DNA of 64,000 nucleotides from Mycobacterium sp. Z3061 (lineage in GTDB: Bacteria; Actinomycetota; Actinomycetes; Mycobacteriales; Mycobacteriaceae), in the NCBI RefSeq assembly GCF_031583025.1, contig NZ_CP134062.1:6173234-6237233 (forward strand), read 5' to 3'. Below, piece by piece: positions 1 through 64,000 of this stretch (position 1 is the stretch's first letter; each line of letters opens with the position of its first letter). Both the position numbers and the translations under genes were made by a program. The notes below the pieces were generated by a model, which saw only the letters and a list, made by a program, of their open reading frames with translations, searched no databases and was not told where the DNA came from.

Positions 1-3000
1 CGGCGGCCACGGCGCCGACGGAAGCGTTGCCGGTCTCGGCGGGGTCGGTGGTGTCGGAGGCACCGGTGGTAATGGCGGCGCCGCCGGCGCAGGCGGGGCG
101 GGCGGCGCCCGTCAACTGTTCAGCCTCGACGGTGCCGCCGGCGGCGCGGGCACGGGCGGGACCGGCGGAGCCGGCGGTGCCGGCGGGGCCGGCGTATCCG
201 GCACGGACTCCCCGCCGGCAGCGGCCTTGTTGGAGGCACCGGCTTTGCCGGCGGTGCCGGTGGAGCGGGTGGCGCGGGTGGCAACAGCGGCGCCGGCGGT
301 GTGAACGGCTCCGGTGGCGTCGGTGGCGTCGGCGGCGTCGGAGGTGTGGGTGGCGCGGGCGGATCGGGCACTCTCGCGGGGTCGGCCGGTGGTAGCGGCG
401 GACAAGGTGGCACGGGCGGCAGCGCCGGCGCCGGAGGCGCGGTCGGCACCGGAGGCTCCGGAGGCGTGGCGGGCAAGGCAGGCGCAGGCGGCACCGGTGG
501 TGGCGGCGGCACGGGCGGGACCGGCACCGCGGGGTCAACGGCATCGCCGGACTCGGTGGCAGCGGCGGGAGTGGGTTCGCCGGCGGCGACGGCGGAGCCG
601 GTGGCCAGGGCGGCAGCAGTTTCGCGGGCGGGACGAACGGGTCCGGCGGGGCGGGCGGCAGCGGCGGCCGCGGCGGGGCCGGCGGTACCGGCGCAGACAA
701 CCTCACCGGCTTTGGTGGAGTCGGCGGCGACGGCGGCATGGGCGGCGGTGGCGGTAACGCCGGAACCGGCGGGCTGGCCGGAACGGGTGGTAGCGGGGGC
801 GGCGTGGGCAGCTCCGGCGACGGCGGCGACGGCGGTGCCGGTGGGGCGGGCGGCAAGGGATCCGCGGGGATCATCGCCGGACAGGACGGCTTCGCCGGCG
901 GCAAGGGCGGGTTGGGCGGTGCGGCCGGTAGCGCCGACGCCGGTGGCGCCAACGGCAGCGGCGGGGCCGGCGGCCGCGGCGGCGACGGCGGCGCAGGCCG
1001 GGCCGCCGCGGCCGGCTCCGGGTTGCAGGGCGGCGCCGGCGGTGCCGGCGGGATGGGTGGCGACGGCGGCACCGCCGGCTTCGGCAGTGGCGCGGCCGCC
1101 AGCGGCGGCGCTGCAGGTAGGGGTGGCAGCGGCGGGACCGGCGGCGCCGGCAGTGCGGGCGGTGCGCTTGCCATCAACGGTGGATCGGGCGGCGCGGGCG
1201 GCCACGGCGGCCAGGGCGGCATGAGCGGTTTGAACACCAACGGCCTCAGCTCGGTCAGCGGCGCCGGCGGTGACGGGGGCCAGGGCGGCGCTGGGGGCGC
1301 CGGCGCATCCAACACGCTGGGTCCGGCGGGCAATGGCGGCGACGGGGGTGCCGGAGGTGACGCCGGCTTGGGCGGCGTTGCCAACCTGGGCGGGCTCGTC
1401 GGTGGCGCCGGGACGGGCGGCACCGGTGGCGCGGGTGGCGCAGGTGGGAACGGCGCGAGCGTCGCACTTGACGGCTTCGGTGGCGGAAAAGGCGGCCAGG
1501 GCGGGGCGGGCGGCAGCGCAGACACCGGCGGTGTCAACGGCAGCGGCGGCACGGGTGGCCGCGGCGGCGACGGCGGGGCCGGCAAGGCGGCCCCAGCCGG
1601 CACCGGAGGCACCGGCGGCAGTGGCGGGCTCGGCGGAGAGGGCGGCAACGGAGGCAATGCGGGCACCGGTGCCGGTGCTGCGGGTGCCGGTGGAACGGCG
1701 GGCGGCGGCGGTACCGGCGGGGCCGGCGGCGCCGGCGGCAGCGGTGCTCTCAACGGCGGGGGTGGGCTGGGCGGCCACGGTGGCCAGGGCGGCCAGGGCG
1801 GAGTGGGCGGTCTCGACACGTCTGGCGTCACCAGTGCTGCCAGCGGCACCGGCGGTAACGGGGGCCAAGGCGGAGCTGGTGGCGGCGGCGGAGCGGGCAC
1901 CCTGACCACGGCGGGCAGCGGCGGTGACGGCGGCGCCGGTGGTGACGCCGGCACCGGTGGTTTGGCGAACCTCGGCGGGGTAGCCGGTATCGCCGGCACC
2001 GGTGGTACCGGCGGGTCCGGTGGCGCCGGGGGTACCGGTGCCGCCGGCAGCGGTGCCGGCCAGGGCGGCTTCGGGGGCGGTCGCGGCGGGCAGGGCGGCG
2101 CCGGTGGTAGCGCCGACATCGGTGGAGCCAACGGCAGCGGCGGCGCCGGCGGCCGCGGTGGCGATGGCGGCTCCGGCACGACAGCGGCGGCCCTGACCAG
2201 CGGCACCGGCGGCCAGGGCGGAACGGGCGGACAGGGCGGCGACGGGGAAGCGCAGGCTCCGGCCTCGGCGCCCCTGGTGCCGGAGGGGCGGCGGGGGCCG
2301 GTGGCAACGGCGGTGCCGGTGGCGCCGGTGGCAGCGGCGCATCCAACGCCGCAGGAGGCTTCGGCGGCAACGGCGGCCAGGGCGGCCAGGGCGGTGTCGG
2401 CGGCCAGCACACCGGCGGCTTCAGCAGCGTTGCCAGCGGTACCGGCGGCAACGGCGGTCAAGGTGGCGCCGGCGGAGCCGGTGGAGCCGGCACCCTGACG
2501 ACCGCCGGCGCCGGCGGCACCGGCGGGACCGGAGGCGACGCGGGTCAGGGTGGCGCGGCCAACGTCGGCGGCTTCACCGGCAGCGCGGGTGTAGGTGGCG
2601 CAGGCGGGATTGGTGGTGACGGCGGTGCCGGCACCGGCGGCACCGGGCCCGGCCAGTCCGGGTTCAACGGGGGCGACGGAGGTCTGGGCGGCAACGGCGG
2701 CAGCGCTGACCTCGGTGGCACCAATGGCGCCGGTGGGGCGGGCGGCCGCGGCGGCGACGGTGGGGCCGGCAAGGCTGCCGCCGTAGGGACCGGCGGCCAG
2801 GGCGGCAACGGGGGAAGCGGTGGCAGCGGCGGCTTCGAGGTAACGCCGGTTCCGGCAGCGGCGCAGTCGCCGCCGGCGGGGCCGCGGGAACCGGCGGAAA
2901 CGGCGGCGCGGGCGGTGCGGGTGGCAACGGCGCACTCAACGCCGCCGGCGGCTCCGGCGGCGCCGGTGGCCGCGGCGGCGACGGTGGCGTCGGCGGGTTG

Positions 3001-6000
3001 GACACCGGAGGTCTCGGCAGCGCGATCGGCGGCACCGGCGGCAACGGCGGACTCGGCGGAGCGGGCGGCACCGGCGGGGCCGGCACCTTGTCCGCCGCCG
3101 GCAGCGGTGGCAACGGGGGCGCGGGCGGCGACGCCGGCTCCGGTGGCGTGGCAAACCTCGGTGGATTTGCCGGGAAGGCAGGCGTCGGGGGCGCGGGCGG
3201 AGCCGGTGGAGCCGGCGGCACCGGTGCCGCCGGAACCGGCACAGGTCAGGCAGGCTTCGACGGTGGCCAGGGTGGTCAGGGCGGTAACGGCGGCAACGCC
3301 GATGCGGGCGGCACCAACGGCGCCGGTGGCGCCGGCGGCCGCGGCGGCGATGGTGGAGCCGGCAAGACGGGCCCTGCAGCGACTACCGCCACCGGAGGCG
3401 ACGGTGGCAGGGGCGGCGCCGGCGGTGGCGGCGGCAATGCGGGTAACGGTGCGGGTGCCTCCGCGAATGGCGGCGCGGCCGGGACGGGTGGCAGCGGCGG
3501 CGCGGGCGGAGCCGGCGGGAGCGGCGCCATCAATATCACCGGTGGGTTCGGCGGCAACGGCGGACAGGGCGGACAGGGCGGCCTCGGAGGTTTGAACACC
3601 GGCGGGTTCAGCAGCGTTTCCAGCGGTACCGGTGGCAATGGCGGGGTGGGCGGCGCCGGCGGCGCGGGCGGCACCGGCACGCTGGGCACAGCGGGCAATG
3701 GTGGAACCGGCGGGCGCGGTGGTGACGCCGGCAGCGGCGGCTTCGCCAACACCGGCGGCGTCGCCGGCAACGCGGGTGTGGCCGGCGCCGGCGGGGCCGG
3801 TGGTGTCGGCGGCAATGGCGCCGCCGCCAGCGGCCCGGGCCAGGCCGGTTACGCCGGCGGTATCGGCGGTTTTGGCGGAAACGGTGGCAACGCCGACGTG
3901 GGCGGCACCAACGGCGCCGGCGGCGCGGGCGGGCGCGGTGGCGACGGCGGGGCGGGCAGGGCCGCCGCGGCCGGTACCAGCGGCACCGGTGGTGCCGGTG
4001 GCAACGGCGGAGACGGCGGCTTCGCCGGCAATGCCGGTTCTGGTGCGGGCGCATCCGCACTCGGCGGCGCGGCCGGTGCGGGAGGCAACGGCGGGGCCGG
4101 TGGCACGGGAGGCAGCGGGTCGTCCAACGTCGCTGGCGGCGACGGCGGCGCAGGCGGTCGAGGCGGTCAGGGTGGCGTCGGTGGCGGACACCGGCGGGTT
4201 CAGCAGCGCCGCCGGTGGTGCCGGCGGCAACGGCGGCCAGGGCGGCGCGGGCGGCCTCGGCGGAGCCGGCACCGTCGGCACGGCGGGCAACGGCGGCGGT
4301 GGCGGCGCGGGCGGCGACGCGGGCGCCGGTGGGCTGGCCAACCTCGGCGGGGTCGCGGGTAATGCGGGCGTCGGCGGCACCGGTGGGGCCGGCGGTAACG
4401 GTGGCACCGGTGCCGCCGCCGGCGGCGCCGGTCAGGCCGGGTTCGACGGCGGCCAGGGCGGCCAGGGCGGTAACGGCGGACTGGCCGACGCCGGCGGCGC
4501 CAACGGTGGCGGTGGCGCGGGCGGACGCGGCGGCGACGGGGGCGCCGGCCGGGCCAACAACGCCCTCAGCAGCGGCAGCGGCGGTCAGGGCGGTGCCGGC
4601 GGCGCCGGTGGCGGCGGCGGCAACGCAGGCTCGGGAAGCGGTGCCGTCGCGATTGGCGGCGCGGGAGGCACGGGTGGCAACGGCGGCGCCGGCGGGGCGG
4701 GTGGTAGCGGCGCCGTCAACAGCAGCGGCGGCGACGGCGGCGCCGGGGGCCAGGGCGGCCAGGGCGGCATGCGCGGTCTGAACACCGGCGGCTTCAGCAG
4801 TGCCGTCAGCGGCACCGGCGGCAACGGCGGTCAGGGGGTGCCGGAGGCGCCGGTGGCGCCGGCGCGTTCAGCGGTGGCGGCACCGGCGGCACCGGCGGGG
4901 CCGGTGGTCAGGCCGGTGCCGGCGGCGTGGCCAATGCGGGCGGTGTCGCCGGCAACGCCGGCAACGGCGGTAACGGCGGTCAGGGCGGCGCCGGCGGCGG
5001 CGCCGGCGGCGCCGGAGCAGGCCAGTGGGGTCTTGCCGGCGGTCAGGGCGGCCAGGGTGGCGCCGGCGGCGGCGCAGACACCGGCGGGATCAACGGCGGC
5101 GGCGGCGCCGGCGGCCGCGGCGGCGACGGTGGAACCGGCGTCGTCGGCACCACGTCCTCCGCGGGTGGCGGCGGCGGCGAAGGCGGCGCCGGGGGCGGCG
5201 GCGGCAATGCAGGCTTCGGCATCGGCGCGTCGGGCAGCGGCGGTGTGGGCGGAGCCGGGGGCAACGGTGGGTCCGGCGGCGCCGGCGGCAATGGCGCGCT
5301 CGACCTCAACGGCGGCGACGGCGGAGCCGGCGGCCGGGGCGGCAGCGGCGGCGTCGGCGGTCTGAACACCGACTTCACCACAAGCGCCGTCAGCGGCGCC
5401 GGCGGCAACGGCGGCCTGGGCGGCGCCGGCGGCAAGGGCGGCGCGAGCAGTTCGTTCGGCGCGGCCGGAACTGGCGGAACCGGCGGCGCCGGTGGCGAGG
5501 CGGGCGCGGGCGGCTTCGCGAACGCCGGCGGGGTGAGGGCAACGACGGCGTCGGCGGCACCGGCGGTGCGGGCGGTGCCGGCGGCCGAGGAGCCGACGCG
5601 ATCTTCCCGAACCAGGCCGGCGCCAACGGAGGGCTCGGCGGAGGCGGCGGAGCGGGTGGCAACGCGGGCTTGGGCGGCACCAATGGCGCCGGCGGGGCCG
5701 GCGGCCGGGGCGGGGATGGTGGGGCCGGTCACGAGGGTGGCGGCAACGCCGGTGGCACGGGGGCTCCCGGCGGCAACGGCGGCGACGGCGGCCAGGGCGG
5801 CAACGGCGGCAACGCCGGCAACGGTGGCGGCGCAGCCGCCGGCGGCGGCGCAGCAGGGAACGGCGGCAACGGCGGAGCCGGCGGTAAAGGCGGTATCAGC
5901 ACCTTGGGCGCCACGGGTAGCCAGGGCGGTCAAGGCGGCCAGGGCGGCCAGGGCGGTACGGCCGGCGCGAACTCCTTCGGGGTGAACGGCGCCGGGGGTA

Positions 6001-6989
6001 CCGGCGGGAACGGTGGTCAGGGTGGTTCGGGCGGCGTCGGGGGCACGGCCGTTGACAGCGCAGGCGGCAACGGTGGGGTCGGCGGCAACGGCGGCGCGGC
6101 CGGCGCCGGGGGCAGTGCGGGCCTCGGTGGCACCGTCGGCAACGCCGGTGTCGGCGGCAACGGCGGCACCGGTGGGGACGGTGGCGCGGGCAGCGTCGGC
6201 GTCGGCGGCGGACTCAGCGCCGGCTTCGACGGCGGCGTCGGCGGTCAGGGCGGTGCCGGCGGCGACGCGGGTATCGGCGGAACCAACGGCAACGGCGGCG
6301 CGGGCGGCCGCGGTGGCGAGGGCGGAGCCGGGACCCAACCGCTACCCGTTGCCGCTGGTCAGGGCGGTGACGGAAGCAACGGGGGCAACGGGGGCAGTGG
6401 CGGCAACGGCGGCCTTGCAGGCTCTGGCGCCGGCGCGGCAGGGAAAGGGGGCGGGGCCGGCGACGGCGGCGACGGCGGAGCAGGCGGAGCAGGTGGTCAG
6501 GGCGGCGTAGGCGGATTTGCCTTCGGCGGCACCGGCGGCGCCGGCGGCAACGGCGGCCAGGGAGGCGTGGGCGCTCAAGCCGTCGGCAACAACGCCTCCG
6601 GTGGAGACGGCGGCAACGGCGGCGCTGGTGGCGTGGGCGGCGCCGGTGGTCTGGGCGGACTCAATTCCAACGGAGGTAGCGGCGGCCTGGGCGGCAACGG
6701 CGGAGCGGGCGGCATCGGCGGCTCGCCCACTGGCAGCGGCAACGGCGGTACAGGCGGAGACGGCGGAGACGGCGCCGACGGCGGCCACGGCGGCAACGGC
6801 TCAGGGTTCTTTGCCGCGGGCGGCACGGGTGGCAACGGCGGCAATGGCGGTAATGGCGGCGACGGCACCGGTGCGCCCGGCGGGCTGGGCGGCGACGCCG
6901 GCGATGGCGGCCTCGGCGGCAACGGCGCCGGCGGAGGCGGCAACGGTGGCACGGGTGACCCGGGCACGCCAGGGAGCCCAGGCGCCTGA
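1..6989 (+). CDS. PE_PGRS family protein, 3' part (5' end outside window, frame-broken)
   Basis: Gly/Ala-rich PGRS domain made almost entirely of GGA, GGN and GGT/S triplets; no PE domain is present because the 5' end lies outside the window. PE_PGRS proteins are secreted or cell-surface proteins of slow-growing mycobacteria, usually exported by ESX-5. The Gly-rich reading frame changes near 215, 530, 2250, 2838, 4185, 4838 and 5535, then runs open to a TGA at 6987-6989 with C-terminus GSPGA. Modules of about 198 residues recur (see the repeat entry). Intervals between module anchors that hold a frame change are not multiples of three, whereas the others are 585, 594 or 603, so the breaks look like lost bases rather than gene decay. 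No function beyond the family can be given. Confidence 0.85.
900..6340 (+). repeat. Tandem ~594-bp (198-residue) PGRS modules
   Basis: A recognisable anchor, (D/N)xGG(A/V/T)NG(S/A)GG followed by [10 protein letters not shown], has its Asn codon at 951, 1536, 2130, 2723, 3316, 3910, 4502, 5092, 5682 and 6285. Each module also carries a segment of the type [20 protein letters not shown], for example near 1225, 1815, 2410, 3000, 3595 and 4780. Spacing is 585-603 bp, mostly 590-594. This period differs from that of the neighbouring PE_PGRS gene. Confidence 0.85.
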
Positions 6990-7333
6990 CGTGTTTAACT
7001 CACCCCGCCTACGGTTGGACACCGGTCGGCCGTCATAGCGTCACGTTTGCTGACTCGTCGCACCTTAACCGTCTCGGCCTCTTGAGCGCCGTTGAGTCGG
7101 TCCCTGCGTCGCCCGCCGGCAGCATAGCCGTCATCCACCAAACGTCATTGCAGGTCATTACACGAAAATGACGTTCCAGACCCGATACCGAGCGAATTTA
7201 TCAAGATCACACTATAAGTATTGGTATTACTCAAAGCGGTGACATAAAGCCTGTGAAAACATAAGATCCGCGCAAGCGATCCCGGCGTGGGGCGGAATTG
7301 TGAACTCGTTCCCTGCTACCTGGAGCCGCTTGG
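6990..7333. other. Intergenic region between the two PE_PGRS genes
   Basis: This 344-bp stretch has no credible gene. Its part from about 7190 to 7270 is clearly richer in A and T than the surroundings and includes TATAAGTATT near 7212, which could host the promoter of the downstream PE_PGRS gene. A dyad lies at 7141-7175 (separate entry). A GGAG ribosome-binding site at 7322-7325 sits 8 nt before the ATG at 7334. I see no hairpin followed by a T tract after the first PE_PGRS stop. Confidence 0.6.
7141..7175. promoter_or_regulatory. Inverted repeat AACGTCATT-N17-AATGACGTT
   Basis: Perfect 9-bp arms at 7141-7149 and 7167-7175, with a further GTCATT at 7155-7160 between them, so three copies of the GTCATT/AATGAC hexamer lie within 32 bp. 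It is about 160-190 bp upstream of the PE_PGRS start and just upstream of the AT-rich stretch, a position suited to a regulator operator. I do not recognise the cognate regulator. Confidence 0.4.
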
Positions 7334-10300
7334 ATGTCGTTCCTCTGGGTCTCCCCCGACGCCGTGGCTGCCGCTGCCACGGATCTGTCGAGACTCGGAT
7401 CTTCGGTTGCTGACTCCAATGCAGCCGCGGCTGTTCCGACAACGCAGGTTCTTGCTGCTGCGACCGACGAGGTGTCGCTGCGCATCGCCGCGCTGTTCGG
7501 TGCGCACGGTCGCGAATATCAGGCTGTCAGCGCGCTCGTCGAGCAACTCCAAGCTCAATTCACCCAGACGCTGAGAGCCGGCGCGGGTTCGTATGTGTGG
7601 ACCGAAGTCGAGAACGCCCAGCGCGCCGTCCTCGGCGTGATCAATGCGCCCACGATGACGCTGCTCGGCCGGCCGTTGATCGGTGACGGCGCCAATGCCA
7701 CGACCCCGGGCGGTGCCGGCGGGGACGGCGGAATCCTGCTCGGCAACGGCGGCGCCGGCGCGGCAGGCGCTGTTGGACAGGCCGGCGGAGCGGGCGGATC
7801 GGCGGGCCTGTGGGGCAATGGTGGGCCGGGCGGCGCGGGCGGAGCGACCGCCAGCGGCGGGGCCGGCGGCAATGGCGGGTGGCTACTGGGCGTCGGAGGC
7901 ACCGGCGGGATGGGCGGGACCGGCGGGGGCACCGGGGGCGCAGGCGGCAACGGCGGACTGTGGTGGGGCGGCGGCGGCACCGGCGGCACCGGAGGGATCG
8001 GCGGGGGCACCGGGGGTGCCGGTGGGCGTGGCGAATGGTTCTTCGGCGCGGCCGGTGACGGTGGTGCGGGTGGCTCCGCAGGAGGAGCCGGCGGAGCCGG
8101 CGGCGACGGTGCGTTGGTCTGGGGCGGCGGGGGCGCCGGCGGCAGCGGCGGGTACGGCGGCGGCACGGGCGGAGCGGGCGGACGTGCCGCGCTGCTGTTC
8201 GGATGCGGCGGCCCCGGTGGAGCGGGTGGTATCGGCACGACTGGCGTACTCGGCGGTGACGGCGGGGCCGGTGGGGCCGGTGGGGCCGGTTGGTTGTTCA
8301 GTGGCGGCGGTGCCGGAGGGGCCGGCGGGGCGGGCGGCACCGGTATCGCCGGAACGGACGGCGGCGCACTGGGTGGGCTCGGCGGGAACGGTGGCGCCGG
8401 CGGCGCCGGCGGCGTCGGCGGTCACGGCGCGTTGTTGTTCGGTCCCGGTGGCCACGGTGGGGCGGGCGGTGCCGGTGGTGTCGGCGGGGTTGGCGGGCGC
8501 GGTGGTGATGGCGCTCTCGGCGGCATTGGCGGAACCGGCGGCACGGGTGGTACCGGGGGTCTGGCCGGAGCAGGTGGCGCCGGCGGTGCGGGTGGCTTCT
8601 TGAGCTTTGGCGGCGCAGCAGGTGGTGGAGGAGCGAACGGCACCGGCGGTGCGGGCGGAGCGGGTGGTGCGGGCGCCACCGGATTCGACGCCGCAGTTGG
8701 TTCCGGCGCTGTCGGGGTTCCGGTTTCGCCGGTGGCGCGGGCGGGGCCGGCGGCGCGGGCGGCGGTAGTGGCGCTTTGCAGGGAGCCGGTGGTGCCGGTG
8801 GCCAGGGCGGAGTCGGCGGCGCGGGCGGCTCGGGCGGCTCGGGTTCGTCGGGTGGTGTCAATAGCGCCGGGGTGGCCGGTGGCCAGGGTGGAACCGGAGG
8901 ATCCGGCGGAGCCGCGGGACTCGGTGGAGCCGGGTCGGTCGCGGGGGCTGCGGGCCTCGCCGGCGACGGGGGCGTGGGCGGTAGGGGCGGATCCGGCGGA
9001 TCCGGCGGGGCCGGGCTGGACGCCGTCGCGGCCGGCGCTCAGGGCGGTCAGGGTGCGGCCGGCGGGGCCGGAGGTCAGGGCGGTACGGGCGGTGCCGCGG
9101 GTACCGGGGTTGGTGGGCATCAGGGCGCAGGTGGGGTCGGTGGTCAGGGTGGCCGCGGCGGTGTCGGAGGCGCGGGGGCCGACGGTGCGGACGGCAGCGA
9201 TCCTCTGGCGGCCGCTCAGGCCGGCGGTCAAGGCGGGACCGGAGGCACCGGCGGCGCCGCAGGAGCCGGTGGGACGGGATCCACCAGTGGAGCGACGGGT
9301 ACGGCCGGGGACGGTGGGTCCGGAGGTGCGGGAGGCAACGGCGGCAAAGGTTCTGACAACGCCAATATCGCCGCGGCCGGCGCGCAGGGTGGCCAGGGCG
9401 GAGCCGGCGGCGCCGGCGGCGTGGGAGGCACCGGTGGCGCCGCGGGTGCCGGGACGGGCGGACAACAAGGCGCAGGCGGTGCCGGGGGCGACGGCGGGGT
9501 CGGTGGCGTTGGCGGCCAGGGCGGTACCGGTGTGCAGGGCACCGATCCCCTGGTGGCGGCTCAGGCTGGCGGGCAAGGCGGAACCGGCGGCACCGGCCGG
9601 GGCGGCGGGGGCGGGCGGTTCCGGTTCGGCGAAGGGCGCGTCGGGAGTCGCGGGTGATGGCGGCGCCGGTGGGGTGGGTGGCACCGGCGGTACCGGCAGC
9701 GACAACAACACGATCGTCGCGGCCGGTGCCCAAGGCGGGCAGGGCGGCACTGGCGGTGCCGGCGGCCAGGGCGGCGTGGAGGCGCTGCCGGGTCCGGCGG
9801 CGGCGGTCAGCAGGGTGCTGGGGGTAGAGGCGGGCTCGGTGGGGCCGGCGGAACCGGAGGCCTCGGTGGCACCGGAGCTACCGGCACCGACCCGCTGGGC
9901 GCCGCACAGGCGGGCGGGCAGGGCGGCACCGGCGGGACCGGTGGCGCGGCAGGGCTGGGCGGTACGGGATCGAGCACGGGTGCGACCGGCACCGCGGGCA
10001 ACGGCGGCTCCGGTGGTGTAGGCGGGACCGGCGGTAAAGGCGCAGACAGCTCGGCAGTCGCGGCCGTCGGTCAGCAGGGCGCTCAGGGTGGAACCGGCGG
10101 CGACGGCGGGCGTGGTGGTGTCGGCGGAGCGGCTGGTTCCGGCGGCGGCGGCCAGCAGGGCGCGGGCGGTAAGGGCGGTGTCGGTGGGGTCGGTGGCCGG
10201 GGCGGTGTCGGTGGTGTCGGTGTCGACAACAGCGCCAATCCCGGGGTTGCGGGCGGCACCGGCGGTGCTGGCGGCGTCGGTGGCACCGGCGGTGCGGCCG

Positions 10301-13300
10301 GTGTGGGCGGGTCAGGGTCGAGTACCGGCGCGGCCGGCACGGCCGGGGATGGCGGGGTTGGCGGTCTCGGCGGTGGTGGCGGCAGGGGCGGTGCCGGAAG
10401 CACCGGGTTGGCCGGTGGCGGCGCTGGTGGTCAGGGTGCTGCTGGTGGTGACGGCGGGCACGGGGGTGCCGGCGGGGCGGCTGGGTCTGGTGGCGGCGGC
10501 CAGCAGGGCGCGGGTGGTAAGGGCGGTGTCGGAGGGGTCGGTGGTGTCGGGGGCCTCGGCGGTACCGGTACCGACAACAGCGCCAACCCGGGAGTGGCCG
10601 GCGGCGCCGGCGGCACGGGTGGTGCGGGCGGTATCGGTGGTGCCGCTGGTGTCGGCGGGTCCGGATCGAGCACCGGTGCCTCGGGCAGCGCCGGTGACGG
10701 CGGGACCGGCGGCACCGGCGCGGGGGTAGGGGCGGTGCCGGGAGCACCGGGCTGGCCGGCGGCGTCGCTGGTGGTCAGGGTGCCGCTGGCGGTCAGGGCG
10801 GCCAAGGCGGCGCCGGCGGCGCGGCTGGCTCCGGCGCGGCGGGCGGCGCTGGGGGTCGGGCGGTGTCGGCGGCGTTGGTGGCGTAGGCGGCGGTGGTGGC
10901 GTCGGTACCGATAACGCGCCAACCCCGGCGTGGCCGGCGGTGCGGGTGGCACCGGCGGTGTCGGGTGGGTGGTGCGGCCGGCCTCGGGGCTCCGGCTCGA
11001 CTGTCGGCGCGTCGGGCACCGCTGGTGATGGCGGGGTCGGCGGCGGCGGCGGTGTTGGCGGCAAGGGCGGCGTCGGGAGCACCGGGCTCGCCGGCGGCGG
11101 CGCTGGTGGTCAGGGTGCCGCTGGTGGCCAGGGCGGCCAGGGTGGTGCCGGCGGCGCGGCTGGTTCCGGCGGCGGCGGTGCAAGGCGCTGGGGGTCAGGG
11201 CGGTGTCGGTGGGGTCGGCGGAACCGGTGGCCATGGCGGAACCGGCGTCGATAACAGGCCAACCCGGGCGTGGCCGGTGGCGCGGGTGGCACCGGCGGTG
11301 CCGGCGGCACCGGCGCGCGCGGCGGCCTGGCGGCTCGGGGTCGGCACGGGAGGCGGGCACGGCCGGTGACGGCGGCGTCGGCGGCGTCGGCGGGACCGGC
11401 GGTCGCGGTGGTGCCGGAACCACTGGGACCAGCGGCGGCGGTATTGGTGGCCAGGGCGCAGCGGGTGGCGACGGCGGCCAAGGCGGTGCCGGCGGCGCAG
11501 CTGGATCCGGCGGAGGCGGGCAGCAAGGCGCTGGCGGTCAGGGCGGTATCGGTGGGGTCGGCGGCATCGGCGGCGGCGGTGGTGTCGGCACCGATAACAG
11601 CGCCAACCCCGGTGTCGCAGGCGGTTCGGGTGGCGTCGGTGGTGTCGGGGGCACCGGCGGTGCGGCCGGCCTGGGCGGCTCTGGATCGAGCAGCGGAGCC
11701 TCCGGCACCGCGGGTGACGGCGGCCTTGGCGGTATCGGCGGGGTTGGTGGCCACGGCGGTGTCGGCAGCACCGGCACCAGCGGCGGCGGCACCGGTGGGC
11801 AGGGCGCCGCGGGCGGTGACGGCGGCCAAGGCGGGGCCGGCGGCGCGGCCGGGGCCAGCAACGGCGGCACCGCTGGAATCCAGGGCGCGGGCGGTCAGGG
11901 CGGCATCGGTGGGGTCGGCGGCGTCGGCGGACACGGCGGTGCCGGCACCGACAACAACACCAACCCCGGCATCGCGGGCGGTGCGGGTGGCGTCGGTGGT
12001 GTCGGCGGCACGGGTGGTGCGGCCGGCCTCGGCGGTTCCGGATCAACCACCGGCGCCTCCGGCACCGCCGGTGACGGCGGTCTCGGCGGTGCTGGCGGGA
12101 TCGGCGGCCAGGGCGGTGCTGGCAGCATCGGCGCGACAGGTGGTGGCACCGGTGGGCAGGGCGCGGCCGGTGGGGACGGCGGACAGGGCGGTGCCGGCGG
12201 CGCGGCCGGGGCCAGCAACGGTGGTACTGCCGGCACCCAGGCGCGGGCGGTCAGGGCGGCATCGGCGGGGTCGGCGGCCAAGGCGGCCACGGCGGTGCCG
12301 GCACCGACAACAGCGCCAACCCCGGTGTGGCCGGCGGCGCGGGTGGGGTTGGCGGTGTCGGCGGCACCGGTGGTGCGGCGGGTCTCGGCGGCTCCGGATC
12401 AAGCACCGGCGCCTCTGGCACCGCGGGTGATGGCGGTCTAGGCGGCGTCGGCGGGACCGGCGGCCACGGCGGACAAGGCAGCACCGGCACCACCGGTGGC
12501 GGGACCGGCGGGCAGGGGGCGGCCGGTGGAGATGGCGGACAGGGCGGTGCCGGCGGCGCGGCCGGGGCCACCAACGGCGGCACCGCCGGCACCCAGGGCG
12601 CCGGCGGTCACGGCGGCATAGGCGGGTCGGCGGCCAAGGCGGCCACGGCGGTACCGGCACCGACAACAGCACCAACCCCGGCGTGGCCGGCGGTGCGGGT
12701 GGGGTTGGTGGTGTCGGCGGCACCGGCGGTGCGGCCGGCCTCGGCGGTTCCGGATCAAGCACCGGCGCGTCCGGCGCGGCCGGTGATGGCGGGGTCGGTG
12801 GTGTCGGCGGGAGCGGCGGTCGCGGCGGCGCCGGAACCACTGGAACCAGCGGCGGCGGTGTTGGTGGCCAAGGCGCAGCGGGTGGCGACGGCGGCCAGGG
12901 TGGTGCCGGCGGGGCGGCTGGATCCGGCGGCGGCGGGCGGCAAGGAGCTGGCGGTCAGGGCGGTATCGGCGGCGTCGGCGGCATCGGCGGCGGCGGTGGT
13001 GTCGGCACCGACAACAGCGCCAACCCCGGTGTCGCGGGCGGTGCGGGTGGCGTCGGTGGTGTCGGCGGCACGGGCCGGCCTCGGCGGCTCCGGATCGAGC
13101 ACCGGAGCCTCCGGCACCGCGGGTGACGGCGGTCTTGGTGGCACCGGCGGGGTTGGTGGCCACGGCGGTGCCGGCAGCACCGGCACCAGCGGCGGCGGCA
13201 CCGGCGGCAAGGTGCGGCCGGTGGCGACGGCGGCCAGGGCGGTGCTGGGGGCGCGGCAGGTGCCAGCAACGGCGGCACCGCCGGCACCCAGGGCGCGGGC

Positions 13301-16300
13301 GGTCAGGGCGGCATCGGCGAGTCGGCGGTATCGGCGGTGCCGGCGGTGTTGGTACCGATAACAGCGCTAACCCCGGCGTGGCCGGGGTGCGGGTGGCGTC
13401 GGCAGGGTCGGCGGCACCGGCGGCGCGGCCGGCCTCGGCGGCTCCGGATCAACCACCGGCGCCTCCGGCACCGCCGGTGACGGCGGTCTAGGCGGTATCG
13501 GCGGGACCGGCGGCCACGGCGGTGTCGGCAGCACCGGCACCAACGGCGGCGGCACCGGTGGGCAGGGCGCGGCCGGTGGGTACGGCGGCCAGGGTGGTGC
13601 CGGCGGCGCGGCTGGTGCCACCACCCAGTGTACGCCGGCACCCAGGCGCCGGCGGTCAGGGCGGCATCGCGGCGGCGTCGGCGGACACGGCGGCGTCGGC
13701 ACCGACAACAGCGGCACGCGGGCGGTGCGGGTGGCGTCGGCGGTGTCGGCGGCACCGGCGGTGCGGCCGGCCTCGGCGGCTCCGGATCAAGCACCGGCGC
13801 GGGGCGGCCTTGGCGGTGCTGGTGGGACCGGCGGCCAGGGCGGACAAGGCGGTGCCAGCGGCGGCCGGTGGGCAGGGCGCGGCCGGTGGGGACGGCGGCC
13901 AGGGTGGTGCCGGCGGCGCGGCCGGGGCCACCAACGGCGGCACCGCCGGCGGGGCGCCGGGGGTCAGTCGGTGGTCGGCGGCGTCGGCGGCCACGGCGGT
14001 GCCGGCACCGACAACAGCGCCAACCCGGGCGTGGCCGGCGGTGCGGGTGGCGTCGGCGGTGTCGGCGGCACCGGCGGTGCGGCCGGCCTCGGCGGCTCCG
14101 GATCAAGCACCGGCGCGTCCGGCACCGCCGGTGACGGCGGTCTTGGTGGCGTCGGTGGGACCGGCGGCGGCAGCACCGGCACCACAGGCGGCGGCACCGG
14201 CGGACCGGCGGCGCGCGGGCGGTCAGGGCGGCATCGGTGGGGTCGGCGGCATCGGCGGCGGCGGTGCGTCGGCACCGACAACAGCGCCAACCCCGGCGTC
14301 GCGGGCGGTGCGGGTGGCGTCGGTGGTGTCGGGGGCACCGGCGGTGCGGCGGGGCCGGATCGGCACCGGCGCGAGCGTACCGGGTGACGGAGGCACCGGC
14401 GAGTCCGGCGGCCACGGCGGTACCGGCAGTGCGGCGGCACCGGCGTCGGCCGGCGGCGACGGCGGCCAGGGCGGTGCCGGCAGCCGATCCGGCGGAGGCG
14501 GCGCGCGGCGGCGGTCAGGGCGGCATCGGCGGGGTCGGCGGCGTCGGCGGCGGCGGCGTCGGCACCGACAACAGCGCCAACCCCGGCGTCGGCGGCGCGG
14601 GCGGCATCGGCGCACCGGCGGCGCGGCCGGACGGCTCCGGATCAACCACCGGCGCGACGCCGGTGACGGCGGCACCGGCGGTATCGGTGGGACCGGCGGC
14701 CACGGCGGTGCGGCAGCACCGGCACCACCGGCGGCGGCACCGGCGGCCAGGGCGCGGCCGGCGGCGACGGCGGCCAGGGCGGTGCCGGCGGCGCGGCGGC
14801 GGAGGCGGGCAGCAAGGCGGCGGCAGGTCAGGGCGGTCCGGTGGCGGCGGCGGCGGCGGCGTCGGCGGCAAGGCAACACCGGGCGGTGGCGGCACGGCCG
14901 CGGCCAGGGCCAGCCCCGGCGGCGCGGCCGGGGCCAGCGGGCGGCGGTCAGGGCGGCATCGGCGGGGTCGGCGGCATCCGGCACGGCGGCACCGACAACA
15001 GCGGCCGGCGGTGTCGGCGGCGGCGCGGCGGATCAACCACCGGCGCGTCCAGCGGGTGATGGCGGTGTTGGTGGCGTGGTGGCGGCCGGCGGTCACCGGC
15101 ACCACCGGACACCGGCGGCACCGCCGGTGAGGACCGGCGGGCGGCGGGGCGGCATCGCTCGGCGGCGGACCGGCGGCCACCGGACAAGGCAACCGGCACC
15201 GGCGGCGGTCACACCGGCGCGGCAGGGCGCGGCCGGCGCGGCGGCCAGGGCGGTGCCGGCGGCGCGGCCGGGGCCAGCAACGGGGCACCGCCGGCATCGC
15301 GGGCGGCCAGGGCGGCATCGGCGGCGGCGTCGGCGGACACGGCGGTGTCGGCACCGACAGCGCCAACCCCGGCATCGGGCGGTGCGCGGCGTCGGTGGTG
15401 GGCGTCGGCACGGCCAACAGCGGCCAACCACCGGCGCGCCACCGGCGGCGGCGCAGCGGTGGGACCGGCGGGCCAGGCGGTGTCGGCGGCACCGGCGGCG
15501 GCGGCGGCGGCGGCGGGCGCCGGTGACGGCGGTCGTTGGTGGCGTCGCAACCCGGGCGGCGGCACCGGCGGCGCGTGGCGGCGGGGACCGGCGGTCACGG
15601 CGGCACCGGCGGCGGCCAGGCACACCGGCATCGCGGCGGCGGGACCGGCGAGCAGGGCGCGGCCGGTGGGGTCGGCGGCGGCGGCGGGCGGCGGTCGGCG
15701 CGGCGCGGCCGGGGCCGGCACAACAGCGCCAACCCCGGCATCGCGGGCGGTGCGCGGCGCGGCGGCGGCGGTCGGGGCGACGCCCGCACGGCGGCGTCGG
15801 CACCGCCGGTGACGGCGGTCTCGGCACCGGCGGTACCGGCAGCAGCGCCAACCCCGGCATCGCGCGGCCGGTGGCGGCGGCGGGCGGCATCGGCGGGGCG
15901 GCATCGGTGACCGGCGGCGTCGGCGGCGGCGGTGCGGACAGCGCCAACCGGGGCGCGCCGGGCGGCGCGGGTGGCACCGGCGGCGCGAGGCGGCACCGCC
16001 GGTGACGGGCGGCGGTATCGGTGGGACCGGCGGCCACGGCGGTACAAGCACCGGCGCGAGCGGCGGCGGCACCGGCGGCGCAGCCGGGACAGGTGCCAGC
16101 GGCCGGCGGGACCGGCGGCATCGGCGGGGTCGGCGGCGTCGGCGGCGCGGCGGGACCAGCGCCAGGTCGCGGCGGCATCGGCGGGCACCGGGGCGCGGCC
16201 GGCGGCCGGGCGGCGGCCTTGGTGCTGGCGGCGGCGGCGGCAACGGTGGCGTCGGCACCGACAACAGCGCCAACCCCGGCGTCGCGGGCGGCGCGGGCGG

Positions 16301-19300
16301 CATCGGCGGGTCGGCGGTCGGCGGCGGGCGGCGCCAACCCCGGCGCTGGCGGCTCCGGATCAACCACCGGCGCGAGCCGCCGGCACCGCGGGTGGCGCAC
16401 CGGCGGTGGCGGTGGTGCGGCGGCACACGGGAGTGGCGCGGCCCGGCGGGGTCGGCGGCCAAGGCGGACCGGCACCACCGGCGCGGCACCGGCGGCCAGG
16501 GCGCGGCCGGCGGCGACGGCGGCCAGGGCGGTGCCGGCGGCGCGGCCAGGGCGGACAAGGCAGCCTCCAGCGCGGCGGGACCGGCGGCACCGGCGGCGGC
16601 GGTCAGGGCGGCATCGGTGGGGTCGGCGGCGTCGGCGGCGGCGGCGTGGCGTCGGCACCGACAACAGCGCCAACCCCGGCATCGCGCGGGCGGTCGGCAG
16701 GGGCGGCGTCGGCGGGGTCGGCGGCACCGGCGGCGCGGCCGGCCTCGGCGGCTCCGGATCAACCACCGGCGCGAGCAGCACCGGCCGGCGATGGCGGTAT
16801 CCGGCGGTATCGGCGGCGACCGGCGGCCACGGCCGGACGGCTCCGGCAACACCGGCACCACCGGCGGCGGCACCGGCGGACAGCGACGGCGGACGGCGAC
16901 GGCGGCCAGGGCGGTGCCGGCGGCGCGGCATCGGGGCCAGCGGACGGCGGCACCGCCGGCATCCGGGGCGCGGGCGGTCAGGGCGGCATCGGCGGCCAAG
17001 GTCGGCGGCATCGGCGGTCACGGTGGCACACCGTCGGCACCGACAGGGCAGGGGGGTCAGGGCGGCGGCGGCGGGGTCGGCGGCGTCGGCGGCGGTGGGT
17101 CGGCACCGACAACAGGCGGTCCCGGCATCGGCGGCACGGCGGCGGCGGCACCGCGGCGCGGCCGGCCTCGGCGGCTCCGGGCAAGGCACCGGCGCGTCCG
17201 GCACCGCCGGGTGACCGGCAGGCGCGGCGTCGGTGGGACCGGCGGCGGTCACGGCGCGTGGCGACAAGGCAACACCGGCACCACCGGCGGCGGCACCGGC
17301 GGACAGGGCGCGGCCGGCGGCGACGGCGGCGGGTGGCACCGGCGGCGCGGCGGTAGCGGCCAGGCACCGCCGGCGGGCGCACGGCGGTCAGGGCGGCACG
17401 GTGGTGGCGGCGGTCAGGGCGGCGGCGGGAGTCGGCGGGCACCGGCAACAGCGCCAACGGCGGCGTCCGGCGGCACCGGCGTCGGCGGGGCGGCGGGCCG
17501 GCGGTGCGGCGCGGCCTCGGCGGCGTCGGCGGCACCGGTGCCGGCCGGCGCCGGCGGCACCGGCGGTGGCGGCGGGGCCGGGAGGGCGGCGTCGGTGGGC
17601 GCGGCGTCGGCGGCGGCGGGCGGTAGCGGGGATGGCGCGGGCGGTGGCGCGGCACCGGCGGGCGGGCAGGCCTCGGGTGGCGGCGGCCGGCCAGGGCGGT
17701 GCCGGCGGCGCAGCCGGGGCCACACCGGCGGCACCGCGGCACGGCCGGTGGCGTCGGCACGGCGGCATCGCGGGCGGCGCGGCGGCATCGGGGCGGTGGC
17801 CGGCGGTCGGCGGCGGCGGCACGCCGGCGGCGGCGGCAAGGCGGCGGCACCCAGGGCGCGGCAACCGGCGGCGCGGCCAGGGCGACGGCGGCCTTGGCGG
17901 TGGCGGGACGGCGGCCAAGGCGGTGTCGGCGGCACCGGCGGCGGCGGCGGCGTCGGCGGCAGGCGGCGGCCGGCGGGACGGCAACCGGAGCGGCGGCACC
18001 GGCGGCGGCGGCGGGCGGCAAGGCGGCGGCCGGCGGCGGCAGCGGACGCGCCGGTCGGGCGGTCAAGGCGGCCACGGCGGTGCTGTCGGCACCGGCGCGC
18101 AACCCCGGCGGCGGGCGCGGGTGGCGGTATCGGTGGTGTCGGCGGCACCGGTGGCGGCCCAACGGCGGCGGCCGGACCAGGCGGCACCGGCGGCGCGGCA
18201 CCGCCGGAGACGGCATCGGCGGACCGGCGGCGGGCACCGACAACAGCGCCAACCCCGGCATCGCGGGCGGCGCGGGCGGTATCGGTGGTGTCGGCGGCAC
18301 CGGTGGTGCGGCCGGCCTCGGCGGGGCCGGCACCACCGGCATCGGTACCGGCGGGCAGGGCGCGGCCGGTGGTGAGTCGGGCGGTGCCGGCGGCGCGGCT
18401 GGTGCCAGCAACGGTGGCACCGCCGGCACCCAGGGCGCGGGCGGTCAGGGCGGCATCGGCGGGGTCGGCGGTCAAGGCGGGCACGGCGGTGTCGGCACCG
18501 ACAACAGCGCCAACCCCGGCATCGCGGGCGGCGCGGGCGGCATCGGTGGTGTCGGCGGCACCGGTGGCGCGGCCGGCCTCGGCGGCTCCGGATCAACCAC
18601 CGGCGCGTCCCGGCACGGCCGGTGACGGCGGCACCGGCGGCGTCGGTGGGACCGGCGGCCAGGGCGGACAAGGCAGCCTGGGTGCGCGGCGGCGGGACCG
18701 GCGGCCAAGGTGCGGCCGGCGGGGACGGCGGCCAGGGCGGTGCCGGCGGCGCGGCCGGGGCCACCAACGGTGGCGCCGGCACCCAGGGCGCGGGCGGTCA
18801 GGGCGGCATCGGCGGGGTCGGCGGCGTCGGCGGACACGGCGGCGTCGGCACCGACAACAGCGCCAACCCCGGCATCGCGGGCATCGGCGGGGTCGCGGCG
18901 GCGGGCCGGCCTCGGCATCGGCGGCCACCGCCGGTGACGGTCGGTGCCGGCGGCCACGGCACCGGCGGCACCACCGGCGGCCACCGGCCTCGGCGGCTCC
19001 GGCCGGCGACGGCGGCACCGGCGCGGCGGGCGGCATCACGGCGGTCGGCGAGGCGGACAACAGCGCAACCCGGCGGTCGCGGGCGGTGGGTGGCCGGCGG
19101 CGGCGGTACGGCGGCACCGGCGGGGCGGGCGGCGGACAAGGCGGCCGGCGGCGACGGCGGCAGGGCGCGGCCGGCGGCGACGGCGGCCAAGGTGGCCAAG
19201 TACGCGGCACCGCCGGTATCCAGGGCGCGGGCGGTCGGGCGGCATCGGTGGGGTCGGCGGCGTCGGCGGACACGGCGTCGGCACCGACAACAGCAACCGG

Positions 19301-22300
19301 CGGCGCGGCCGGCGGCATCGGCGGCTCCGGATCGAGCACCGGCGTCGGCACGGCGGTGACGGCGGCTTGGTGGCGTCGGTGGGATCAAGGGCCGGCCACC
19401 GGCGCGGCAGGCGGCCAGGGCCCCGGCGGCGGCGGTGGCGGCCGGCGGACACGGCGCGGCGGGCACCGCCGGCGGCGGCACGGCGGCGGCGGCGGCGGGC
19501 CGGCGGCCGGCGGCCAGCACCGCCGGTGACGGCGGCGGCGGTATCGGTGGGACCGGCCACGGCGGTCGCGGCAGCACCGGCGCGGCGGTCGGCATCGGCG
19601 GGGATCGGCGCCGCCCGGCGGCGGCGGTGGCGGTGACGGCGGCCGGCGGCCACCGACAACAGCGCCAACCCCGGCATCGCAGGGCGGCGCGGGCGGCGTC
19701 GGCAGGTCGGCGGCACCGGCGGCGCGGCCGGCGGCGACGGCGGCAACGGCTCCGGATCGGCGCAGGGCCGGCACCGGCGGGACGGCGGCGGCGGCGGTAT
19801 GGCGGGACCGGCGGCGGCCAAGGCGGACACCGGCACCGGCACCACAGGCGGCGGGCCGGGGTGGTGACGGCGGCCGGCCACGGCGGGGCGGCCATGGCGG
19901 TGCCGCGGGCGGCGCCAGCACCCAGGGCGGCGGCATCGGCGGGGTCGGCGGCGTCGGCGGCGGCCGCACCGCAACGGCCTCGGCGGCAGGTGGCGTTGGC
20001 GGTCGGCGGGACCGGCGGCGTCGGCACCGGATCAACGGCGCCACAGGCGGCATGCTGGTGGCACCGCGGCCGGCGGCGGTACGGCGGCACCGGCGGACCG
20101 GGCGGCGGCGCGGCCGGCCAGAGCGGCGGCGGCGCGCACCGGCGGCGGCGAGCATCAACCGGCGGCGGTCAGGGCGGCATCGGCGGGGTCGGCGGCCAAG
20201 GCGGACACGGCGGCGTCGGCACCGACAACAGCACCAACCCCGGCATCGCGGGCGGCGCGGGCGGTATCGGCGGCGGCACCGGTGGTGCCATCAACACCGG
20301 CGCGAGCGGCACCGCCGGAGACGGCACCGCCGGTGGCACCGGCGGCCAAGGGGTACCGGCGGGCACCACAGGTCAGCACCGGCGGCATCGGCCGGTGGTG
20401 ACGGCGGCCAGGGCGGTGCCGGCGGCGCGGCTGGTGCCAGCAACGGGCACCGCCGGCACCCAGGGCGCGGGCGGTCAGGGCGGCATCGGCGGGGTCGGCG
20501 GCCAAGGCGGACACGGCGGCGTCGGCACCGACAACAGCACCAACCCCGGCATCGCGGGCGGCGCGGGCGGCATCGGCGGGGTCGGCGGCACCGGCGGCGC
20601 GGCCGGCCTCGGCGGCTCCGGATCAACCACCGGCGCGTCCGGCACGGCCGGTGACGGCGGCACCGGCGGCGTCGGTGGGACCGGCGGCCAGGGCGGACAA
20701 GGCAGCCTGGGTGCCAGCGGCGGCGGGACCGGCGGCCAAGGTGCGGCCGGCGGGGACGGCGGCCAGGGCGGTGCCGGCGGCGCGGCCGGGGCCACCAACG
20801 GCGGCACCGCCGGCACCCAGGCGCGGGCGGTCAGGGCGGCATCGGCGGGGTCGGCGGCCGGCGGACGCGGCGGCGTCGGCACCGACAACAGCGCCAACCC
20901 CGGCATCGCGGGCGGCGCGGGCGGCATCGGCGGGGTCGGCGGCACCGGCGGCGCGGCCGGCCTCGGCGGCTCCGGATCGAGCACCGGCGCGAGCGGCACC
21001 GCCGGTGACGGCGGCACCGGCGGTATCGGTGGCACCGGCGGCCACGGCGGTACCGGCAGCACCGGCACCACCGGCGGCGGCACCGGCGGCCAGGGCGCGG
21101 CCGGCGGCGACGGCGGCCAGGGCGGTGCCGGCGGCGCAGCCGGATCCGGCGGAGCGGGCAGCAAGGCGACGGCGGTCAGGGCGGCATCGGCGGAGTCGGC
21201 GGCATCGGCGGCGGCGGTGGCGTCGGCACCGACAACAGCGCCAACCCCGGCGTCGCGGGCGGTGCGGGTGGCGTTGGCGGTGTCGGCGGCACCGGCGGTG
21301 CGGCCGGCCTGGCGACCGGCGGCACCGGCGCCTCCGGCACGGTGCGGCGGCGGCGGTGCTGGCGGCCGGCGGCCAAGGGTCCACCGGCACCACAGGCGGC
21401 GACCGGCGGACAGGGCGCGGCCGGCGGCGACGGCGGTGACGGCGGCGCGGCCGGAGCCGGCGCGGCGGCGGCGGCGGCCAGGGCGGCATCGGCGCGGCGG
21501 TCAAGGCGGGCACGGCGGTGTCGGCACCGCAACGCGGCGGCGCGGGCGGCGCGGGCGGCGTCGGTGGTGTCGGCGGCACCGGCGGTGGCGGCATGGCGCG
21601 AGCCACCGCCGGAGGGTGGCACCGCGGTGCAGGTGGCACCGGCCCACGGCGGTACCGGCAGCACCGGCACCACAGGCGGCGGCACCGGCCAGGGCCGCCG
21701 GCGGTGCGGCGGCCAGGCGGTGCCGGCGGCGCGGCTGCCAGCAACGGTGGCACCGCCGGCACCCAGGGCGCGGGCGGTCAGGGCGGCATCGGCGGGGTCG
21801 GCGGCCAAGGCGGACACGGCGGCGTCGGCACCGACAACAGCGCCAACCCCGGCATCGCGGGCGGCGCGGGCGGCATCGGCGGGGTCGGCGGCACCGGCGG
21901 CGCGGCGGGCGGCTCCGGATCAACCACCGGCGCGTCCGGCGGCCGGTGACGGCGGCACCGGCGGCGTCGGTGGGACCGGCGGCCAGGGCGGACAAGGCAG
22001 CCTGGGTGCCGGCGGCGGGACCGGCGGCCAAGGTGCGGCCGGCGGTGACGGCGGCCAGGGCGGTGCCGGCGGCGCGGCCGGGGCCACCAACGGCGGCACC
22101 GCCGGCACCCAGGGCGCGGGCGGTCAGGGCGGCATCGGCGGGGTCGGCGGCCAAGGCGGCGCGGGTGGCGTCGGCACCGACAACAGCGCCAACCCCGGCA
22201 TCGCGGGCGGTGCGGGCGGCATCGGCGGTGTCGGCGGCACCGGTGGTGCGGCCGGCCTCGGCGGCTCCGGATCGAGCACCGGCGCGAGCGCACCGCCGGT

Positions 22301-25300
22301 GACGGCGGCACCGGCGGTATCGGTGGCACCGGCACCGGCGGACCGGCACCCGGCACCACCGGCGGCGGCACCGGCGGCCAGGGCGCGGCCGGCGGCGACG
22401 GCGGCCAGGGCGGTGCCGGCGGCGCAGCCGGATCCGGCGGAGGCGGGCAGCAAGGCGACGGCGGTCAGGGCGGCATCGGCGGAGTCGGCGGCATCGGCGG
22501 CGGCGGTGGCGTCGGTACCGCGCCAACCCCGGCATCGCGGGCGGTGCGGGTGGCGTCGGTGGTGTCGGCGGCACCGGTGGTGCGGCCGGCCTCGGCGACG
22601 GCGCGCAGCACCGCTCGGCGGTCTTGGCCGGCGGCGCGGCCGGCCTCGGCGGCGGTGGCGGCACCGGCCAGCAACGGCGGCACCGGCGGTCGGCATCGGC
22701 GGGGTCGGCGGCATCGGCGGCCACGGCGGCGTCGGCACCGACAACAGCGCCAACCCCGGCATCGCGGGCGGTGCGGGTGGCGTCGCAAGGGCGGCACCGC
22801 GCGGCCGGCCTCGGCGGCTCCGGTCGGCACTCCGGCACCGCCGGCGACGGCGGCACCGGCGGCGTCGGTGGACCGGCGGCCAGGGCGGACAAGGCAGCAC
22901 GGCACCGGCGGCCAGGGCGCGGCCGGCGGTGACGGCGGCCAGGGCGGTGCCGGCGGCGCAGCCGGGGCCACCAACGGCGGCACCGCCGCACCCAGGGCGC
23001 GGGCGGTCAGGCGGCATGAAGCGGCCAAGGCGGCGCGGGTGGCGTCGGCACCGACAACAGCGCCAACCCCGGCATCGCGGGCGGTGCGGGCGGCGTCGGT
23101 GGTGTCGGCGGCACCGGTGGCGCGGCCGGCCTCGGCGGCGGCGAGCACCGGCGCGAGCCCGCCGGTGACGGTATCGGTGGGACGGCGGCCACGGCGGTAC
23201 GGCAGCACCGGCACCACCGGCGGCGGCACCGGCGGCCAGGAGCCGGCCGGCGGCGACGGCGGCCAGGGCGCCGGCGGGCGCAGCCGATCCGGCGGAGGCG
23301 GGCAGCAAGGCGGCGGCGGTCAGGGCGGCATCGGTGGGGTCGGCGGCATCGGCGGCGGCGGTGGCGTCGGCACCGACAACAGCGCCAACCCCGGCATCGC
23401 GGGCGGTGCGGGCGGCGTCGGTGGTGTCGGCGGCACCGGTGGCGCGGCCGGCCTCGGCGGCTCCGGATCAACCACCGGCGCGAGCAACCGCGGCGGCGGT
23501 CTTGGCGGTGCTGGCGGGACGGGTGGTCGAGGTGGCGCCGGAAGCGTCGTCGGCGGTGGCGGCACCGGCGGACAAGGCGCCGCCGGTGGTGACGGCGGCC
23601 AGGGCGGTGCCGGCGGCGCGGCCGGAGCCACCAACGGTGGTACTGCCGGCACCCAGGGCGCGGGGGGTCAGGGCGGCATCGGTGGGGTCGGCGGCGTCGG
23701 CGGCGGCGGTGGTGTCGGCACCGACAACAGCGCCAACCCCGGCGTCGCGGACGGTGCGGGTGGCGTTGGCGGTGTCGGCGGCACCGGCGGCGCGGCAGGC
23801 CTCGGCGGCTCCGGGATCCGGGCGCCTCCGGCACGGCCGGTGACGGCGGCCTTGGCGGTGCTGGTGGGACCGGCGGCCAAGGCGGTACCGGCAGCACCGG
23901 CACCACAGGCGGCGGCACCGGCGGACAGGGCGCGGCCGGCGGCGACGGCGGCCAGGGCGGTGCCGGCGGCGCGGCCGGAGCCGGCGGCGGCGGGCAGCAA
24001 GGCGGCGGCGGTCAGGGCGGCATCGGCGGAGTCGGCGGTCAAGGCGGGCACGGCGGTGTCGGCACCGACAACAGCGCCAACCCGGGCGTCGCGGGCGGCG
24101 CGGGCGGTATCGGTGGTGTCGGCGGCACCGGTGGTGCGGCCGGCCTCGGCGGCTCCGGATCAACCATCGGCGCGAGCGGCACCGCCGGAGACGGTGGCAC
24201 CGGCGGTGCAGGTGGCACCGGCGGCCAAGGCGGTACCGGCAGCACCGGCACCACAGGTGGCGGCACCGGCGGGCAGGGCGCGGCCGGTGGTGACGGCGGC
24301 CAGGGCGGTGCCGGCGGCGCGGCTGGTGCCAGCAACGGCGGCACCGCCGGCACCCAGGGCGCGGGCGGTCAGGGCGGCATCGGCGGGGTCGGCGGCCAAG
24401 GCGGACACGGCGGCGTCGGCAACGACAACAGCACCAACCCCGGCATCGCGGGCGGTGCGGGCGGCATCGGCGGGGTCGGCGGCACCGGCGGCGCGGCCGG
24501 CCTCGGCGGCTCCGGATCAACCACCGGCGCGTCCGGCACCGCCGGTGACGGCGGCACCGGCGGCGTCGGTGGGACCGGCGGCCAGGGCGGACAAGGCAGC
24601 CTGGGTGCCAGCGGCGGCGGGACCGGCGGCCAAGGTGCGGCCGGCGGGGACGGCGGCCAGGGCGGTGCCGGCGGCGCGGCCGGGGCCACCAACGGTGGCA
24701 CTGCCGGCACCCAGGGCGCGGGCGGTCAGGGCGGCATCGGCGGGGTCGGCGGCGTCGGCGGACACGGCGGCGTCGGCACCGACAACAGCGCCAACCCCGG
24801 CATCGCGGCGGCGCGGGCGGCATCGGCGGGGTCGGGGCACCGGCGGCGCGGCCGGCCTCGGCGGCTCCGGATCGAGCACCGGCGCGAGCACCGCCGGTGA
24901 CGGAGGCACCGGCGGTATCGGTGGGACCGGCGGCCACGGCGGTACCGGCAGCACCGGCACCACCGGCGGCGGCACCGGCGGACAAGGCGCGGCCGGTGGC
25001 GACGGCGGCCAGGGTGGTGCCGGTGGCGCGGCCGGGGCCAGCAACGGCGGCACCGCCGGCACCCAGGGCGCGGGCGGTCAGGGCGGCATCGGTGGGGTCG
25101 GCGGCATCGGCGGTCACGGTGGCGTCGGCACCGATAACAGCGCCAACCCCGGTGTCGCGGGCGGTGCGGGTGGCGTCGGTGGTGTCGGGGGCACCGGCGG
25201 TGCGGCCGGCCTCGGCGGCTCCGGATCGAGCACCGGCGCGTCCGGCACCGCGGGTGACGGAGGCACCGGCGGTATCGGCGGGACCGGCGGACACGGCGGA

Positions 25301-28300
25301 CAAGGCAGCCCTTGGTGCCAGCGGCGGCGGGACCGGCGGGCAGGGCGCGGCCGGCGGCGACGGCGGCCAAGGTGGTGCCGGCGCGGCTGGTGCCACCAAC
25401 GGCGGCACCGCTGGTATCCAGGGCGCGGGCGGTCAGGGCGGCATCGGCGGGGTCGGCGGCGTCGGCGGACACGGCGGCGTCGGCACCGACAACAGCGCCA
25501 ATCCCGGCGTGGCCGGCGGTGCGGGCGGCGTCGGTGGTGTCGGCGGCACCGGAGGTGCGGCCGGCCTCGGCGGCTCCGGATCGAGCACCGGCGCGTCCGG
25601 CACGGCCGGTGACGGCGGCCTTGGCGGTGCTGGTGGGACCGGCGGCCAAGGCGGTACCGGCAGCACCGGCACCACAGGCGGCGGCACCGGCGGAAAAGGC
25701 GCCGCCGGCGGTGACGGCGGCCAGGGCGGTGCCGGCGGCGCAGCCGGGGCCAGCAACGGTGGCACCGCCGGCATCCAGGGCGCGGGCGGCCAGGGCGGCA
25801 TCGGCGGGGTCGGCGGCCAAGGCGGCCACGGCGGCGTCGGCACCGACAACAGCGCCAACCCCGGCATCGCGGGCGGCGCGGGCGGCATCGGCGGTGTCGG
25901 CGGCACCGGCGGCGCGGCAGGCCTCGGCGGCTCCGGATCAACCACCGGCGCGTCCGGCACGGCCGGTGACGGGGGCCTTGGCGGTGCTGGTGGGACCGGC
26001 GGCCAGGGCGGACAAGGCAGCCTTGGTGCCAGCGGCGGCGGAACCGGCGGAAAAGGCGCCGCCGGTGGTGACGGCGGCCAGGGCGGTGCGGCGGCGCGGC
26101 CGGATCCACCAACGGCGGCACCGCCGGAACCCAGGGTGCTGGCGGCCAGGGCGGCCTCGGCGGCCAAGGCGGCCAAGGCGGCACCGGCGGAACCGGCACC
26201 GACAACAGCGCCAACCCCGGCATCGCGGGCGGCGACGGCGGCCAGGGCGGCATCGGCGGCGGGCGGTGCAGCTGGCGGGCGGCACCGGCTCCACCACGGG
26301 TGCGGCCGGCGACGGCGGCGGCGCGCCGGCATCGGCGGCAACGGCGGACAAGGCAGCACCGGCACCACCGGCGGCGGCACCGGCGGCCAGGGCGCCGCCG
26401 GCGGCGACGGCGGCCAAGGCGGCACCGGCGGCGCAGCCGGAGCCACCAACGGCGGCACCGGCCGGCGGCAAGGGCGGCGGCACCGGCGGCCAAGGTGGCG
26501 GCGGCCACGGCGGAACCGGCACCGACAACAGCACCAACCCCGGCATCGCCGGCGGAGCGGGCGGCACCGGCGGCACCGGCGGCGCAGGGCAAGGGCGGCA
26601 CCGGCTCCACCACGGGTGCGGCCGGCACAGCCGGCAACGGCGGCGGCAGCGGCGGCATCGGCGGCAACGGCGGACAAGGCAGCACCGGCACCACTGGTGG
26701 CGGCACCGGCGGCGCCGGCGGCGGCGGCGGCCAAGGTGGCGCCGGGGGCAGCAACGGGCCGGAATCCAGGGTGCTGGTGGTCAAGGTGGCGTCGGCGGAG
26801 TCGGCGGCCAAGGCGGCACCGGCGGAACCGGCACCGACAACAGCACCAACCCCGGCATCGCCGGCGGAGCGGGCGGCACCGGCGGTATCGGCGGCACGGG
26901 AGGCGGGGCGGCAAGGGCGGCACCGGTTCCACTGGCCAAGGCCGGCGCCGGCAACGGTGGCGCGGCGGCGCCGGCGGCATAGGCGGCAAGCGGCACCGGC
27001 ACCAGCGACCGGGGGCGGCACCGGCGGCCAAGGTGCGCTCGGCGGCGACGGCGGCCAGGGCGGGTCAGGGCGGCACCGGCGGCACCGCCGGTATCCAGGG
27101 CGTGGGTGGCACGGCGGCGGCCAAGGCGGCCAAGGCGGCACCGGCGGAACCGGCACCGACAACAGCACCAACCCCGGCATCGCCGGGGGTGCCGGTGGTG
27201 CCGGCGGCATCGGCGGCACGGGCGGTGCGGCTGGGAAGGGCGGCGGCGGCTCCATCACGGGTGCGGCCGGCACAGCCGGCAACGGCGGTACCGGTGGCAC
27301 CGGCGGCACCGGGGGCAAGGGCGGACAAGGCAGCACCGGCACGACCGGAGGCGGGACCGGCGGCCAAGGCGCCGCCGGCGGCGACGGCGGCCTGGGCGGC
27401 GCCGGCGGCGCAGCCGGAGCCACCAACGGCCACCGCCGGACTCCAAGGAGCCGGCGGCAAGGGCGGCATCGGAGGCCAAGGCGGCCAAGGCGGCCAAGGC
27501 GGCATCGGCGTCGACAACAGCGCCAACCCCGGCGTCGCGGGTGGTGCTGGCGGCACCGGCGGCATCGGCGGTACCGGCGGCGCGGCCGGCAAGGGCGGAA
27601 CCGGCTCGACCATCGGCACGGCCGGCACAGCCGGCAACGGAGGCACCGGCGGCATTGGCGGTTCCGGTGGCAAGGGCGGTGCCGGCACCACCGGTACGAC
27701 TGGAGGCGGCGGCCAAGGCGCCGCCGGCACGGCGGCCGGCGGCACCGGCGGCGCAGCCGGAGCCACCGGCCGCCGGACAGGAACCGGCGGCACGGCACCG
27801 GCGGCCAAGGCGGCCGGCGGCCAAGGCGGCATCGGCGGACGCACCAACCCCGGCATCGCCGGCGGCGGCACCGGCGGCGGCAGCCGGCAAGGGCGGCACC
27901 GGCTCCACCACAGGTGGCACAGCCGGCGGAGGCACCGGCGGCAGCGGCGGCACAGGCGGCAACGGCGGGCAGGCAGCACCGGCACCACAGGAGGCGGCAC
28001 CGGCGGCCAAGGCGCCGCCGGCGGCGACGGCGGCCAAGGCGGCATCGGCGGCGCAGCCGGAGCCACCAACGGCGGCACCGCCGGAACCCAAGGAGCCGGC
28101 GGCAAGGGCGGCACCGGCGGCCAAGGCGGCCAAGGCGGCCACGGCGGAACCGGCACCGACAACAGCACCAACCCCGGCATCGCCGGCGGTGCGGGCGGCA
28201 CCGGCGGCACCGGCGGCACCGGAGGCGCGGCCGGCAAGGGTGGCACCGGCTCGACCATCGGCACGGCCGGCACAGCCGGCACCGGCGGCACCGGCGGCAG

Positions 28301-31300
28301 CGGCGGCAGCGGCGGCAACGGCGGGCAAGGCAGCACCGGCACCATAGGTGGCGGCACCGGCAATGGCGGCGACGGCGGGCAAGGCGGCACCGGCGGCGCC
28401 GCCGGGGCCACCACGGCGGCACCGCCGGAAGCCAAGGAGCCGGCGGAAAGGGCGGCATCGGCGGAGTCGGCGGCCAGGGTGGCCAGGGCGGATTTGGCAC
28501 CGACAACAGCACAAAGTCGGGCGTCGCTGGTGGATCTGGTGGCGTGGGTGGCGTCGGCGGCACGGGCGGCGCTGCGGGGAAGGGCGGAACCGGCTCGACC
28601 ACAGGTGCGGCCGGCACAGCTGGCAACGGCGGCGTGGGTGGCATCGGCGGAACCGGCGGGCAAGGCGGGCAGGGCAGCATCGGCGCGATCGGCGGCGGAA
28701 CCGGCGGCACCGGCGCGGCCGGTGGCGACGGCGGCAAAGGCGGCGCCGGCGGAGCGGCCGGAGCCACCAATGGCGGCACCGCCGGAAACCAAGGCACGGG
28801 CGGCAAGGGCGGCATCGGAGGCCAAGGCGGCATCGGAGGCCAAGGCGGCATCGGCACCGACAACAGCGCCAACCCCGGCATCGCCGGCGGAGCGGGCGGC
28901 TCGGGTGGCACCGGCGGCGCTGGCGGTGGGGCCGGCCTCGGTGGAAGTGGCTCGACCGGCGGTGCGTCCGGCACGGCCGGTAACGGCGGCATCGGAGGCA
29001 CCGGAGGCACCGGCGGACAGGGCGGACAGGGCAGCGCCGGTGCGATCGGCGGCGGCATCGGAGGCACCGGTGCGGCCGGTGGCGACGGCGGCCAAGGCGG
29101 AGTCGGCGGCGCAGCCGGAGCCTCCAACGGCGGCACCGCCGGAAACCAAGGCATCGGCGGCCAGGGTGGCTTCGGCGGCCAGGGCGGCCAGGGCGGCACC
29201 GGCGGCATCGGCACCGACAACAGCGCCAACCCCGGCATCGCCGGCGGAGCGGGCGGCACCGGCGGCACCGGCGGTACCGGCGGCGCCGCCGGCAAGGGTG
29301 GCACCGGGTCCACCACCGGCGCAGCCGGCACAGCCGGTAACGGCGGCACCGGCGGCCTGGGAGGCAACGGCGGACAGGGCGGCCAGGGCAGCACGGGTGC
29401 GATCGGCGGCGGCACCGGCGCCAAGGCGCTGCCGGCGGCGACGCCGGCCAGGGCGGCACCGGCGGCGCGGCTGGGAAAGCTAACGGCGGCTTCAACGGCG
29501 CCCAGGGCGCCGGCGGCCAAGGCGGCTTCGGCGGCACCGGCGGTAAAGGCGGCACCGGCGGCATCGGCACCGACAACAGCGCCAACCCCGGCATCGCCGG
29601 CGGAGCGGGCGGCACCGGCGGCAGCGGTGGCACCGGCGGCGCGGCCGGCCTCGGCGGCGCCGGGTCCACCACCGGCGCAGCCGGCACAGCCGGTAACGGT
29701 GGCACCGGCGGCCTGGGAGGCAATGGCGGACAGGGCGGACAGGGCACCGCCGGTGCGATCGGCGGCGGCATCGGCGGCCAAGGCGCTGCCGGCGGGGACG
29801 CCGGCCAAGGCGGCACCGGCGGCGCGGCTGGGAAAGCTAACGGCGGCTTCAACGGCGCCCAGGGCGCCGGCGGCCAAGGCGGCCTCGGCGGCACCGGCGG
29901 TAAAGGCGGCACCGGCGGCAACGGCACCGACAACAGCGCCAACCCCGGCATCGCCGGCACCGGCGGCAGCGGTGGCACCGGCGGCGCGGCCGGCCTCGGT
30001 GGCACCGGGTCCACCACCGGCGCGGCCGGCACAGCCGGCAACGGCGGCACCGGCGGCACCGGCGGACAAGGCGGACAAGGCGGACAAGGCAGCACCGGCA
30101 CCACAGGCGGCGGCACCGGCGGCCAAGGTGCCGCCGGCGGGGACGCCGGCCAGGGCGGCACCGGCGGCGCCGCGGGCAAGGCCAACGGCGGCTTCAACGG
30201 CGCCCAGGGCGCCGGCGGCCAAGGCGGCCTCGGCGGCACCGGCGGTAAAGGCGGCACCGGCGGCATCGGCACCGACAACAGCGCCAACCCCGGCATCGCC
30301 GGCGGAGCGGGCGGCACCGGCGGCACCGGCGGCACCGGCGGCGCAGCCGGCAAGGGCGGCACCGGGTCCACCACCGGCGCAGCCGGCACAGCCGGTAACG
30401 GCGGCACCGGCGGCCTGGGAGGCAACGGCGGACAGGGCGGACAGGGCACCGCCGGTGCGATCGGCGGCGGCATCGGCGGCCAAGGCGCTGCCGGCGGGGA
30501 CGCCGGCCAGGGCGGCACCGGCGGCGCGGCTGGGAAAGCTAACGGCGGCTTCAACGGCGCCCAGGGCGCCGGCGGCCAAGGCGGCTTCGGCGGCACCGGC
30601 GGTAAAGGCGGCACCGGCGGCAACGGCACCGACAACAGCGCCAACCCCGGCATCGCAGGCGGGTCCGGCGGCACCGGCGGCAGCGGTGGCACCGGCGGCG
30701 CGGCCGGCCTCGGCGGCACCGGGTCCACCACCGGCGCAGCCGGCACAGCCGGCAACGGCGGCGTAGGCGGCACCGGCGGCACCGGCGGACAGGGCGGACA
30801 GGGCACCGCCGGTGCGATCGGCGGCGGTACCGGCGGCCAAGGTGCCGCCGGCGGGGACGCCGGCCAAGGCGGCACCGGCGGCGCCGCCGGCAAGGCCAAC
30901 GGCGGCTTCAACGGCGCCCAGGGCGCCGGCGGCCAGGGCGGCTTCGGCGGCACCGGCGGTAAAGGCGGCACCGGCGGCATCGGCACCGACAACAGCGCCA
31001 ACCCCGGCATCGCCGGCGGAGCGGGCGGCATCGGTGGCAGCGGTGGCACTGGCGGCGCGGCCGGCCTCGGCGGCGCCGGGTCCACCACCGGCGCGGCCGG
31101 CAGTGCTGGCAACGGCGGCACCGGCGGTACCGGCGGCACCGGCGGACAGGGCGGACAGGGCAGCACCGGCACCATCGGTGGCGGCATCGGCGGCACCGGC
31201 GCCGGCGGCGGGACGGCGGCCAAGGCGGAGTCGGCGGCGCCGCCGGCAAGGCCAACGGCGGCTTCAACGGCGCCCAGGGCGCCGGCGGCCAGGGCGGCTT

Positions 31301-34300
31301 CGGCGGCACCGGCGGTAAAGGCGGCACCGGCGGCATCGGCACCGACAACAGCGCCAACCCCGGTATCGCCGGCGGAGCGGGCGGCACGGGTGGCATCGGT
31401 GGCACCGGCGGCGCGGCCGGCCTCGGCGGCGCCGGGTCCACCACCGGCGCGGCCGGCACGGCCGGCAATGGCGGCGTAGGCGGTACCGGCGGCACCGGCG
31501 GACAGGGCGGACAGGGCAGCACCGGCACCACAGGTGGCGGCATCGGCGGCCAAGGTGCCGCCGGCGGGACGCCGGCCAAGGCGGCACCGGCGGCGCGGCT
31601 GGGAAAGCTAACGGCGGCTTCAACGGCGCCCAGGGCGCCGGCGGCCAAGGCGGCTTCGGCGGCACCGGCGGTAAAGGCGGCACCGGCGGCAACGGCACCG
31701 ACAACAGCGCCAACCCCGGCATCGCCGGCGGGGCCGGCGGCACCGGCGGCAGCGGTGGCACCGGCGGCGCGGCCGGCCTCGGCGGCGCCGGGTCCACCAC
31801 CGGCGCAGCCGGCACAGCCGGCAACGGCGGCGTAGGCGGTACCGGCGGACAAGGCGGACAAGGCGGACAAGGCAGCACCGGCACCACAGGCGGCGGCACC
31901 GGCGGCCAAGGTGCCGCCGGCGGGGACGGCGGCCAAGGCGGCACCGGCGGCGCCGCCGGCAAGGCCAACGGCGGCTTCAACGGCGCCCAGGGCGCCGGCG
32001 GCCAGGGCGGCTTCGGCGGCAACGGCGGTAAAGGCGGCACCGGCGGCAACGGCACCGACAGCAGCAACCCCACCATCGCCGCCAAGCCGGCGGCCAAGGC
32101 GGCACCGGAGGCACCGGCGGCGCCGCCGGCAAGGGCGGCACCGGGTCCTCCACCGGAGCGGCTGGCACTTCCGGCAACGGCGGCACCGGCGGACTGGGCG
32201 GCAACGGCGGCAAGGGCGCGGACAACGCCACCGTCGCAACCGCTGGTCAGCAGGGCGCCCAAGGCGGCACCGGCGGAGCCGGCGGCCAAGGCGGGACTGG
32301 TGGCGCCGCAGGTGCCACCAACGGGGGTACCGCCGGTTCCCAGGGCGCCGGTGGCCAGGGCGGTGTCGGAGGCGCCGGCGGTAAAGGCGGCACAGGCGGC
32401 AACGGCACCGACAGCAGCAACCCGACCATCGCCGCCCAAGCCGGTGGACAAGGCGGCACCGAGGCACCGGCGGCGCAGCCGGCCTGGGCGGCACCGGCTC
32501 CTCCACCGGAACGGCCGGCACGGCCGGCAACGGCGGCACCGGCGGACTGGGCGGCAACGGCGGCAAGGGCGCGGACAACGCCACCGTCGCAACCACCGGA
32601 CAACAAGGCGCCCAAGGCGGCACCGGCGGAGCCGGCGGCCAGGGCGGCACGGGTGGCGCGGCTGGAGCCACGAACGGCGGCACTGCGGGCATCCAGGGCG
32701 CCGGCGGCCAAGGCGGCATCGGCGGAACGGGCGGCAAGGGTGGCACCGGTGGCAACGGCACGGACAACAGCGCCAACCTCGGCGTCGCCGGCGGCACGGG
32801 TGGTCAGGGCGGTACCGGCGGCACCGGTGGCGACGCAGGCAAGGCCGGCGTCGGCTCCACCTCCGGCGCCGCTGGAACCGCTGGCAACGGCGGCGTAGGC
32901 GGCCTGGGCGGTAACGGCGGGAACGCGGGCAGTGGCACCGCGGGCAGCAGCGGGGGTGGCATCGGCGGTACCGGTGCCGTCGGAGGCCAGGGCGGCCAGG
33001 GCGGCAGCGGCGGCGCGGCCGGAGTCACCAATGGCGGCACCGCCGGCATCCAGGGCGCCGGTGGTCAGGGCGGCAATGGCGGCACCGGCGGAACGGGCGG
33101 CACCGGCGGCCAGGGTGCCACCGACACCGGCAGCGGCGCAGGCACCGGCGGTACCGGTGGCCAAGGTGGCAAAGGTGGCGCGGCCGGCGCCGCAGGAACC
33201 GGCTCGAGCCTCGGTACCCAGGGCAACGGCGGCAACGGCGGTAAGGGTGGCGACGGCGGTCAGGGCGGCACCGGCAGAGCAGGCACCAATGCCGCTAGTG
33301 CCGGCAATGGCACCACCGGCGGCACTGGCGGCACCGGCGGCCAAGGCGGGAACGCCGGGACCGGCCTCACCAACGGCGTCAATGGCAGCGGCGGCAACGG
33401 CGGTGCAGGCGGCACCGGCGGGCAAGGCGGTACGAGTACAACCGCCGGCGGCAACGGAGGCAATGGCGCCCAGGGCGGCACGGGCGGCACTGCGGGGATC
33501 GCGGGCACTGGCGGCACGGGCGGCACAGCGGGCAACGCAGGCAACGGTGGTACCGGCGGCAACGGCGGTGCCGGCACAGCGGGCACATCCGGCACTGCGG
33601 GCAGCGGAGCTGCGGGCACCAACGGTGGCCAGGGCGGCACCGGCGGCCAGGGCGGCAGCGGCGGCAACCCGATCGGCACTGGCGGGGCGGGCGTCGGCGG
33701 CAACGGCGGTCAGGGCGGGGCCGGCGGCGCAGGCGGCAACGGCGGTTCCGGCTCCGCCGTTCTGGCCGGCGGCAATGCCGGCAACGGCGGCGCGGGCGGA
33801 ACCGGCGGCGCCTCAGGCGGCGGTGGAACGGGCGCGAACCGGGGCACCGGCGGCACCGGTGGCGCCGGCGGCAACGGAGGAGTCGGCGGCAACGGCGGAA
33901 CGGTCACCGCCTCGGGCGTAGCAGGCAAAGCAGGCGGAAACGGTGGCGCGGGCGGTGCCGGCGGACAAGGCGGGGCCGGGTTGACCAGCACCGGCATCAA
34001 CGGCAACGGCGGTGCCGGCGGTAACGGAGGCAACGGCGGTACCGGCAGCAGCGGCGCAGCCAACACCGGTACCGGTGCCGGGGGCGCCGGGGCGAACGGC
34101 GGCAACGGCGGTAACGCGGGTGCCGGCGGCAATGTCGGTGGTGGCGGGACCGGTGGCGACGGTGGCCAAGGCGGCAGCGGTGGGACAGGTGGGGCCGCCG
34201 GGAGCGGCGGCAACGGCGGCAACGCTGCCACAGTCTCAGGGAACAACAACGGAGCGACCGGCGGCACCGGCGGCAACGGTGGCCAAGGCGGGAACGGCGG

Positions 34301-35309
34301 GAACGCCGGCAACGGCGGCAACGGCAGTGCGACCGGAAAGGGCGGAGATGCCGGTCTCGCCGGCAACGCGGGCACCAACGGCAACGGCGGCAATGGCGGC
34401 AACGGCGGTAACGCGACGGGGTCGGGCAACGGGGGCAAGGGCGGCACCGGCGGCAACGGCGGCAACAGCAGCGCTACAGACCAGATCGGCGGCAATGGCG
34501 GAAACGGCGGCAGCGGCGGAACGCCTGGCACCGCCAGCGCAGGCGGAGCCGGCTCCGTCGGCGGGCAGGGCGGCAAGGGGGGCGCCGGCGGCACCGCTGT
34601 TACAGGTACCGGAGGCGCCGGAGGCACGGGTGGAATCGGTGGCGACGGTGGCAACGGCGGCACCGGCGGCACCGGCGGCACCAGCCTTTCAGCGACACCT
34701 GGCACCAACGGCGGACGAGGTGGGGCCGGAGCCAACGCCGGGGCCGGTGGACAAGGCGGCGACGGGGGCACCTCCACGAACGGCATCGGTGGCGCCGGCG
34801 GCACCGGCGGCGCGGGCGGCAGCAACCTCGGTGGCGCCAACGGCGGCAACGGCGGCACCGGCGGCGGTAGCGGCTTCGCCGGCGGCACAGCCGGCAACGG
34901 CGGTGACGGCGGGCTGAACGGTGTCGGCGGCACGGGCGGCAACGGGGGCACTGGCGGCAAGGGCGCCACTCAGGCGGGCGCCGGCGGCGCAGGTGGGGCC
35001 GGCGGTCAAACCGGCGGCGGCAGCGGCTCAGCCAGCTCCACGATCGGCAACGGCGGCGCCGGTGGCACGGCACCGGCGGGCGGCACCGGCGGCACCGGCG
35101 GCAAGGGCAGCACTGGCGGAGCCGGTGGAACCGGTGGCACCGGAGGCACGAGCGGCAGCGGCAACACAGGCAAATCCGGCACCGGAGGCGCCACCGGCGC
35201 GGCGGGCGGTAACGGCGCGGCACCGAGCGGCAACAACGGCGGCAAGGGCGGCAGCGGCGGCCTGGCGGGTCTCACCGGTGGCTCCGGCGGCGCCGGCGGC
35301 GCACCCTAG
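7334..35309 (+). CDS. Giant PE_PGRS family protein (about 28 kb, frame-broken in this sequence)
   Basis: Starts with a full PE domain (residues 1-~98): [10 protein letters not shown], with Pro-Asp instead of the family Pro-Glu, and the ESX-type YxxxD/E export motif as YVWTE (87-91). The usual linker INAPT...[10 protein letters not shown] (104-119) leads into the PGRS domain. The first PGRS part (to about 8700) has aromatic turns such as [18 protein letters not shown]; after about 8850 it is a 119-residue repeat array without them. The end is GSGGAGGAP with TAG at 35307, 3 bp from the convergent fadD19 stop. An intact product would exceed 9,000 residues, far longer than typical PE_PGRS proteins. 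Many frame changes occur (first near 8705, 9600, 9785, 10725). Repeat-period arithmetic points to sequence error. The position next to fadD19 matches PE_PGRS57 (Rv3514) of M. tuberculosis; orthology is inferred from position only. Confidence 0.8.
8850..33100 (+). repeat. Tandem 357-bp (119-residue) PGRS repeat array
   Basis: The unit is anchored by GTDNSANPG(I/V)AGG, followed by GLGGSGS(S/T)[11 protein letters not shown] and [20 protein letters not shown]. Anchor Asp codons at 24067, 24424 and 24781; 25488 and 25845; 28859 and 29216; 30274, 30631 and 30988 are exactly 357 bp apart. A 348-bp variant (12662 to 13010) carries [14 protein letters not shown] in place of [15 protein letters not shown]. 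Early units (9190-9900) use TDPLxAAQAGG as anchor. Dividing the span by the period gives about 68 units. Units from 28.8 to 32 kb form a distinct subtype with [16 protein letters not shown]. Confidence 0.85.
13200..20400 (+). other. Low-quality, frame-scrambled part of the repeat array
   Basis: The Gly-rich frame changes every few tens of bases and whole motifs are truncated, yet every local frame still spells pieces of the same 119-residue unit. Anchor spacing is irregular and mostly shorter than 357 bp. This is what a poorly resolved consensus of near-identical GC-rich repeats looks like. Repeat count and protein sequence in this part should not be trusted, and the true length may be larger. 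Confidence 0.7.
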
Positions 35310-35312
35310 AGG

Positions 35313-36953
35313 TCAGGCAGTCACGTGCGCGGCGTGCACGTCATCCGCCGGCCGCGCTTCGGTCTGCTCCTTGGCCCAGCGGTAGTCCGGCTTGCCGGCC
35401 GGCGACCGCTTCACCTCGTCGACGAACCAAAGGCTGCGCGGCACTTTATATCCCGCGATCTCCGAACGCACGAAGCTGTCCAGTTCGGCGAGCGTCGGCC
35501 GGGCTCCTTCCCGGGCCTGCACCACAGCCGCCACATGCTGGCCGTAACGCGGGTCCGGCACGCCGACCACCAGCGCGTCGAACACGTCGGGGTGGCCCTT
35601 CAGCGCGGCCTCGACCTCTTCGGGGTAGATCTTCTCGCCACCGCTGTTGATCGACACTGAGCCCCGGCCCAGCATCGTGACCGAGCCGTCCTCTTCGACC
35701 AACGCGTAGTCGCCCGGAATCGCGTAGCGCACACCGTTAATGGTCTTGAACGTCTCGGCGGTCTTCTTCTCGTCTTTGTAGTAGCCGACGGGAATGTTGC
35801 CCTTCTTGGCGATGAACCCGCGCACGCCCGAGCCCGGCTTGACTTCGTTGCCCTCTTCGTCGAGGACGACGGTGCGGTGATCGATGGTCACCCGAGGACC
35901 ACCGCTGTGTGGTGCGTCTTTCGCGACGATGCTGGTCCCGCCAAAGCCGGTCTCCGACGAGCCGATTGAGTCAGTGATGACCCGATTCGGCAGCAGCTCA
36001 AGGAACTTCTCCTTGATGCTCGGCGAGAACAGCGCAGCCGTGCTGGCGAGCAGGAACAGCGACGACAGGTCGTAATCGTTGTCCTTCTGCAGCGCGTCGA
36101 GCAACGGACGGGCCATCGCGTCGCCGGTGAAGAACAGCAGGTTCACTTTGTGCTTGTGAATGGTTTCCCACACCTGCTCGGCATTGAATTCCGGTGCCAG
36201 CACGGTGGTTTGGCCGGAGAAAATCGACATCCAGGTCGCCGACTGGGTGGCCCCGTGGATCATCGGCGGAATCGGATAGCGGACCATCGGCGGATTCGCG
36301 GCGGCAGCCTTGGCCAGGTCGTACTCGTCCTTGACGAATTCCCCTGTGGCGAAGTCGGTTCCGCCGAGCAGCACCCGGTAGATGTCTTCGTGGCGCCACA
36401 TCACGCCTTTCGGGAAGCCGGTGGTGCCGCCCGTGTAAAGCAGGTAGATGGCGTCCGCGGTGCGGTCACCGAAGTCGCGCTCAGGTGAGCTGTCAGCGAT
36501 CGCGGAGTAGAACTCGACGCCGCCGTAGCGCTGGTAGTCCAGGTCGCTGCCGTCCTCTACGACCAGCACCGTCTTGACGTTGGGAGTGTCCGGCAGCACG
36601 TTGGCGACCCGGTCGGAGTACTGACGCTCGTGCACCAGCGCCACCATGTCCGAGTTGTCGAACAGGTAGCGAAGCTCGCCTTCGACGTACCTGAAGTTGA
36701 CGTTGACCAGGATCGCGCCCGCCTTGATGATGCCGAGCATCGCGATGACGATCTCGATGCGGTTGCGGCAGTACAGGCCGACCTTGTCGCCTTCGCGCAC
36801 ACCCTGGTCCATCAGGTAGTGCGCGAAGCGGTTGGCCTTCTCTTCCAATTGGGCGTACGTCAGCTGCTCGTCACCGCAGATGAGAGCAACACGGTCCGGC
36901 ACAGCGTCGATGGCGTGCTCGGCAAGGTCAGCAATATTCAGAGCCACGGCCAC
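35313..36953 (-). CDS. fadD19: Steroid side-chain fatty acyl-CoA ligase FadD19
   Basis: ATP-dependent acyl-CoA synthetase (ANL superfamily) that activates sterol side-chain carboxylates such as cholest-4-en-3-one-26-oate; in Rhodococcus FadD19 is needed for C24-branched sterols. The P-loop [13 protein letters not shown] lies near residues 171-183, followed by the [10 protein letters not shown] substrate-pocket motif, the GDYA hinge region, and the C-terminal catalytic lysine in [11 protein letters not shown] chose GTG at 36953 ([10 protein letters not shown], 546 aa), which fits the known family length of about 548. A longer in-frame GTG at 36989 would run through the KstR operator and is unlikely. 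The gene diverges from echA19 across that operator and converges with the PE_PGRS gene. Confidence 0.95.
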
Positions 36954-36958
36954 CAAAT

Positions 36959-36972
36959 TAGAACGTGTTACA
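36959..36972. promoter_or_regulatory. KstR operator between fadD19 and echA19
   Basis: TAGAACGTGTTACA fits the KstR consensus TNNAACNNGTTNNA. It lies 5 bp upstream of the fadD19 start and about 45 bp upstream of the echA19 start, so one TetR-family KstR site can repress both divergent genes until a sterol CoA ester releases it. The short distance suggests a leaderless or very short-leader fadD19 mRNA. Confidence 0.85.
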
Positions 36973-37017
36973 TTTCTTGACAAGCTCACACCCCATGTCG
37001 AGGAAGAGGCGGTAGCC

Positions 37018-37827
37018 GTGGCGGAGCAGCCAGCAAACGAATCCGGACCCGACGCGCTGGTGGAGCAGCGCGGTCACACACTCATCGTGACGATGAACCG
37101 GCCGCACCGTCGCAACGCTCTGAGCACCGAAATGATGCAGATTATGGTCGAGGCGTGGGACCGCGTCGACAACGATCCCGACATCCGCTGCTGCATCCTC
37201 ACGGGTGCCGGTGGCTACTTTTGTGCTGGCATGGATCTCAAGACCGCAACCCAGAAGCCGCCGGGCGACTCCTTCAAGGACGGCAGCTACGACCCGTCAC
37301 GCATCGACGCCCTACTCAAGGGTCGTCGCCTCACCAAACCCCTGATCGCCGCAGTCGAAGGTCCGGCGATCGCCGGCGGGACGGAGATCCTGCAGGGCAC
37401 CGACATCCGGGTGGCCGGCGAGAGTGCCAAGTTCGGCATCTCCGAGGCCAAATGGAGCCTGTACCCGATGGGCGGTTCAGCAGTCCGCCTGGTGCGGCAG
37501 ATCCCCTATACCGTGGCCTGCGACCTGCTGCTGACCGGACGGCACATCACCGCGACCGAGGCCCTCGAGATGGGGCTGATCGGGCACGTCGTCCCGGATG
37601 GCCAAGCGCTGACGAAGGCACTCGAACTCGCGGAGATCATCGAGAACAACGGGCCGTTGGCGGTGCAGGCGATCCTGCGTACCATCCGCGAGACCGAGGG
37701 CATGCACGAAAACGAGGCCTTCAAGATCGACACCCAGATCGGCATCCAGGTCTTCCTGTCCGACGACGCCAAGGAAGGCCCGCGCGCGTTCGCCGAGAAG
37801 CGCAAGCCCGAGTTCAAGAACCGCTGA
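37018..37827 (+). CDS. echA19: Enoyl-CoA hydratase EchA19 (sterol side-chain beta-oxidation)
   Basis: Crotonase-fold enoyl-CoA hydratase acting on unsaturated steroid-CoA intermediates such as 3-oxo-chol-4,22-dien-24-oyl-CoA. Visible motifs are the first oxyanion-hole segment [13 protein letters not shown] and the second, [14 protein letters not shown], plus the family N-terminus [19 protein letters not shown] at 37018 is chosen because a GAGGAAGAGG purine run at 37000-37009 precedes it and the length (269 aa) is near the 263 aa of the M. tuberculosis protein. It is expressed divergently from fadD19 under the shared KstR box. A 17-bp duplication and a 60-bp palindrome follow the stop codon. 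Confidence 0.93.
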
Positions 37828-37843
37828 TCCTCCGCCGCCGTTC

Positions 37844-37877
37844 GCCTCCGTTCGCCACCCGCCTCCGTTCGCTACCC
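37844..37877. repeat. 17-bp tandem duplication after echA19
   Basis: GCCTCCGTTCGCYACCC occurs twice head to tail (37844-37860 and 37861-37877) with one C/T difference. It lies in the 157-bp non-coding gap between echA19 and the DUF559 gene and just before the 60-bp palindrome. Confidence 0.6.
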
Positions 37878-37889
37878 GCCTCGCCTCTC

Positions 37890-37949
37890 GCCGAGTGTTA
37901 AGCCACTGCGAGATTCGGGCCTGATTTTCGCAACCGTTTAACACTCGGC
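37890..37949. repeat. 60-bp palindromic element A (5' of DUF559 gene 1)
   Basis: Starts GCCGAGTGTTAA and ends TTAACACTCGGC, perfect 12-bp terminal arms (13 bp with one flanking base on each side). An inner TGCGA/TCGCA pair is at 37907-37911 and 37928-37932. It lies 35 bp upstream of the DUF559 gene start and 62 bp after the echA19 stop. The same GCCGAG...CTCGGC ends and total length are found at 63103-63162 and, with small changes, at 62161-62220, both next to the paralogous gene. It could act as an echA19 terminator, although no T tract follows. Confidence 0.75.
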
Positions 37950-37984
37950 GCAGATGTCGGTCGGCCACGGCAGACTGCTGAGCC

Positions 37985-38851
37985 GTGGACGGACCATTCA
38001 TCGGCAGTGAAGCGATTGCCGAGGGCATCCTGACGCCTTACCAGCTACGCAGCCGCTACCAGGCCCTTCATCCCAACGTCTACATTCCGCCCGGCTCGGA
38101 ACTCACGGCCGCACAGCGCGCCTACGCCGCTTGGCTTTGGTCGAAGCGCCGCGGAGTTGTCGCCGGACAGTCCGCAGCGGCGCTGCACGGCGCCAAATGG
38201 GTAGATGACCGAAAACCCGGCGAGCTGATCTACCGCAACCGGAACCCGCCGACAGGCGTTGTCACCTGGTCGGATCGCATACGCCGCGACGAGGCTCAAA
38301 TTATCGACGGCATACGGGTCACGACGCCTGCTCGGACGGCGTTGGATCTCGCCACCCGCTACCCGCCAGGCAGAGCCGTCGCTGCGATCGATGCCCTGGC
38401 CCGGGCTACCAGGTTTCAGGCACCCGACGTCAAACTGCTACTCGATCGCCACAAGGGCCGCCGCAACATCCGACAAGCCCGCAAAGTGCTACGCCTCGTA
38501 GACCCCGGTGCGCAGTCCCCGAAAGAAACCTGGCTGCGACTACTTGTCATCGACGCCGGCTACCCGCCGCCGCAAACGCAGATTCCGATCCACGGCCCTT
38601 ACGGCGACCTCGTGGGCATAGTCGATATGGGTTGGCAAGCAATGAAACTCGCACTGGAGTACGAAGGCGGACATCACCGTACGCCCGGCCAATTCACCAA
38701 AGACATCGCCCGCTACGAGACGATGACCACTGATTTGCACTGGATTGTCATCAGAGTCACCAAACAGGACACCCCGGGCGGCATTCTCGGCCGACTCGCG
38801 ACCGCTTGGTTGAAACGAGCACCTACCCCAGCACCGGCGCGCTCGGCGTGA
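37985..38851 (+). CDS. AbiEi-like N-terminal / DUF559 nuclease-fold C-terminal protein, copy 1
   Basis: 288-residue protein matching the position of Rv3517. Residues 1-145 resemble AbiEi-type winged-helix antitoxin/regulator proteins (Y-x-ALHPNVYIP, LHGAKWVDD, DGIRVTTPARTALDLA, AAIDALARAT). Residues 175-260 show the DUF559/Vsr-like PD-(D/E)XK pattern: E181 (SPKETWLR), D214 (IVDMGW), E225 and E227 (ALEYEGGHH), D240 and R243. No function is established. GTG at 37985 is the start that aligns with the paralogue at 62204-63049; the two line up without gaps to about residue 231. Its 3' end overlaps cyp142 by 29 bp, converging. No KstR box precedes it, and its only upstream signal is the 60-bp palindrome. 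Confidence 0.85.
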   Translation: MDGPFIGSEAIAEGILTPYQLRSRYQALHPNVYIPPGSELTAAQRAYAAWLWSKRRGVVAGQSAAALHGAKWVDDRKPGELIYRNRNPPTGVVTWSDRIRRDEAQIIDGIRVTTPARTALDLATRYPPGRAVAAIDALARATRFQAPDVKLLLDRHKGRRNIRQARKVLRLVDPGAQSPKETWLRLLVIDAGYPPPQTQIPIHGPYGDLVGIVDMGWQAMKLALEYEGGHHRTPGQFTKDIARYETMTTDLHWIVIRVTKQDTPGGILGRLATAWLKRAPTPAPARSA

Positions 38852-40043
38852 ACACCACCGGCATCGACTCCAGACCGGACACGAAATTTGCCGGCCGCAA
38901 CGGCAGCGCGGACTCGTCGGCCAACCGCAGGTCAGGCAACCGCTGCAGCACCCTCGATGTCATCAACGACAACTCCAGACGCGCCAGCTGGTTACCCATA
39001 CAGAAGTGCGTGCCGAACCCAAAAGCCAGATGGCTGTTCGGGTTTCGCCGGATGTCGAACTTCTCCGGTTGATCGAACACCGACTCGTCGAAGTTCGCCG
39101 CCTCGAACAACAGCATGATCTTCTCTCCGGCGCTCAAAGACGTGCCATGAAAATCGGTGTCCGCGGTCAACGTCCGGCACATGTTCTTCACCGGTGACGT
39201 CCAGCGCAGCATCTCCTCGATGGCACCAGGTAGCAACCCAGGGTCGCCCACCAGATCGGAGAACTGGTCCTGGTTGCGCACCAGTTGCTCGGTCCCCCCG
39301 CTCAACGTGTGCCGGGTGGTCTCGTCACCGCCGATCAGGATCAGCAGGGTCTCCATGACGATCTCTTCGTCCGACATCCGCTGACCCTCGACCTCGGCGT
39401 TGATCAGGATCGAGTACAGGTCGTCAGTCGGCTCCGCACGGCGCTTGCCGATCAGGTCCATCGTGAACGCCGTATAACCGGCGAACGCCTCCATCACGGT
39501 CTGGAACTCCACCGAGGTCGGGTCGATGTGGGACGACAGCCCGCACACCAGATCGTCCGACCACTTCAGCAACATCCCCCGCTCGGACGGCAGCACGCCC
39601 AGCATGTCGCCGATCACCGCCATCGGCAGCGGCGCGGCGATGTCGCGCACAAAGTCGCACTCACCGCGCTCACACACCGCGTCGATCAAGGTGTCGCAAA
39701 GCTCCCCGATCGAGGCCTCTTTGTCCTTCACCCGCTTGCGCGTGAAGCCGGCGTTCACCAGCTTGCGGCGCACCAGATGCGAGGGGTCGTCCATGTCGAT
39801 CATGTAGGGCATACCGGGCTGATCGGGACGGATGCCCCCGGTGCTGGAGAACAACTCCGGGTTGCGCTCGGCATCCAGGATCGCCTGATACGTTGTCGCG
39901 CCTGCCAATCCGTTACGGTCGCGGAACACCGGCTGGTTCGCCCGCATCCAGCGGTACGCCTCCCGCGCCCCGACGCCGTCGGCATAGAAGTTGCCGTCCG
40001 CCAGATCGATGTTGAGGATCGTGTCCGGAATCGTTGACGTCAT
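38823..40043 (-). CDS. cyp142: Cytochrome P450 CYP142, steroid C26/27 monooxygenase
   Basis: 406-residue P450 that oxidises the terminal methyl of the cholesterol or cholestenone side chain to the alcohol and acid, a backup to CYP125 with opposite stereochemistry. Haem ligand Cys348 is in FGFGTHFCMG; the I-helix oxygen-activation segment is ILIGGDETTRH, and the K-helix ExxR is in IEEMLRW. The start MTSTIPDTIL gives a few more N-terminal residues than M. tuberculosis CYP142 (398 aa). Only 45 bp separate it from the divergent ADC-like gene, and I see no consensus KstR box there. Its acid product is the substrate of FadD19 encoded nearby. Confidence 0.95.
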   Translation of the reverse strand: MTSTIPDTILNIDLADGNFYADGVGAREAYRWMRANQPVFRDRNGLAGATTYQAILDAERNPELFSSTGGIRPDQPGMPYMIDMDDPSHLVRRKLVNAGFTRKRVKDKEASIGELCDTLIDAVCERGECDFVRDIAAPLPMAVIGDMLGVLPSERGMLLKWSDDLVCGLSSHIDPTSVEFQTVMEAFAGYTAFTMDLIGKRRAEPTDDLYSILINAEVEGQRMSDEEIVMETLLILIGGDETTRHTLSGGTEQLVRNQDQFSDLVGDPGLLPGAIEEMLRWTSPVKNMCRTLTADTDFHGTSLSAGEKIMLLFEAANFDESVFDQPEKFDIRRNPNSHLAFGFGTHFCMGNQLARLELSLMTSRVLQRLPDLRLADESALPLRPANFVSGLESMPVVFTPSAPVLG

Positions 40044-40088
40044 CTACAGCCTCCAGTTTTCTGCCTCGAGCCCATTACAGTAAGCCCC

Positions 40089-40799
40089 ATGCCTGTCTCG
40101 CAACACACCATCGCCGGAACCGTTCTCACCATGCCGGTCGTCATCCGTAAAGCCGACCAGCATTCCGCGATGTTCTCGGTCAAGGCCGACGCCGCCCAAC
40201 GGCTGATCGACTACAGCGGCCTCGAAGTCTTTCAATACCTGCCCGGCCGGGCGATTCTGGTGCAACTGCTGGTCCGCTACATCGACGGCGACCTCGGCAA
40301 GTACCACGAGTACGGCACCGCGTTTCTGGTCAACAAGCCCGGTACCCACGCAACAGGCATCCGCGCGATGGCCGACGCCGCCACCTTCATCCATCAGCTG
40401 CCGGTCGACCAGGAATTCACCCTCGAGGCCGGCCGCACCATCTGGGGCTACCCAAAGATCATGGCGGACTTCAACGTTCGCGAGGGCCACAAGTTCGCAT
40501 TCGACGTGAGCGCCGACGGTCACCTGATCGCCGGTATCGAGTTCAGCCCGGGCCTGCCGCACCCGGCGCCGAAGCCCCAGACGTTGACGACGTACTCCTG
40601 CCTGGACGGAGTGACCCGCGAGACCACCTCGACCATGCAGACCACCGGCGTGCGGACCCGGCTCGGCGGCGCCAAAATCCGCCTCGGCGACCACCCCTAC
40701 GCCAAGGAACTGGCGACCCTGGGACTGCCCAAGCGAGCACTGATGACGCAGTCGGTCACCAACGTAGAGATGTCGTTCGGCGACGCACGCGCCGTCTGA
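40089..40799 (+). CDS. Acetoacetate decarboxylase-family protein (Rv3519-like)
   Basis: 236 residues, the same length as Rv3519. The overall pattern (PVVIRKADQHSAMFSV, LVRYIDGDLGKYHEYGTAFLV, EAGRTIWGYPKIMADF) is that of the acetoacetate decarboxylase fold, where a conserved lysine forms a Schiff base; the GYPK motif supplies a plausible lysine near residue 125. The substrate is unknown; placement among sterol genes suggests a keto acid or aldol-type reaction on a steroid intermediate, which is inference. It diverges from cyp142 and converges on the LLM oxidoreductase gene. Confidence 0.8.
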   Translation: MPVSQHTIAGTVLTMPVVIRKADQHSAMFSVKADAAQRLIDYSGLEVFQYLPGRAILVQLLVRYIDGDLGKYHEYGTAFLVNKPGTHATGIRAMADAATFIHQLPVDQEFTLEAGRTIWGYPKIMADFNVREGHKFAFDVSADGHLIAGIEFSPGLPHPAPKPQTLTTYSCLDGVTRETTSTMQTTGVRTRLGGAKIRLGDHPYAKELATLGLPKRALMTQSVTNVEMSFGDARAV

Positions 40800-40815
40800 G
40801 ACCATCCGGCCAATC

Positions 40816-40829
40816 TAGAACGTGTTCTA
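40816..40829. promoter_or_regulatory. Perfect KstR-type palindrome at a convergent junction
   Basis: TAGAACGTGTTCTA is a perfect 14-bp palindrome matching TNNAACNNGTTNNA, the best KstR site in the window. It lies in the 51-bp gap between the 3' ends of the ADC-like gene (stop at 40799) and the LLM oxidoreductase gene (stop at 40851), so it is not in a promoter position for any annotated gene. Confidence 0.75.
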
Positions 40830-40850
40830 ACACCCTCGCAAGCACCGGCC

Positions 40851-41882
40851 TCAGGTCAGTGCCGCGAGGTCCCGTACCTGCTCAACGCTGCGGGCACCCA
40901 CAACCATCATGGTGACGCCGGACGCCTCCCAGGCCACGATCTGCTTACGCACGTAGTCCAAGTCGCCGACGATCATGGCGTCGTCGACCAACTCGTCCGG
41001 AATGACCTTGGCCGCCTCGTCCTTGCGGTTGGACCGGAACAACTTCGTCACCTCGTCGACCACCTCGGAGTAGCCCATGCGGCGGTAGACGTCGGCGTGG
41101 AAGTTGGTGTCCTCGGCGCCCATGCCGCCCATGTAGAGCGCCAAGTACGGCTTGACCGCCTCGAAAGTCCCGGCGCGGTCCTCGGTCACCACCACCTGCG
41201 CCGTCGCGCACACCTCGAAGTCCTCGCGGCTGCGGCGGGCACCGGGCCGGGCGAATCCCTCGTCCAACCATTCGTTGTAGGTGTCCGCCATTCGCGGCGA
41301 ATAGAAGATGGGCAACCAGCCGTCGCAGATCTCGGCCGCCAACGCCACGTTCTTCGGGCCTTCCGCACCCAGCATGATCGGGATGTCGGCGCGTAACGGG
41401 TGGGTGATCGGCTTCAACGCCTTACCCAAACCCGTTGTGCCCTCACCGGTCAGCGGTAACGGGTAGTGCGGTCCGTCGCTGGTCACCGGCTTCTCCCGGG
41501 CCCAGACCTGGCGCACGATGTCGATGTATTCACGGGTGCGGGCCAGCGGTTTGGGGAACCGGGCCCCGTACCAGCCTTCGACCACCTGCGGCCCGGACAC
41601 ACCCAGGCCGAGGATGTGCCGGCCGCCCGACAGATGGTCCAGCGTCAGCGCGGCCATCGCGCAGGCGGTAGGCGTGCGGGCGGAAAGCTGTACCACCGAG
41701 GTGCCCAGGCGCACCCGCTGCGTCTCCCGGCCCCACCAGGCCAGCGGCGTGTAGGCGTCCGAGCCCCACGCCTCGGCGGTGAACACGGCGTCGAATCCCG
41801 CTTCCTCGGCGGCCGCGACGAGCTCGGCGTGGTTCTCCGGCGGCTGAGCGCCCCAATACCCCAGTTGCAACCCGAGCTTCAT
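40851..41882 (-). CDS. LLM-class (probably F420-dependent) oxidoreductase, Rv3520c-like
   Basis: 343-residue luciferase-like TIM-barrel protein. The N-terminus MKLGLQLGYWG, the segment AEEAGFDAVFTAEAWGSDAYTPLAWW, LGTSVVQLSARTP and LGLGVSGPQVVEGWYG are typical of mycobacterial F420-dependent oxidoreductases. Family members use reduced F420 or flavin on varied substrates; the substrate here is unknown. It corresponds in position and length to Rv3520c (347 aa). It diverges from the Rv3521-like gene across a KstR box at 41930-41943, which lies 48 bp from its ATG, so sterol control is likely. Confidence 0.85.
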   Translation of the reverse strand: MKLGLQLGYWGAQPPENHAELVAAAEEAGFDAVFTAEAWGSDAYTPLAWWGRETQRVRLGTSVVQLSARTPTACAMAALTLDHLSGGRHILGLGVSGPQVVEGWYGARFPKPLARTREYIDIVRQVWAREKPVTSDGPHYPLPLTGEGTTGLGKALKPITHPLRADIPIMLGAEGPKNVALAAEICDGWLPIFYSPRMADTYNEWLDEGFARPGARRSREDFEVCATAQVVVTEDRAGTFEAVKPYLALYMGGMGAEDTNFHADVYRRMGYSEVVDEVTKLFRSNRKDEAAKVIPDELVDDAMIVGDLDYVRKQIVAWEASGVTMMVVGARSVEQVRDLAALT

Positions 41883-41929
41883 AGCGCGCCTCCCGAAGAC
41901 CTTCCAATGGACCTAGTTGAAACCATTCT

Positions 41930-41943
41930 TAGAACCTGTTCTA
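41930..41943. promoter_or_regulatory. KstR operator between the LLM gene and the Rv3521-like operon
   Basis: TAGAACCTGTTCTA fits TNNAACNNGTTNNA with near-perfect dyad symmetry. It is 9 bp upstream of the GTG of the Rv3521-like gene and 48 bp from the divergent LLM oxidoreductase start, placing both the five-gene ltp4-ltp3 unit and the LLM gene under KstR. Confidence 0.83.
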
Positions 41944-41952
41944 CTCGAATGC

Positions 41953-42945
41953 GTGACAGCCAGTTCAAGCGGCCCGGCCCTGATCGATCACCCTGAGCCG
42001 CCCCTCTCCGCACCGTTGACATTGGCCTTCGACTACACCCGTTCGGTCGGTCCCACGCTAGGCCAGTTTTTCACCGCACTGCGTGAGCGCCGCGTTCTGG
42101 GAGTACGCGGCTCCGATGGCCGGGTACATGTACCGCCGCCGGAATACGACCCGGTGACCTACGAACCGCTGGGCGAGATGGTACCGGTGGAAAGCGTCGG
42201 CACCGTGGTCTCCTGGACCTGGCAGCCCGCGCCGATCGGCGGCGAACCGCTGGACCGGCCGTTCGCGTGGGCGCTGATCAAGCTCGACGGCGCCGACACC
42301 CCGCTGATCCACGCGGTGGACGCCGGCTCCCCGGACGCCATCAAGACCGGTGACCGGGTGCACGTGCACTGGGCCGACGAGACCGTCGGCGCCATCACCG
42401 ACATCGCCTATTTCGCACTGGGTGACGAGGCCGAGGACGTTCCCGAGCCGCAGACCGGCCTGGACCCGGTCACCATGATCGTCACGCCCGTCTCGCTGAC
42501 GATTCAGCACACCGCGTCCCACGAGGAGAGCGCCTATCTGCGGGCGATCGCCGAAGGAAAACTGTTGGGCGCCAGGACAGGTGAGGCCGGGAAGGTGTAC
42601 TTCCCGCCGCACGGCGCCGACCCGGCCACCGGCCTGCCCACCACCGAATTCGTCGAACTGCCGGACAAGGGCACGGTGACGACGTTCGCGATCATCAACA
42701 TCCCGTTCCAGGGCCAGCGCATCAAGCCGCCCTATGTGGCGGCGTACGTGTTGCTCGATGGCGCCGATATTCCGTTCCTGCACTTGGTCGCCGACGTCGA
42801 CGCGCACGAAGTGCGCATGGGCATGCGTGTCGAGGCAGTCTGGAAGCCCCGCGAGGAGTGGGGATTCGGCATCGACAACATCGAATACTTCCGGCCTACC
42901 GGCGAACCGGACGCCGAGTACGACACCTACAAGCACCACCTGTAA
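41953..42945 (+). CDS. Tandem DUF35 OB-fold protein (Rv3521-like), probable Ltp partner
   Basis: 330 residues holding two DUF35-like halves: FFTALRERRVLGVRGSDG...VGTVVSWTW (about residues 35-95) and YLRAIAEGKLLGARTGEAG...KGTVTTFAI (about 200-255). DUF35 proteins pair with thiolase-like enzymes; ChsH2's DUF35 domain is needed by Ltp2. The four cysteines of the usual DUF35 rubredoxin-like zinc ribbon are absent here; Pro- and Tyr-rich segments replace them. GTG at 41953 is chosen because the KstR box ends 9 bp before it; an earlier ATG (41917) would run through the operator. It is first gene of a unit with ltp4 (15-nt gap), so it likely forms a complex with Ltp3/Ltp4. Confidence 0.85.
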   Translation: MTASSSGPALIDHPEPPLSAPLTLAFDYTRSVGPTLGQFFTALRERRVLGVRGSDGRVHVPPPEYDPVTYEPLGEMVPVESVGTVVSWTWQPAPIGGEPLDRPFAWALIKLDGADTPLIHAVDAGSPDAIKTGDRVHVHWADETVGAITDIAYFALGDEAEDVPEPQTGLDPVTMIVTPVSLTIQHTASHEESAYLRAIAEGKLLGARTGEAGKVYFPPHGADPATGLPTTEFVELPDKGTVTTFAIINIPFQGQRIKPPYVAAYVLLDGADIPFLHLVADVDAHEVRMGMRVEAVWKPREEWGFGIDNIEYFRPTGEPDAEYDTYKHHL

Positions 42946-42960
42946 AGGGCACAGCTACAC

Positions 42961-44022
42961 ATGAGTGATCGCAATGTCGCGGTGGTCGGCTTCGCCCACG
43001 CGCCGCATGTCCGCCGCACCGACGGCACCACCAACGGCGTCGAGATGTTGATGCCGTGCTTCGCGCAGCTGTATCAGGATCTCGGCATCAACAAGTCCGA
43101 CATCGGCTTCTGGTGCTCAGGATCGTCGGACTATCTTGCCGGACGGGCGTTTTCGTTCATCTCGGCGATCGACTCGATCGGCGCCGTACCGCCGATCAAC
43201 GAGTCGCACGTCGAGATGGACGCCGCCTGGGCACTGTACGAGGCCTATATCAAGATCCTCACCGGCGAGGTCGAGACGGCGCTGGTATACGGCTTCGGCA
43301 AGTCCTCGGCGGGCATTCTGCGCCAGATCCTGACGCGGCAGACCGACCCTTACACCGTTGCGCCGCTGTGGCCCGACTCGGTGTCGATGGCGGGGTTGCA
43401 GGCGCGCATCGGCCTGGACTCCGGTAAATGGACGCCCGAACAGATGGCCCAGGTCGCGCTGGACTCGTTCGCGCAGTCCGAGCGCAACGATTCCGAGAAG
43501 CCGGCGAAGAGCATCGACGAACTGCTGTCCCGGCCGTTCTTCAACGATCCACTGCGCCGTCACGACATCGCACCGATCACCGACGGCGCCGCGGCCATCG
43601 TGCTGGCGGCCGGGGACAAAGCCCGGGAGCTGCGCGAAAACCCGGCCTGGATAACGGGAATCGAGCACCGCATCGAAACCCCCGTGCTCGGCGCCCGCGA
43701 CCTCACCGCCTCGCCGTCCACCGCGGTGTCGGCGAAAGCCGCCACAAACGGCGACGCCGCCGTGGACGTCGCGGAAATCCACGCGCCGTTCACCCACCAG
43801 CACCTGATCCTCGCCGAGGCCATCGGCTTGACCGACAAGACGAAGGTCAACCCGTCCGGCGGCGCGCTGGCGGCCAACCCGATGTTCGTTGCCGGACTGG
43901 AACGCATCGGCCTGGCGGCACAACATATCTGGAAGGGATCGGCACAGCGGGTCCTCGCGCACGCCACCAGTGGCCCAGCGCTGCAACAGAATCTGGTCGC
44001 GGTCATGGAAGGACAGAACTGA
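42961..44022 (+). CDS. ltp4: Thiolase-superfamily lipid transfer protein/aldolase Ltp4
   Basis: 353-residue SCP-x/thiolase-like protein corresponding to Rv3522. Family features: VAVVGFAHAPHVRRTDG at the N-terminus, ITDGAAAIVLAAGDKA mid-protein, and NPSGGALAANPMFVAGLERI near the C-terminus. The thiolase nucleophile region reads INESHVEMDAAWAL with no cysteine, so it should not be a classical thiolase. In Rhodococcus ltp3 and ltp4 are aldol-lyase genes for C24-branched sterol side chains, and the related Ltp2 is a retro-aldolase. It sits between the tandem DUF35 gene and ltp3, sharing one base with the latter (TGATG). Confidence 0.9.
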   Translation: MSDRNVAVVGFAHAPHVRRTDGTTNGVEMLMPCFAQLYQDLGINKSDIGFWCSGSSDYLAGRAFSFISAIDSIGAVPPINESHVEMDAAWALYEAYIKILTGEVETALVYGFGKSSAGILRQILTRQTDPYTVAPLWPDSVSMAGLQARIGLDSGKWTPEQMAQVALDSFAQSERNDSEKPAKSIDELLSRPFFNDPLRRHDIAPITDGAAAIVLAAGDKARELRENPAWITGIEHRIETPVLGARDLTASPSTAVSAKAATNGDAAVDVAEIHAPFTHQHLILAEAIGLTDKTKVNPSGGALAANPMFVAGLERIGLAAQHIWKGSAQRVLAHATSGPALQQNLVAVMEGQN

Positions 44023-45215
44023 TGGCCGGCGCAGGAGCGCACCTTGCCGCGGTACTCGGCACCGGGCAGACGAAGTATGTCGCGAAGCGCAAAGACGTTT
44101 CGATGAACGGCATGGTCCGCGAGGCCATCGACCGGGCACTGGAAGATTCCGGTTGCACCTTCGACGACATCGACGCCGTCGTCGTCGGCAAGGCGCCCGA
44201 CTTCTTCGAGGGCGTCATGATGCCGGAGCTGTTCATGGCCGACGCCATGGGCGCGACCGGCAAGCCACTGATCAGGGTGCACACCGCGGGTTCGGTGGGC
44301 GGCTCCACCGGCGTGGTGGCGGCCAGCCTGGTGCAGTCCGGCAAGTACCGCCGGGTGCTGGCGATGGCGTGGGAGAAGCAGTCGGAATCCAATGCCATGT
44401 GGGCACTTTCGATCCCCATCCCGTTCATCAAGCCCGTGGGTGCGGGCGCCGGTGGGTATTTCGCCCCGCACGTCCGGTCCTACATCCGCCGCTCCGGAGC
44501 ACCACTCAACATCGGTGCCATGGTCGCGGTCAAGGACCGGCTCAACGGGGTCCGCAACCCGCTGGCCCACCTGCACCAGCCCGACATCACCCTGGAAAAG
44601 GTGATGGAGTCGCCGATGCTGTGGGACCCGATCCGCTACGACGAGACCTGCCCGTCCTCCGATGGTGCCGCCGCCGTCGTCATCGGCGACGAGGAAACGG
44701 CCGACGCCAAGGTGGCCGAGGGCCGCCCCGTCGCGTGGATCCACGCCACCGCGCTGCGCACCGAGCCGCTGCAGTTCTCCGGCCGTGACCAGGTCAGCCC
44801 GCAGGCCAGTCGTGACGCGGCCGCCGCTCTGTGGAAGGCGGCCGGTATCACCAGTCCCATCGACGAGATCGACGCCGCGGAGATTTACGTACCGTTCTCC
44901 TGGTTCGAGCCGATGTGGTTGGAAAGTCTCGGTTTTGCACCCGAAGGCGAGGGCTGGAAACTCACCGAGGCCGGCGAGACGGCGATCGGCGGGCGGATCC
45001 CGGTCAACCCGTCGGGCGGCGTGCTGTCCTCCAACCCGATCGGCGCCTCCGGACTGATCCGCTTCGCTGAAGCCGCCATCCAGGTGATGGGCAAGGGCGG
45101 CGACCATCAGGTGCCAAACGCCCGAAAAGCATTGGGCCACGCGTACGGCGGTGGTTCGCAGTATTACTCGATGTGGGTAGTCGGCAGCGACAAGCCGGGG
45201 GAAACCGCGAAATGA
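44022..45215 (+). CDS. ltp3: Thiolase-superfamily lipid transfer protein/aldolase Ltp3
   Basis: 397 residues, close to M. tuberculosis Ltp3 (Rv3523, 394 aa). Thiolase-like landmarks are AVLGTGQTKYVAKRKDVSM, SSDGAAAVVIGDEETA, and the C-terminal NPSGGVLSSNPIGASGLIRFAEA with GHAYGGGSQY. At the position of the thiolase active cysteine the sequence is VHTAGSVGGS, Ala replacing Cys, in line with aldolase rather than thiolase chemistry. ATG at 44022 overlaps the ltp4 stop; the long open frame further upstream is the shadow of ltp4. The stop overlaps the next gene in an ATGA junction. Probably acts with Ltp4 and the DUF35 protein on C24-branched side chains. Confidence 0.92.
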   Translation: MAGAGAHLAAVLGTGQTKYVAKRKDVSMNGMVREAIDRALEDSGCTFDDIDAVVVGKAPDFFEGVMMPELFMADAMGATGKPLIRVHTAGSVGGSTGVVAASLVQSGKYRRVLAMAWEKQSESNAMWALSIPIPFIKPVGAGAGGYFAPHVRSYIRRSGAPLNIGAMVAVKDRLNGVRNPLAHLHQPDITLEKVMESPMLWDPIRYDETCPSSDGAAAVVIGDEETADAKVAEGRPVAWIHATALRTEPLQFSGRDQVSPQASRDAAAALWKAAGITSPIDEIDAAEIYVPFSWFEPMWLESLGFAPEGEGWKLTEAGETAIGGRIPVNPSGGVLSSNPIGASGLIRFAEAAIQVMGKGGDHQVPNARKALGHAYGGGSQYYSMWVVGSDKPGETAK

Positions 45216-46093
45216 AGTACACGCTCAGCATCGCGTTCAGCCCGATCGACCAGCTGACCGAACTCGCCAAGACCGCGGAGGAAGTCGGGTTCGACTCCAT
45301 CGCCCTACCGGATTCGATCTTCTACTTCGAGCAGCAGTCCGTCGACTATCCCTACACCGCCGACGGGAAGCGGATGTTCGACGAGCACTCCCCCTGGGTC
45401 GATCCGCTGATCCTGGCGGGCACGTTGGGTGCCGTCACCTCCAAGCTGCGCTTCTACACCAACGTGCTGAAGCTGGGTTCGCGCAACCCGCTGCTGCTGG
45501 CCCGCCAGGTCGGCTCGGTGGCCAACCTGACCAACAACCGTTTCGGCTTCGGCGTGGGAATCGGCTGGGCGCCGGAGGAATTCGAGTGGTGCGGGGTGCC
45601 GTACGCCCGTCGCGGCAAGCGCGTCGACGAGATGATCGAAGTGATCAAGCTGGTGTTGGCCGGCGGGATGGTCGAATTCCATGGCGAGTTCTACGATTTC
45701 GACCGCCTGCAGATGAGCCCCGCCCCCAGCGAGCCGGTGCCGTTCTACGTCGGCGGCCACACCGACGTCGCCCTCAAGCGCGCCGCCCGGGTCAGCGACG
45801 GCTGGACCAGCGCGATGATGACCCACGCGGAACTGGACGAGACCATCAAGAAGCTCAAGACACTGCTCGCCGAAAACGGCCGCGCGGACGATCCTTTCGA
45901 ATACCAGGCCGTCTGCATGGACAAGTTCGGCGTTGACGGCCATCGGGAGCTGGCCGAGATCGGGGTGACCGACTACATCACGATTCCGTGGGTGTTCGAC
46001 GGGCTGGCGTTCGACGCGCCGCTGGACAAGAAGCAGGACTCGATGAAGCGCTTCGCCGACACCTATATCCACTCCGGCTGGCAGGACAAGTGA
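45212..46093 (+). CDS. LLM-class oxidoreductase in the ltp operon
   Basis: 293 residues with the luciferase-like fold: SIAFSPIDQLTELAKTAEEVGFDSIALPDSIFY, RFYTNVLKLGSRNPLLLARQVGSVANLTNNRFGFGVGIGWAPEEFEW and PFYVGGHTDVALKRAARVSDGW, the pattern of TIGR03619-type F420-dependent enzymes. ATG at 45212 overlaps the ltp3 stop (ATGA), and its own stop overlaps the next gene, so it is translationally coupled within the KstR-controlled unit. In M. tuberculosis the place after ltp3 is taken by Rv3524, a different membrane protein, as I recall. The substrate is unknown; a sterol side-chain or ring redox step is inferred from context. Confidence 0.85.
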   Translation: MKYTLSIAFSPIDQLTELAKTAEEVGFDSIALPDSIFYFEQQSVDYPYTADGKRMFDEHSPWVDPLILAGTLGAVTSKLRFYTNVLKLGSRNPLLLARQVGSVANLTNNRFGFGVGIGWAPEEFEWCGVPYARRGKRVDEMIEVIKLVLAGGMVEFHGEFYDFDRLQMSPAPSEPVPFYVGGHTDVALKRAARVSDGWTSAMMTHAELDETIKKLKTLLAENGRADDPFEYQAVCMDKFGVDGHRELAEIGVTDYITIPWVFDGLAFDAPLDKKQDSMKRFADTYIHSGWQDK

Positions 46094-46494
46094 CCAACCC
46101 GGCGCACGAGGCCGGCCGACGCTCCCGCGAGGCGGTGGCCGCCCGCGACAAGGACGCGTGGCTGGCCGTCTTCGCCGACGACGCCATCGTCGAAGATCCC
46201 ATCGGCCCATCGGCTTTCGACCCTGCGGGCCGGGGGCACCGCGGCCTTGAAGCGATATCCGCGTTCTGGGACAAGGCCATCGCGCCCACCACGAAGATCG
46301 AGTTCTTCTTCCGCGACACCTACCAGTGCGGCAACGAGGAAGCCAACGTCGGGCACATTCTGATCACCACCGGCGAGTACCAGACCACGGCCGAAGGCGT
46401 TTTCACCTACAAGGCCAACGACGACGGCCAGATGGTGGCACTGCGCGCGTACTGGGAGATGGACCGCGCCGTCGCCAGCGTGCAGAAAATATAG
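46090..46494 (+). CDS. Ketosteroid-isomerase-like NTF2-fold protein
   Basis: 134-residue small alpha+beta-barrel protein. FADDAIVEDPIG (28-39) closely resembles the catalytic strand of bacterial Delta5-3-ketosteroid isomerase (YADDATVEDPFG in Pseudomonas putida), keeping the base Asp (D36, equivalent to Asp40), and LRAYWEMD near the C-terminus matches the KSI tail. By ungapped alignment by eye, the oxyanion residues Tyr16 and Asp103 would be Ser12 and a Phe, so activity may differ. GTG at 46090 overlaps the upstream stop by 4 nt and is chosen for that coupling and for family length. As last gene of the ltp unit it may isomerise, hydrate or bind a steroid; SnoaL-like alternatives cannot be excluded. 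Confidence 0.75.
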   Translation: MTNPAHEAGRRSREAVAARDKDAWLAVFADDAIVEDPIGPSAFDPAGRGHRGLEAISAFWDKAIAPTTKIEFFFRDTYQCGNEEANVGHILITTGEYQTTAEGVFTYKANDDGQMVALRAYWEMDRAVASVQKI

Positions 46495-46517
46495 ATTATT
46501 TTTATTCTGGGCGCGCC

Positions 46518-46523
46518 TAGAAT
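46518..46523 (+). promoter_or_regulatory. Possible -10 hexamer TAGAAT of the 46531 gene
   Basis: TAGAAT lies 7 nt before the ATG at 46531 in a locally AT-rich gap (46485-46523). This spacing is what leaderless mycobacterial transcripts show. No ribosome-binding site is seen before that ATG. Confidence 0.35.
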
Positions 46524-46530
46524 TCGCGGC

Positions 46531-46908
46531 ATGACTCTCGAATTGCGCTATGACCGTTGGTTTCTCCCGCTGTCGGTCCCGCTTGGGCTGGGGCCGAAGC
46601 GCAGCCAGGTGCGGATCCAGGACGGGACCCTACGCGTCAAGTTCGGCTGGGGATTCGACGCCGCCGTTCCACTGTCATCCATCGTGGACGCCAAACCCAA
46701 CCACGAGCGGGTGTTGTCCTGGGGCGCCCACGGCTTCCGGGGCCGCTGGCTGGTCAACGGGTCCTCGACAGGGATTGTGGAGTTGACCATCGATCCGCGG
46801 GCGCGCGCACGCGTCATGGGAGTGCCCGTCAAGCTCAGGACGTTGTACGTCAGCGTGACCGACCCCGATGCGCTGATCAGCGCCGTCAGCTCACCACGCC
46901 TAGTCTGA
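46531..46908 (+). CDS. Conserved hypothetical mycobacterial protein, 125 aa
   Basis: I do not recognise a named family. The protein begins MTLELRYDRWFLPLSVPLGLGPKRSQVRI and is predicted mostly beta (alternating RVKFGWGFDAAVPLSSI, RGRWLVNGSSTGIVELTI, KLRTLYVSVTDPDAL), compatible with a small PH-like or lipocalin-like barrel; there is no signal peptide or membrane segment. ATG at 46531 is preceded by no Shine-Dalgarno but by TAGAAT at -8, so a leaderless start is plausible. It converges with the carbonic-anhydrase-like gene, overlapping by 9 bp, and lies 36 bp after the ltp unit. Confidence 0.6.
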   Translation: MTLELRYDRWFLPLSVPLGLGPKRSQVRIQDGTLRVKFGWGFDAAVPLSSIVDAKPNHERVLSWGAHGFRGRWLVNGSSTGIVELTIDPRARARVMGVPVKLRTLYVSVTDPDALISAVSSPRLV

Positions 46909-47448
46909 CGCGCCCGGGGGAGCCTCGACCGGTTCCACACCCGCGATATGCCGCTGCGCCAGGTCCCGATAGGCCTGCGGGTTGACGTTGACCCACATCT
47001 CGGCGCCGGTGCCCTCGATCGGTCCCTTCACTTTCGCCGGCGCACCGGTTACCAGCATCCCGGCCGGAATCTGGGTACCACCCACCACCAGCGCACCGGC
47101 CGCAACCATGCAGCGCGCACCGATCACGGCGCCGTCCAGCACCGTCGCGTGATTGGCGATCAACGCCTCGGACCCGATGTGCGCCCCGTGGATCACGCAC
47201 AGATGGGCCACCGTGGCCCCAGGACCGACGTCCACCGGGATGCCCGGCGGCGCGTGCAATACCGACCCGTCCTGCACGTTGGCGCCCTCCCGGATCACCA
47301 CGGGCGCGTAGTCGCCGCGCAGCACGGCGTTGTACCAGACCGACGCCCCCGCCTCGACGGTGACGTCGCCGATCAGAGTCGCGGTAGGGGCCACGAACGC
47401 GGTCGGATCGACCTTCGGCGAACGGCCTTCGAAAGAGAACAGCGGCAT
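46900..47448 (-). CDS. Gamma-carbonic-anhydrase-like left-handed beta-helix protein (Rv3525c-like)
   Basis: 182 residues of hexapeptide repeats (AFVAPTATLIGDVTVEAGASVWYNAVLRGD, DGAVIGARCMVAAGALVVGG), the left-handed beta-helix of gamma-carbonic anhydrase/PaaY/CaiE proteins. Histidines in VAHLCVIHGAHIG are placed like zinc ligands of this family. Enzymatic CO2 hydration or a thioesterase-like role as in PaaY are both possible. ATG at 47448 (MPLFSFEGRSP) matches the family start; a longer frame from 47526 would add an unconserved hydrophobic stretch and almost reach the KstR box. It diverges from kshA across that box at 47530-47543. Confidence 0.82.
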   Translation of the reverse strand: MPLFSFEGRSPKVDPTAFVAPTATLIGDVTVEAGASVWYNAVLRGDYAPVVIREGANVQDGSVLHAPPGIPVDVGPGATVAHLCVIHGAHIGSEALIANHATVLDGAVIGARCMVAAGALVVGGTQIPAGMLVTGAPAKVKGPIEGTGAEMWVNVNPQAYRDLAQRHIAGVEPVEAPPGASD

Positions 47449-47529
47449 CAAATACATATACCCCAAGGCGCATACGCTTCCAGCAAACACAGCCAGACTC
47501 GCCGTCGTTGCGCTCCCCCGCCCCAAAAC

Positions 47530-47543
47530 TGTAACGTGTTCTA
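47530..47543. promoter_or_regulatory. KstR operator between the Rv3525c-like gene and kshA
   Basis: TGTAACGTGTTCTA matches TNNAACNNGTTNNA. It is 28 bp upstream of the kshA GTG and 81 bp from the divergent beta-helix gene start, well placed for KstR control of kshA. Confidence 0.82.
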
Positions 47544-47571
47544 GTTAGTACCCGCGAGCTGGAGGTGACAG

Positions 47572-48756
47572 GTGAATACCGACACAAGTGGCGTCGGTGT
47601 CCGGGAGATCGATGCCGGCGCGTTGCCGACCAGATATGCCCGGGGCTGGCACTGCCTGGGCGTGGCCGAGGACTTCCGTGACGGCAAACCGCACTCCGTT
47701 CAGGCGTTCGGCACCAAGCTGGTCGTCTTCGCCGACTCCAACGGCGACATCAAAATTCTGGACGGCTACTGCCGCCACATGGGCGGAGACCTGTCCGAGG
47801 GCACCATCAAGGGCGACGAGGTCGCGTGCCCCTTCCATGACTGGCGGTGGGGCGGTGACGGCCGCTGCAAGCTGGTGCCCTACGCCAAGCGCACCCCCAA
47901 GACCGCCCGCACCCGGGCGTGGACGACCGACGTCCGCGGCGGGCTGCTGTTCGTCTGGCACGACCACGAAGGCAATCCGCCGGACCCCGCGGTCCGGATC
48001 CCCGAGATTCCGGAAGCCCACAGCGACGACTGGACGAACTGGCGCTGGAACCGGATCCTCATCGAGGGATCCAATTGCCGCGACATCATCGACAACGTCA
48101 CCGACATGGCGCACTTCTTCTACATCCATTTCGGGTTGCCGACGTACTTCAAGAACGTGTTCGAGGGCCACATCGCATCGCAGTACCTGCACAACGTGGG
48201 CCGTCCCGACGTCAACGACCTGGGCACCTCGTACGGCGAAGCGGAATTGGACTCGGAGGCTTCCTATTTCGGGCCGTCGTTCATGATCAACTGGCTGCAC
48301 AACAGCTACAGCGGCTACAAGTCCGAGTCGATTTTGATCAACTGCCACTACCCAGTGACGCAGGACTCCTTCGTGCTGCAGTGGGGTGTGATCGTCGAAA
48401 AGCCCAAGGGCCTGGACGAGAAGATGAGCGACAAGCTGTCCCGCGTCTTCACCGAAGGCGTCAGCAAGGGCTTCATGCAGGACGTCGAGATCTGGAAGCA
48501 CAAGACCCGTATCGACAACCCGTTGCTGGTCGAAGAGGACGGGGCCGTCTACCAGATGCGCCGCTGGTATCAGCAGTTCTACGTGGATGTCGCCGACATC
48601 ACCCCGGAAATGGTGGAACGCTTCGAGATGGAGGTCGACACCGCCCGCGCCAACGAGTTCTGGAACGCCGAGGTCGCCGAAAACCTGAAAGCTAAAGAGG
48701 CCGAGGCGGTTTCCGATGACGTGGTTTCCGACGAAGTGCCGGCTGAGCAGCACTGA
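47572..48756 (+). CDS. kshA: 3-ketosteroid 9-alpha-hydroxylase, Rieske oxygenase subunit KshA
   Basis: 394-residue Rieske non-haem iron oxygenase that hydroxylates C9 of androsta-(1),4-dienedione or its CoA thioester, which with KstD opens ring B. The 2Fe-2S ligands are Cys67-x-His69 (CRHM) and Cys86-x2-His89 (CPFHDW). The mononuclear iron site is NVTDMAHFFYIH with Asp178, His181 and His186. It needs the reductase KshB, not encoded here. GTG at 47572 has a GGAGG ribosome-binding site 7 nt upstream and follows the KstR box. The acidic C-terminal tail is a few residues longer than in M. tuberculosis (386 aa). A Cys-rich small gene follows after 5 bp. Confidence 0.96.
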   Translation: MNTDTSGVGVREIDAGALPTRYARGWHCLGVAEDFRDGKPHSVQAFGTKLVVFADSNGDIKILDGYCRHMGGDLSEGTIKGDEVACPFHDWRWGGDGRCKLVPYAKRTPKTARTRAWTTDVRGGLLFVWHDHEGNPPDPAVRIPEIPEAHSDDWTNWRWNRILIEGSNCRDIIDNVTDMAHFFYIHFGLPTYFKNVFEGHIASQYLHNVGRPDVNDLGTSYGEAELDSEASYFGPSFMINWLHNSYSGYKSESILINCHYPVTQDSFVLQWGVIVEKPKGLDEKMSDKLSRVFTEGVSKGFMQDVEIWKHKTRIDNPLLVEEDGAVYQMRRWYQQFYVDVADITPEMVERFEMEVDTARANEFWNAEVAENLKAKEAEAVSDDVVSDEVPAEQH

Positions 48757-48761
48757 CCGTC

Positions 48762-49202
48762 ATGTCTGACGACAAGCCGGCGGTTCCCGACGTCGATCGG
48801 CTCGCCCGGTCGATGTTGATGCTGCTCGGCGATCACCATGATCACGACGAGCCGCACGCCTCCAATGGCGGGTCCGGTTCTTGGTCGAAGTCACGGGATT
48901 TCGCCGATGATCCGCAGCGGGCCGCCGCGGTTGCAGAGGCTAGCCGTGCGGACCGGGAGCGCTATCTGACCGGTGGGCTACGTCCGGTGGACTGTCGGTT
49001 CTGCCACGTCACCGTGTCGGTGCGCTGGTTGGGTCCGGGTCACACTGCGGTGCAATGGAATACCGAGGCTTCGCAGCGTTGTGCGCACTTTGCCGAGGTA
49101 AGGGCGTGCGGCGGGAACACCGCACGCACCCGGTCCTGCCCCCGGCTCTCCGACAGCATCGAACATGCGGTGGCCGAAGGGATCCTGGAGGCGGCCGAGT
49201 AG
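48762..49202 (+). CDS. Cys-rich conserved hypothetical protein downstream of kshA (Rv3527-like)
   Basis: 146 residues, soluble, no signal peptide. The C-terminal half has a spaced Cys/His set, CRFCH (about 78-82), then CAHF, ACGG and SCPR (to about residue 126), which could bind zinc or an Fe-S cluster; the N-terminal part is His/Asp-rich (GDHHDHDEPH). Function unknown. It begins 5 bp after kshA and is surely co-transcribed, which suggests a role in KshA assembly, metal supply or regulation; that is inference. Position and size agree with Rv3527 of M. tuberculosis. Confidence 0.75.
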   Translation: MSDDKPAVPDVDRLARSMLMLLGDHHDHDEPHASNGGSGSWSKSRDFADDPQRAAAVAEASRADRERYLTGGLRPVDCRFCHVTVSVRWLGPGHTAVQWNTEASQRCAHFAEVRACGGNTARTRSCPRLSDSIEHAVAEGILEAAE

Positions 49203-49216
49203 CCGAAGCCCACGGG

Positions 49217-50359
49217 TCACAGCCCCGCGAAGCGCTCCTTGACCTCTTCGGCGGTCAACCCGTAATCGGCCAGCGAGTACTTGTGCTTGGGGGCCCGCGC
49301 ACCGGTCTGACTCTCGGCGTGGCTGTCCTCCATGGCCTTTCGCGCCTCGTCGGTCAGGGTCAGTCCGAAATGCCGGTACACCGAGGCAACCGCGCCCAAC
49401 GGGTCGGCGATCAGATCGTTGTAGTCGACATCGCAGAACTGGGCCGGATCATGCTTGGCGCGAACGGTGTTGAACCGCTCCAGACCGCGCGACCAGGTTT
49501 CCATTGCGTCCGCGCCGATCCGGTCAGGTGTGAAGTTCGTCGACCAGTCCTCGGCGGTGTGCTGGGCCAATGAGCACATCGACGCCATGATCGTTTCCAC
49601 CGGCCGGTGAGTTTGGATCACCAGGGCGTCGGGATAGGTCGCCATCAGCGCGTCGAGCGCGAACAGGTGGCTGGGATTCTTTAGCACCCAACGCTTGTCG
49701 GTGTCGTTCAACCCAATCAGTTGGAGGTTGCGGCGGTGTCGCTGGTATGACGGGGTCCAATCCTGTTGGGCCAGCCACTGGGCGTAGCTGGGGATGTGGG
49801 CCAGCGTCTCGTAGGACACCGAGTGCAGTGACTGACGCAGTAGCTGCCAGCACTCCTCGAGCTCGTATGCCGCCATGAAATGCAGGCCGGTGTATTCGGG
49901 GTTCTCCGCATGGGCCTTGTTGAACTGCGCATTCAGCTGGCTGTACCAGGGATTCGAGTCCCAGGTATCCCGGGGCGGACGCGGCTGCGGAAATTCGGCC
50001 AGCCACAGGTGCAGTCCCTGATGGCCCGGGTCGGCGCCCAGCAGCCGGTGCAGGACCGTCGTCCCGGTACGCGGCAAGCCGGTCACGAAGATCGGCCGCT
50101 CGATGGCCACGCCGGCGTACTCGGGGTACTGCTTCCACGCCGACTCGGAGAGCAGCCTGGCCACCAGCGCGCCGCGCAGGAAGAACCGATTCATCTTGCT
50201 GCCCATGGCCGTCAGGTTCGCTTCGCGCTGGTAGGAGTCCAGCAGCACGCTCAGCGCCTCGCGGTAGTTGTCGTCGTCGGTGCCGAAGTCGTCCAGGCCG
50301 GTCAGTTTCGTCGCCGATGCATGCAGGTCGTCGACGGTGCCTACGTCGGTGCGCTCCAT
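49217..50359 (-). CDS. PAPS-dependent sulfotransferase family protein (Rv3529c-like)
   Basis: 380 residues. The 5'-phosphosulfate-binding loop FVTGLPRTGTTVLHRLL (about 91-107) and the 3'-phosphate-binding segment VIQTHRPVETIMASMCSL are clear, as in the mycobacterial sulfotransferase family. The acceptor is unknown; steroids or a lipid are reasonable guesses from the sterol context. It is the last gene of a three-gene minus-strand operon (DUF1214, SDR, sulfotransferase) with overlapping start/stop codons (TGATG at 50357-50361). The operon is led by a KstR-type box at 52277. Length and order agree with Rv3529c-Rv3531c. Confidence 0.88.
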   Translation of the reverse strand: MERTDVGTVDDLHASATKLTGLDDFGTDDDNYREALSVLLDSYQREANLTAMGSKMNRFFLRGALVARLLSESAWKQYPEYAGVAIERPIFVTGLPRTGTTVLHRLLGADPGHQGLHLWLAEFPQPRPPRDTWDSNPWYSQLNAQFNKAHAENPEYTGLHFMAAYELEECWQLLRQSLHSVSYETLAHIPSYAQWLAQQDWTPSYQRHRRNLQLIGLNDTDKRWVLKNPSHLFALDALMATYPDALVIQTHRPVETIMASMCSLAQHTAEDWSTNFTPDRIGADAMETWSRGLERFNTVRAKHDPAQFCDVDYNDLIADPLGAVASVYRHFGLTLTDEARKAMEDSHAESQTGARAPKHKYSLADYGLTAEEVKERFAGL

Positions 50360-51141
50360 CAGGTGTGGTACTCCCCGCAGTTGACGTCCAGCGTCTGCCC
50401 GGTGATGCCGCTGGACAGGTCGCTGGCCATGAAAAGGATCGCCGATGCCACCTCGTCTTCGGTGGGGAGCCGCTTCAGATCCGAGTTCGCGGCGGTGGCC
50501 TGATAGATCTGGTCGGCGGTGGTGCCGTATTTACCGGCCTGATGGTTGAAGTAACCCTGCAACGTGTCACCCCAGATATAGCCCGGTGCAACGGAATTGA
50601 CGCGGATACCCTGCTCACCGAGCTCGGTCGCCAGCGACTGCGACATGGACAACAACGCAGACTTGGCCATCTTGTACGCGCCGTACTTGGCCTGGGAGTG
50701 CCTGATCACCATGGAGTTGACGTTGACCACGGAGCCCTTCGACGCCGCCAGTGCCGGCGTGAAGCCCTGAATAAGCCGCAACGCCCCCAGGGCACTGAGT
50801 TCGATCGCGTCCCGGATGTGCTGAAAGGTGGTGCCGGCCAACGGCTTCATCGACGGGACCCGGAACGCGTTGTTGACCAGCACGTCGACCTTGCCGTACG
50901 CCTCCAGGGAAGCGTCCACCAGGTTGCTCACCTGATCGTCGTCGGTGATGTCGGTGGGCACCGCGACCGCCTTTCGGCCCAGGTCGACGACCTGCTTGGC
51001 GACGTCGTCCAACCGGTCGGCGCTGCGCGCCGCCAGCACCAGGTCGGCCCCTTCGAGCGCACACCGCCGCGCCAATGTGGTGCCCAGGCCCGGACCGACG
51101 CCGCTGATCACCACCACCTTGCCGTCCAGCAAATCGGTCAT
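50359..51141 (-). CDS. Short-chain dehydrogenase/reductase (Rv3530c-like)
   Basis: 260-residue classical SDR. The nucleotide-binding motif is VVVISGVGPGLGTTLAR (10-26), the NNAF motif (about 91-94) replaces NNAG, and the catalytic set is Ser in VNVNSMVIRH with YGAYKMAK (YxxxK). The C-terminus SSGITGQTLDVNCGEYHT is typical. Probably oxidises or reduces a steroid hydroxyl/ketone; the substrate is not known. It overlaps the upstream DUF1214 gene by 4 nt and the downstream sulfotransferase by 1 nt, so it belongs to one KstR-controlled operon. Confidence 0.88.
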   Translation of the reverse strand: MTDLLDGKVVVISGVGPGLGTTLARRCALEGADLVLAARSADRLDDVAKQVVDLGRKAVAVPTDITDDDQVSNLVDASLEAYGKVDVLVNNAFRVPSMKPLAGTTFQHIRDAIELSALGALRLIQGFTPALAASKGSVVNVNSMVIRHSQAKYGAYKMAKSALLSMSQSLATELGEQGIRVNSVAPGYIWGDTLQGYFNHQAGKYGTTADQIYQATAANSDLKRLPTEDEVASAILFMASDLSSGITGQTLDVNCGEYHT

Positions 51142-52265
51142 CCCAGCATCCTTGCCGCAATCTGCAACTGGCGCAGTGCGATACGCGCCCGCCAGTCGTC
51201 TTCGGAAATCTTGTTGTGCTCGAAATACGGCAGCGAGGCCGGTACCGCGTCGACTTCCACCAACTCGACGGTCGGCCCGTCGGCCTCGGTGAGCTCCCGG
51301 GACACCCGCTGCCAGCGGAACTGTAGGAACCCGCGACGATGGCCGAGCGTCTCAACCCAGTTGGTCACGCCGGGATTCTGGTCGCTGACCACGATCCGGA
51401 CCTTCCCGTCCGGATCCGCTTGTGCCTGAGTGTTGTTCAGCGACGTCTGGTGGTTGATGTAGTCCAGCGAGATGTACCACATGCTGCCCAGCTGGAAGCC
51501 GAGGTACGGGGCGTCACTGACGGGAACCGTGATCACCAGGGCCTGGTTCGGTTGCAGGTCGAAGTGACCGACCGACGAGTACTGGGTCGCCAGCCCGCCC
51601 GGGGTCAGCCGCGGCGGCACCATCGTGTTGACGGGGATCTTGAGATAGAACCACTGCGGGAACTGCAGCCAGGTCTTCACCCGGTTGACCAGCTGCTTAC
51701 CCGCTGTGGCATAACGCTTTTCGATCAGTTCCCGAGTCAGCGGCGGCGGCGCGGTGCCCGCGGTGTCCAACCGCTCGATGGTCAACGTGCCACGGGTCGC
51801 CGACCAGTCACCGTAGACCTCGCGCATGACGAGTTGCCCTGCGCTGGTTGGCCGTAACCGCCACTCGAAGCTGCCGTCGGGTGCGATGTCGAGTTCCCGG
51901 TCGTCGAACGCGGCCTGGCTGGCGGGCACGTTGTCGTCGGTGTATTCGCCCCCGAGCAGTTGGAAACTCAGGTCGGTGGTGGTGCCGCGGACACCGCGGA
52001 CCACGTAGTCGCGGTCGGCGTGCACCCGGGTTCCGAAGTACAGCGTGTCCGGGTTGTCCAGTCCCATCTTGGTGAACGGCCCGGTTCCGGATTGCAGGAA
52101 GGGATGGTCGCGCTCGTAGTCGAAGGCCAGATGCATACAGCCGGCGATGCAGCCGGCCAGATATTGCAGGCCTTCGAGTAGGTCGGCTTCGGTTTCGATA
52201 TGCGGGGCGGCGGCCACGAGTTGCTCGGCTTCCGCGATCGCTTCGTTGAGCGGATCAGAAAACAC
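51138..52265 (-). CDS. DUF1214-domain protein (Rv3531c-like)
   Basis: 375 residues, identical in length to Rv3531c. The C-terminal half (PYLGFQLGSMWYISLDYINHQTSLN, VRIVVSDQNPGVTNWVET) is the DUF1214 beta-rich domain; the N-terminal half (AGCMHLAFDYERDHPFLQ, NPDTLYFGTRVHADRDYVVRG) resembles the DUF1254-like companion region. No catalytic function is assigned. GTG at 52265 (MFSDPLNEAI) lies 11 bp downstream of the KstR-type box, which supports it as first gene of a DUF1214-SDR-sulfotransferase operon. Confidence 0.8.
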   Translation of the reverse strand: MFSDPLNEAIAEAEQLVAAAPHIETEADLLEGLQYLAGCIAGCMHLAFDYERDHPFLQSGTGPFTKMGLDNPDTLYFGTRVHADRDYVVRGVRGTTTDLSFQLLGGEYTDDNVPASQAAFDDRELDIAPDGSFEWRLRPTSAGQLVMREVYGDWSATRGTLTIERLDTAGTAPPPLTRELIEKRYATAGKQLVNRVKTWLQFPQWFYLKIPVNTMVPPRLTPGGLATQYSSVGHFDLQPNQALVITVPVSDAPYLGFQLGSMWYISLDYINHQTSLNNTQAQADPDGKVRIVVSDQNPGVTNWVETLGHRRGFLQFRWQRVSRELTEADGPTVELVEVDAVPASLPYFEHNKISEDDWRARIALRQLQIAARMLG

Positions 52266-52276
52266 GTAACTGACGC

Positions 52277-52290
52277 TAGAACGTGTTCCT
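52277..52290. promoter_or_regulatory. KstR-type operator upstream of the DUF1214 operon
   Basis: TAGAACGTGTTCCT keeps the AAC-N2-GTT core and first T of the consensus; the last base is T rather than A. It lies 11 bp before the GTG at 52265 and 74 bp from the 3' end... of the facing hemophore-like gene, so it can only serve the DUF1214 operon. Confidence 0.72.
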
Positions 52291-52356
52291 ATTTTGAGTC
52301 AACCGCGAACATTTGCGCGTGTCGCACGCGACGCCCGGCGACGAAGCCCGATCACG

Positions 52357-52638
52357 TTAGGAGGTGCACTCGTTGGCCAGTGTGATTAAGAGCTGGCGCT
52401 GGTTCGGGTGCCGGTTGAGGTAGTCGATCACATCTGTGCCCGACCCAGCCTGGGCCTGAAGCGTGGCCTTCACGTCGGGATGGCGGTCGAGGTAGCCCTG
52501 GATCTGTTCGGACGCCGTCTGACCGAACGTGGTGTTGCACTGCTGGCCAGGATCGGCGCCGGCCACAGGCACAGTGATAAAGGCAGCCGCGGCGACACTC
52601 AGCAGACCACCGGCCAGAAGACCTTTGCTCACGGTCAT
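52357..52638 (-). CDS. Exported MHB-type hemophore-like protein
   Basis: 93-residue secreted protein: signal peptide about 1-28 (MTVSKGLLAGGLL...PVAGA before DPGQQC), then a short helical domain with YLDRHPDV and YLNRHPNQ repeats and one cysteine at each end (QQCNTT, NECTS) that could form a disulphide. This is the layout of the mycobacterial haem-binding (MHB, Rv0203-like) family, which carries haem across the periplasm. ATG at 52638 has AGGAG 8 nt upstream. It stands at the position where M. tuberculosis has PPE61, 2 kb from the PPE62-like gene. Haem binding by this protein is inferred from family resemblance. Confidence 0.78.
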   Translation of the reverse strand: MTVSKGLLAGGLLSVAAAAFITVPVAGADPGQQCNTTFGQTASEQIQGYLDRHPDVKATLQAQAGSGTDVIDYLNRHPNQRQLLITLANECTS

Positions 52639-52746
52639 CGGATCGCTCCTTCAATACGGTCGTAATCACATCCGATGTCTTCGAGGCTACGCGTGCCGCA
52701 GAGTAACGCACACCGGCGGAAAGGGACACGACTAAGCTGAATTCAC

Positions 52747-53373
52747 ATGAATACGCGCGGTGGGGAGTTCCGTGGCGGTCGTCGGATGGGCGGCCCAATA
52801 CCAACTGGTCCGCAGACCGATCCATTACCGCGCGAGACGGCGGCACCCGATTTCGCTCTCGAGCCCCCGCAACGCCGCCGCCCTTCGTTGATGACATTGG
52901 GCGTGGGGCTGGCAATCCTGCTGGCAGTCGCCGCGCTGGTGATTTCCCTGATCGCGTTGCTGACCGATTCCGCGTCCGCGCCGGCGGCAAGTGCGCCGAA
53001 AACGCCCGTAGCCGACGCCGATAAGGCGTTGTGCCAGGCGATCGGACCCTTGATGAAGGAGAACGACGACCGCAGTAACGCGTTTCTGGCCACAGGTGAG
53101 GCTGGTTCGCCGGAACGGGACGCCGCACTGCCGAAGTTCGTCACCGATACCCGGGACTGGGCGCGCCGCACCCAACAGGCCCTCGACGCGCATGACAACC
53201 CCCCGCGCCTGACCACGCGTGCGCTCCAGCGCTACATCGATGACATGCAGTTGTTCGTCGCCAGCGTGCGCCCCGGCGCGGGCACTCAGTACGACGAGGC
53301 CGCGTGGACCGACAGCATCGTCGCCTACGGCGGGGTGTTGTCCACTTGCCAGCAAATCGGAATCGGCTGGTAG
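52747..53373 (+). CDS. Membrane-anchored hypothetical protein, 208 aa
   Basis: Cytoplasmic Arg/Pro-rich N-terminus (1-46), one membrane helix (about 48-72, LGVGLAILLAVAALVISLIAL), and an extracytoplasmic domain of about 135 residues, helical, with cysteines in ADKALCQAIGPL and VLSTCQQIGIGW that may pair. This type-II topology with a short external helical domain is common among mycobacterial conserved membrane proteins; I assign no function. It is divergent from the hemophore-like gene (108 bp between them) and converges on the Gly/Pro-rich gene. Confidence 0.7.
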   Translation: MNTRGGEFRGGRRMGGPIPTGPQTDPLPRETAAPDFALEPPQRRRPSLMTLGVGLAILLAVAALVISLIALLTDSASAPAASAPKTPVADADKALCQAIGPLMKENDDRSNAFLATGEAGSPERDAALPKFVTDTRDWARRTQQALDAHDNPPRLTTRALQRYIDDMQLFVASVRPGAGTQYDEAAWTDSIVAYGGVLSTCQQIGIGW

Positions 53374-53395
53374 AACCAGCGGCCAGTAGGGCTGG

Positions 53396-54686
53396 TCAGT
53401 AGGGCTGTAGCGGAACCCACACCCCGTATAGCCAGAAGCCCCACTGCTGGTAGTAGGGATCCCACAGCGGCAGCACCGAGTAGCCCAGGTAATTCAGCGT
53501 CGGTGCCACCCAGCCTGCCGGAGGTGGCCAGGGTCCCCAGCCCCCGAACGGGAGCAGCGCATCCCGGAGGGGCGCACCCCAACCGCGCGGAGGCGGAGGT
53601 GGTGGGCCCCAACCCCATGGCGCGCGTCCGAGGCCCCACGGCGCAGGACCACCGTGCCAAGGCGGCGGCAACAGATGCAGGCCCGGGCTCCGGAAGGCGA
53701 CGTTCCAGAGCAGATCCCCGATCGGGGCGCCTGGACCCCTGAAGTCGCCGCGGAAGTGCCACGCCGGGCCGCCGCGCCAGCCGAGACGCCAGTTCAGGTT
53801 CGCGCGCGGCCAGTCGAGTCCTCGCGGGTTGATGCCCAGGTCTCCGCGGGGACCCCACCACCGGGCAAAGGGTGGCGCGGCCAGACCGCGGAAGGCTGCC
53901 CGGAAGTTTCCGGGCGCCATGCCGTTCAGTCGCAATCCGCCCCGGAAGTCTGCGCGCGGGCCGCCAGGGCCACGGAAAGCGCCACGGAAGTCGGCCGCCG
54001 GTGCGCCTGTTCCGCGGAATGCCCCTCGGAACTCGCCGCCTGGACCGCGCAAGCCGCCGCTGAAACCGCCATTTGGGCCTGCGCCGGGTACGCCCAAACC
54101 GCCACGCAACTGCGTGGCCGCCGGTCCGGGGTTTTGTCCTTGCGGTCCGCGGGGGCCTCCGCCCTGACCGGGTGCAGTCGCAGGTCCACCGCCGCGCGGC
54201 GCCGGTCCGCTACCACCGCTCTGCGGCGCCGGGCCACCACCACCGGGACCACCACCACCGGGACCACCGCCGCCGGGGCCACCACCGTGTGGCGCAGGAC
54301 CGCCACCGGCCTGCGGCGCAGGACCACCACCACCGGGACCGCCACCACCGGGACCGCCACCACCGTGCGGCGCAGGACCGCCACCGGCCTGCGGCGCAGG
54401 ACCGCCACCGCCACCAGGACCACCGCCACCGGGGCCACCACCCCCGGGGCCGCCGACCGTGCGGCGCAGGACCACCGCCGCCACCGCCCCCGTGTGGCGC
54501 GGGACCGCCACCGCCGCCGCCTCCGCCGCCGCCGCCACCGCCGCCACCGCCTCCGCCGCCACCGCCGGGCTTGGCGCTGGCGAGCGGCATGTCGAGACCG
54601 ACGGTCGGAATGCCGAGAGGATTAACGGCAACTACGGAGAACGCGGCAGCTATCGCGAAACCGGCTGCCAGCTTCTTCATCTTCAT
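53396..54686 (-). CDS. Gly/Pro-rich exported protein with FRG repeats (frameshift near 54455)
   Basis: N-terminus MKMKKLAAGFAIAAAFSVVAV is a clear signal peptide, cleaved near LASA-KPG, followed by a poly-Gly run and [20 protein letters not shown] repeats. At about 54452-54458 the Gly-rich reading moves to another frame, which continues to a TAG-free end LYGVWVPLQPY. After the Gly/Pro zone comes a FRGAFRGxGGxxADFRG repeat block and a Trp/Pro/Tyr-rich C-terminal domain (RGWGAPL, GGWGPWPPPAGW). Joined, it would be about 430 residues, probably a secreted or wall-associated structural protein. The single frame change in a GC homopolymer-like repeat could be sequence error or phase variation. Start ATG at 54686 follows GGGGCGG. 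Confidence 0.65.
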
Positions 54687-54705
54687 GATCCGCCCCACGA
54701 GAAAT

Positions 54706-54719
54706 CTCTATCGCTAGAG
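54706..54719. promoter_or_regulatory. Small dyad CTCTA-TCGC-TAGAG upstream of the Gly/Pro-rich gene
   Basis: Perfect 5-bp arms around a 4-nt centre, 20 bp upstream of the ATG at 54686 on the minus strand. It could be an operator or a 5'-leader hairpin; too short to be sure. Confidence 0.25.
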
Positions 54720-54768
54720 TTCCCCAACCCTTGCGGTCCATTTTACGCCGCGGCGTGCCCTCACTGAC

Positions 54769-54784
54769 TTTGCCCGACGGCAAA
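54769..54784 (-). terminator. Hairpin TTTGCC-CGAC-GGCAAA after the PPE gene
   Basis: A 6-bp stem with a 4-nt loop, 24 bp beyond the PPE stop codon on the minus strand. It has no strong U tract, so it may act only as a weak intrinsic terminator or 3'-end stabiliser. Confidence 0.35.
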
Positions 54785-54807
54785 ACGTCGACGCGGCCGG
54801 TGTTGCG

Positions 54808-56589
54808 CTAGTGGAAGAAGCCGGACTGGAACTCCCCCGTGTTGAAGAACCCCGAACCTCTCAGTCCCGCGTTGAAGATTCCGGTCACCAGCTCACCCGC
54901 GTTGCGGATACCGGCGACGTTCGGGCCACGGTTGCCGATACCCGCCGAGGCTGCGGCCGTCTGCGCGTTCAGGTAGCCGGTGACGTTGTCGCCTGCGTTC
55001 TGAATGCCGGAGGTCCCATTGCCCGAGTTGAAGAAGCCGGAACTTCCCGATGCGGTGTTACCGAAGCCCGAGTTCGGACCCGGGCCGGTGCCGATCAGTC
55101 CCACGCCCGTGTTGAGGTCGCCCGCATTGAAGACTCCGGTATTGGTCATGCCAGAGTTGGCCCAGCCGGTGTTGAATACGCCCGAATTGAAGTCGCCGGT
55201 GTTGTATCCGCCGCCATTGAAATTGCCGGTGTTCAGGATGCCGGCATTGAAACTGCCGGCGTTCAGTTCACCCGCGTTGCCATAACCAAAATTAGCTAAT
55301 CCCGCGTTCCCGCCGCCGGTGTTCAGCTGACCCGCGTTACCGAATCCGGTATTGAGGGAACCGGAATTCCAGAAGCCAGTGTTGTGGCCGCCGGGAAGGA
55401 AGCCCCCGTCGGCACCCGAGTTGCCGAACCCTACGTTGCCACTGCTCGAGTTACCAATTCCGATATTACCGTTGCCGGAATTGAAGAAACCGATGTTGCC
55501 GTTCCCGGAGTTGAAGAGGCCGATATTGCCGATGCCCGAGTTCAAGCCGCCGATGCCGACCTGATTGTCGCCGGTCAGCCCGATGCCGAAGTTGTTGTTG
55601 CCGGTGTTCCCGAATCCCCTGTTGCCGGATCCGCTGTTACCGAAGCCCCAATTGTTGTTCCCGGTATTCCCGCTGCCTACGTTACCGCTACCGCTGTTGC
55701 CGTTTCCGACATTGGCATTGCCCGTATTACCGAAGCCGTTGTTGGAGTTTCCGGTGTTGCCACTTCCGACGTTGTTGCTGCCGTAGTTTCCGTTGCCGAA
55801 GTTGGCGTTGCCTTTTTCGCCGGCGAAGGAACCGTTACCGAAGCCGATGTTGCCATTACCGAAGTTTCCGCTGCCGATATTGTTACTACCCCAGTTGCCG
55901 CTGCCGAAGTTGCTGTTGCTGGTCTCGGTGCCGAAAAATGTGCCGTTGCCACTACCGAAGTTGAAATTCCCGCGGTTCGCGCTGCCGACGTTGCCATCAC
56001 CCGTGTTGCCGCTGCCCACGTTTCCGTGGCCGACATTCCCGAGCCCCAGGTTGGGCAACGTCTGCAACGTCTGCTGCAATTGCTCGAGAGGCGACAACGC
56101 GGCGGCCGCCAGGGACGCCCCGGAGTGATAGCCGAACATCGCCGCCACGTCCGCGGCCCACATCTCCTCATAGACGCCCTCGGCAGCCGCGATTGCGGGT
56201 GCATTGAGCCCGAGCCAGTTGGAGCGCACCAGTTGCACAAAAGCGCTGCGGTTGGCCGCTATTGCAAGCGGATGGACCATCGCAGCCCGGGCAGCCTCGA
56301 AGGCCGCTACCACGGTCTTGGCCTGAGCGGCCGCTTTCGTGGCCTGGACCGAGGCAGCGCTCAGGAACCCCGCGTAGGGTCTGGCGGCGGTAGCCATCGC
56401 CGCTGAGGCCGGCCCCTGCCAGGCGTGTCCGGCGAGCCCCGATGTCACTGATGAGAACGACGTTGCCGCCGATCCCAACTGATCGGCCAACCCGTCCCAA
56501 GCGGTCGCGGCCTGCAACATCGGCGCAGCACCGGCACCGATAAACATCCGCAGCGAATTGATTTCCGGCGGCAAGAACGCAAAATTCAT
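54808..56589 (-). CDS. PPE62: PPE-MPTR family protein, PPE62-like
   Basis: 593 residues. The PPE domain occupies about 1-180 with PPE at 7-9 ([10 protein letters not shown]) and the WxG motif WQG (57-59), the parts recognised by ESX-5 with a PE partner. Residues about 195-590 are MPTR pentapeptides NxGxGN/NxGxFN ([18 protein letters not shown]). It takes the place of Rv3533c (PPE62, 582 aa) between the kshA region and hsaF. PPE62 of M. tuberculosis has been linked to surface haem use. ATG at 56589 follows an AAGGGACTGGG run. It is 108 bp downstream of hsaF on the same strand, perhaps with its own promoter; no KstR box is seen. Confidence 0.88.
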
Positions 56590-56697
56590 CGGTACCCAGT
56601 CCCTTCGGTGGCGGCCCCGAAACCGCCGAACACAACAGAAACTAGGTGATCCCGGGCCAACCTTTCCGGGTTTTGCTCAATTCATCGCGTGACCCGG

Positions 56698-57753
56698 TCA
56701 ACGGGACGCGGCAGCGTCACTTTCCTGTTCGCGCTTGATTTCCAGTGCGATGTCAATCAGCTGGTCTTCCTGGCCGCCGATCAGCTTGCGCTGGCCTGCC
56801 CGGTGCAACAGCTGGTGAGCCGGAACGCCGTACCGCTCGGACTGACGCACCGCGTGCTTGAGGAAGCTCGAGTACACCCCGGAGTAGCCCATGATCAGCG
56901 CGTTGCGATCGAGCAGACACTCGGCCGGCATGGCCGGGCGCACCACGTCTTCGGCTGCGTCGGCGATATCGAAGAAGTCGATGCCGGTCTTCACGCCGAT
57001 CTTGTCGAACACCCCGATCAGCGCCTCTACCGGTGCGTTGCCGGCACCCGCACCGAACCGGCGCACGCTGCCGTCGATCTGCTTGGCGCCGGCCCGCACG
57101 GCTTCCACCGAGTTGGCCACCCCGAGGCCGAGGTTCTCGTGCCCGTGGAAGCCGACCTGCGCGTCCTCGCCGAGTTCGGCCACCAGCGCCGACACCCGGT
57201 CAGCGACGCCGTCGAGCACGAGGGCGCCGGCCGAGTCCACGACGTAGACGCACTGGCAACCGGCGTCGGCCATGATGCGGGCCTGCGCGGCCAGTTTCTC
57301 CGGTGGAATGGTGTGCGACATCATCAGGAACCCGACGGTTTCCAGCCCCAATTCGCGGGCGAGCCCGAAATGCTGAATGGAGACGTCGGCTTCGGTGCAG
57401 TGGGTGGCGATGCGGCAAATCGAACCGCCATTGTCCTGCGCTTCTTTGATGTCCTCTTTGGTCCCCACGCCGGGCAGCATCAGAAAGGCAATCTTCGCTT
57501 CCTGCGCAGTCTCGGCGGCGAGCTTGATCAACTCCTGCTCGGGCGTCTTCGAGAAGCCGTAGTTGAACGACGACCCGCCCAGTCCGTCCCCGTGGGTCAC
57601 CTCGATCACCGGCACCCCGGCGGCGTCCAACGCCGTCACGATGGAGCGAACCTCGTCCTTGGTGAACTGGTGACGCTTATGGTGCGACCCGTCGCGCAGC
57701 GATGTGTCGGTGATCCGGACGTCCCAGGCACCTTCAAAAATGTGGCCAGTCAT
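56698..57753 (-). CDS. hsaF: 4-hydroxy-2-oxovalerate aldolase HsaF
   Basis: 351-residue DmpG/HMGL-family class II aldolase that splits 4-hydroxy-2-oxohexanoate from steroid ring A/B degradation into pyruvate and propanal. Motifs: [15 protein letters not shown] at the N-terminus (metal and catalytic residues), [11 protein letters not shown] with metal-binding histidines, and the communication-domain end [21 protein letters not shown]. It channels its aldehyde to HsaG, whose gene overlaps it by 4 nt (ATGA). Length agrees with Rv3534c (346 aa). Co-transcribed with hsaE and hsaG from the KstR-controlled promoter near 59550. Confidence 0.96.
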
Positions 57754-58664
57754 CGTGCGCCTCCAGTCACAGCCAGCGTCTCCTTGGCGATCTCCTCGCC
57801 GACCTTCGTTGCGGCCGCCGTCATGATGTCCAGGTTGCCCGCGTACGGCGGCAGGTAGTCTCCGGCGCCCTCGACCTCGACGAACGTCGTCACCACGTGA
57901 TTGCCACCGTTGACCACCGACGGTTCGTCGAACTGCGGATCGTTGAGCAGTCGGTATCCGGGCACGTAGGTCTGCACCTCGGCGACCACGTCACGGATGG
58001 ACTGGGCGATCGCATCCCGGTCGGCGTCCTCAGGGATCGCGCAGAAGATGGTGTCGCGCATGATCATCGGCGGATCCGCCGGGTTCAGAATGATGATCGC
58101 CTTGCCGCGGGCCGCGCCACCGATGTTCTGCACGCCGCGCGACGTGGTCTTGGTGAACTCGTCGATGTTGGCGCGGGTGCCCGGCCCCGCGGACACCGAA
58201 GCCACCGACGCCACGATCTCGGCGTACGGCACGTCGACCACGCGACTCACGGCGTACACGATCGGAATCGTCGCCTGTCCCCCGCAGGTGATCATGTTGA
58301 CGTTCGGGGCGTCCAAGTGCGCGCGCAGGTTCGCCGGTGGGATCACCGCCGGACCGACGGCGGCCGGGGTCAGGTCGATGGCCCGGATGCCGGCCGCCTC
58401 GTACTTGGGCGCCGCCGCCTTGTGGACGTAGGCGCTGGTCGCCTCGAACACCAAGTCGGGCTTCTCGTCCTGTTCCAAGAGCCAGTCGGCGCCCTTGTGA
58501 CTGGTCTCCAGCCCGAGCTTGCGCGCCCGTGCCAGGCCCTCACTCTCCGGGTCGATGCCCACCATCCAGCGGGGTTCCAGCCAGTCGGATCTCAGCAGCT
58601 TGTACAGCAGATCGGTGCTGATGTTTCCCGATCCGACAATGGCCACACTCGCCTTTGCAGGCAT
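57750..58664 (-). CDS. hsaG: Propanal/acetaldehyde dehydrogenase (acylating) HsaG
   Basis: 304-residue DmpF-type enzyme converting propanal plus CoA and NAD+ to propionyl-CoA. The NAD-binding motif [14 protein letters not shown] is near the start and the catalytic cysteine is in [15 protein letters not shown] at 58664 ([12 protein letters not shown]) is chosen: AGGAG lies 7 nt upstream and the length matches Rv3535c (303 aa); the frame is open further upstream (to 58850) but that overlaps hsaE and is unconserved. It overlaps hsaF by 4 nt and follows hsaE after 76 bp. Confidence 0.96.
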
Positions 58665-58740
58665 ACCAACGCTCCTAACCCCATGGTCGCGACCCGCTTC
58701 GCCCGGCTTCCCCGCGCTTGCGATCACTCCTTGTCGAGAC

Positions 58741-59526
58741 TTATTCAAAAGACAGACGAACGGCACCCAGCCCCGCGAAGTCGGCGACGAACTCGTCGCC
58801 GGCCCGCGCGTCGACGGCGAAGGTGCACGATCCGGGTAACACGATGTCACCCTTCTTCAGCCGCACGCCGAAACTTTCCACCTTGCGGGACAGCCATGCC
58901 ACAGCGGTGACGGGATTACCCAGAACCGCGTCACTGCGGCCCTCTGCGATCAACTCGCCGTTGCGGGTCAGCTTCGCGTCGATCGCCTTGACGTCGACAT
59001 CTGCCGGCGAGACGCGCGCGGCGCCCAGCACGAAGCCCGCCGAGGAGGCATTGTCGGCGATGGTGTCGCAGATCTTGATCTGCCAGTCCTTGATCCGGGT
59101 GTCGATGAGCTCGATCGACGGGACCAACGCCTCGGTGGCGGCGAGCACGTCCTCTTCGGTGCACTCGGCGCCCGGCAGGTCACCGGACAGAATGAAGCCG
59201 ACCTCGACCTCCACCCGCGGCAGCAGGTACCGCGACGTCGGCACCGGTACGTCCTCGAAGACCTGCATGTCGTCGAGCAGGTGCCCGTAGTCCGGCTCGT
59301 CGACGCCCATCATCTGCTGCATCACCGGCGACGACAGCCCCACCTTGTGACCCACCACCCGGGCACCCTCGGCGACCCGGCGGCGAATGTTGAGCAACTG
59401 GATCTTGTAGGCGTCGACGACGTCGATGTCGGGGTACGCGGGCGTCAACGGAGCGATTCCCTGACGGGTCAACTCGGCCTGTGCCAGGTCGGCGGCAAGC
59501 GCTTCTCGGGTCGCATCACTGAGCAT
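58741..59526 (-). CDS. hsaE: 2-hydroxyhexa-2,4-dienoate hydratase HsaE
   Basis: 261 residues, the same length as Rv3536c. MhpD/fumarylacetoacetase-fold hydratase that adds water to 2-hydroxyhexa-2,4-dienoate, giving the HsaF substrate. Motifs: [29 protein letters not shown], the metal-binding acidic set in [10 protein letters not shown], and [17 protein letters not shown] at 59526 is preceded by AAGGAA. First gene of hsaE-hsaG-hsaF and divergent from kstD across the KstR box at 59584-59597. Confidence 0.95.
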
Positions 59527-59583
59527 TTACCGAAGTTCCTTCGTCCGCGTGACCGGGCCAGTAGCGCCCAGCCCGGGCAATTC

Positions 59584-59597
59584 TATAACGTGTTCTA
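59584..59597. promoter_or_regulatory. KstR operator between hsaE and kstD
   Basis: TATAACGTGTTCTA fits TNNAACNNGTTNNA. It ends one base before the kstD ATG (59599) and is 58 bp upstream of hsaE. A repressor here would cover the kstD initiation site itself. Confidence 0.85.
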
Positions 59598-59598
59598 C

Positions 59599-61281
59599 AT
59601 GACAGCACAGGAGTACGACGTCGTCGTGGTGGGTAGCGGCGGCGCCGGTATGGTGGCTGCCCTCACCGCCGCGCACCGCGGCCTCTCGACAGTAGTCATC
59701 GAGAAGGCACCGCACTATGGCGGTTCGACCGCCCGCTCGGGCGGCGGCGTGTGGATCCCGAACAACGAGGTCCTGCAGCGCTACAAAGTGAAGGACACCG
59801 CGGAGGCGGCCCGCACCTACCTGCACGGCATCGTCGGCGATGTCGTGGAACCCGAACGCATCGACACCTACCTACAGCGCGGGCCGGAGATGCTCTCTTT
59901 CGTCCTCGAGCACACGCCGCTGAAGATGTGCTGGGTACCGCGTTACTCCGACTACTACCCGGAGGCGCCGGGCGGGCGGGCCGGCGGCCGGTCGATCGAG
60001 CCGAAGCCGTTCAATGCCCGCAAGCTCGGTGCGGACGAGGCGGGACTGGAACCTGCCTACGGCAAAGTGCCGCTGAACGTGGTCGTCATGCAACAGGATT
60101 ACGTGCGGCTCAACATGCTCAAGCGCCACCCACGCGGTGTGCTGCGCAGCTTGAAGGTCGGCGGACGCACCATGTGGGCCAAGGCCACCGGTAAGAACCT
60201 GGTCGGCATGGGGCGCGCATTGATTGGCCCGCTGCGAATCGGGTTGCAAAGAGCGGGAGTTCCGGTCGTACTCAACACCGCGCTGACCGACCTCTACGTC
60301 GAGGACGGGGTGGTGCGCGGCGTTTACGTCCGCGATGCGGGCGCTCCGGAATCCGCGGAGCCGCGGCTGATCCGGGCCCGGCGCGGGGTGATCCTGGCGT
60401 CCGGTGGTTTCGAGCACAACGAGCAGATGCGGGTGAAGTATCAGCGCGCCCCCATCACCACCGAGTGGACGGTCGGCGCCAAGGCCAATACCGGTGACGG
60501 CATTGTCGCAGGCGAAAAGCTTGGCGCTGCATTGGATTTGATGGAAGACGCATGGTGGGGGCCGACGGTGCCACTGGCGGGCGCCCCGTGGTTCGCGCTC
60601 TCGGAGCGCAACTCGCCGGGGTCGATCATCGTCAACATGTCCGGCAAGCGGTTCATGAACGAATCGATGCCCTACGTCGAGGCGTGCCATCACATGTACG
60701 GCGGCCAGTACGGTCAGGGCCCCGGCCCGGGCGAGAACATCCCGGCCTGGCTGGTCTTCGACCAGCAGTACCGAGAGCGCTACATCTTCGCAGGATTGCA
60801 GCCCGGGCAACGCATTCCGCGCAAGTGGATGGAGTCCGGCGTGATCATCCAGGCCGACACTCTGGAGGAACTGGCCGGGAAGGCGGGCCTGCCCGTCGAC
60901 GAATTCACCAAGACCGTGGCGCGTTTCAACGGCTTCGCCCGCTCAGGCGTCGACGAGGACTTCCACCGCGGCGAGAGCGCGTACGACAAGTACTACGGCG
61001 ACCCGACCAACAAGCCGAACCCGAACCTGGGCGAACTCACCCATGCGCCTTACTACGCCGCCAAGATGGTGCCGGGCGACCTCGGCACCAAGGGCGGAAT
61101 CCGCACCGATGTTCACGGACGCGCCCTGCGCGACGACGGCAGCGTCATCGATGGCCTTTACGCCGCAGGCAATGTCAGCGCACCGGTGATGGGGCACACC
61201 TATCCTGGTCCGGGCGGCACGATCGGTCCCGCCATGACATTCGGGTACCTGGCGGCACTACACATCGCAGGAGCGCACTGA
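59599..61281 (+). CDS. kstD: 3-ketosteroid Delta1-dehydrogenase KstD
   Basis: 560-residue FAD enzyme that introduces the 1,2 double bond in 4-ene-3-ketosteroids; with KshA this aromatises ring A and opens ring B. The dinucleotide motif is VVVGSGGAGMVAAL (Gly12-Gly17), followed by EKAPHYGGSTARSGGGVWIPNN. Near the C-terminus GHTYPGPGGTIGPAMTFG holds a Tyr and a Gly four residues later, like Tyr487/Gly491 of Rhodococcus KstD1. ATG at 59599 (MTAQEYDVVVV) matches the family start (Rv3537, 563 aa); an in-frame upstream extension would run through the operator and hsaE. Transcribed with chsH3. Confidence 0.96.
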   Translation: MTAQEYDVVVVGSGGAGMVAALTAAHRGLSTVVIEKAPHYGGSTARSGGGVWIPNNEVLQRYKVKDTAEAARTYLHGIVGDVVEPERIDTYLQRGPEMLSFVLEHTPLKMCWVPRYSDYYPEAPGGRAGGRSIEPKPFNARKLGADEAGLEPAYGKVPLNVVVMQQDYVRLNMLKRHPRGVLRSLKVGGRTMWAKATGKNLVGMGRALIGPLRIGLQRAGVPVVLNTALTDLYVEDGVVRGVYVRDAGAPESAEPRLIRARRGVILASGGFEHNEQMRVKYQRAPITTEWTVGAKANTGDGIVAGEKLGAALDLMEDAWWGPTVPLAGAPWFALSERNSPGSIIVNMSGKRFMNESMPYVEACHHMYGGQYGQGPGPGENIPAWLVFDQQYRERYIFAGLQPGQRIPRKWMESGVIIQADTLEELAGKAGLPVDEFTKTVARFNGFARSGVDEDFHRGESAYDKYYGDPTNKPNPNLGELTHAPYYAAKMVPGDLGTKGGIRTDVHGRALRDDGSVIDGLYAAGNVSAPVMGHTYPGPGGTIGPAMTFGYLAALHIAGAH

Positions 61282-61282
61282 T

Positions 61283-62143
61283 ATGCCGATCGACGTCGAA
61301 GTCGCACTGGCCGCGGAACTGGATCCCATCGAATTCTCCTGGACGAGTAGCGATATCCAGCTTTACCACCTCGGCCTGGGCGCCGGGTCCGACCCGATGG
61401 ACCCGCGTGAGTTGCGCTATCTGATCGACGACACCCCGCAGGTGCTGCCCACCTTCGGCAATGTCGCCGCCACCTTCCACCTGACCAAGCCGCCCACCGT
61501 GCAGTTCCCGGGCATCGACATCGAACTGAGCAGGGTGTTGCACGCGTCGGAGCGGGTGGAAGTGCCTGGGCCACTACCGCCTTCGGGTTCGGGTAAGGCG
61601 GTCACGCGGTTCACCGATATCTGGGACAAGGGCAAGGCCGCGGTGATCTGGAGCGAGACGACGGTGACCGGGCCCTCCGGGGACGTGCTTTGGACGCAGC
61701 GGCGGTCGATCTTCGCCCGCGGCGAGGGCGGGTTCGGTGGCGAGCGTGGGCCCTCGGGCTCGGATGCCGCACCGGAACGTAGGCCCGACCTGGAGCTCGC
61801 CATGCCGCTGTTGCCGCAACAGGCGCTGCTGTACCGCCTGTGCGGCGACCGTAACCCGCTGCACTCCGATCCCGAATTCGCGGCTGCCGCAGGCTTTCCC
61901 CAGCCAATCCTGCACGGACTGTGCACTTACGGCATGACCTGCAAGGCGATCACCGACGCCTTGCTGGACGGGGACGCCTCGGCCGTCGCTGCCTATGGCG
62001 CCCGCTTCGCGGGCGTGGCCTATCCGGGTGAGACGCTGCAAGTCAACGTCTGGAAGGAAGACGGCCGCTTCCTGGCCGGCGTGGTCGCGCCGGCGCGCGA
62101 CAACGCCGTCGTGTTGTCCGGCGTCGAACTCGTCCCGGCCTAG
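61283..62143 (+). CDS. chsH3: MaoC-like steroid enoyl-CoA hydratase ChsH3
   Basis: 286 residues, the same as Rv3538. Double-hotdog R-specific hydratase; the C-terminal hydratase-2 motif YRLCGDRNPLHSDPEFAAAAGFPQPILHGL carries the catalytic Asp/His pair (about residues 190-215). Rv3538 (ChsH3) hydrates the same class of steroid 22-enoyl-CoA as EchA19 but with the other stereochemistry. ATG at 61283 is 1 nt after the kstD TGA, so the two are co-translated under the KstR box at 59584. A 60-bp palindrome (62161-62220) follows 17 bp after its stop and could end transcription. Confidence 0.9.
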   Translation: MPIDVEVALAAELDPIEFSWTSSDIQLYHLGLGAGSDPMDPRELRYLIDDTPQVLPTFGNVAATFHLTKPPTVQFPGIDIELSRVLHASERVEVPGPLPPSGSGKAVTRFTDIWDKGKAAVIWSETTVTGPSGDVLWTQRRSIFARGEGGFGGERGPSGSDAAPERRPDLELAMPLLPQQALLYRLCGDRNPLHSDPEFAAAAGFPQPILHGLCTYGMTCKAITDALLDGDASAVAAYGARFAGVAYPGETLQVNVWKEDGRFLAGVVAPARDNAVVLSGVELVPA

Positions 62144-62160
62144 CCCCTCTCCCCCCTTGC

Positions 62161-62220
62161 GCCGAGCGTGCGGCCAGCCGCGCATTCGGTGCCCGGTGTG
62201 CGGCTAGCCGCACATTCGGC
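62161..62220. repeat. 60-bp palindromic element B (spans the 3' end of DUF559 gene 2)
   Basis: Terminal arms GCCGAGCGTGCGGC (62161-62174) and GCCGCACATTCGGC (62207-62220) pair with two mismatches. Inside are two palindromes: GTGCGGCCAGCCGCGC (62168-62183, imperfect) and GTGCGGCTAGCCGCAC (62198-62213, perfect), with centres 30 bp apart, the same geometry as element C. The TAG stop of the DUF559 gene is the CTAG centre of the perfect palindrome. It lies between convergent chsH3 and DUF559, so it could also be a two-way terminator. Confidence 0.8.
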
Positions 62221-63049
62221 GGCCCAGCGCCGAACGGACACGACTGATGATCTCGGCGGACTTGTCGCCAGCGAGCACTCGAATCACAATCCAACCAAGA
62301 CGCTCGAGCAGTTCCCGACGCCGGCTGTCCCACCTGTACTGCCCCTGATCGGTTCTGTGCTGCTCACCGTCATACTCAACAGCGACTTTCAAGTCAGGCC
62401 AGCCCATGTCGAGGTAAGCGAACTCCTGACCATACTCGTCGCGCACCGGAATCTGGGTCTGCGGCCTGGAAAAGCCGGCTTGCACCAGCAGCACCCGCAG
62501 CCACGACTCCTTTGGAGATTGCGCGCCAGCATCGAACAAGTCGACTGCCCGTCGCGCCCGCACAATCCCTCGTCGTCCACCGTATCGACGCGACAACAGT
62601 TCTACGTCCACCGACTTGATGTCGGTCGCCCGAGCCAGCGCATCAATGGCCGCCACCGCCCTCGTGGTCGGATACCAGCAGCCGAGGTCCAAGGCAGTCC
62701 TGACCGGCGAGGTGACAAGCATGCCGTCGTTCAGTTCTATCTCGTCTTCATCTATACGGTCGCGGTGCACGCGGATACCGGGCGGGCACCGTCGATTTCC
62801 GTGCAGCAACTCCACTGCCTGACCATCGTCGACCCATCGGCTGCCGTGCAGTACAGCTGCCGAGTATCCCGCGAGCACACCACAGCGACCCGTCCACAGC
62901 CACCCGGCCTCGGCTCGTGATTTGGCGGTGACCTCGGCACTCCGCCCGACATAGACATCTGGAAACAGTCGGCGATATCCGGTAGCCAGTTCAGACTTGG
63001 TCAAGGCTCCCGTAGCGAGGGCCTCGCTACCAATGAACGGCTGTCGCAC
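62204..63049 (-). CDS. AbiEi-like N-terminal / DUF559 nuclease-fold C-terminal protein, copy 2
   Basis: 281 residues, paralogous to 37985-38851 with gap-free alignment over residues 1-231 (shared FIGSEA, WVDD, TPxRTALDL, AAIDALARAT, GAQSPKExWLR, PQTQIPV/I, DMGW). The nuclease-like set is E181, D214, E225, D227 (AVEYDG) and H231, with DxxRR near 241 and the DUF559 closing segment LGWIVIRVLAGD. No function is established. GTG at 63049 is the start that aligns. The last codons RRMCG and the stop lie inside palindrome element B, and element C lies 53 bp upstream. In M. tuberculosis this place is held by PPE63, so the gene is probably an insertion or a locus-specific replacement. Confidence 0.85.
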   Translation of the reverse strand: MRQPFIGSEALATGALTKSELATGYRRLFPDVYVGRSAEVTAKSRAEAGWLWTGRCGVLAGYSAAVLHGSRWVDDGQAVELLHGNRRCPPGIRVHRDRIDEDEIELNDGMLVTSPVRTALDLGCWYPTTRAVAAIDALARATDIKSVDVELLSRRYGGRRGIVRARRAVDLFDAGAQSPKESWLRVLLVQAGFSRPQTQIPVRDEYGQEFAYLDMGWPDLKVAVEYDGEQHRTDQGQYRWDSRRRELLERLGWIVIRVLAGDKSAEIISRVRSALGRRMCG

Positions 63050-63102
63050 GATGGCAGCCTCGCACGCAGGGCAGCTCCAGTCGCTTCAACTATCCACACC
63101 TC

Positions 63103-63162
63103 GCCGAGAGTGCGGCTAGCCGCACCTCCGCGAACGAGTGTGCGGCGAGCCGCACACTCGGC
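63103..63162. repeat. 60-bp palindromic element C (5' of DUF559 gene 2)
   Basis: Terminal arms GCCGAGAGTGCGGC and GCCGCACACTCGGC pair with one mismatch. Two inner palindromes are GTGCGGCTAGCCGCAC (63110-63125, perfect) and CGAGTGTGCGGC-GA-GCCGCACACTCG (63135-63160, 12-bp perfect arms), centres 30 bp apart. It lies between ltp2 (3' end at 63176) and the DUF559 start (63049), both on the minus strand, so it may also terminate ltp2. Confidence 0.85.
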
Positions 63163-63175
63163 CACCGGGCAAGCC

Positions 63176-64000
63176 CTAGCCCAGGATCAATCCCGACGTC
63201 GGCACACCCGTCCCCGCGGTGACGAGCACATGCTCGACATCCGGCACCGGGTTGACTGAAGTGCCGCGCAGCTGACGAACCCCTTCGGCGATTCCGTTCA
63301 TGCCGTGGATGTAGGCCTCGCCGAGCTGCCCGCCGTGCGTGTTGATGGGCAGCCGCCCGCCGACCTCGATCGCGCCGTCGGCGATGAAGTCCTTGGCCTC
63401 ACCGCGCCCGCAGAATCCCAACTCTTCCAACTGAATCAGCGTGAACGGCGTGAAGTGGTCGTACAACACCGCGGTCTGAATGTCAGCGGGCGAAAGACCG
63501 GATTGCGACCACATTTGCTCGCCCACCACGCCCATCTCGGGCAGCCCGATCTCGGGCCGGTAGTAACTGACCATCGTGTACTGGTCGGGGCTGGATCCCT
63601 GCGCAGCCGCCTCGATCACGGCCGGCCGGTGCTTGAGGTCGCGCGCCCGCTCAGGCGACGTCACTACGATCGCCACCGCGCCGTCGGTCTCCTGGCAGCA
63701 GTCCAGCAGCCGCAACGGCTCGGCAATCCATCGCGAATTCTGGTGATCCTCAATGGTTATCGGCTTCTCGTAGAAGTAAGCCTTGGGATTCTTCGCCGCG
63801 TGCCGACGGTCGGCCACCGACACGGCGCCGAAATCCCGGCTACCGGCCCCTGACCAGTGCATGTAGCGCCGGGCGATCATTGCCACCTGCGCGGCCGGAG
63901 TCGAAAGCCCGTGCGGATACGAGAAGGAGTTGTCCACGCCCGTCGAGTCGGCGTTCTCGGTCAACCTCGTCTGCACCTGGCCGAAGCGCATGCCGGAGCG
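63176..64000 (-). CDS. ltp2: Steroid retro-aldolase/lipid transfer protein Ltp2, 3' part (cut by window end)
   Basis: Thiolase-superfamily protein corresponding to Rv3540c (386 aa); about 274 C-terminal residues are inside the window and the frame stays open to the edge. Ltp2, with the DUF35 domain of ChsH2, splits 17-hydroxy-3-oxo-pregnene-20-carboxyl-CoA to androstenedione and propionyl-CoA. Visible family parts: CCQETDGAVAIVVTSPERA, AVLYDHFTPFTLIQLEELGFCGRGEAKDF and LPINTHGGQLGEAYIHGMNGIAEGVRQLRG, the last lying where thiolases have NxxGG. Its promoter and start are outside the window. Downstream is palindrome C and then the DUF559 gene. Confidence 0.93.
   Translation of the reverse strand, partial: RSGMRFGQVQTRLTENADSTGVDNSFSYPHGLSTPAAQVAMIARRYMHWSGAGSRDFGAVSVADRRHAAKNPKAYFYEKPITIEDHQNSRWIAEPLRLLDCCQETDGAVAIVVTSPERARDLKHRPAVIEAAAQGSSPDQYTMVSYYRPEIGLPEMGVVGEQMWSQSGLSPADIQTAVLYDHFTPFTLIQLEELGFCGRGEAKDFIADGAIEVGGRLPINTHGGQLGEAYIHGMNGIAEGVRQLRGTSVNPVPDVEHVLVTAGTGVPTSGLILG

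Follow-up and report, generated by a model that had tools for sequence, protein, structure and literature searches.

Matched 60-bp palindromes at the ends of AbiEi-like/DUF559 genes in Mycobacterium sp. Z3061, and a possible role of the encoded nuclease-like proteins in rewriting dispersed copies

Genes and palindromic elements of the locus

The window (the whole 64-kb stretch of DNA from Mycobacterium sp. Z3061 that was analysed) contains two genes, A and B, and three 60-bp palindromic elements (Table 1). The genes are paralogues, as proposed in the first-pass annotation, with an identity of 51% over 279 aa; the family yielded 2-13 matches per genome in 60 sampled Mycobacterium genomes. Gene A lies next to an echA19-like enoyl-CoA hydratase gene on one side and a P450 gene on the other, a position which resembles that outlined in PMC6429209 for Rv3517, between echA19 and cyp142. 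The immediate neighbours of genes A and B are ECH, P450, MaoC and thiolase-like genes, and no AbiEii nucleotidyltransferase, methylase or toxin gene was found among those tested.

Table 1. Features of the window (positions count from its first letter)
Feature	Coordinates	Strand	Description
Element A	37890..37949	.	60-bp single-hairpin palindrome, 5' element of gene A
Gene A	37985..38851	+	288 aa; N-terminal part AbiEi-like; C-terminal part aligning with the DUF559-type portion of gene B
Element B	62161..62220	.	3' element of gene B; 60 bp, formed by a pair of 30-bp palindromes (cores GTGCGGC)
Gene B	62204..63049	-	281 aa; AbiEi-like N-terminal part, DUF559/MTES_1575 nuclease-like C-terminal part
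Element C	63103..63162	.	5' element of gene B; 60 bp, formed by a pair of 30-bp palindromes (cores GTGCGGC)
B cassette	62161..63162	-	5' element, gene and 3' element; exchanged relative to genome G039

For gene A on its own, AbiEi_1 was the only profile reported. Gene B scored over the DUF559 cut-off and under that of MTES_1575, and at E ≤ 0.01 MTES_1575 was matched by 65 and DUF559 by 39 of 69 family members. Both proteins hit PADLOC AbiEi models, and gene B has a weak match to a PADLOC methyl-directed restriction-enzyme model; the remaining Pfam, NCBIfam and PADLOC matches were to weak restriction/HNH-type or unnamed models, and no tyrosine transposase (Y1 HUH, IS200/IS605-like) was among them. 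A search by sequence for relatives of solved structure gave none at E ≤ 1. The AlphaFold2 model of gene B (mean pLDDT 93.8) predicts a winged-helix-like N-terminal part. Candidate catalytic residues are D214, H231 and D241, invariant in 69 sequences, and E225, conserved in at least 90% of them.

The lengths, positions and complementary arms of the three elements were confirmed, as was the two-palindrome layout of elements B and C with centres 30 bp apart. Their folding exceeded that of all 200 shuffles on both strands, and in a palindrome scan of the window (score ≥12) no others appeared above position 33000, the remaining matches lying below it in a PE_PGRS-like repeat part; chance palindromes are ruled out by the two comparisons. 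An Rfam gathering search of positions 37500-64000 returned no known RNA family. Of the three elements, A and C alone stand 5' of a gene, at 35 bp and 53 bp from the respective start codons; B lies at the 3' end of gene B and includes its stop codon (62204-62206). For the gene A allele of this genome no 3' element was seen when its 3' side was aligned with that of G039, a genome of the same species.

Copies across the genome

A free-length pattern (46-76 bp allowed) found six sites in the 6.79-Mb genome, all six exactly 60 bp long. Model R1, derived from 14 elements of this genome (four of them adjoining family genes), gave at least 104 both-strand matches (E ≤ 1), a lower bound because 150 of 8086 first-look candidates were scored. 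The elements had been described as private to the two genes, which is correct within the window but wrong genome-wide, where dozens of copies occur, most of those found being solo and usually shortly 3' of the stop codons of other genes; the free-length pattern and the R1 matches thus rule out a pair of private elements. In addition to A, B and C, 41 R1 matches were placed using rough gene calls (gene B, e.g., is cut short): 17 were tandem, 15 convergent, 5 divergent and 4 within called ORFs, with three of the 41 adjoining other paralogues of the family. Tandem and convergent solo elements mostly follow shortly after stop codons. Elements mostly start with GCCGA and finish with TCGGC; in the set of 68 cut as 60-bp stretches chosen by pairing or model matches, the cutting itself makes the lengths equal, and the selection biases pair counts to pairing. 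TTTT within 8 nt after the element was seen on none of 70 sides (35 elements of this genome, either strand), so that no hairpin was followed by a T run and plain intrinsic terminators are ruled out.

Enrichment and matching at gene ends

The proposed enrichment near DUF559 genes was borne out. Among the best 80 of 570 relatives, R1 matched at the 5' or 3' gene end in 57 loci and at both ends in 48, with no match at either end in 23. Out of 122 distinct R1 matches, 109 lay within the two zones at the gene ends, where the density elsewhere would predict 0.17; three were nearby and 10 elsewhere in 1.44 Mb. (These counts use R1; a crude palindrome score is less sensitive, with 44 left and 45 right sides of 80 above the 99% null.) The stop codon was inside the 3' element in 51 of 56 matches, ending 10 bp in for 23, 16 bp in for 10 and 46 bp in for 7, and the 5' element lay 31-56 bp upstream of the start codon in most matches. 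Distant actinobacterial relatives (24 loci examined, 23 usable) also had matched flanks, relative to null windows that were mycobacterial.

The two elements that flank a gene match in their variable core (0/20000): mismatches of 30 averaged 9.1 vs 12.2 at A-type loci (23 of 26 taken; 0/20000) and 6.8 vs 13.3 at B-type loci (22 of 24 taken, a few placed elsewhere in their genomes; 0/20000). By comparison, the core type co-varies with the N-terminal and not the nuclease part of the protein. At 24 loci with orthologous flanks, the value for core distance against the N-terminal 60 aa, given flank distance, was 0.59 (0/2000), whereas that for the C-terminal part was 0.05 (649/2000), with r = 0.18 between core and flank distance; this run supersedes an earlier one on 31 loci, which mixed non-orthologous flanks (N-terminal 0.63, flank r = 0.02). 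Residue 22 was Arg in 15 of 15 loci with GTNAC cores and in none of 17 others (32 of 34 loci entered), where the GTNAC grouping was chosen after the list was seen, the loci share descent and the residue ranked only tenth by z-score, behind a top of residues 87, 70 and 172.

Solo cores and the resident gene

In nine genomes the cores of 91 fetched solos, a subset of all matches from which gene flanks, the L208 array and this genome's own T2/T3 elements were excluded, tended toward the flanks of the resident B-type gene (2/20000), and the own gene was the nearest in 4 of the 9. Many solo sites are orthologous among genomes (approximately 75-89% identity over about 1 kb spanning the element), with different cores in place. 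One such site was followed in 30 genomes, in 15 of which the element was absent. Under a strict threshold three genomes were kept (3303/20000); the rule was then loosened after this result had been seen (motif score ≥7, ≥14 pairs), which made 12 genomes usable and gave 7.5 vs 12.35 of 32 in favour of the resident gene (14/20000), the own gene being nearest or tied in 5 of the 12. Mismatches occurred in G056, G068 and G066, the gene loaded for G066 not being B-type. At one solo site, some species have another hairpin in place of the element.

Comparison with a genome of the same species

To judge by comparison with G039, the B-locus cassette was exchanged almost precisely from one of its palindromes to the other: in 60-bp bins the identity was 50-80% inside and mostly 95-100% outside, and divergence set in no more than about 17 bp on the left and 10 bp on the right from the outer ends of the palindromes. 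Orthologues were identified among 49 G039 loci for 17 of 22 T1 (cognate), 7 of 7 T2 and 4 of 9 T3 sites; the T3 gene had no match among the fetched G039 loci, and an allele contrast at T3 sites is not assumed. With gaps counted, at least seven differences were present at 6 of the 17 T1 solos vs none of the 11 T2 and T3 solos (one-sided p = 0.045). The rewritten sites form blocks of 7-23 differences, and DNA 21-500 bp from changed sites differs by 1.1-1.7%; within 20 bp of the elements the alignments are irregular, with differences of 31.9% at changed and 18.1% at unchanged sites. Among 68 half-sites, not independent within a site, nine changed from CGG here to AAG, the core of the G039 gene, and none in the reverse direction; other changes were five from another core to AAG, two from CGG to another and two from AAG to another. 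Four changed sites were polarised to the G039 branch using G067. At the six changed sites, 9 of 11 halves resembled another element of G039 more than the orthologue in the Z3061 genome, with one tie and one exception; this comparison has no null and is given no weight.

Two cases run counter to this pattern. The B gene of G067 has a CGG core, yet its orthologue of the site at 6167263 of this genome is all AAG. Allele A was also exchanged relative to G039 (flanks 98%, gene 72%), yet the seven T2 solos differ at just 0-4 of 60 positions, perhaps because allele A here has no 3' element or because the swap is recent.

Comparison with known systems

The first-pass annotation had likened the pair of nuclease and palindromes to RAYT proteins and REP sequences. 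Apart from the privacy of the elements, this way of working is strongly supported by the sequence comparisons, through the elements at two ends, the matched cores, the solos and the N-terminal co-variation. As in REPIN/RAYT systems, dispersed palindromic extragenic elements, including doublet forms, are tied to a chromosomal nuclease gene largely inherited in place, and that gene is flanked by cognate palindromes with further genomic copies. The REP foot in RAYT systems is the tetranucleotide GTAG/GGAG, and we know of no RAYT with a near-constant 60-bp length, a stop codon in the 3' element, palindrome-bounded cassette exchange or in-place rewriting. The proteins also differ, being AbiEi-like plus DUF559/MTES_1575 here, whereas RAYTs are described as tyrosine transposases (PMC8049555) related to IS200/IS605 HUH enzymes (PMC6006769).

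Homing endonucleases, whose listed families include EDxHD and PD-(D/E)XK (PMC6083498), are analogous as small nuclease genes which may spread by target cutting and copying, and alleles with and without the gene exist at the T3 site (gene in G000, G006 and G016; two elements without it in G014). Their target, however, is one conserved site split by the gene, whereas the target here would be a repeated palindrome that flanks the gene on either side and has dozens of copies. AbiEi antitoxins (AbiE type IV toxin-antitoxin; Rv2827c) share the AbiEi-like N-terminal part and inverted repeats upstream of the gene, as reported in PMC7319586; the family described here differs in the C-terminal nuclease-like domain, the second matched 3' palindrome, the dispersed solos and the lack of an AbiEii-type gene among the tested immediate neighbours of A and B. 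Myt-1 of M. tuberculosis, a 72-bp structured stem-loop repeat in 75 copies with a covariation mark of +++ (PMC2267715), may by its description be the same kind of element, although the account of it in that source gives no gene link. Among the open-access papers searched, none was found on DUF559 in mycobacteria, on RAYT/REP sequences in mycobacteria or on concerted evolution of mycobacterial intergenic palindromes.

Interpretation

Comparison established elements of near-constant 60-bp length at both gene ends, left-right matching of their cores, solo cores tending toward the resident gene and, in a strain whose allele differs, block-like replacement at some of the cognate solo sites. The reading which we favour, with some confidence, is that of a cassette in which an AbiEi-like winged helix plus a DUF559/PD-(D/E)XK-type nuclease lies between two 60-bp palindromes, with dozens of solo copies at fixed places, mostly just 3' of stop codons. 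The protein would recognise the variable core of its own palindrome and would bind and cut palindromes that are cognate or nearly so, in duplex, cruciform or hairpin form, repair from another copy would convert the cut site so that solos grow like the resident allele, and the cassette could be exchanged at, or enter, palindrome sites. The effect of such a process would resemble homing and its outcome REPIN/RAYT systems, though the protein is a different one.

That the protein is instead an AbiEi-like regulator, the palindromes its binding sites and the cores co-evolving through selection on point mutations is unlikely, even though antitoxins of the AbiEi family bind to pairs of inverted repeats that precede their own gene (PMC7319586), the spacing of the 5' element from the start codon fits and the N-terminal part co-varies with the core: a matched element is also present at the 3' end, solos chiefly follow stop codons with just 5 of 41 divergent, the 7-23-difference blocks stand in DNA which 21-500 bp away differs by <2%, and nuclease-type residues are conserved. 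Somewhat harder to sustain is a RAYT-like dispersal, in which the nuclease spreads the palindrome by copying it to further positions, and matching arises as new insertions replace old copies. Scattered solos with matching cores would agree with it, as would the T3 gene site, which besides the gene-less pair in G014 has an element beside another neighbour in G008 and none visible in G001, but many of the solo sites have orthologues in other genomes, where a different core occupies the same place.

A defence function, with a nuclease that attacks incoming DNA and palindromes as self-markers or bait, is improbable; the PADLOC matches, including the weak restriction-enzyme match of gene B, speak for it, but the tested neighbours include no methylase or toxin, and the element sequence tracks the nuclease allele and is not fixed. 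Very improbable, too, is the simpler alternative raised earlier, that the elements are only terminators or RNA 3'-end structures and their proximity to DUF559 genes incidental. The position of most tandem and convergent sites shortly after stop codons and the substitute hairpin at one site speak for it, but it leaves unexplained the gene-end enrichment, the left-right matching and the core following the resident gene, and the T tract is lacking; a co-opted terminator role of the elements is possible.

Beyond the favoured cassette reading, it may be, though we hold this more tentatively, that actinobacteria-wide selfish or domesticated nucleases are at work, in which the winged helix of each allele sets the palindrome script and rewrites dozens of fixed sites in trans, with gene-drive-like overwriting after a cassette swap. 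A little-studied large actinobacterial protein family gains a partner in the palindromes that flank its own genes at both ends and also stand at the ends of others, and mycobacterial gene-end hairpins possibly taken for terminators are offered an alternative reading. Because natural alleles differ in the core and the N-terminal part, genome-wide concerted evolution of short repeats becomes directly testable. If true, an unrelated nuclease would here underlie a REPIN-like system.

The two cassettes in the window

The window is part of the 6.79-Mb single-contig genome of Mycobacterium sp. Z3061. The three 60-bp palindromic elements were present as the first-pass annotation gave them (see table); A and C are on the 5' side of a gene, whereas element B lies at the 3' end of gene B, whose stop codon is inside the element. 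Both proteins matched AbiEi-like profiles in their N-terminal part (AbiEi_1 for gene A), the C-terminal end of the gene B protein matched DUF559 and, below cut-off, MTES_1575, and the two proteins were 51% identical along their length. Sterol-catabolism-type neighbours of the cassettes were common to many related loci.

Coordinates of the cassettes and of further observations (L numbers, loci examined; G014, a compared genome)
Feature	Position	Strand	Remarks
Element A	37890-37949		5' side of gene A
Gene A	37985-38851	+	
Element B	62161-62220		
Gene B	62204-63049	-	
Element C	63103-63162		5' side of gene B
Surroundings of cassette A	window 36832-40043		sterol-catabolism-type genes (echA19/P450-like)
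Surroundings of cassette B	window 59281-63991		sterol-catabolism-type genes (MaoC/thiolase-like)
GGCGGCACCGGCGG-type repeats	window 1-33000		dense, PE_PGRS-like
Frameshifted family paralogue (L006, L286)	own genome, near 938720		weak model match at 938938, 3' side
Left and right elements of L088	17-76 and 942-1001		exact reverse complements over 60 bp; left element 16 bp from contig end, assembly artefact possible
Tandem arrays of a 30-bp palindromic unit	L047:10827-10946; L208:490-670		several units each
T3 gene site without gene (L287, L153)	L287, G014:C18:8500-12500		two T3-type elements side by side

The element family

Six of six sites in the own genome were exactly 60 bp under a pattern permitting 46-76 bp, and R1, a covariance model built from 14 own elements, had at least 104 both-strand matches, almost all of length 60, at E≤1. 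Based on rough gene calls, 41 own elements besides A, B and C were placed as tandem (17), convergent (15), divergent (5) or within called ORFs (4); a stop codon lay at most about 25 bp away at most tandem and convergent ones, and convergent placement was weakly above one quarter (p=0.036). Three subfamilies were distinguished by eye: T1, a doublet with cores (the variable centres) GTGCGGC/GTGAAGC, resembles the flanks of gene B; T2, a single GTGAACTGAGGGCG, resembles the flanks of the allele of gene A in G039, a genome labelled as the same species, and not those of the own allele; and T3, CGACGCGACACGCCG, is similar to the flanks of a paralogue located at 6252098. Sixty-eight cuts of 60 bp, taken from many species and partly picked for pairing, could be aligned over their full length; their outer motifs are conserved, and the alignment held 293 compensatory cells vs 110 in shuffles (0/500).

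Association with family genes

Among the best 80 of 570 related loci, R1 matched 122 distinct places, of which 53 (51 loci) fell in the 5' zone and 56 (54 loci) in the 3' zone of the gene, vs 0.17 expected in these zones, with 3 more nearby and 10 elsewhere. Elements occurred at both gene ends in 48/80 loci and at either end in 57/80. The 5' element mostly ended 31-35 or 41-56 bp upstream of the start codon, and the stop codon lay inside 51 of the 56 3' elements in preferred registers. Some of the 23 loci without an R1 match carry other element types, e.g. GGAATAGCATTCC, whose left and right copies are nearly reverse complements of each other. Five more own paralogues were viewed by eye: three (L281, L284, L285) have a similar element pair and two (L282, L283) a 3' element at most.

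Left and right elements differed at 9.1 of 30 variable columns in A-type loci (mismatched loci 12.2) and at 6.8 of 30 in B-type loci (mismatched loci 13.3), with 0/20000 permutations in each case. An exact word of at least 12 was common to both flanks in 47/79 loci vs 9.9% of mismatched pairs.

A class-wide sample yielded homologues at E≤1e-10 in 79/118 genomes and 56/72 genera. Of 24 distant loci examined (23 usable), 14 had a word of at least 12 common to both flanks, against a null from random mycobacterial windows with a 99th percentile of 11, and several had hairpins of about 60 bp. One further solo, i.e., an element away from family genes, with the same core and 43-bp span was found in the distant genome G091, and no further solo in seven other genomes searched.

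Solo cores and resident genes

In eight further genomes, R2, a second covariance model, gave 26-107 both-strand matches per genome. The fetched solos tended to share their core with the B-type gene of the genome they sit in (e.g., GTGCGGC in G031, GTGAAGC in G032 and GTCACGC in G038); the trace of a 9x9 solo-gene distance matrix, to which G033 and G035 contributed one solo each, was reached in 2/20000 permutations, and the own gene was nearest in only 4/9 genomes. G032 (L046) and G038 (L062), which differ in solo core, are both labelled M. asiaticum.

Many solo sites were orthologous between genomes with differing cores. At one of these, which was read in 30 of the 60 genomes, 15 had an element under a rule loosened after a stricter one left 3 genomes; in the 12 of these with usable gene flanks, the distance to the own gene flank was 7.5 vs 12.35 of 32 (14/20000). 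The own gene was nearest or tied in 5/12 (the gene loaded for G066 was not B-type), and the site core disagreed with it in G056 and G068. In G006, G049 and G069 (L298, L300, L315), the place orthologous to own site 1104625 holds a different hairpin starting GAGCAGACGC or close, which may be cognate to a different paralogue.

Comparison with G039

G039 is about 97% identical to the own genome around element sites. Between elements B and C identity fell to 50-80% per 60-bp bin and recovered outside, the edges lying no more than about 17 and 10 bp from the outer palindrome ends. Since the B gene of G067 (about 88% identity) is 89% identical to the own B gene, it is G039 that holds the replaced allele, with core GTGAAGC. 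Six of 17 orthologous T1 solos differed at 7-23 positions (gaps counted), vs 0/11 T2/T3 solos (one-sided p=0.045). Among 68 T1 half-sites, nine were CGG in the own genome and AAG in G039, and none the reverse. When G067 serves as outgroup, the change at sites 1104625, 6632774, 1618339 and 3980218 falls on the branch of G039; at site 6167263 G067 is all AAG, while its gene has CGG. DNA 21-500 bp from changed sites differed by 1.1-1.7%; within 20 bp of the elements differences reached 31.9% at changed vs 18.1% at unchanged sites.

The A cassette (flanks 98%, gene 72% identical) was exchanged too, apparently in the own lineage; two further paralogues were 96-97% identical.

The cassette protein

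In 69 homologues D214, H231 and D241 were invariant and E225 was conserved in at least 90%. A confident AlphaFold2 model (pLDDT 93.8) placed a helix at 18-24 followed by two strands, a predicted arrangement that would fit a winged helix. In 24 loci whose flanks are orthologous, core distance given flank distance correlated with the N-terminal 60 residues (0.59, 0/2000) and with residues 61-150 (0.44, 0/2000); for the C-terminal domain there was no such correlation (0.05, 649/2000), and core against flank distance by itself gave 0.18. Residue 22, in the helix, was Arg in 15/15 loci with a GTNAC half-site and 0/17 others, these loci sharing descent; other positions score higher by mutual information.

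Proposed mode of action

In its way of working the cassette system resembles REPIN/RAYT, in which palindromes are linked to a REP-associated tyrosine transposase, but it is not a RAYT, because the protein is without the tyrosine transposase domain that marks RAYTs. It also resembles homing, of which cleavage, the defining test, is here something we infer.

The best reading is a core-reading nuclease cassette with repair-driven conversion, for which we infer binding, cutting and conversion; the seven T2 solos, hardly altered despite the A-cassette exchange, count against it. Under this core-reading model, the winged helix would read the palindrome core and the nuclease domain would act on the palindromes, after which break repair would turn sites into the resident version and would also permit cassette exchange.
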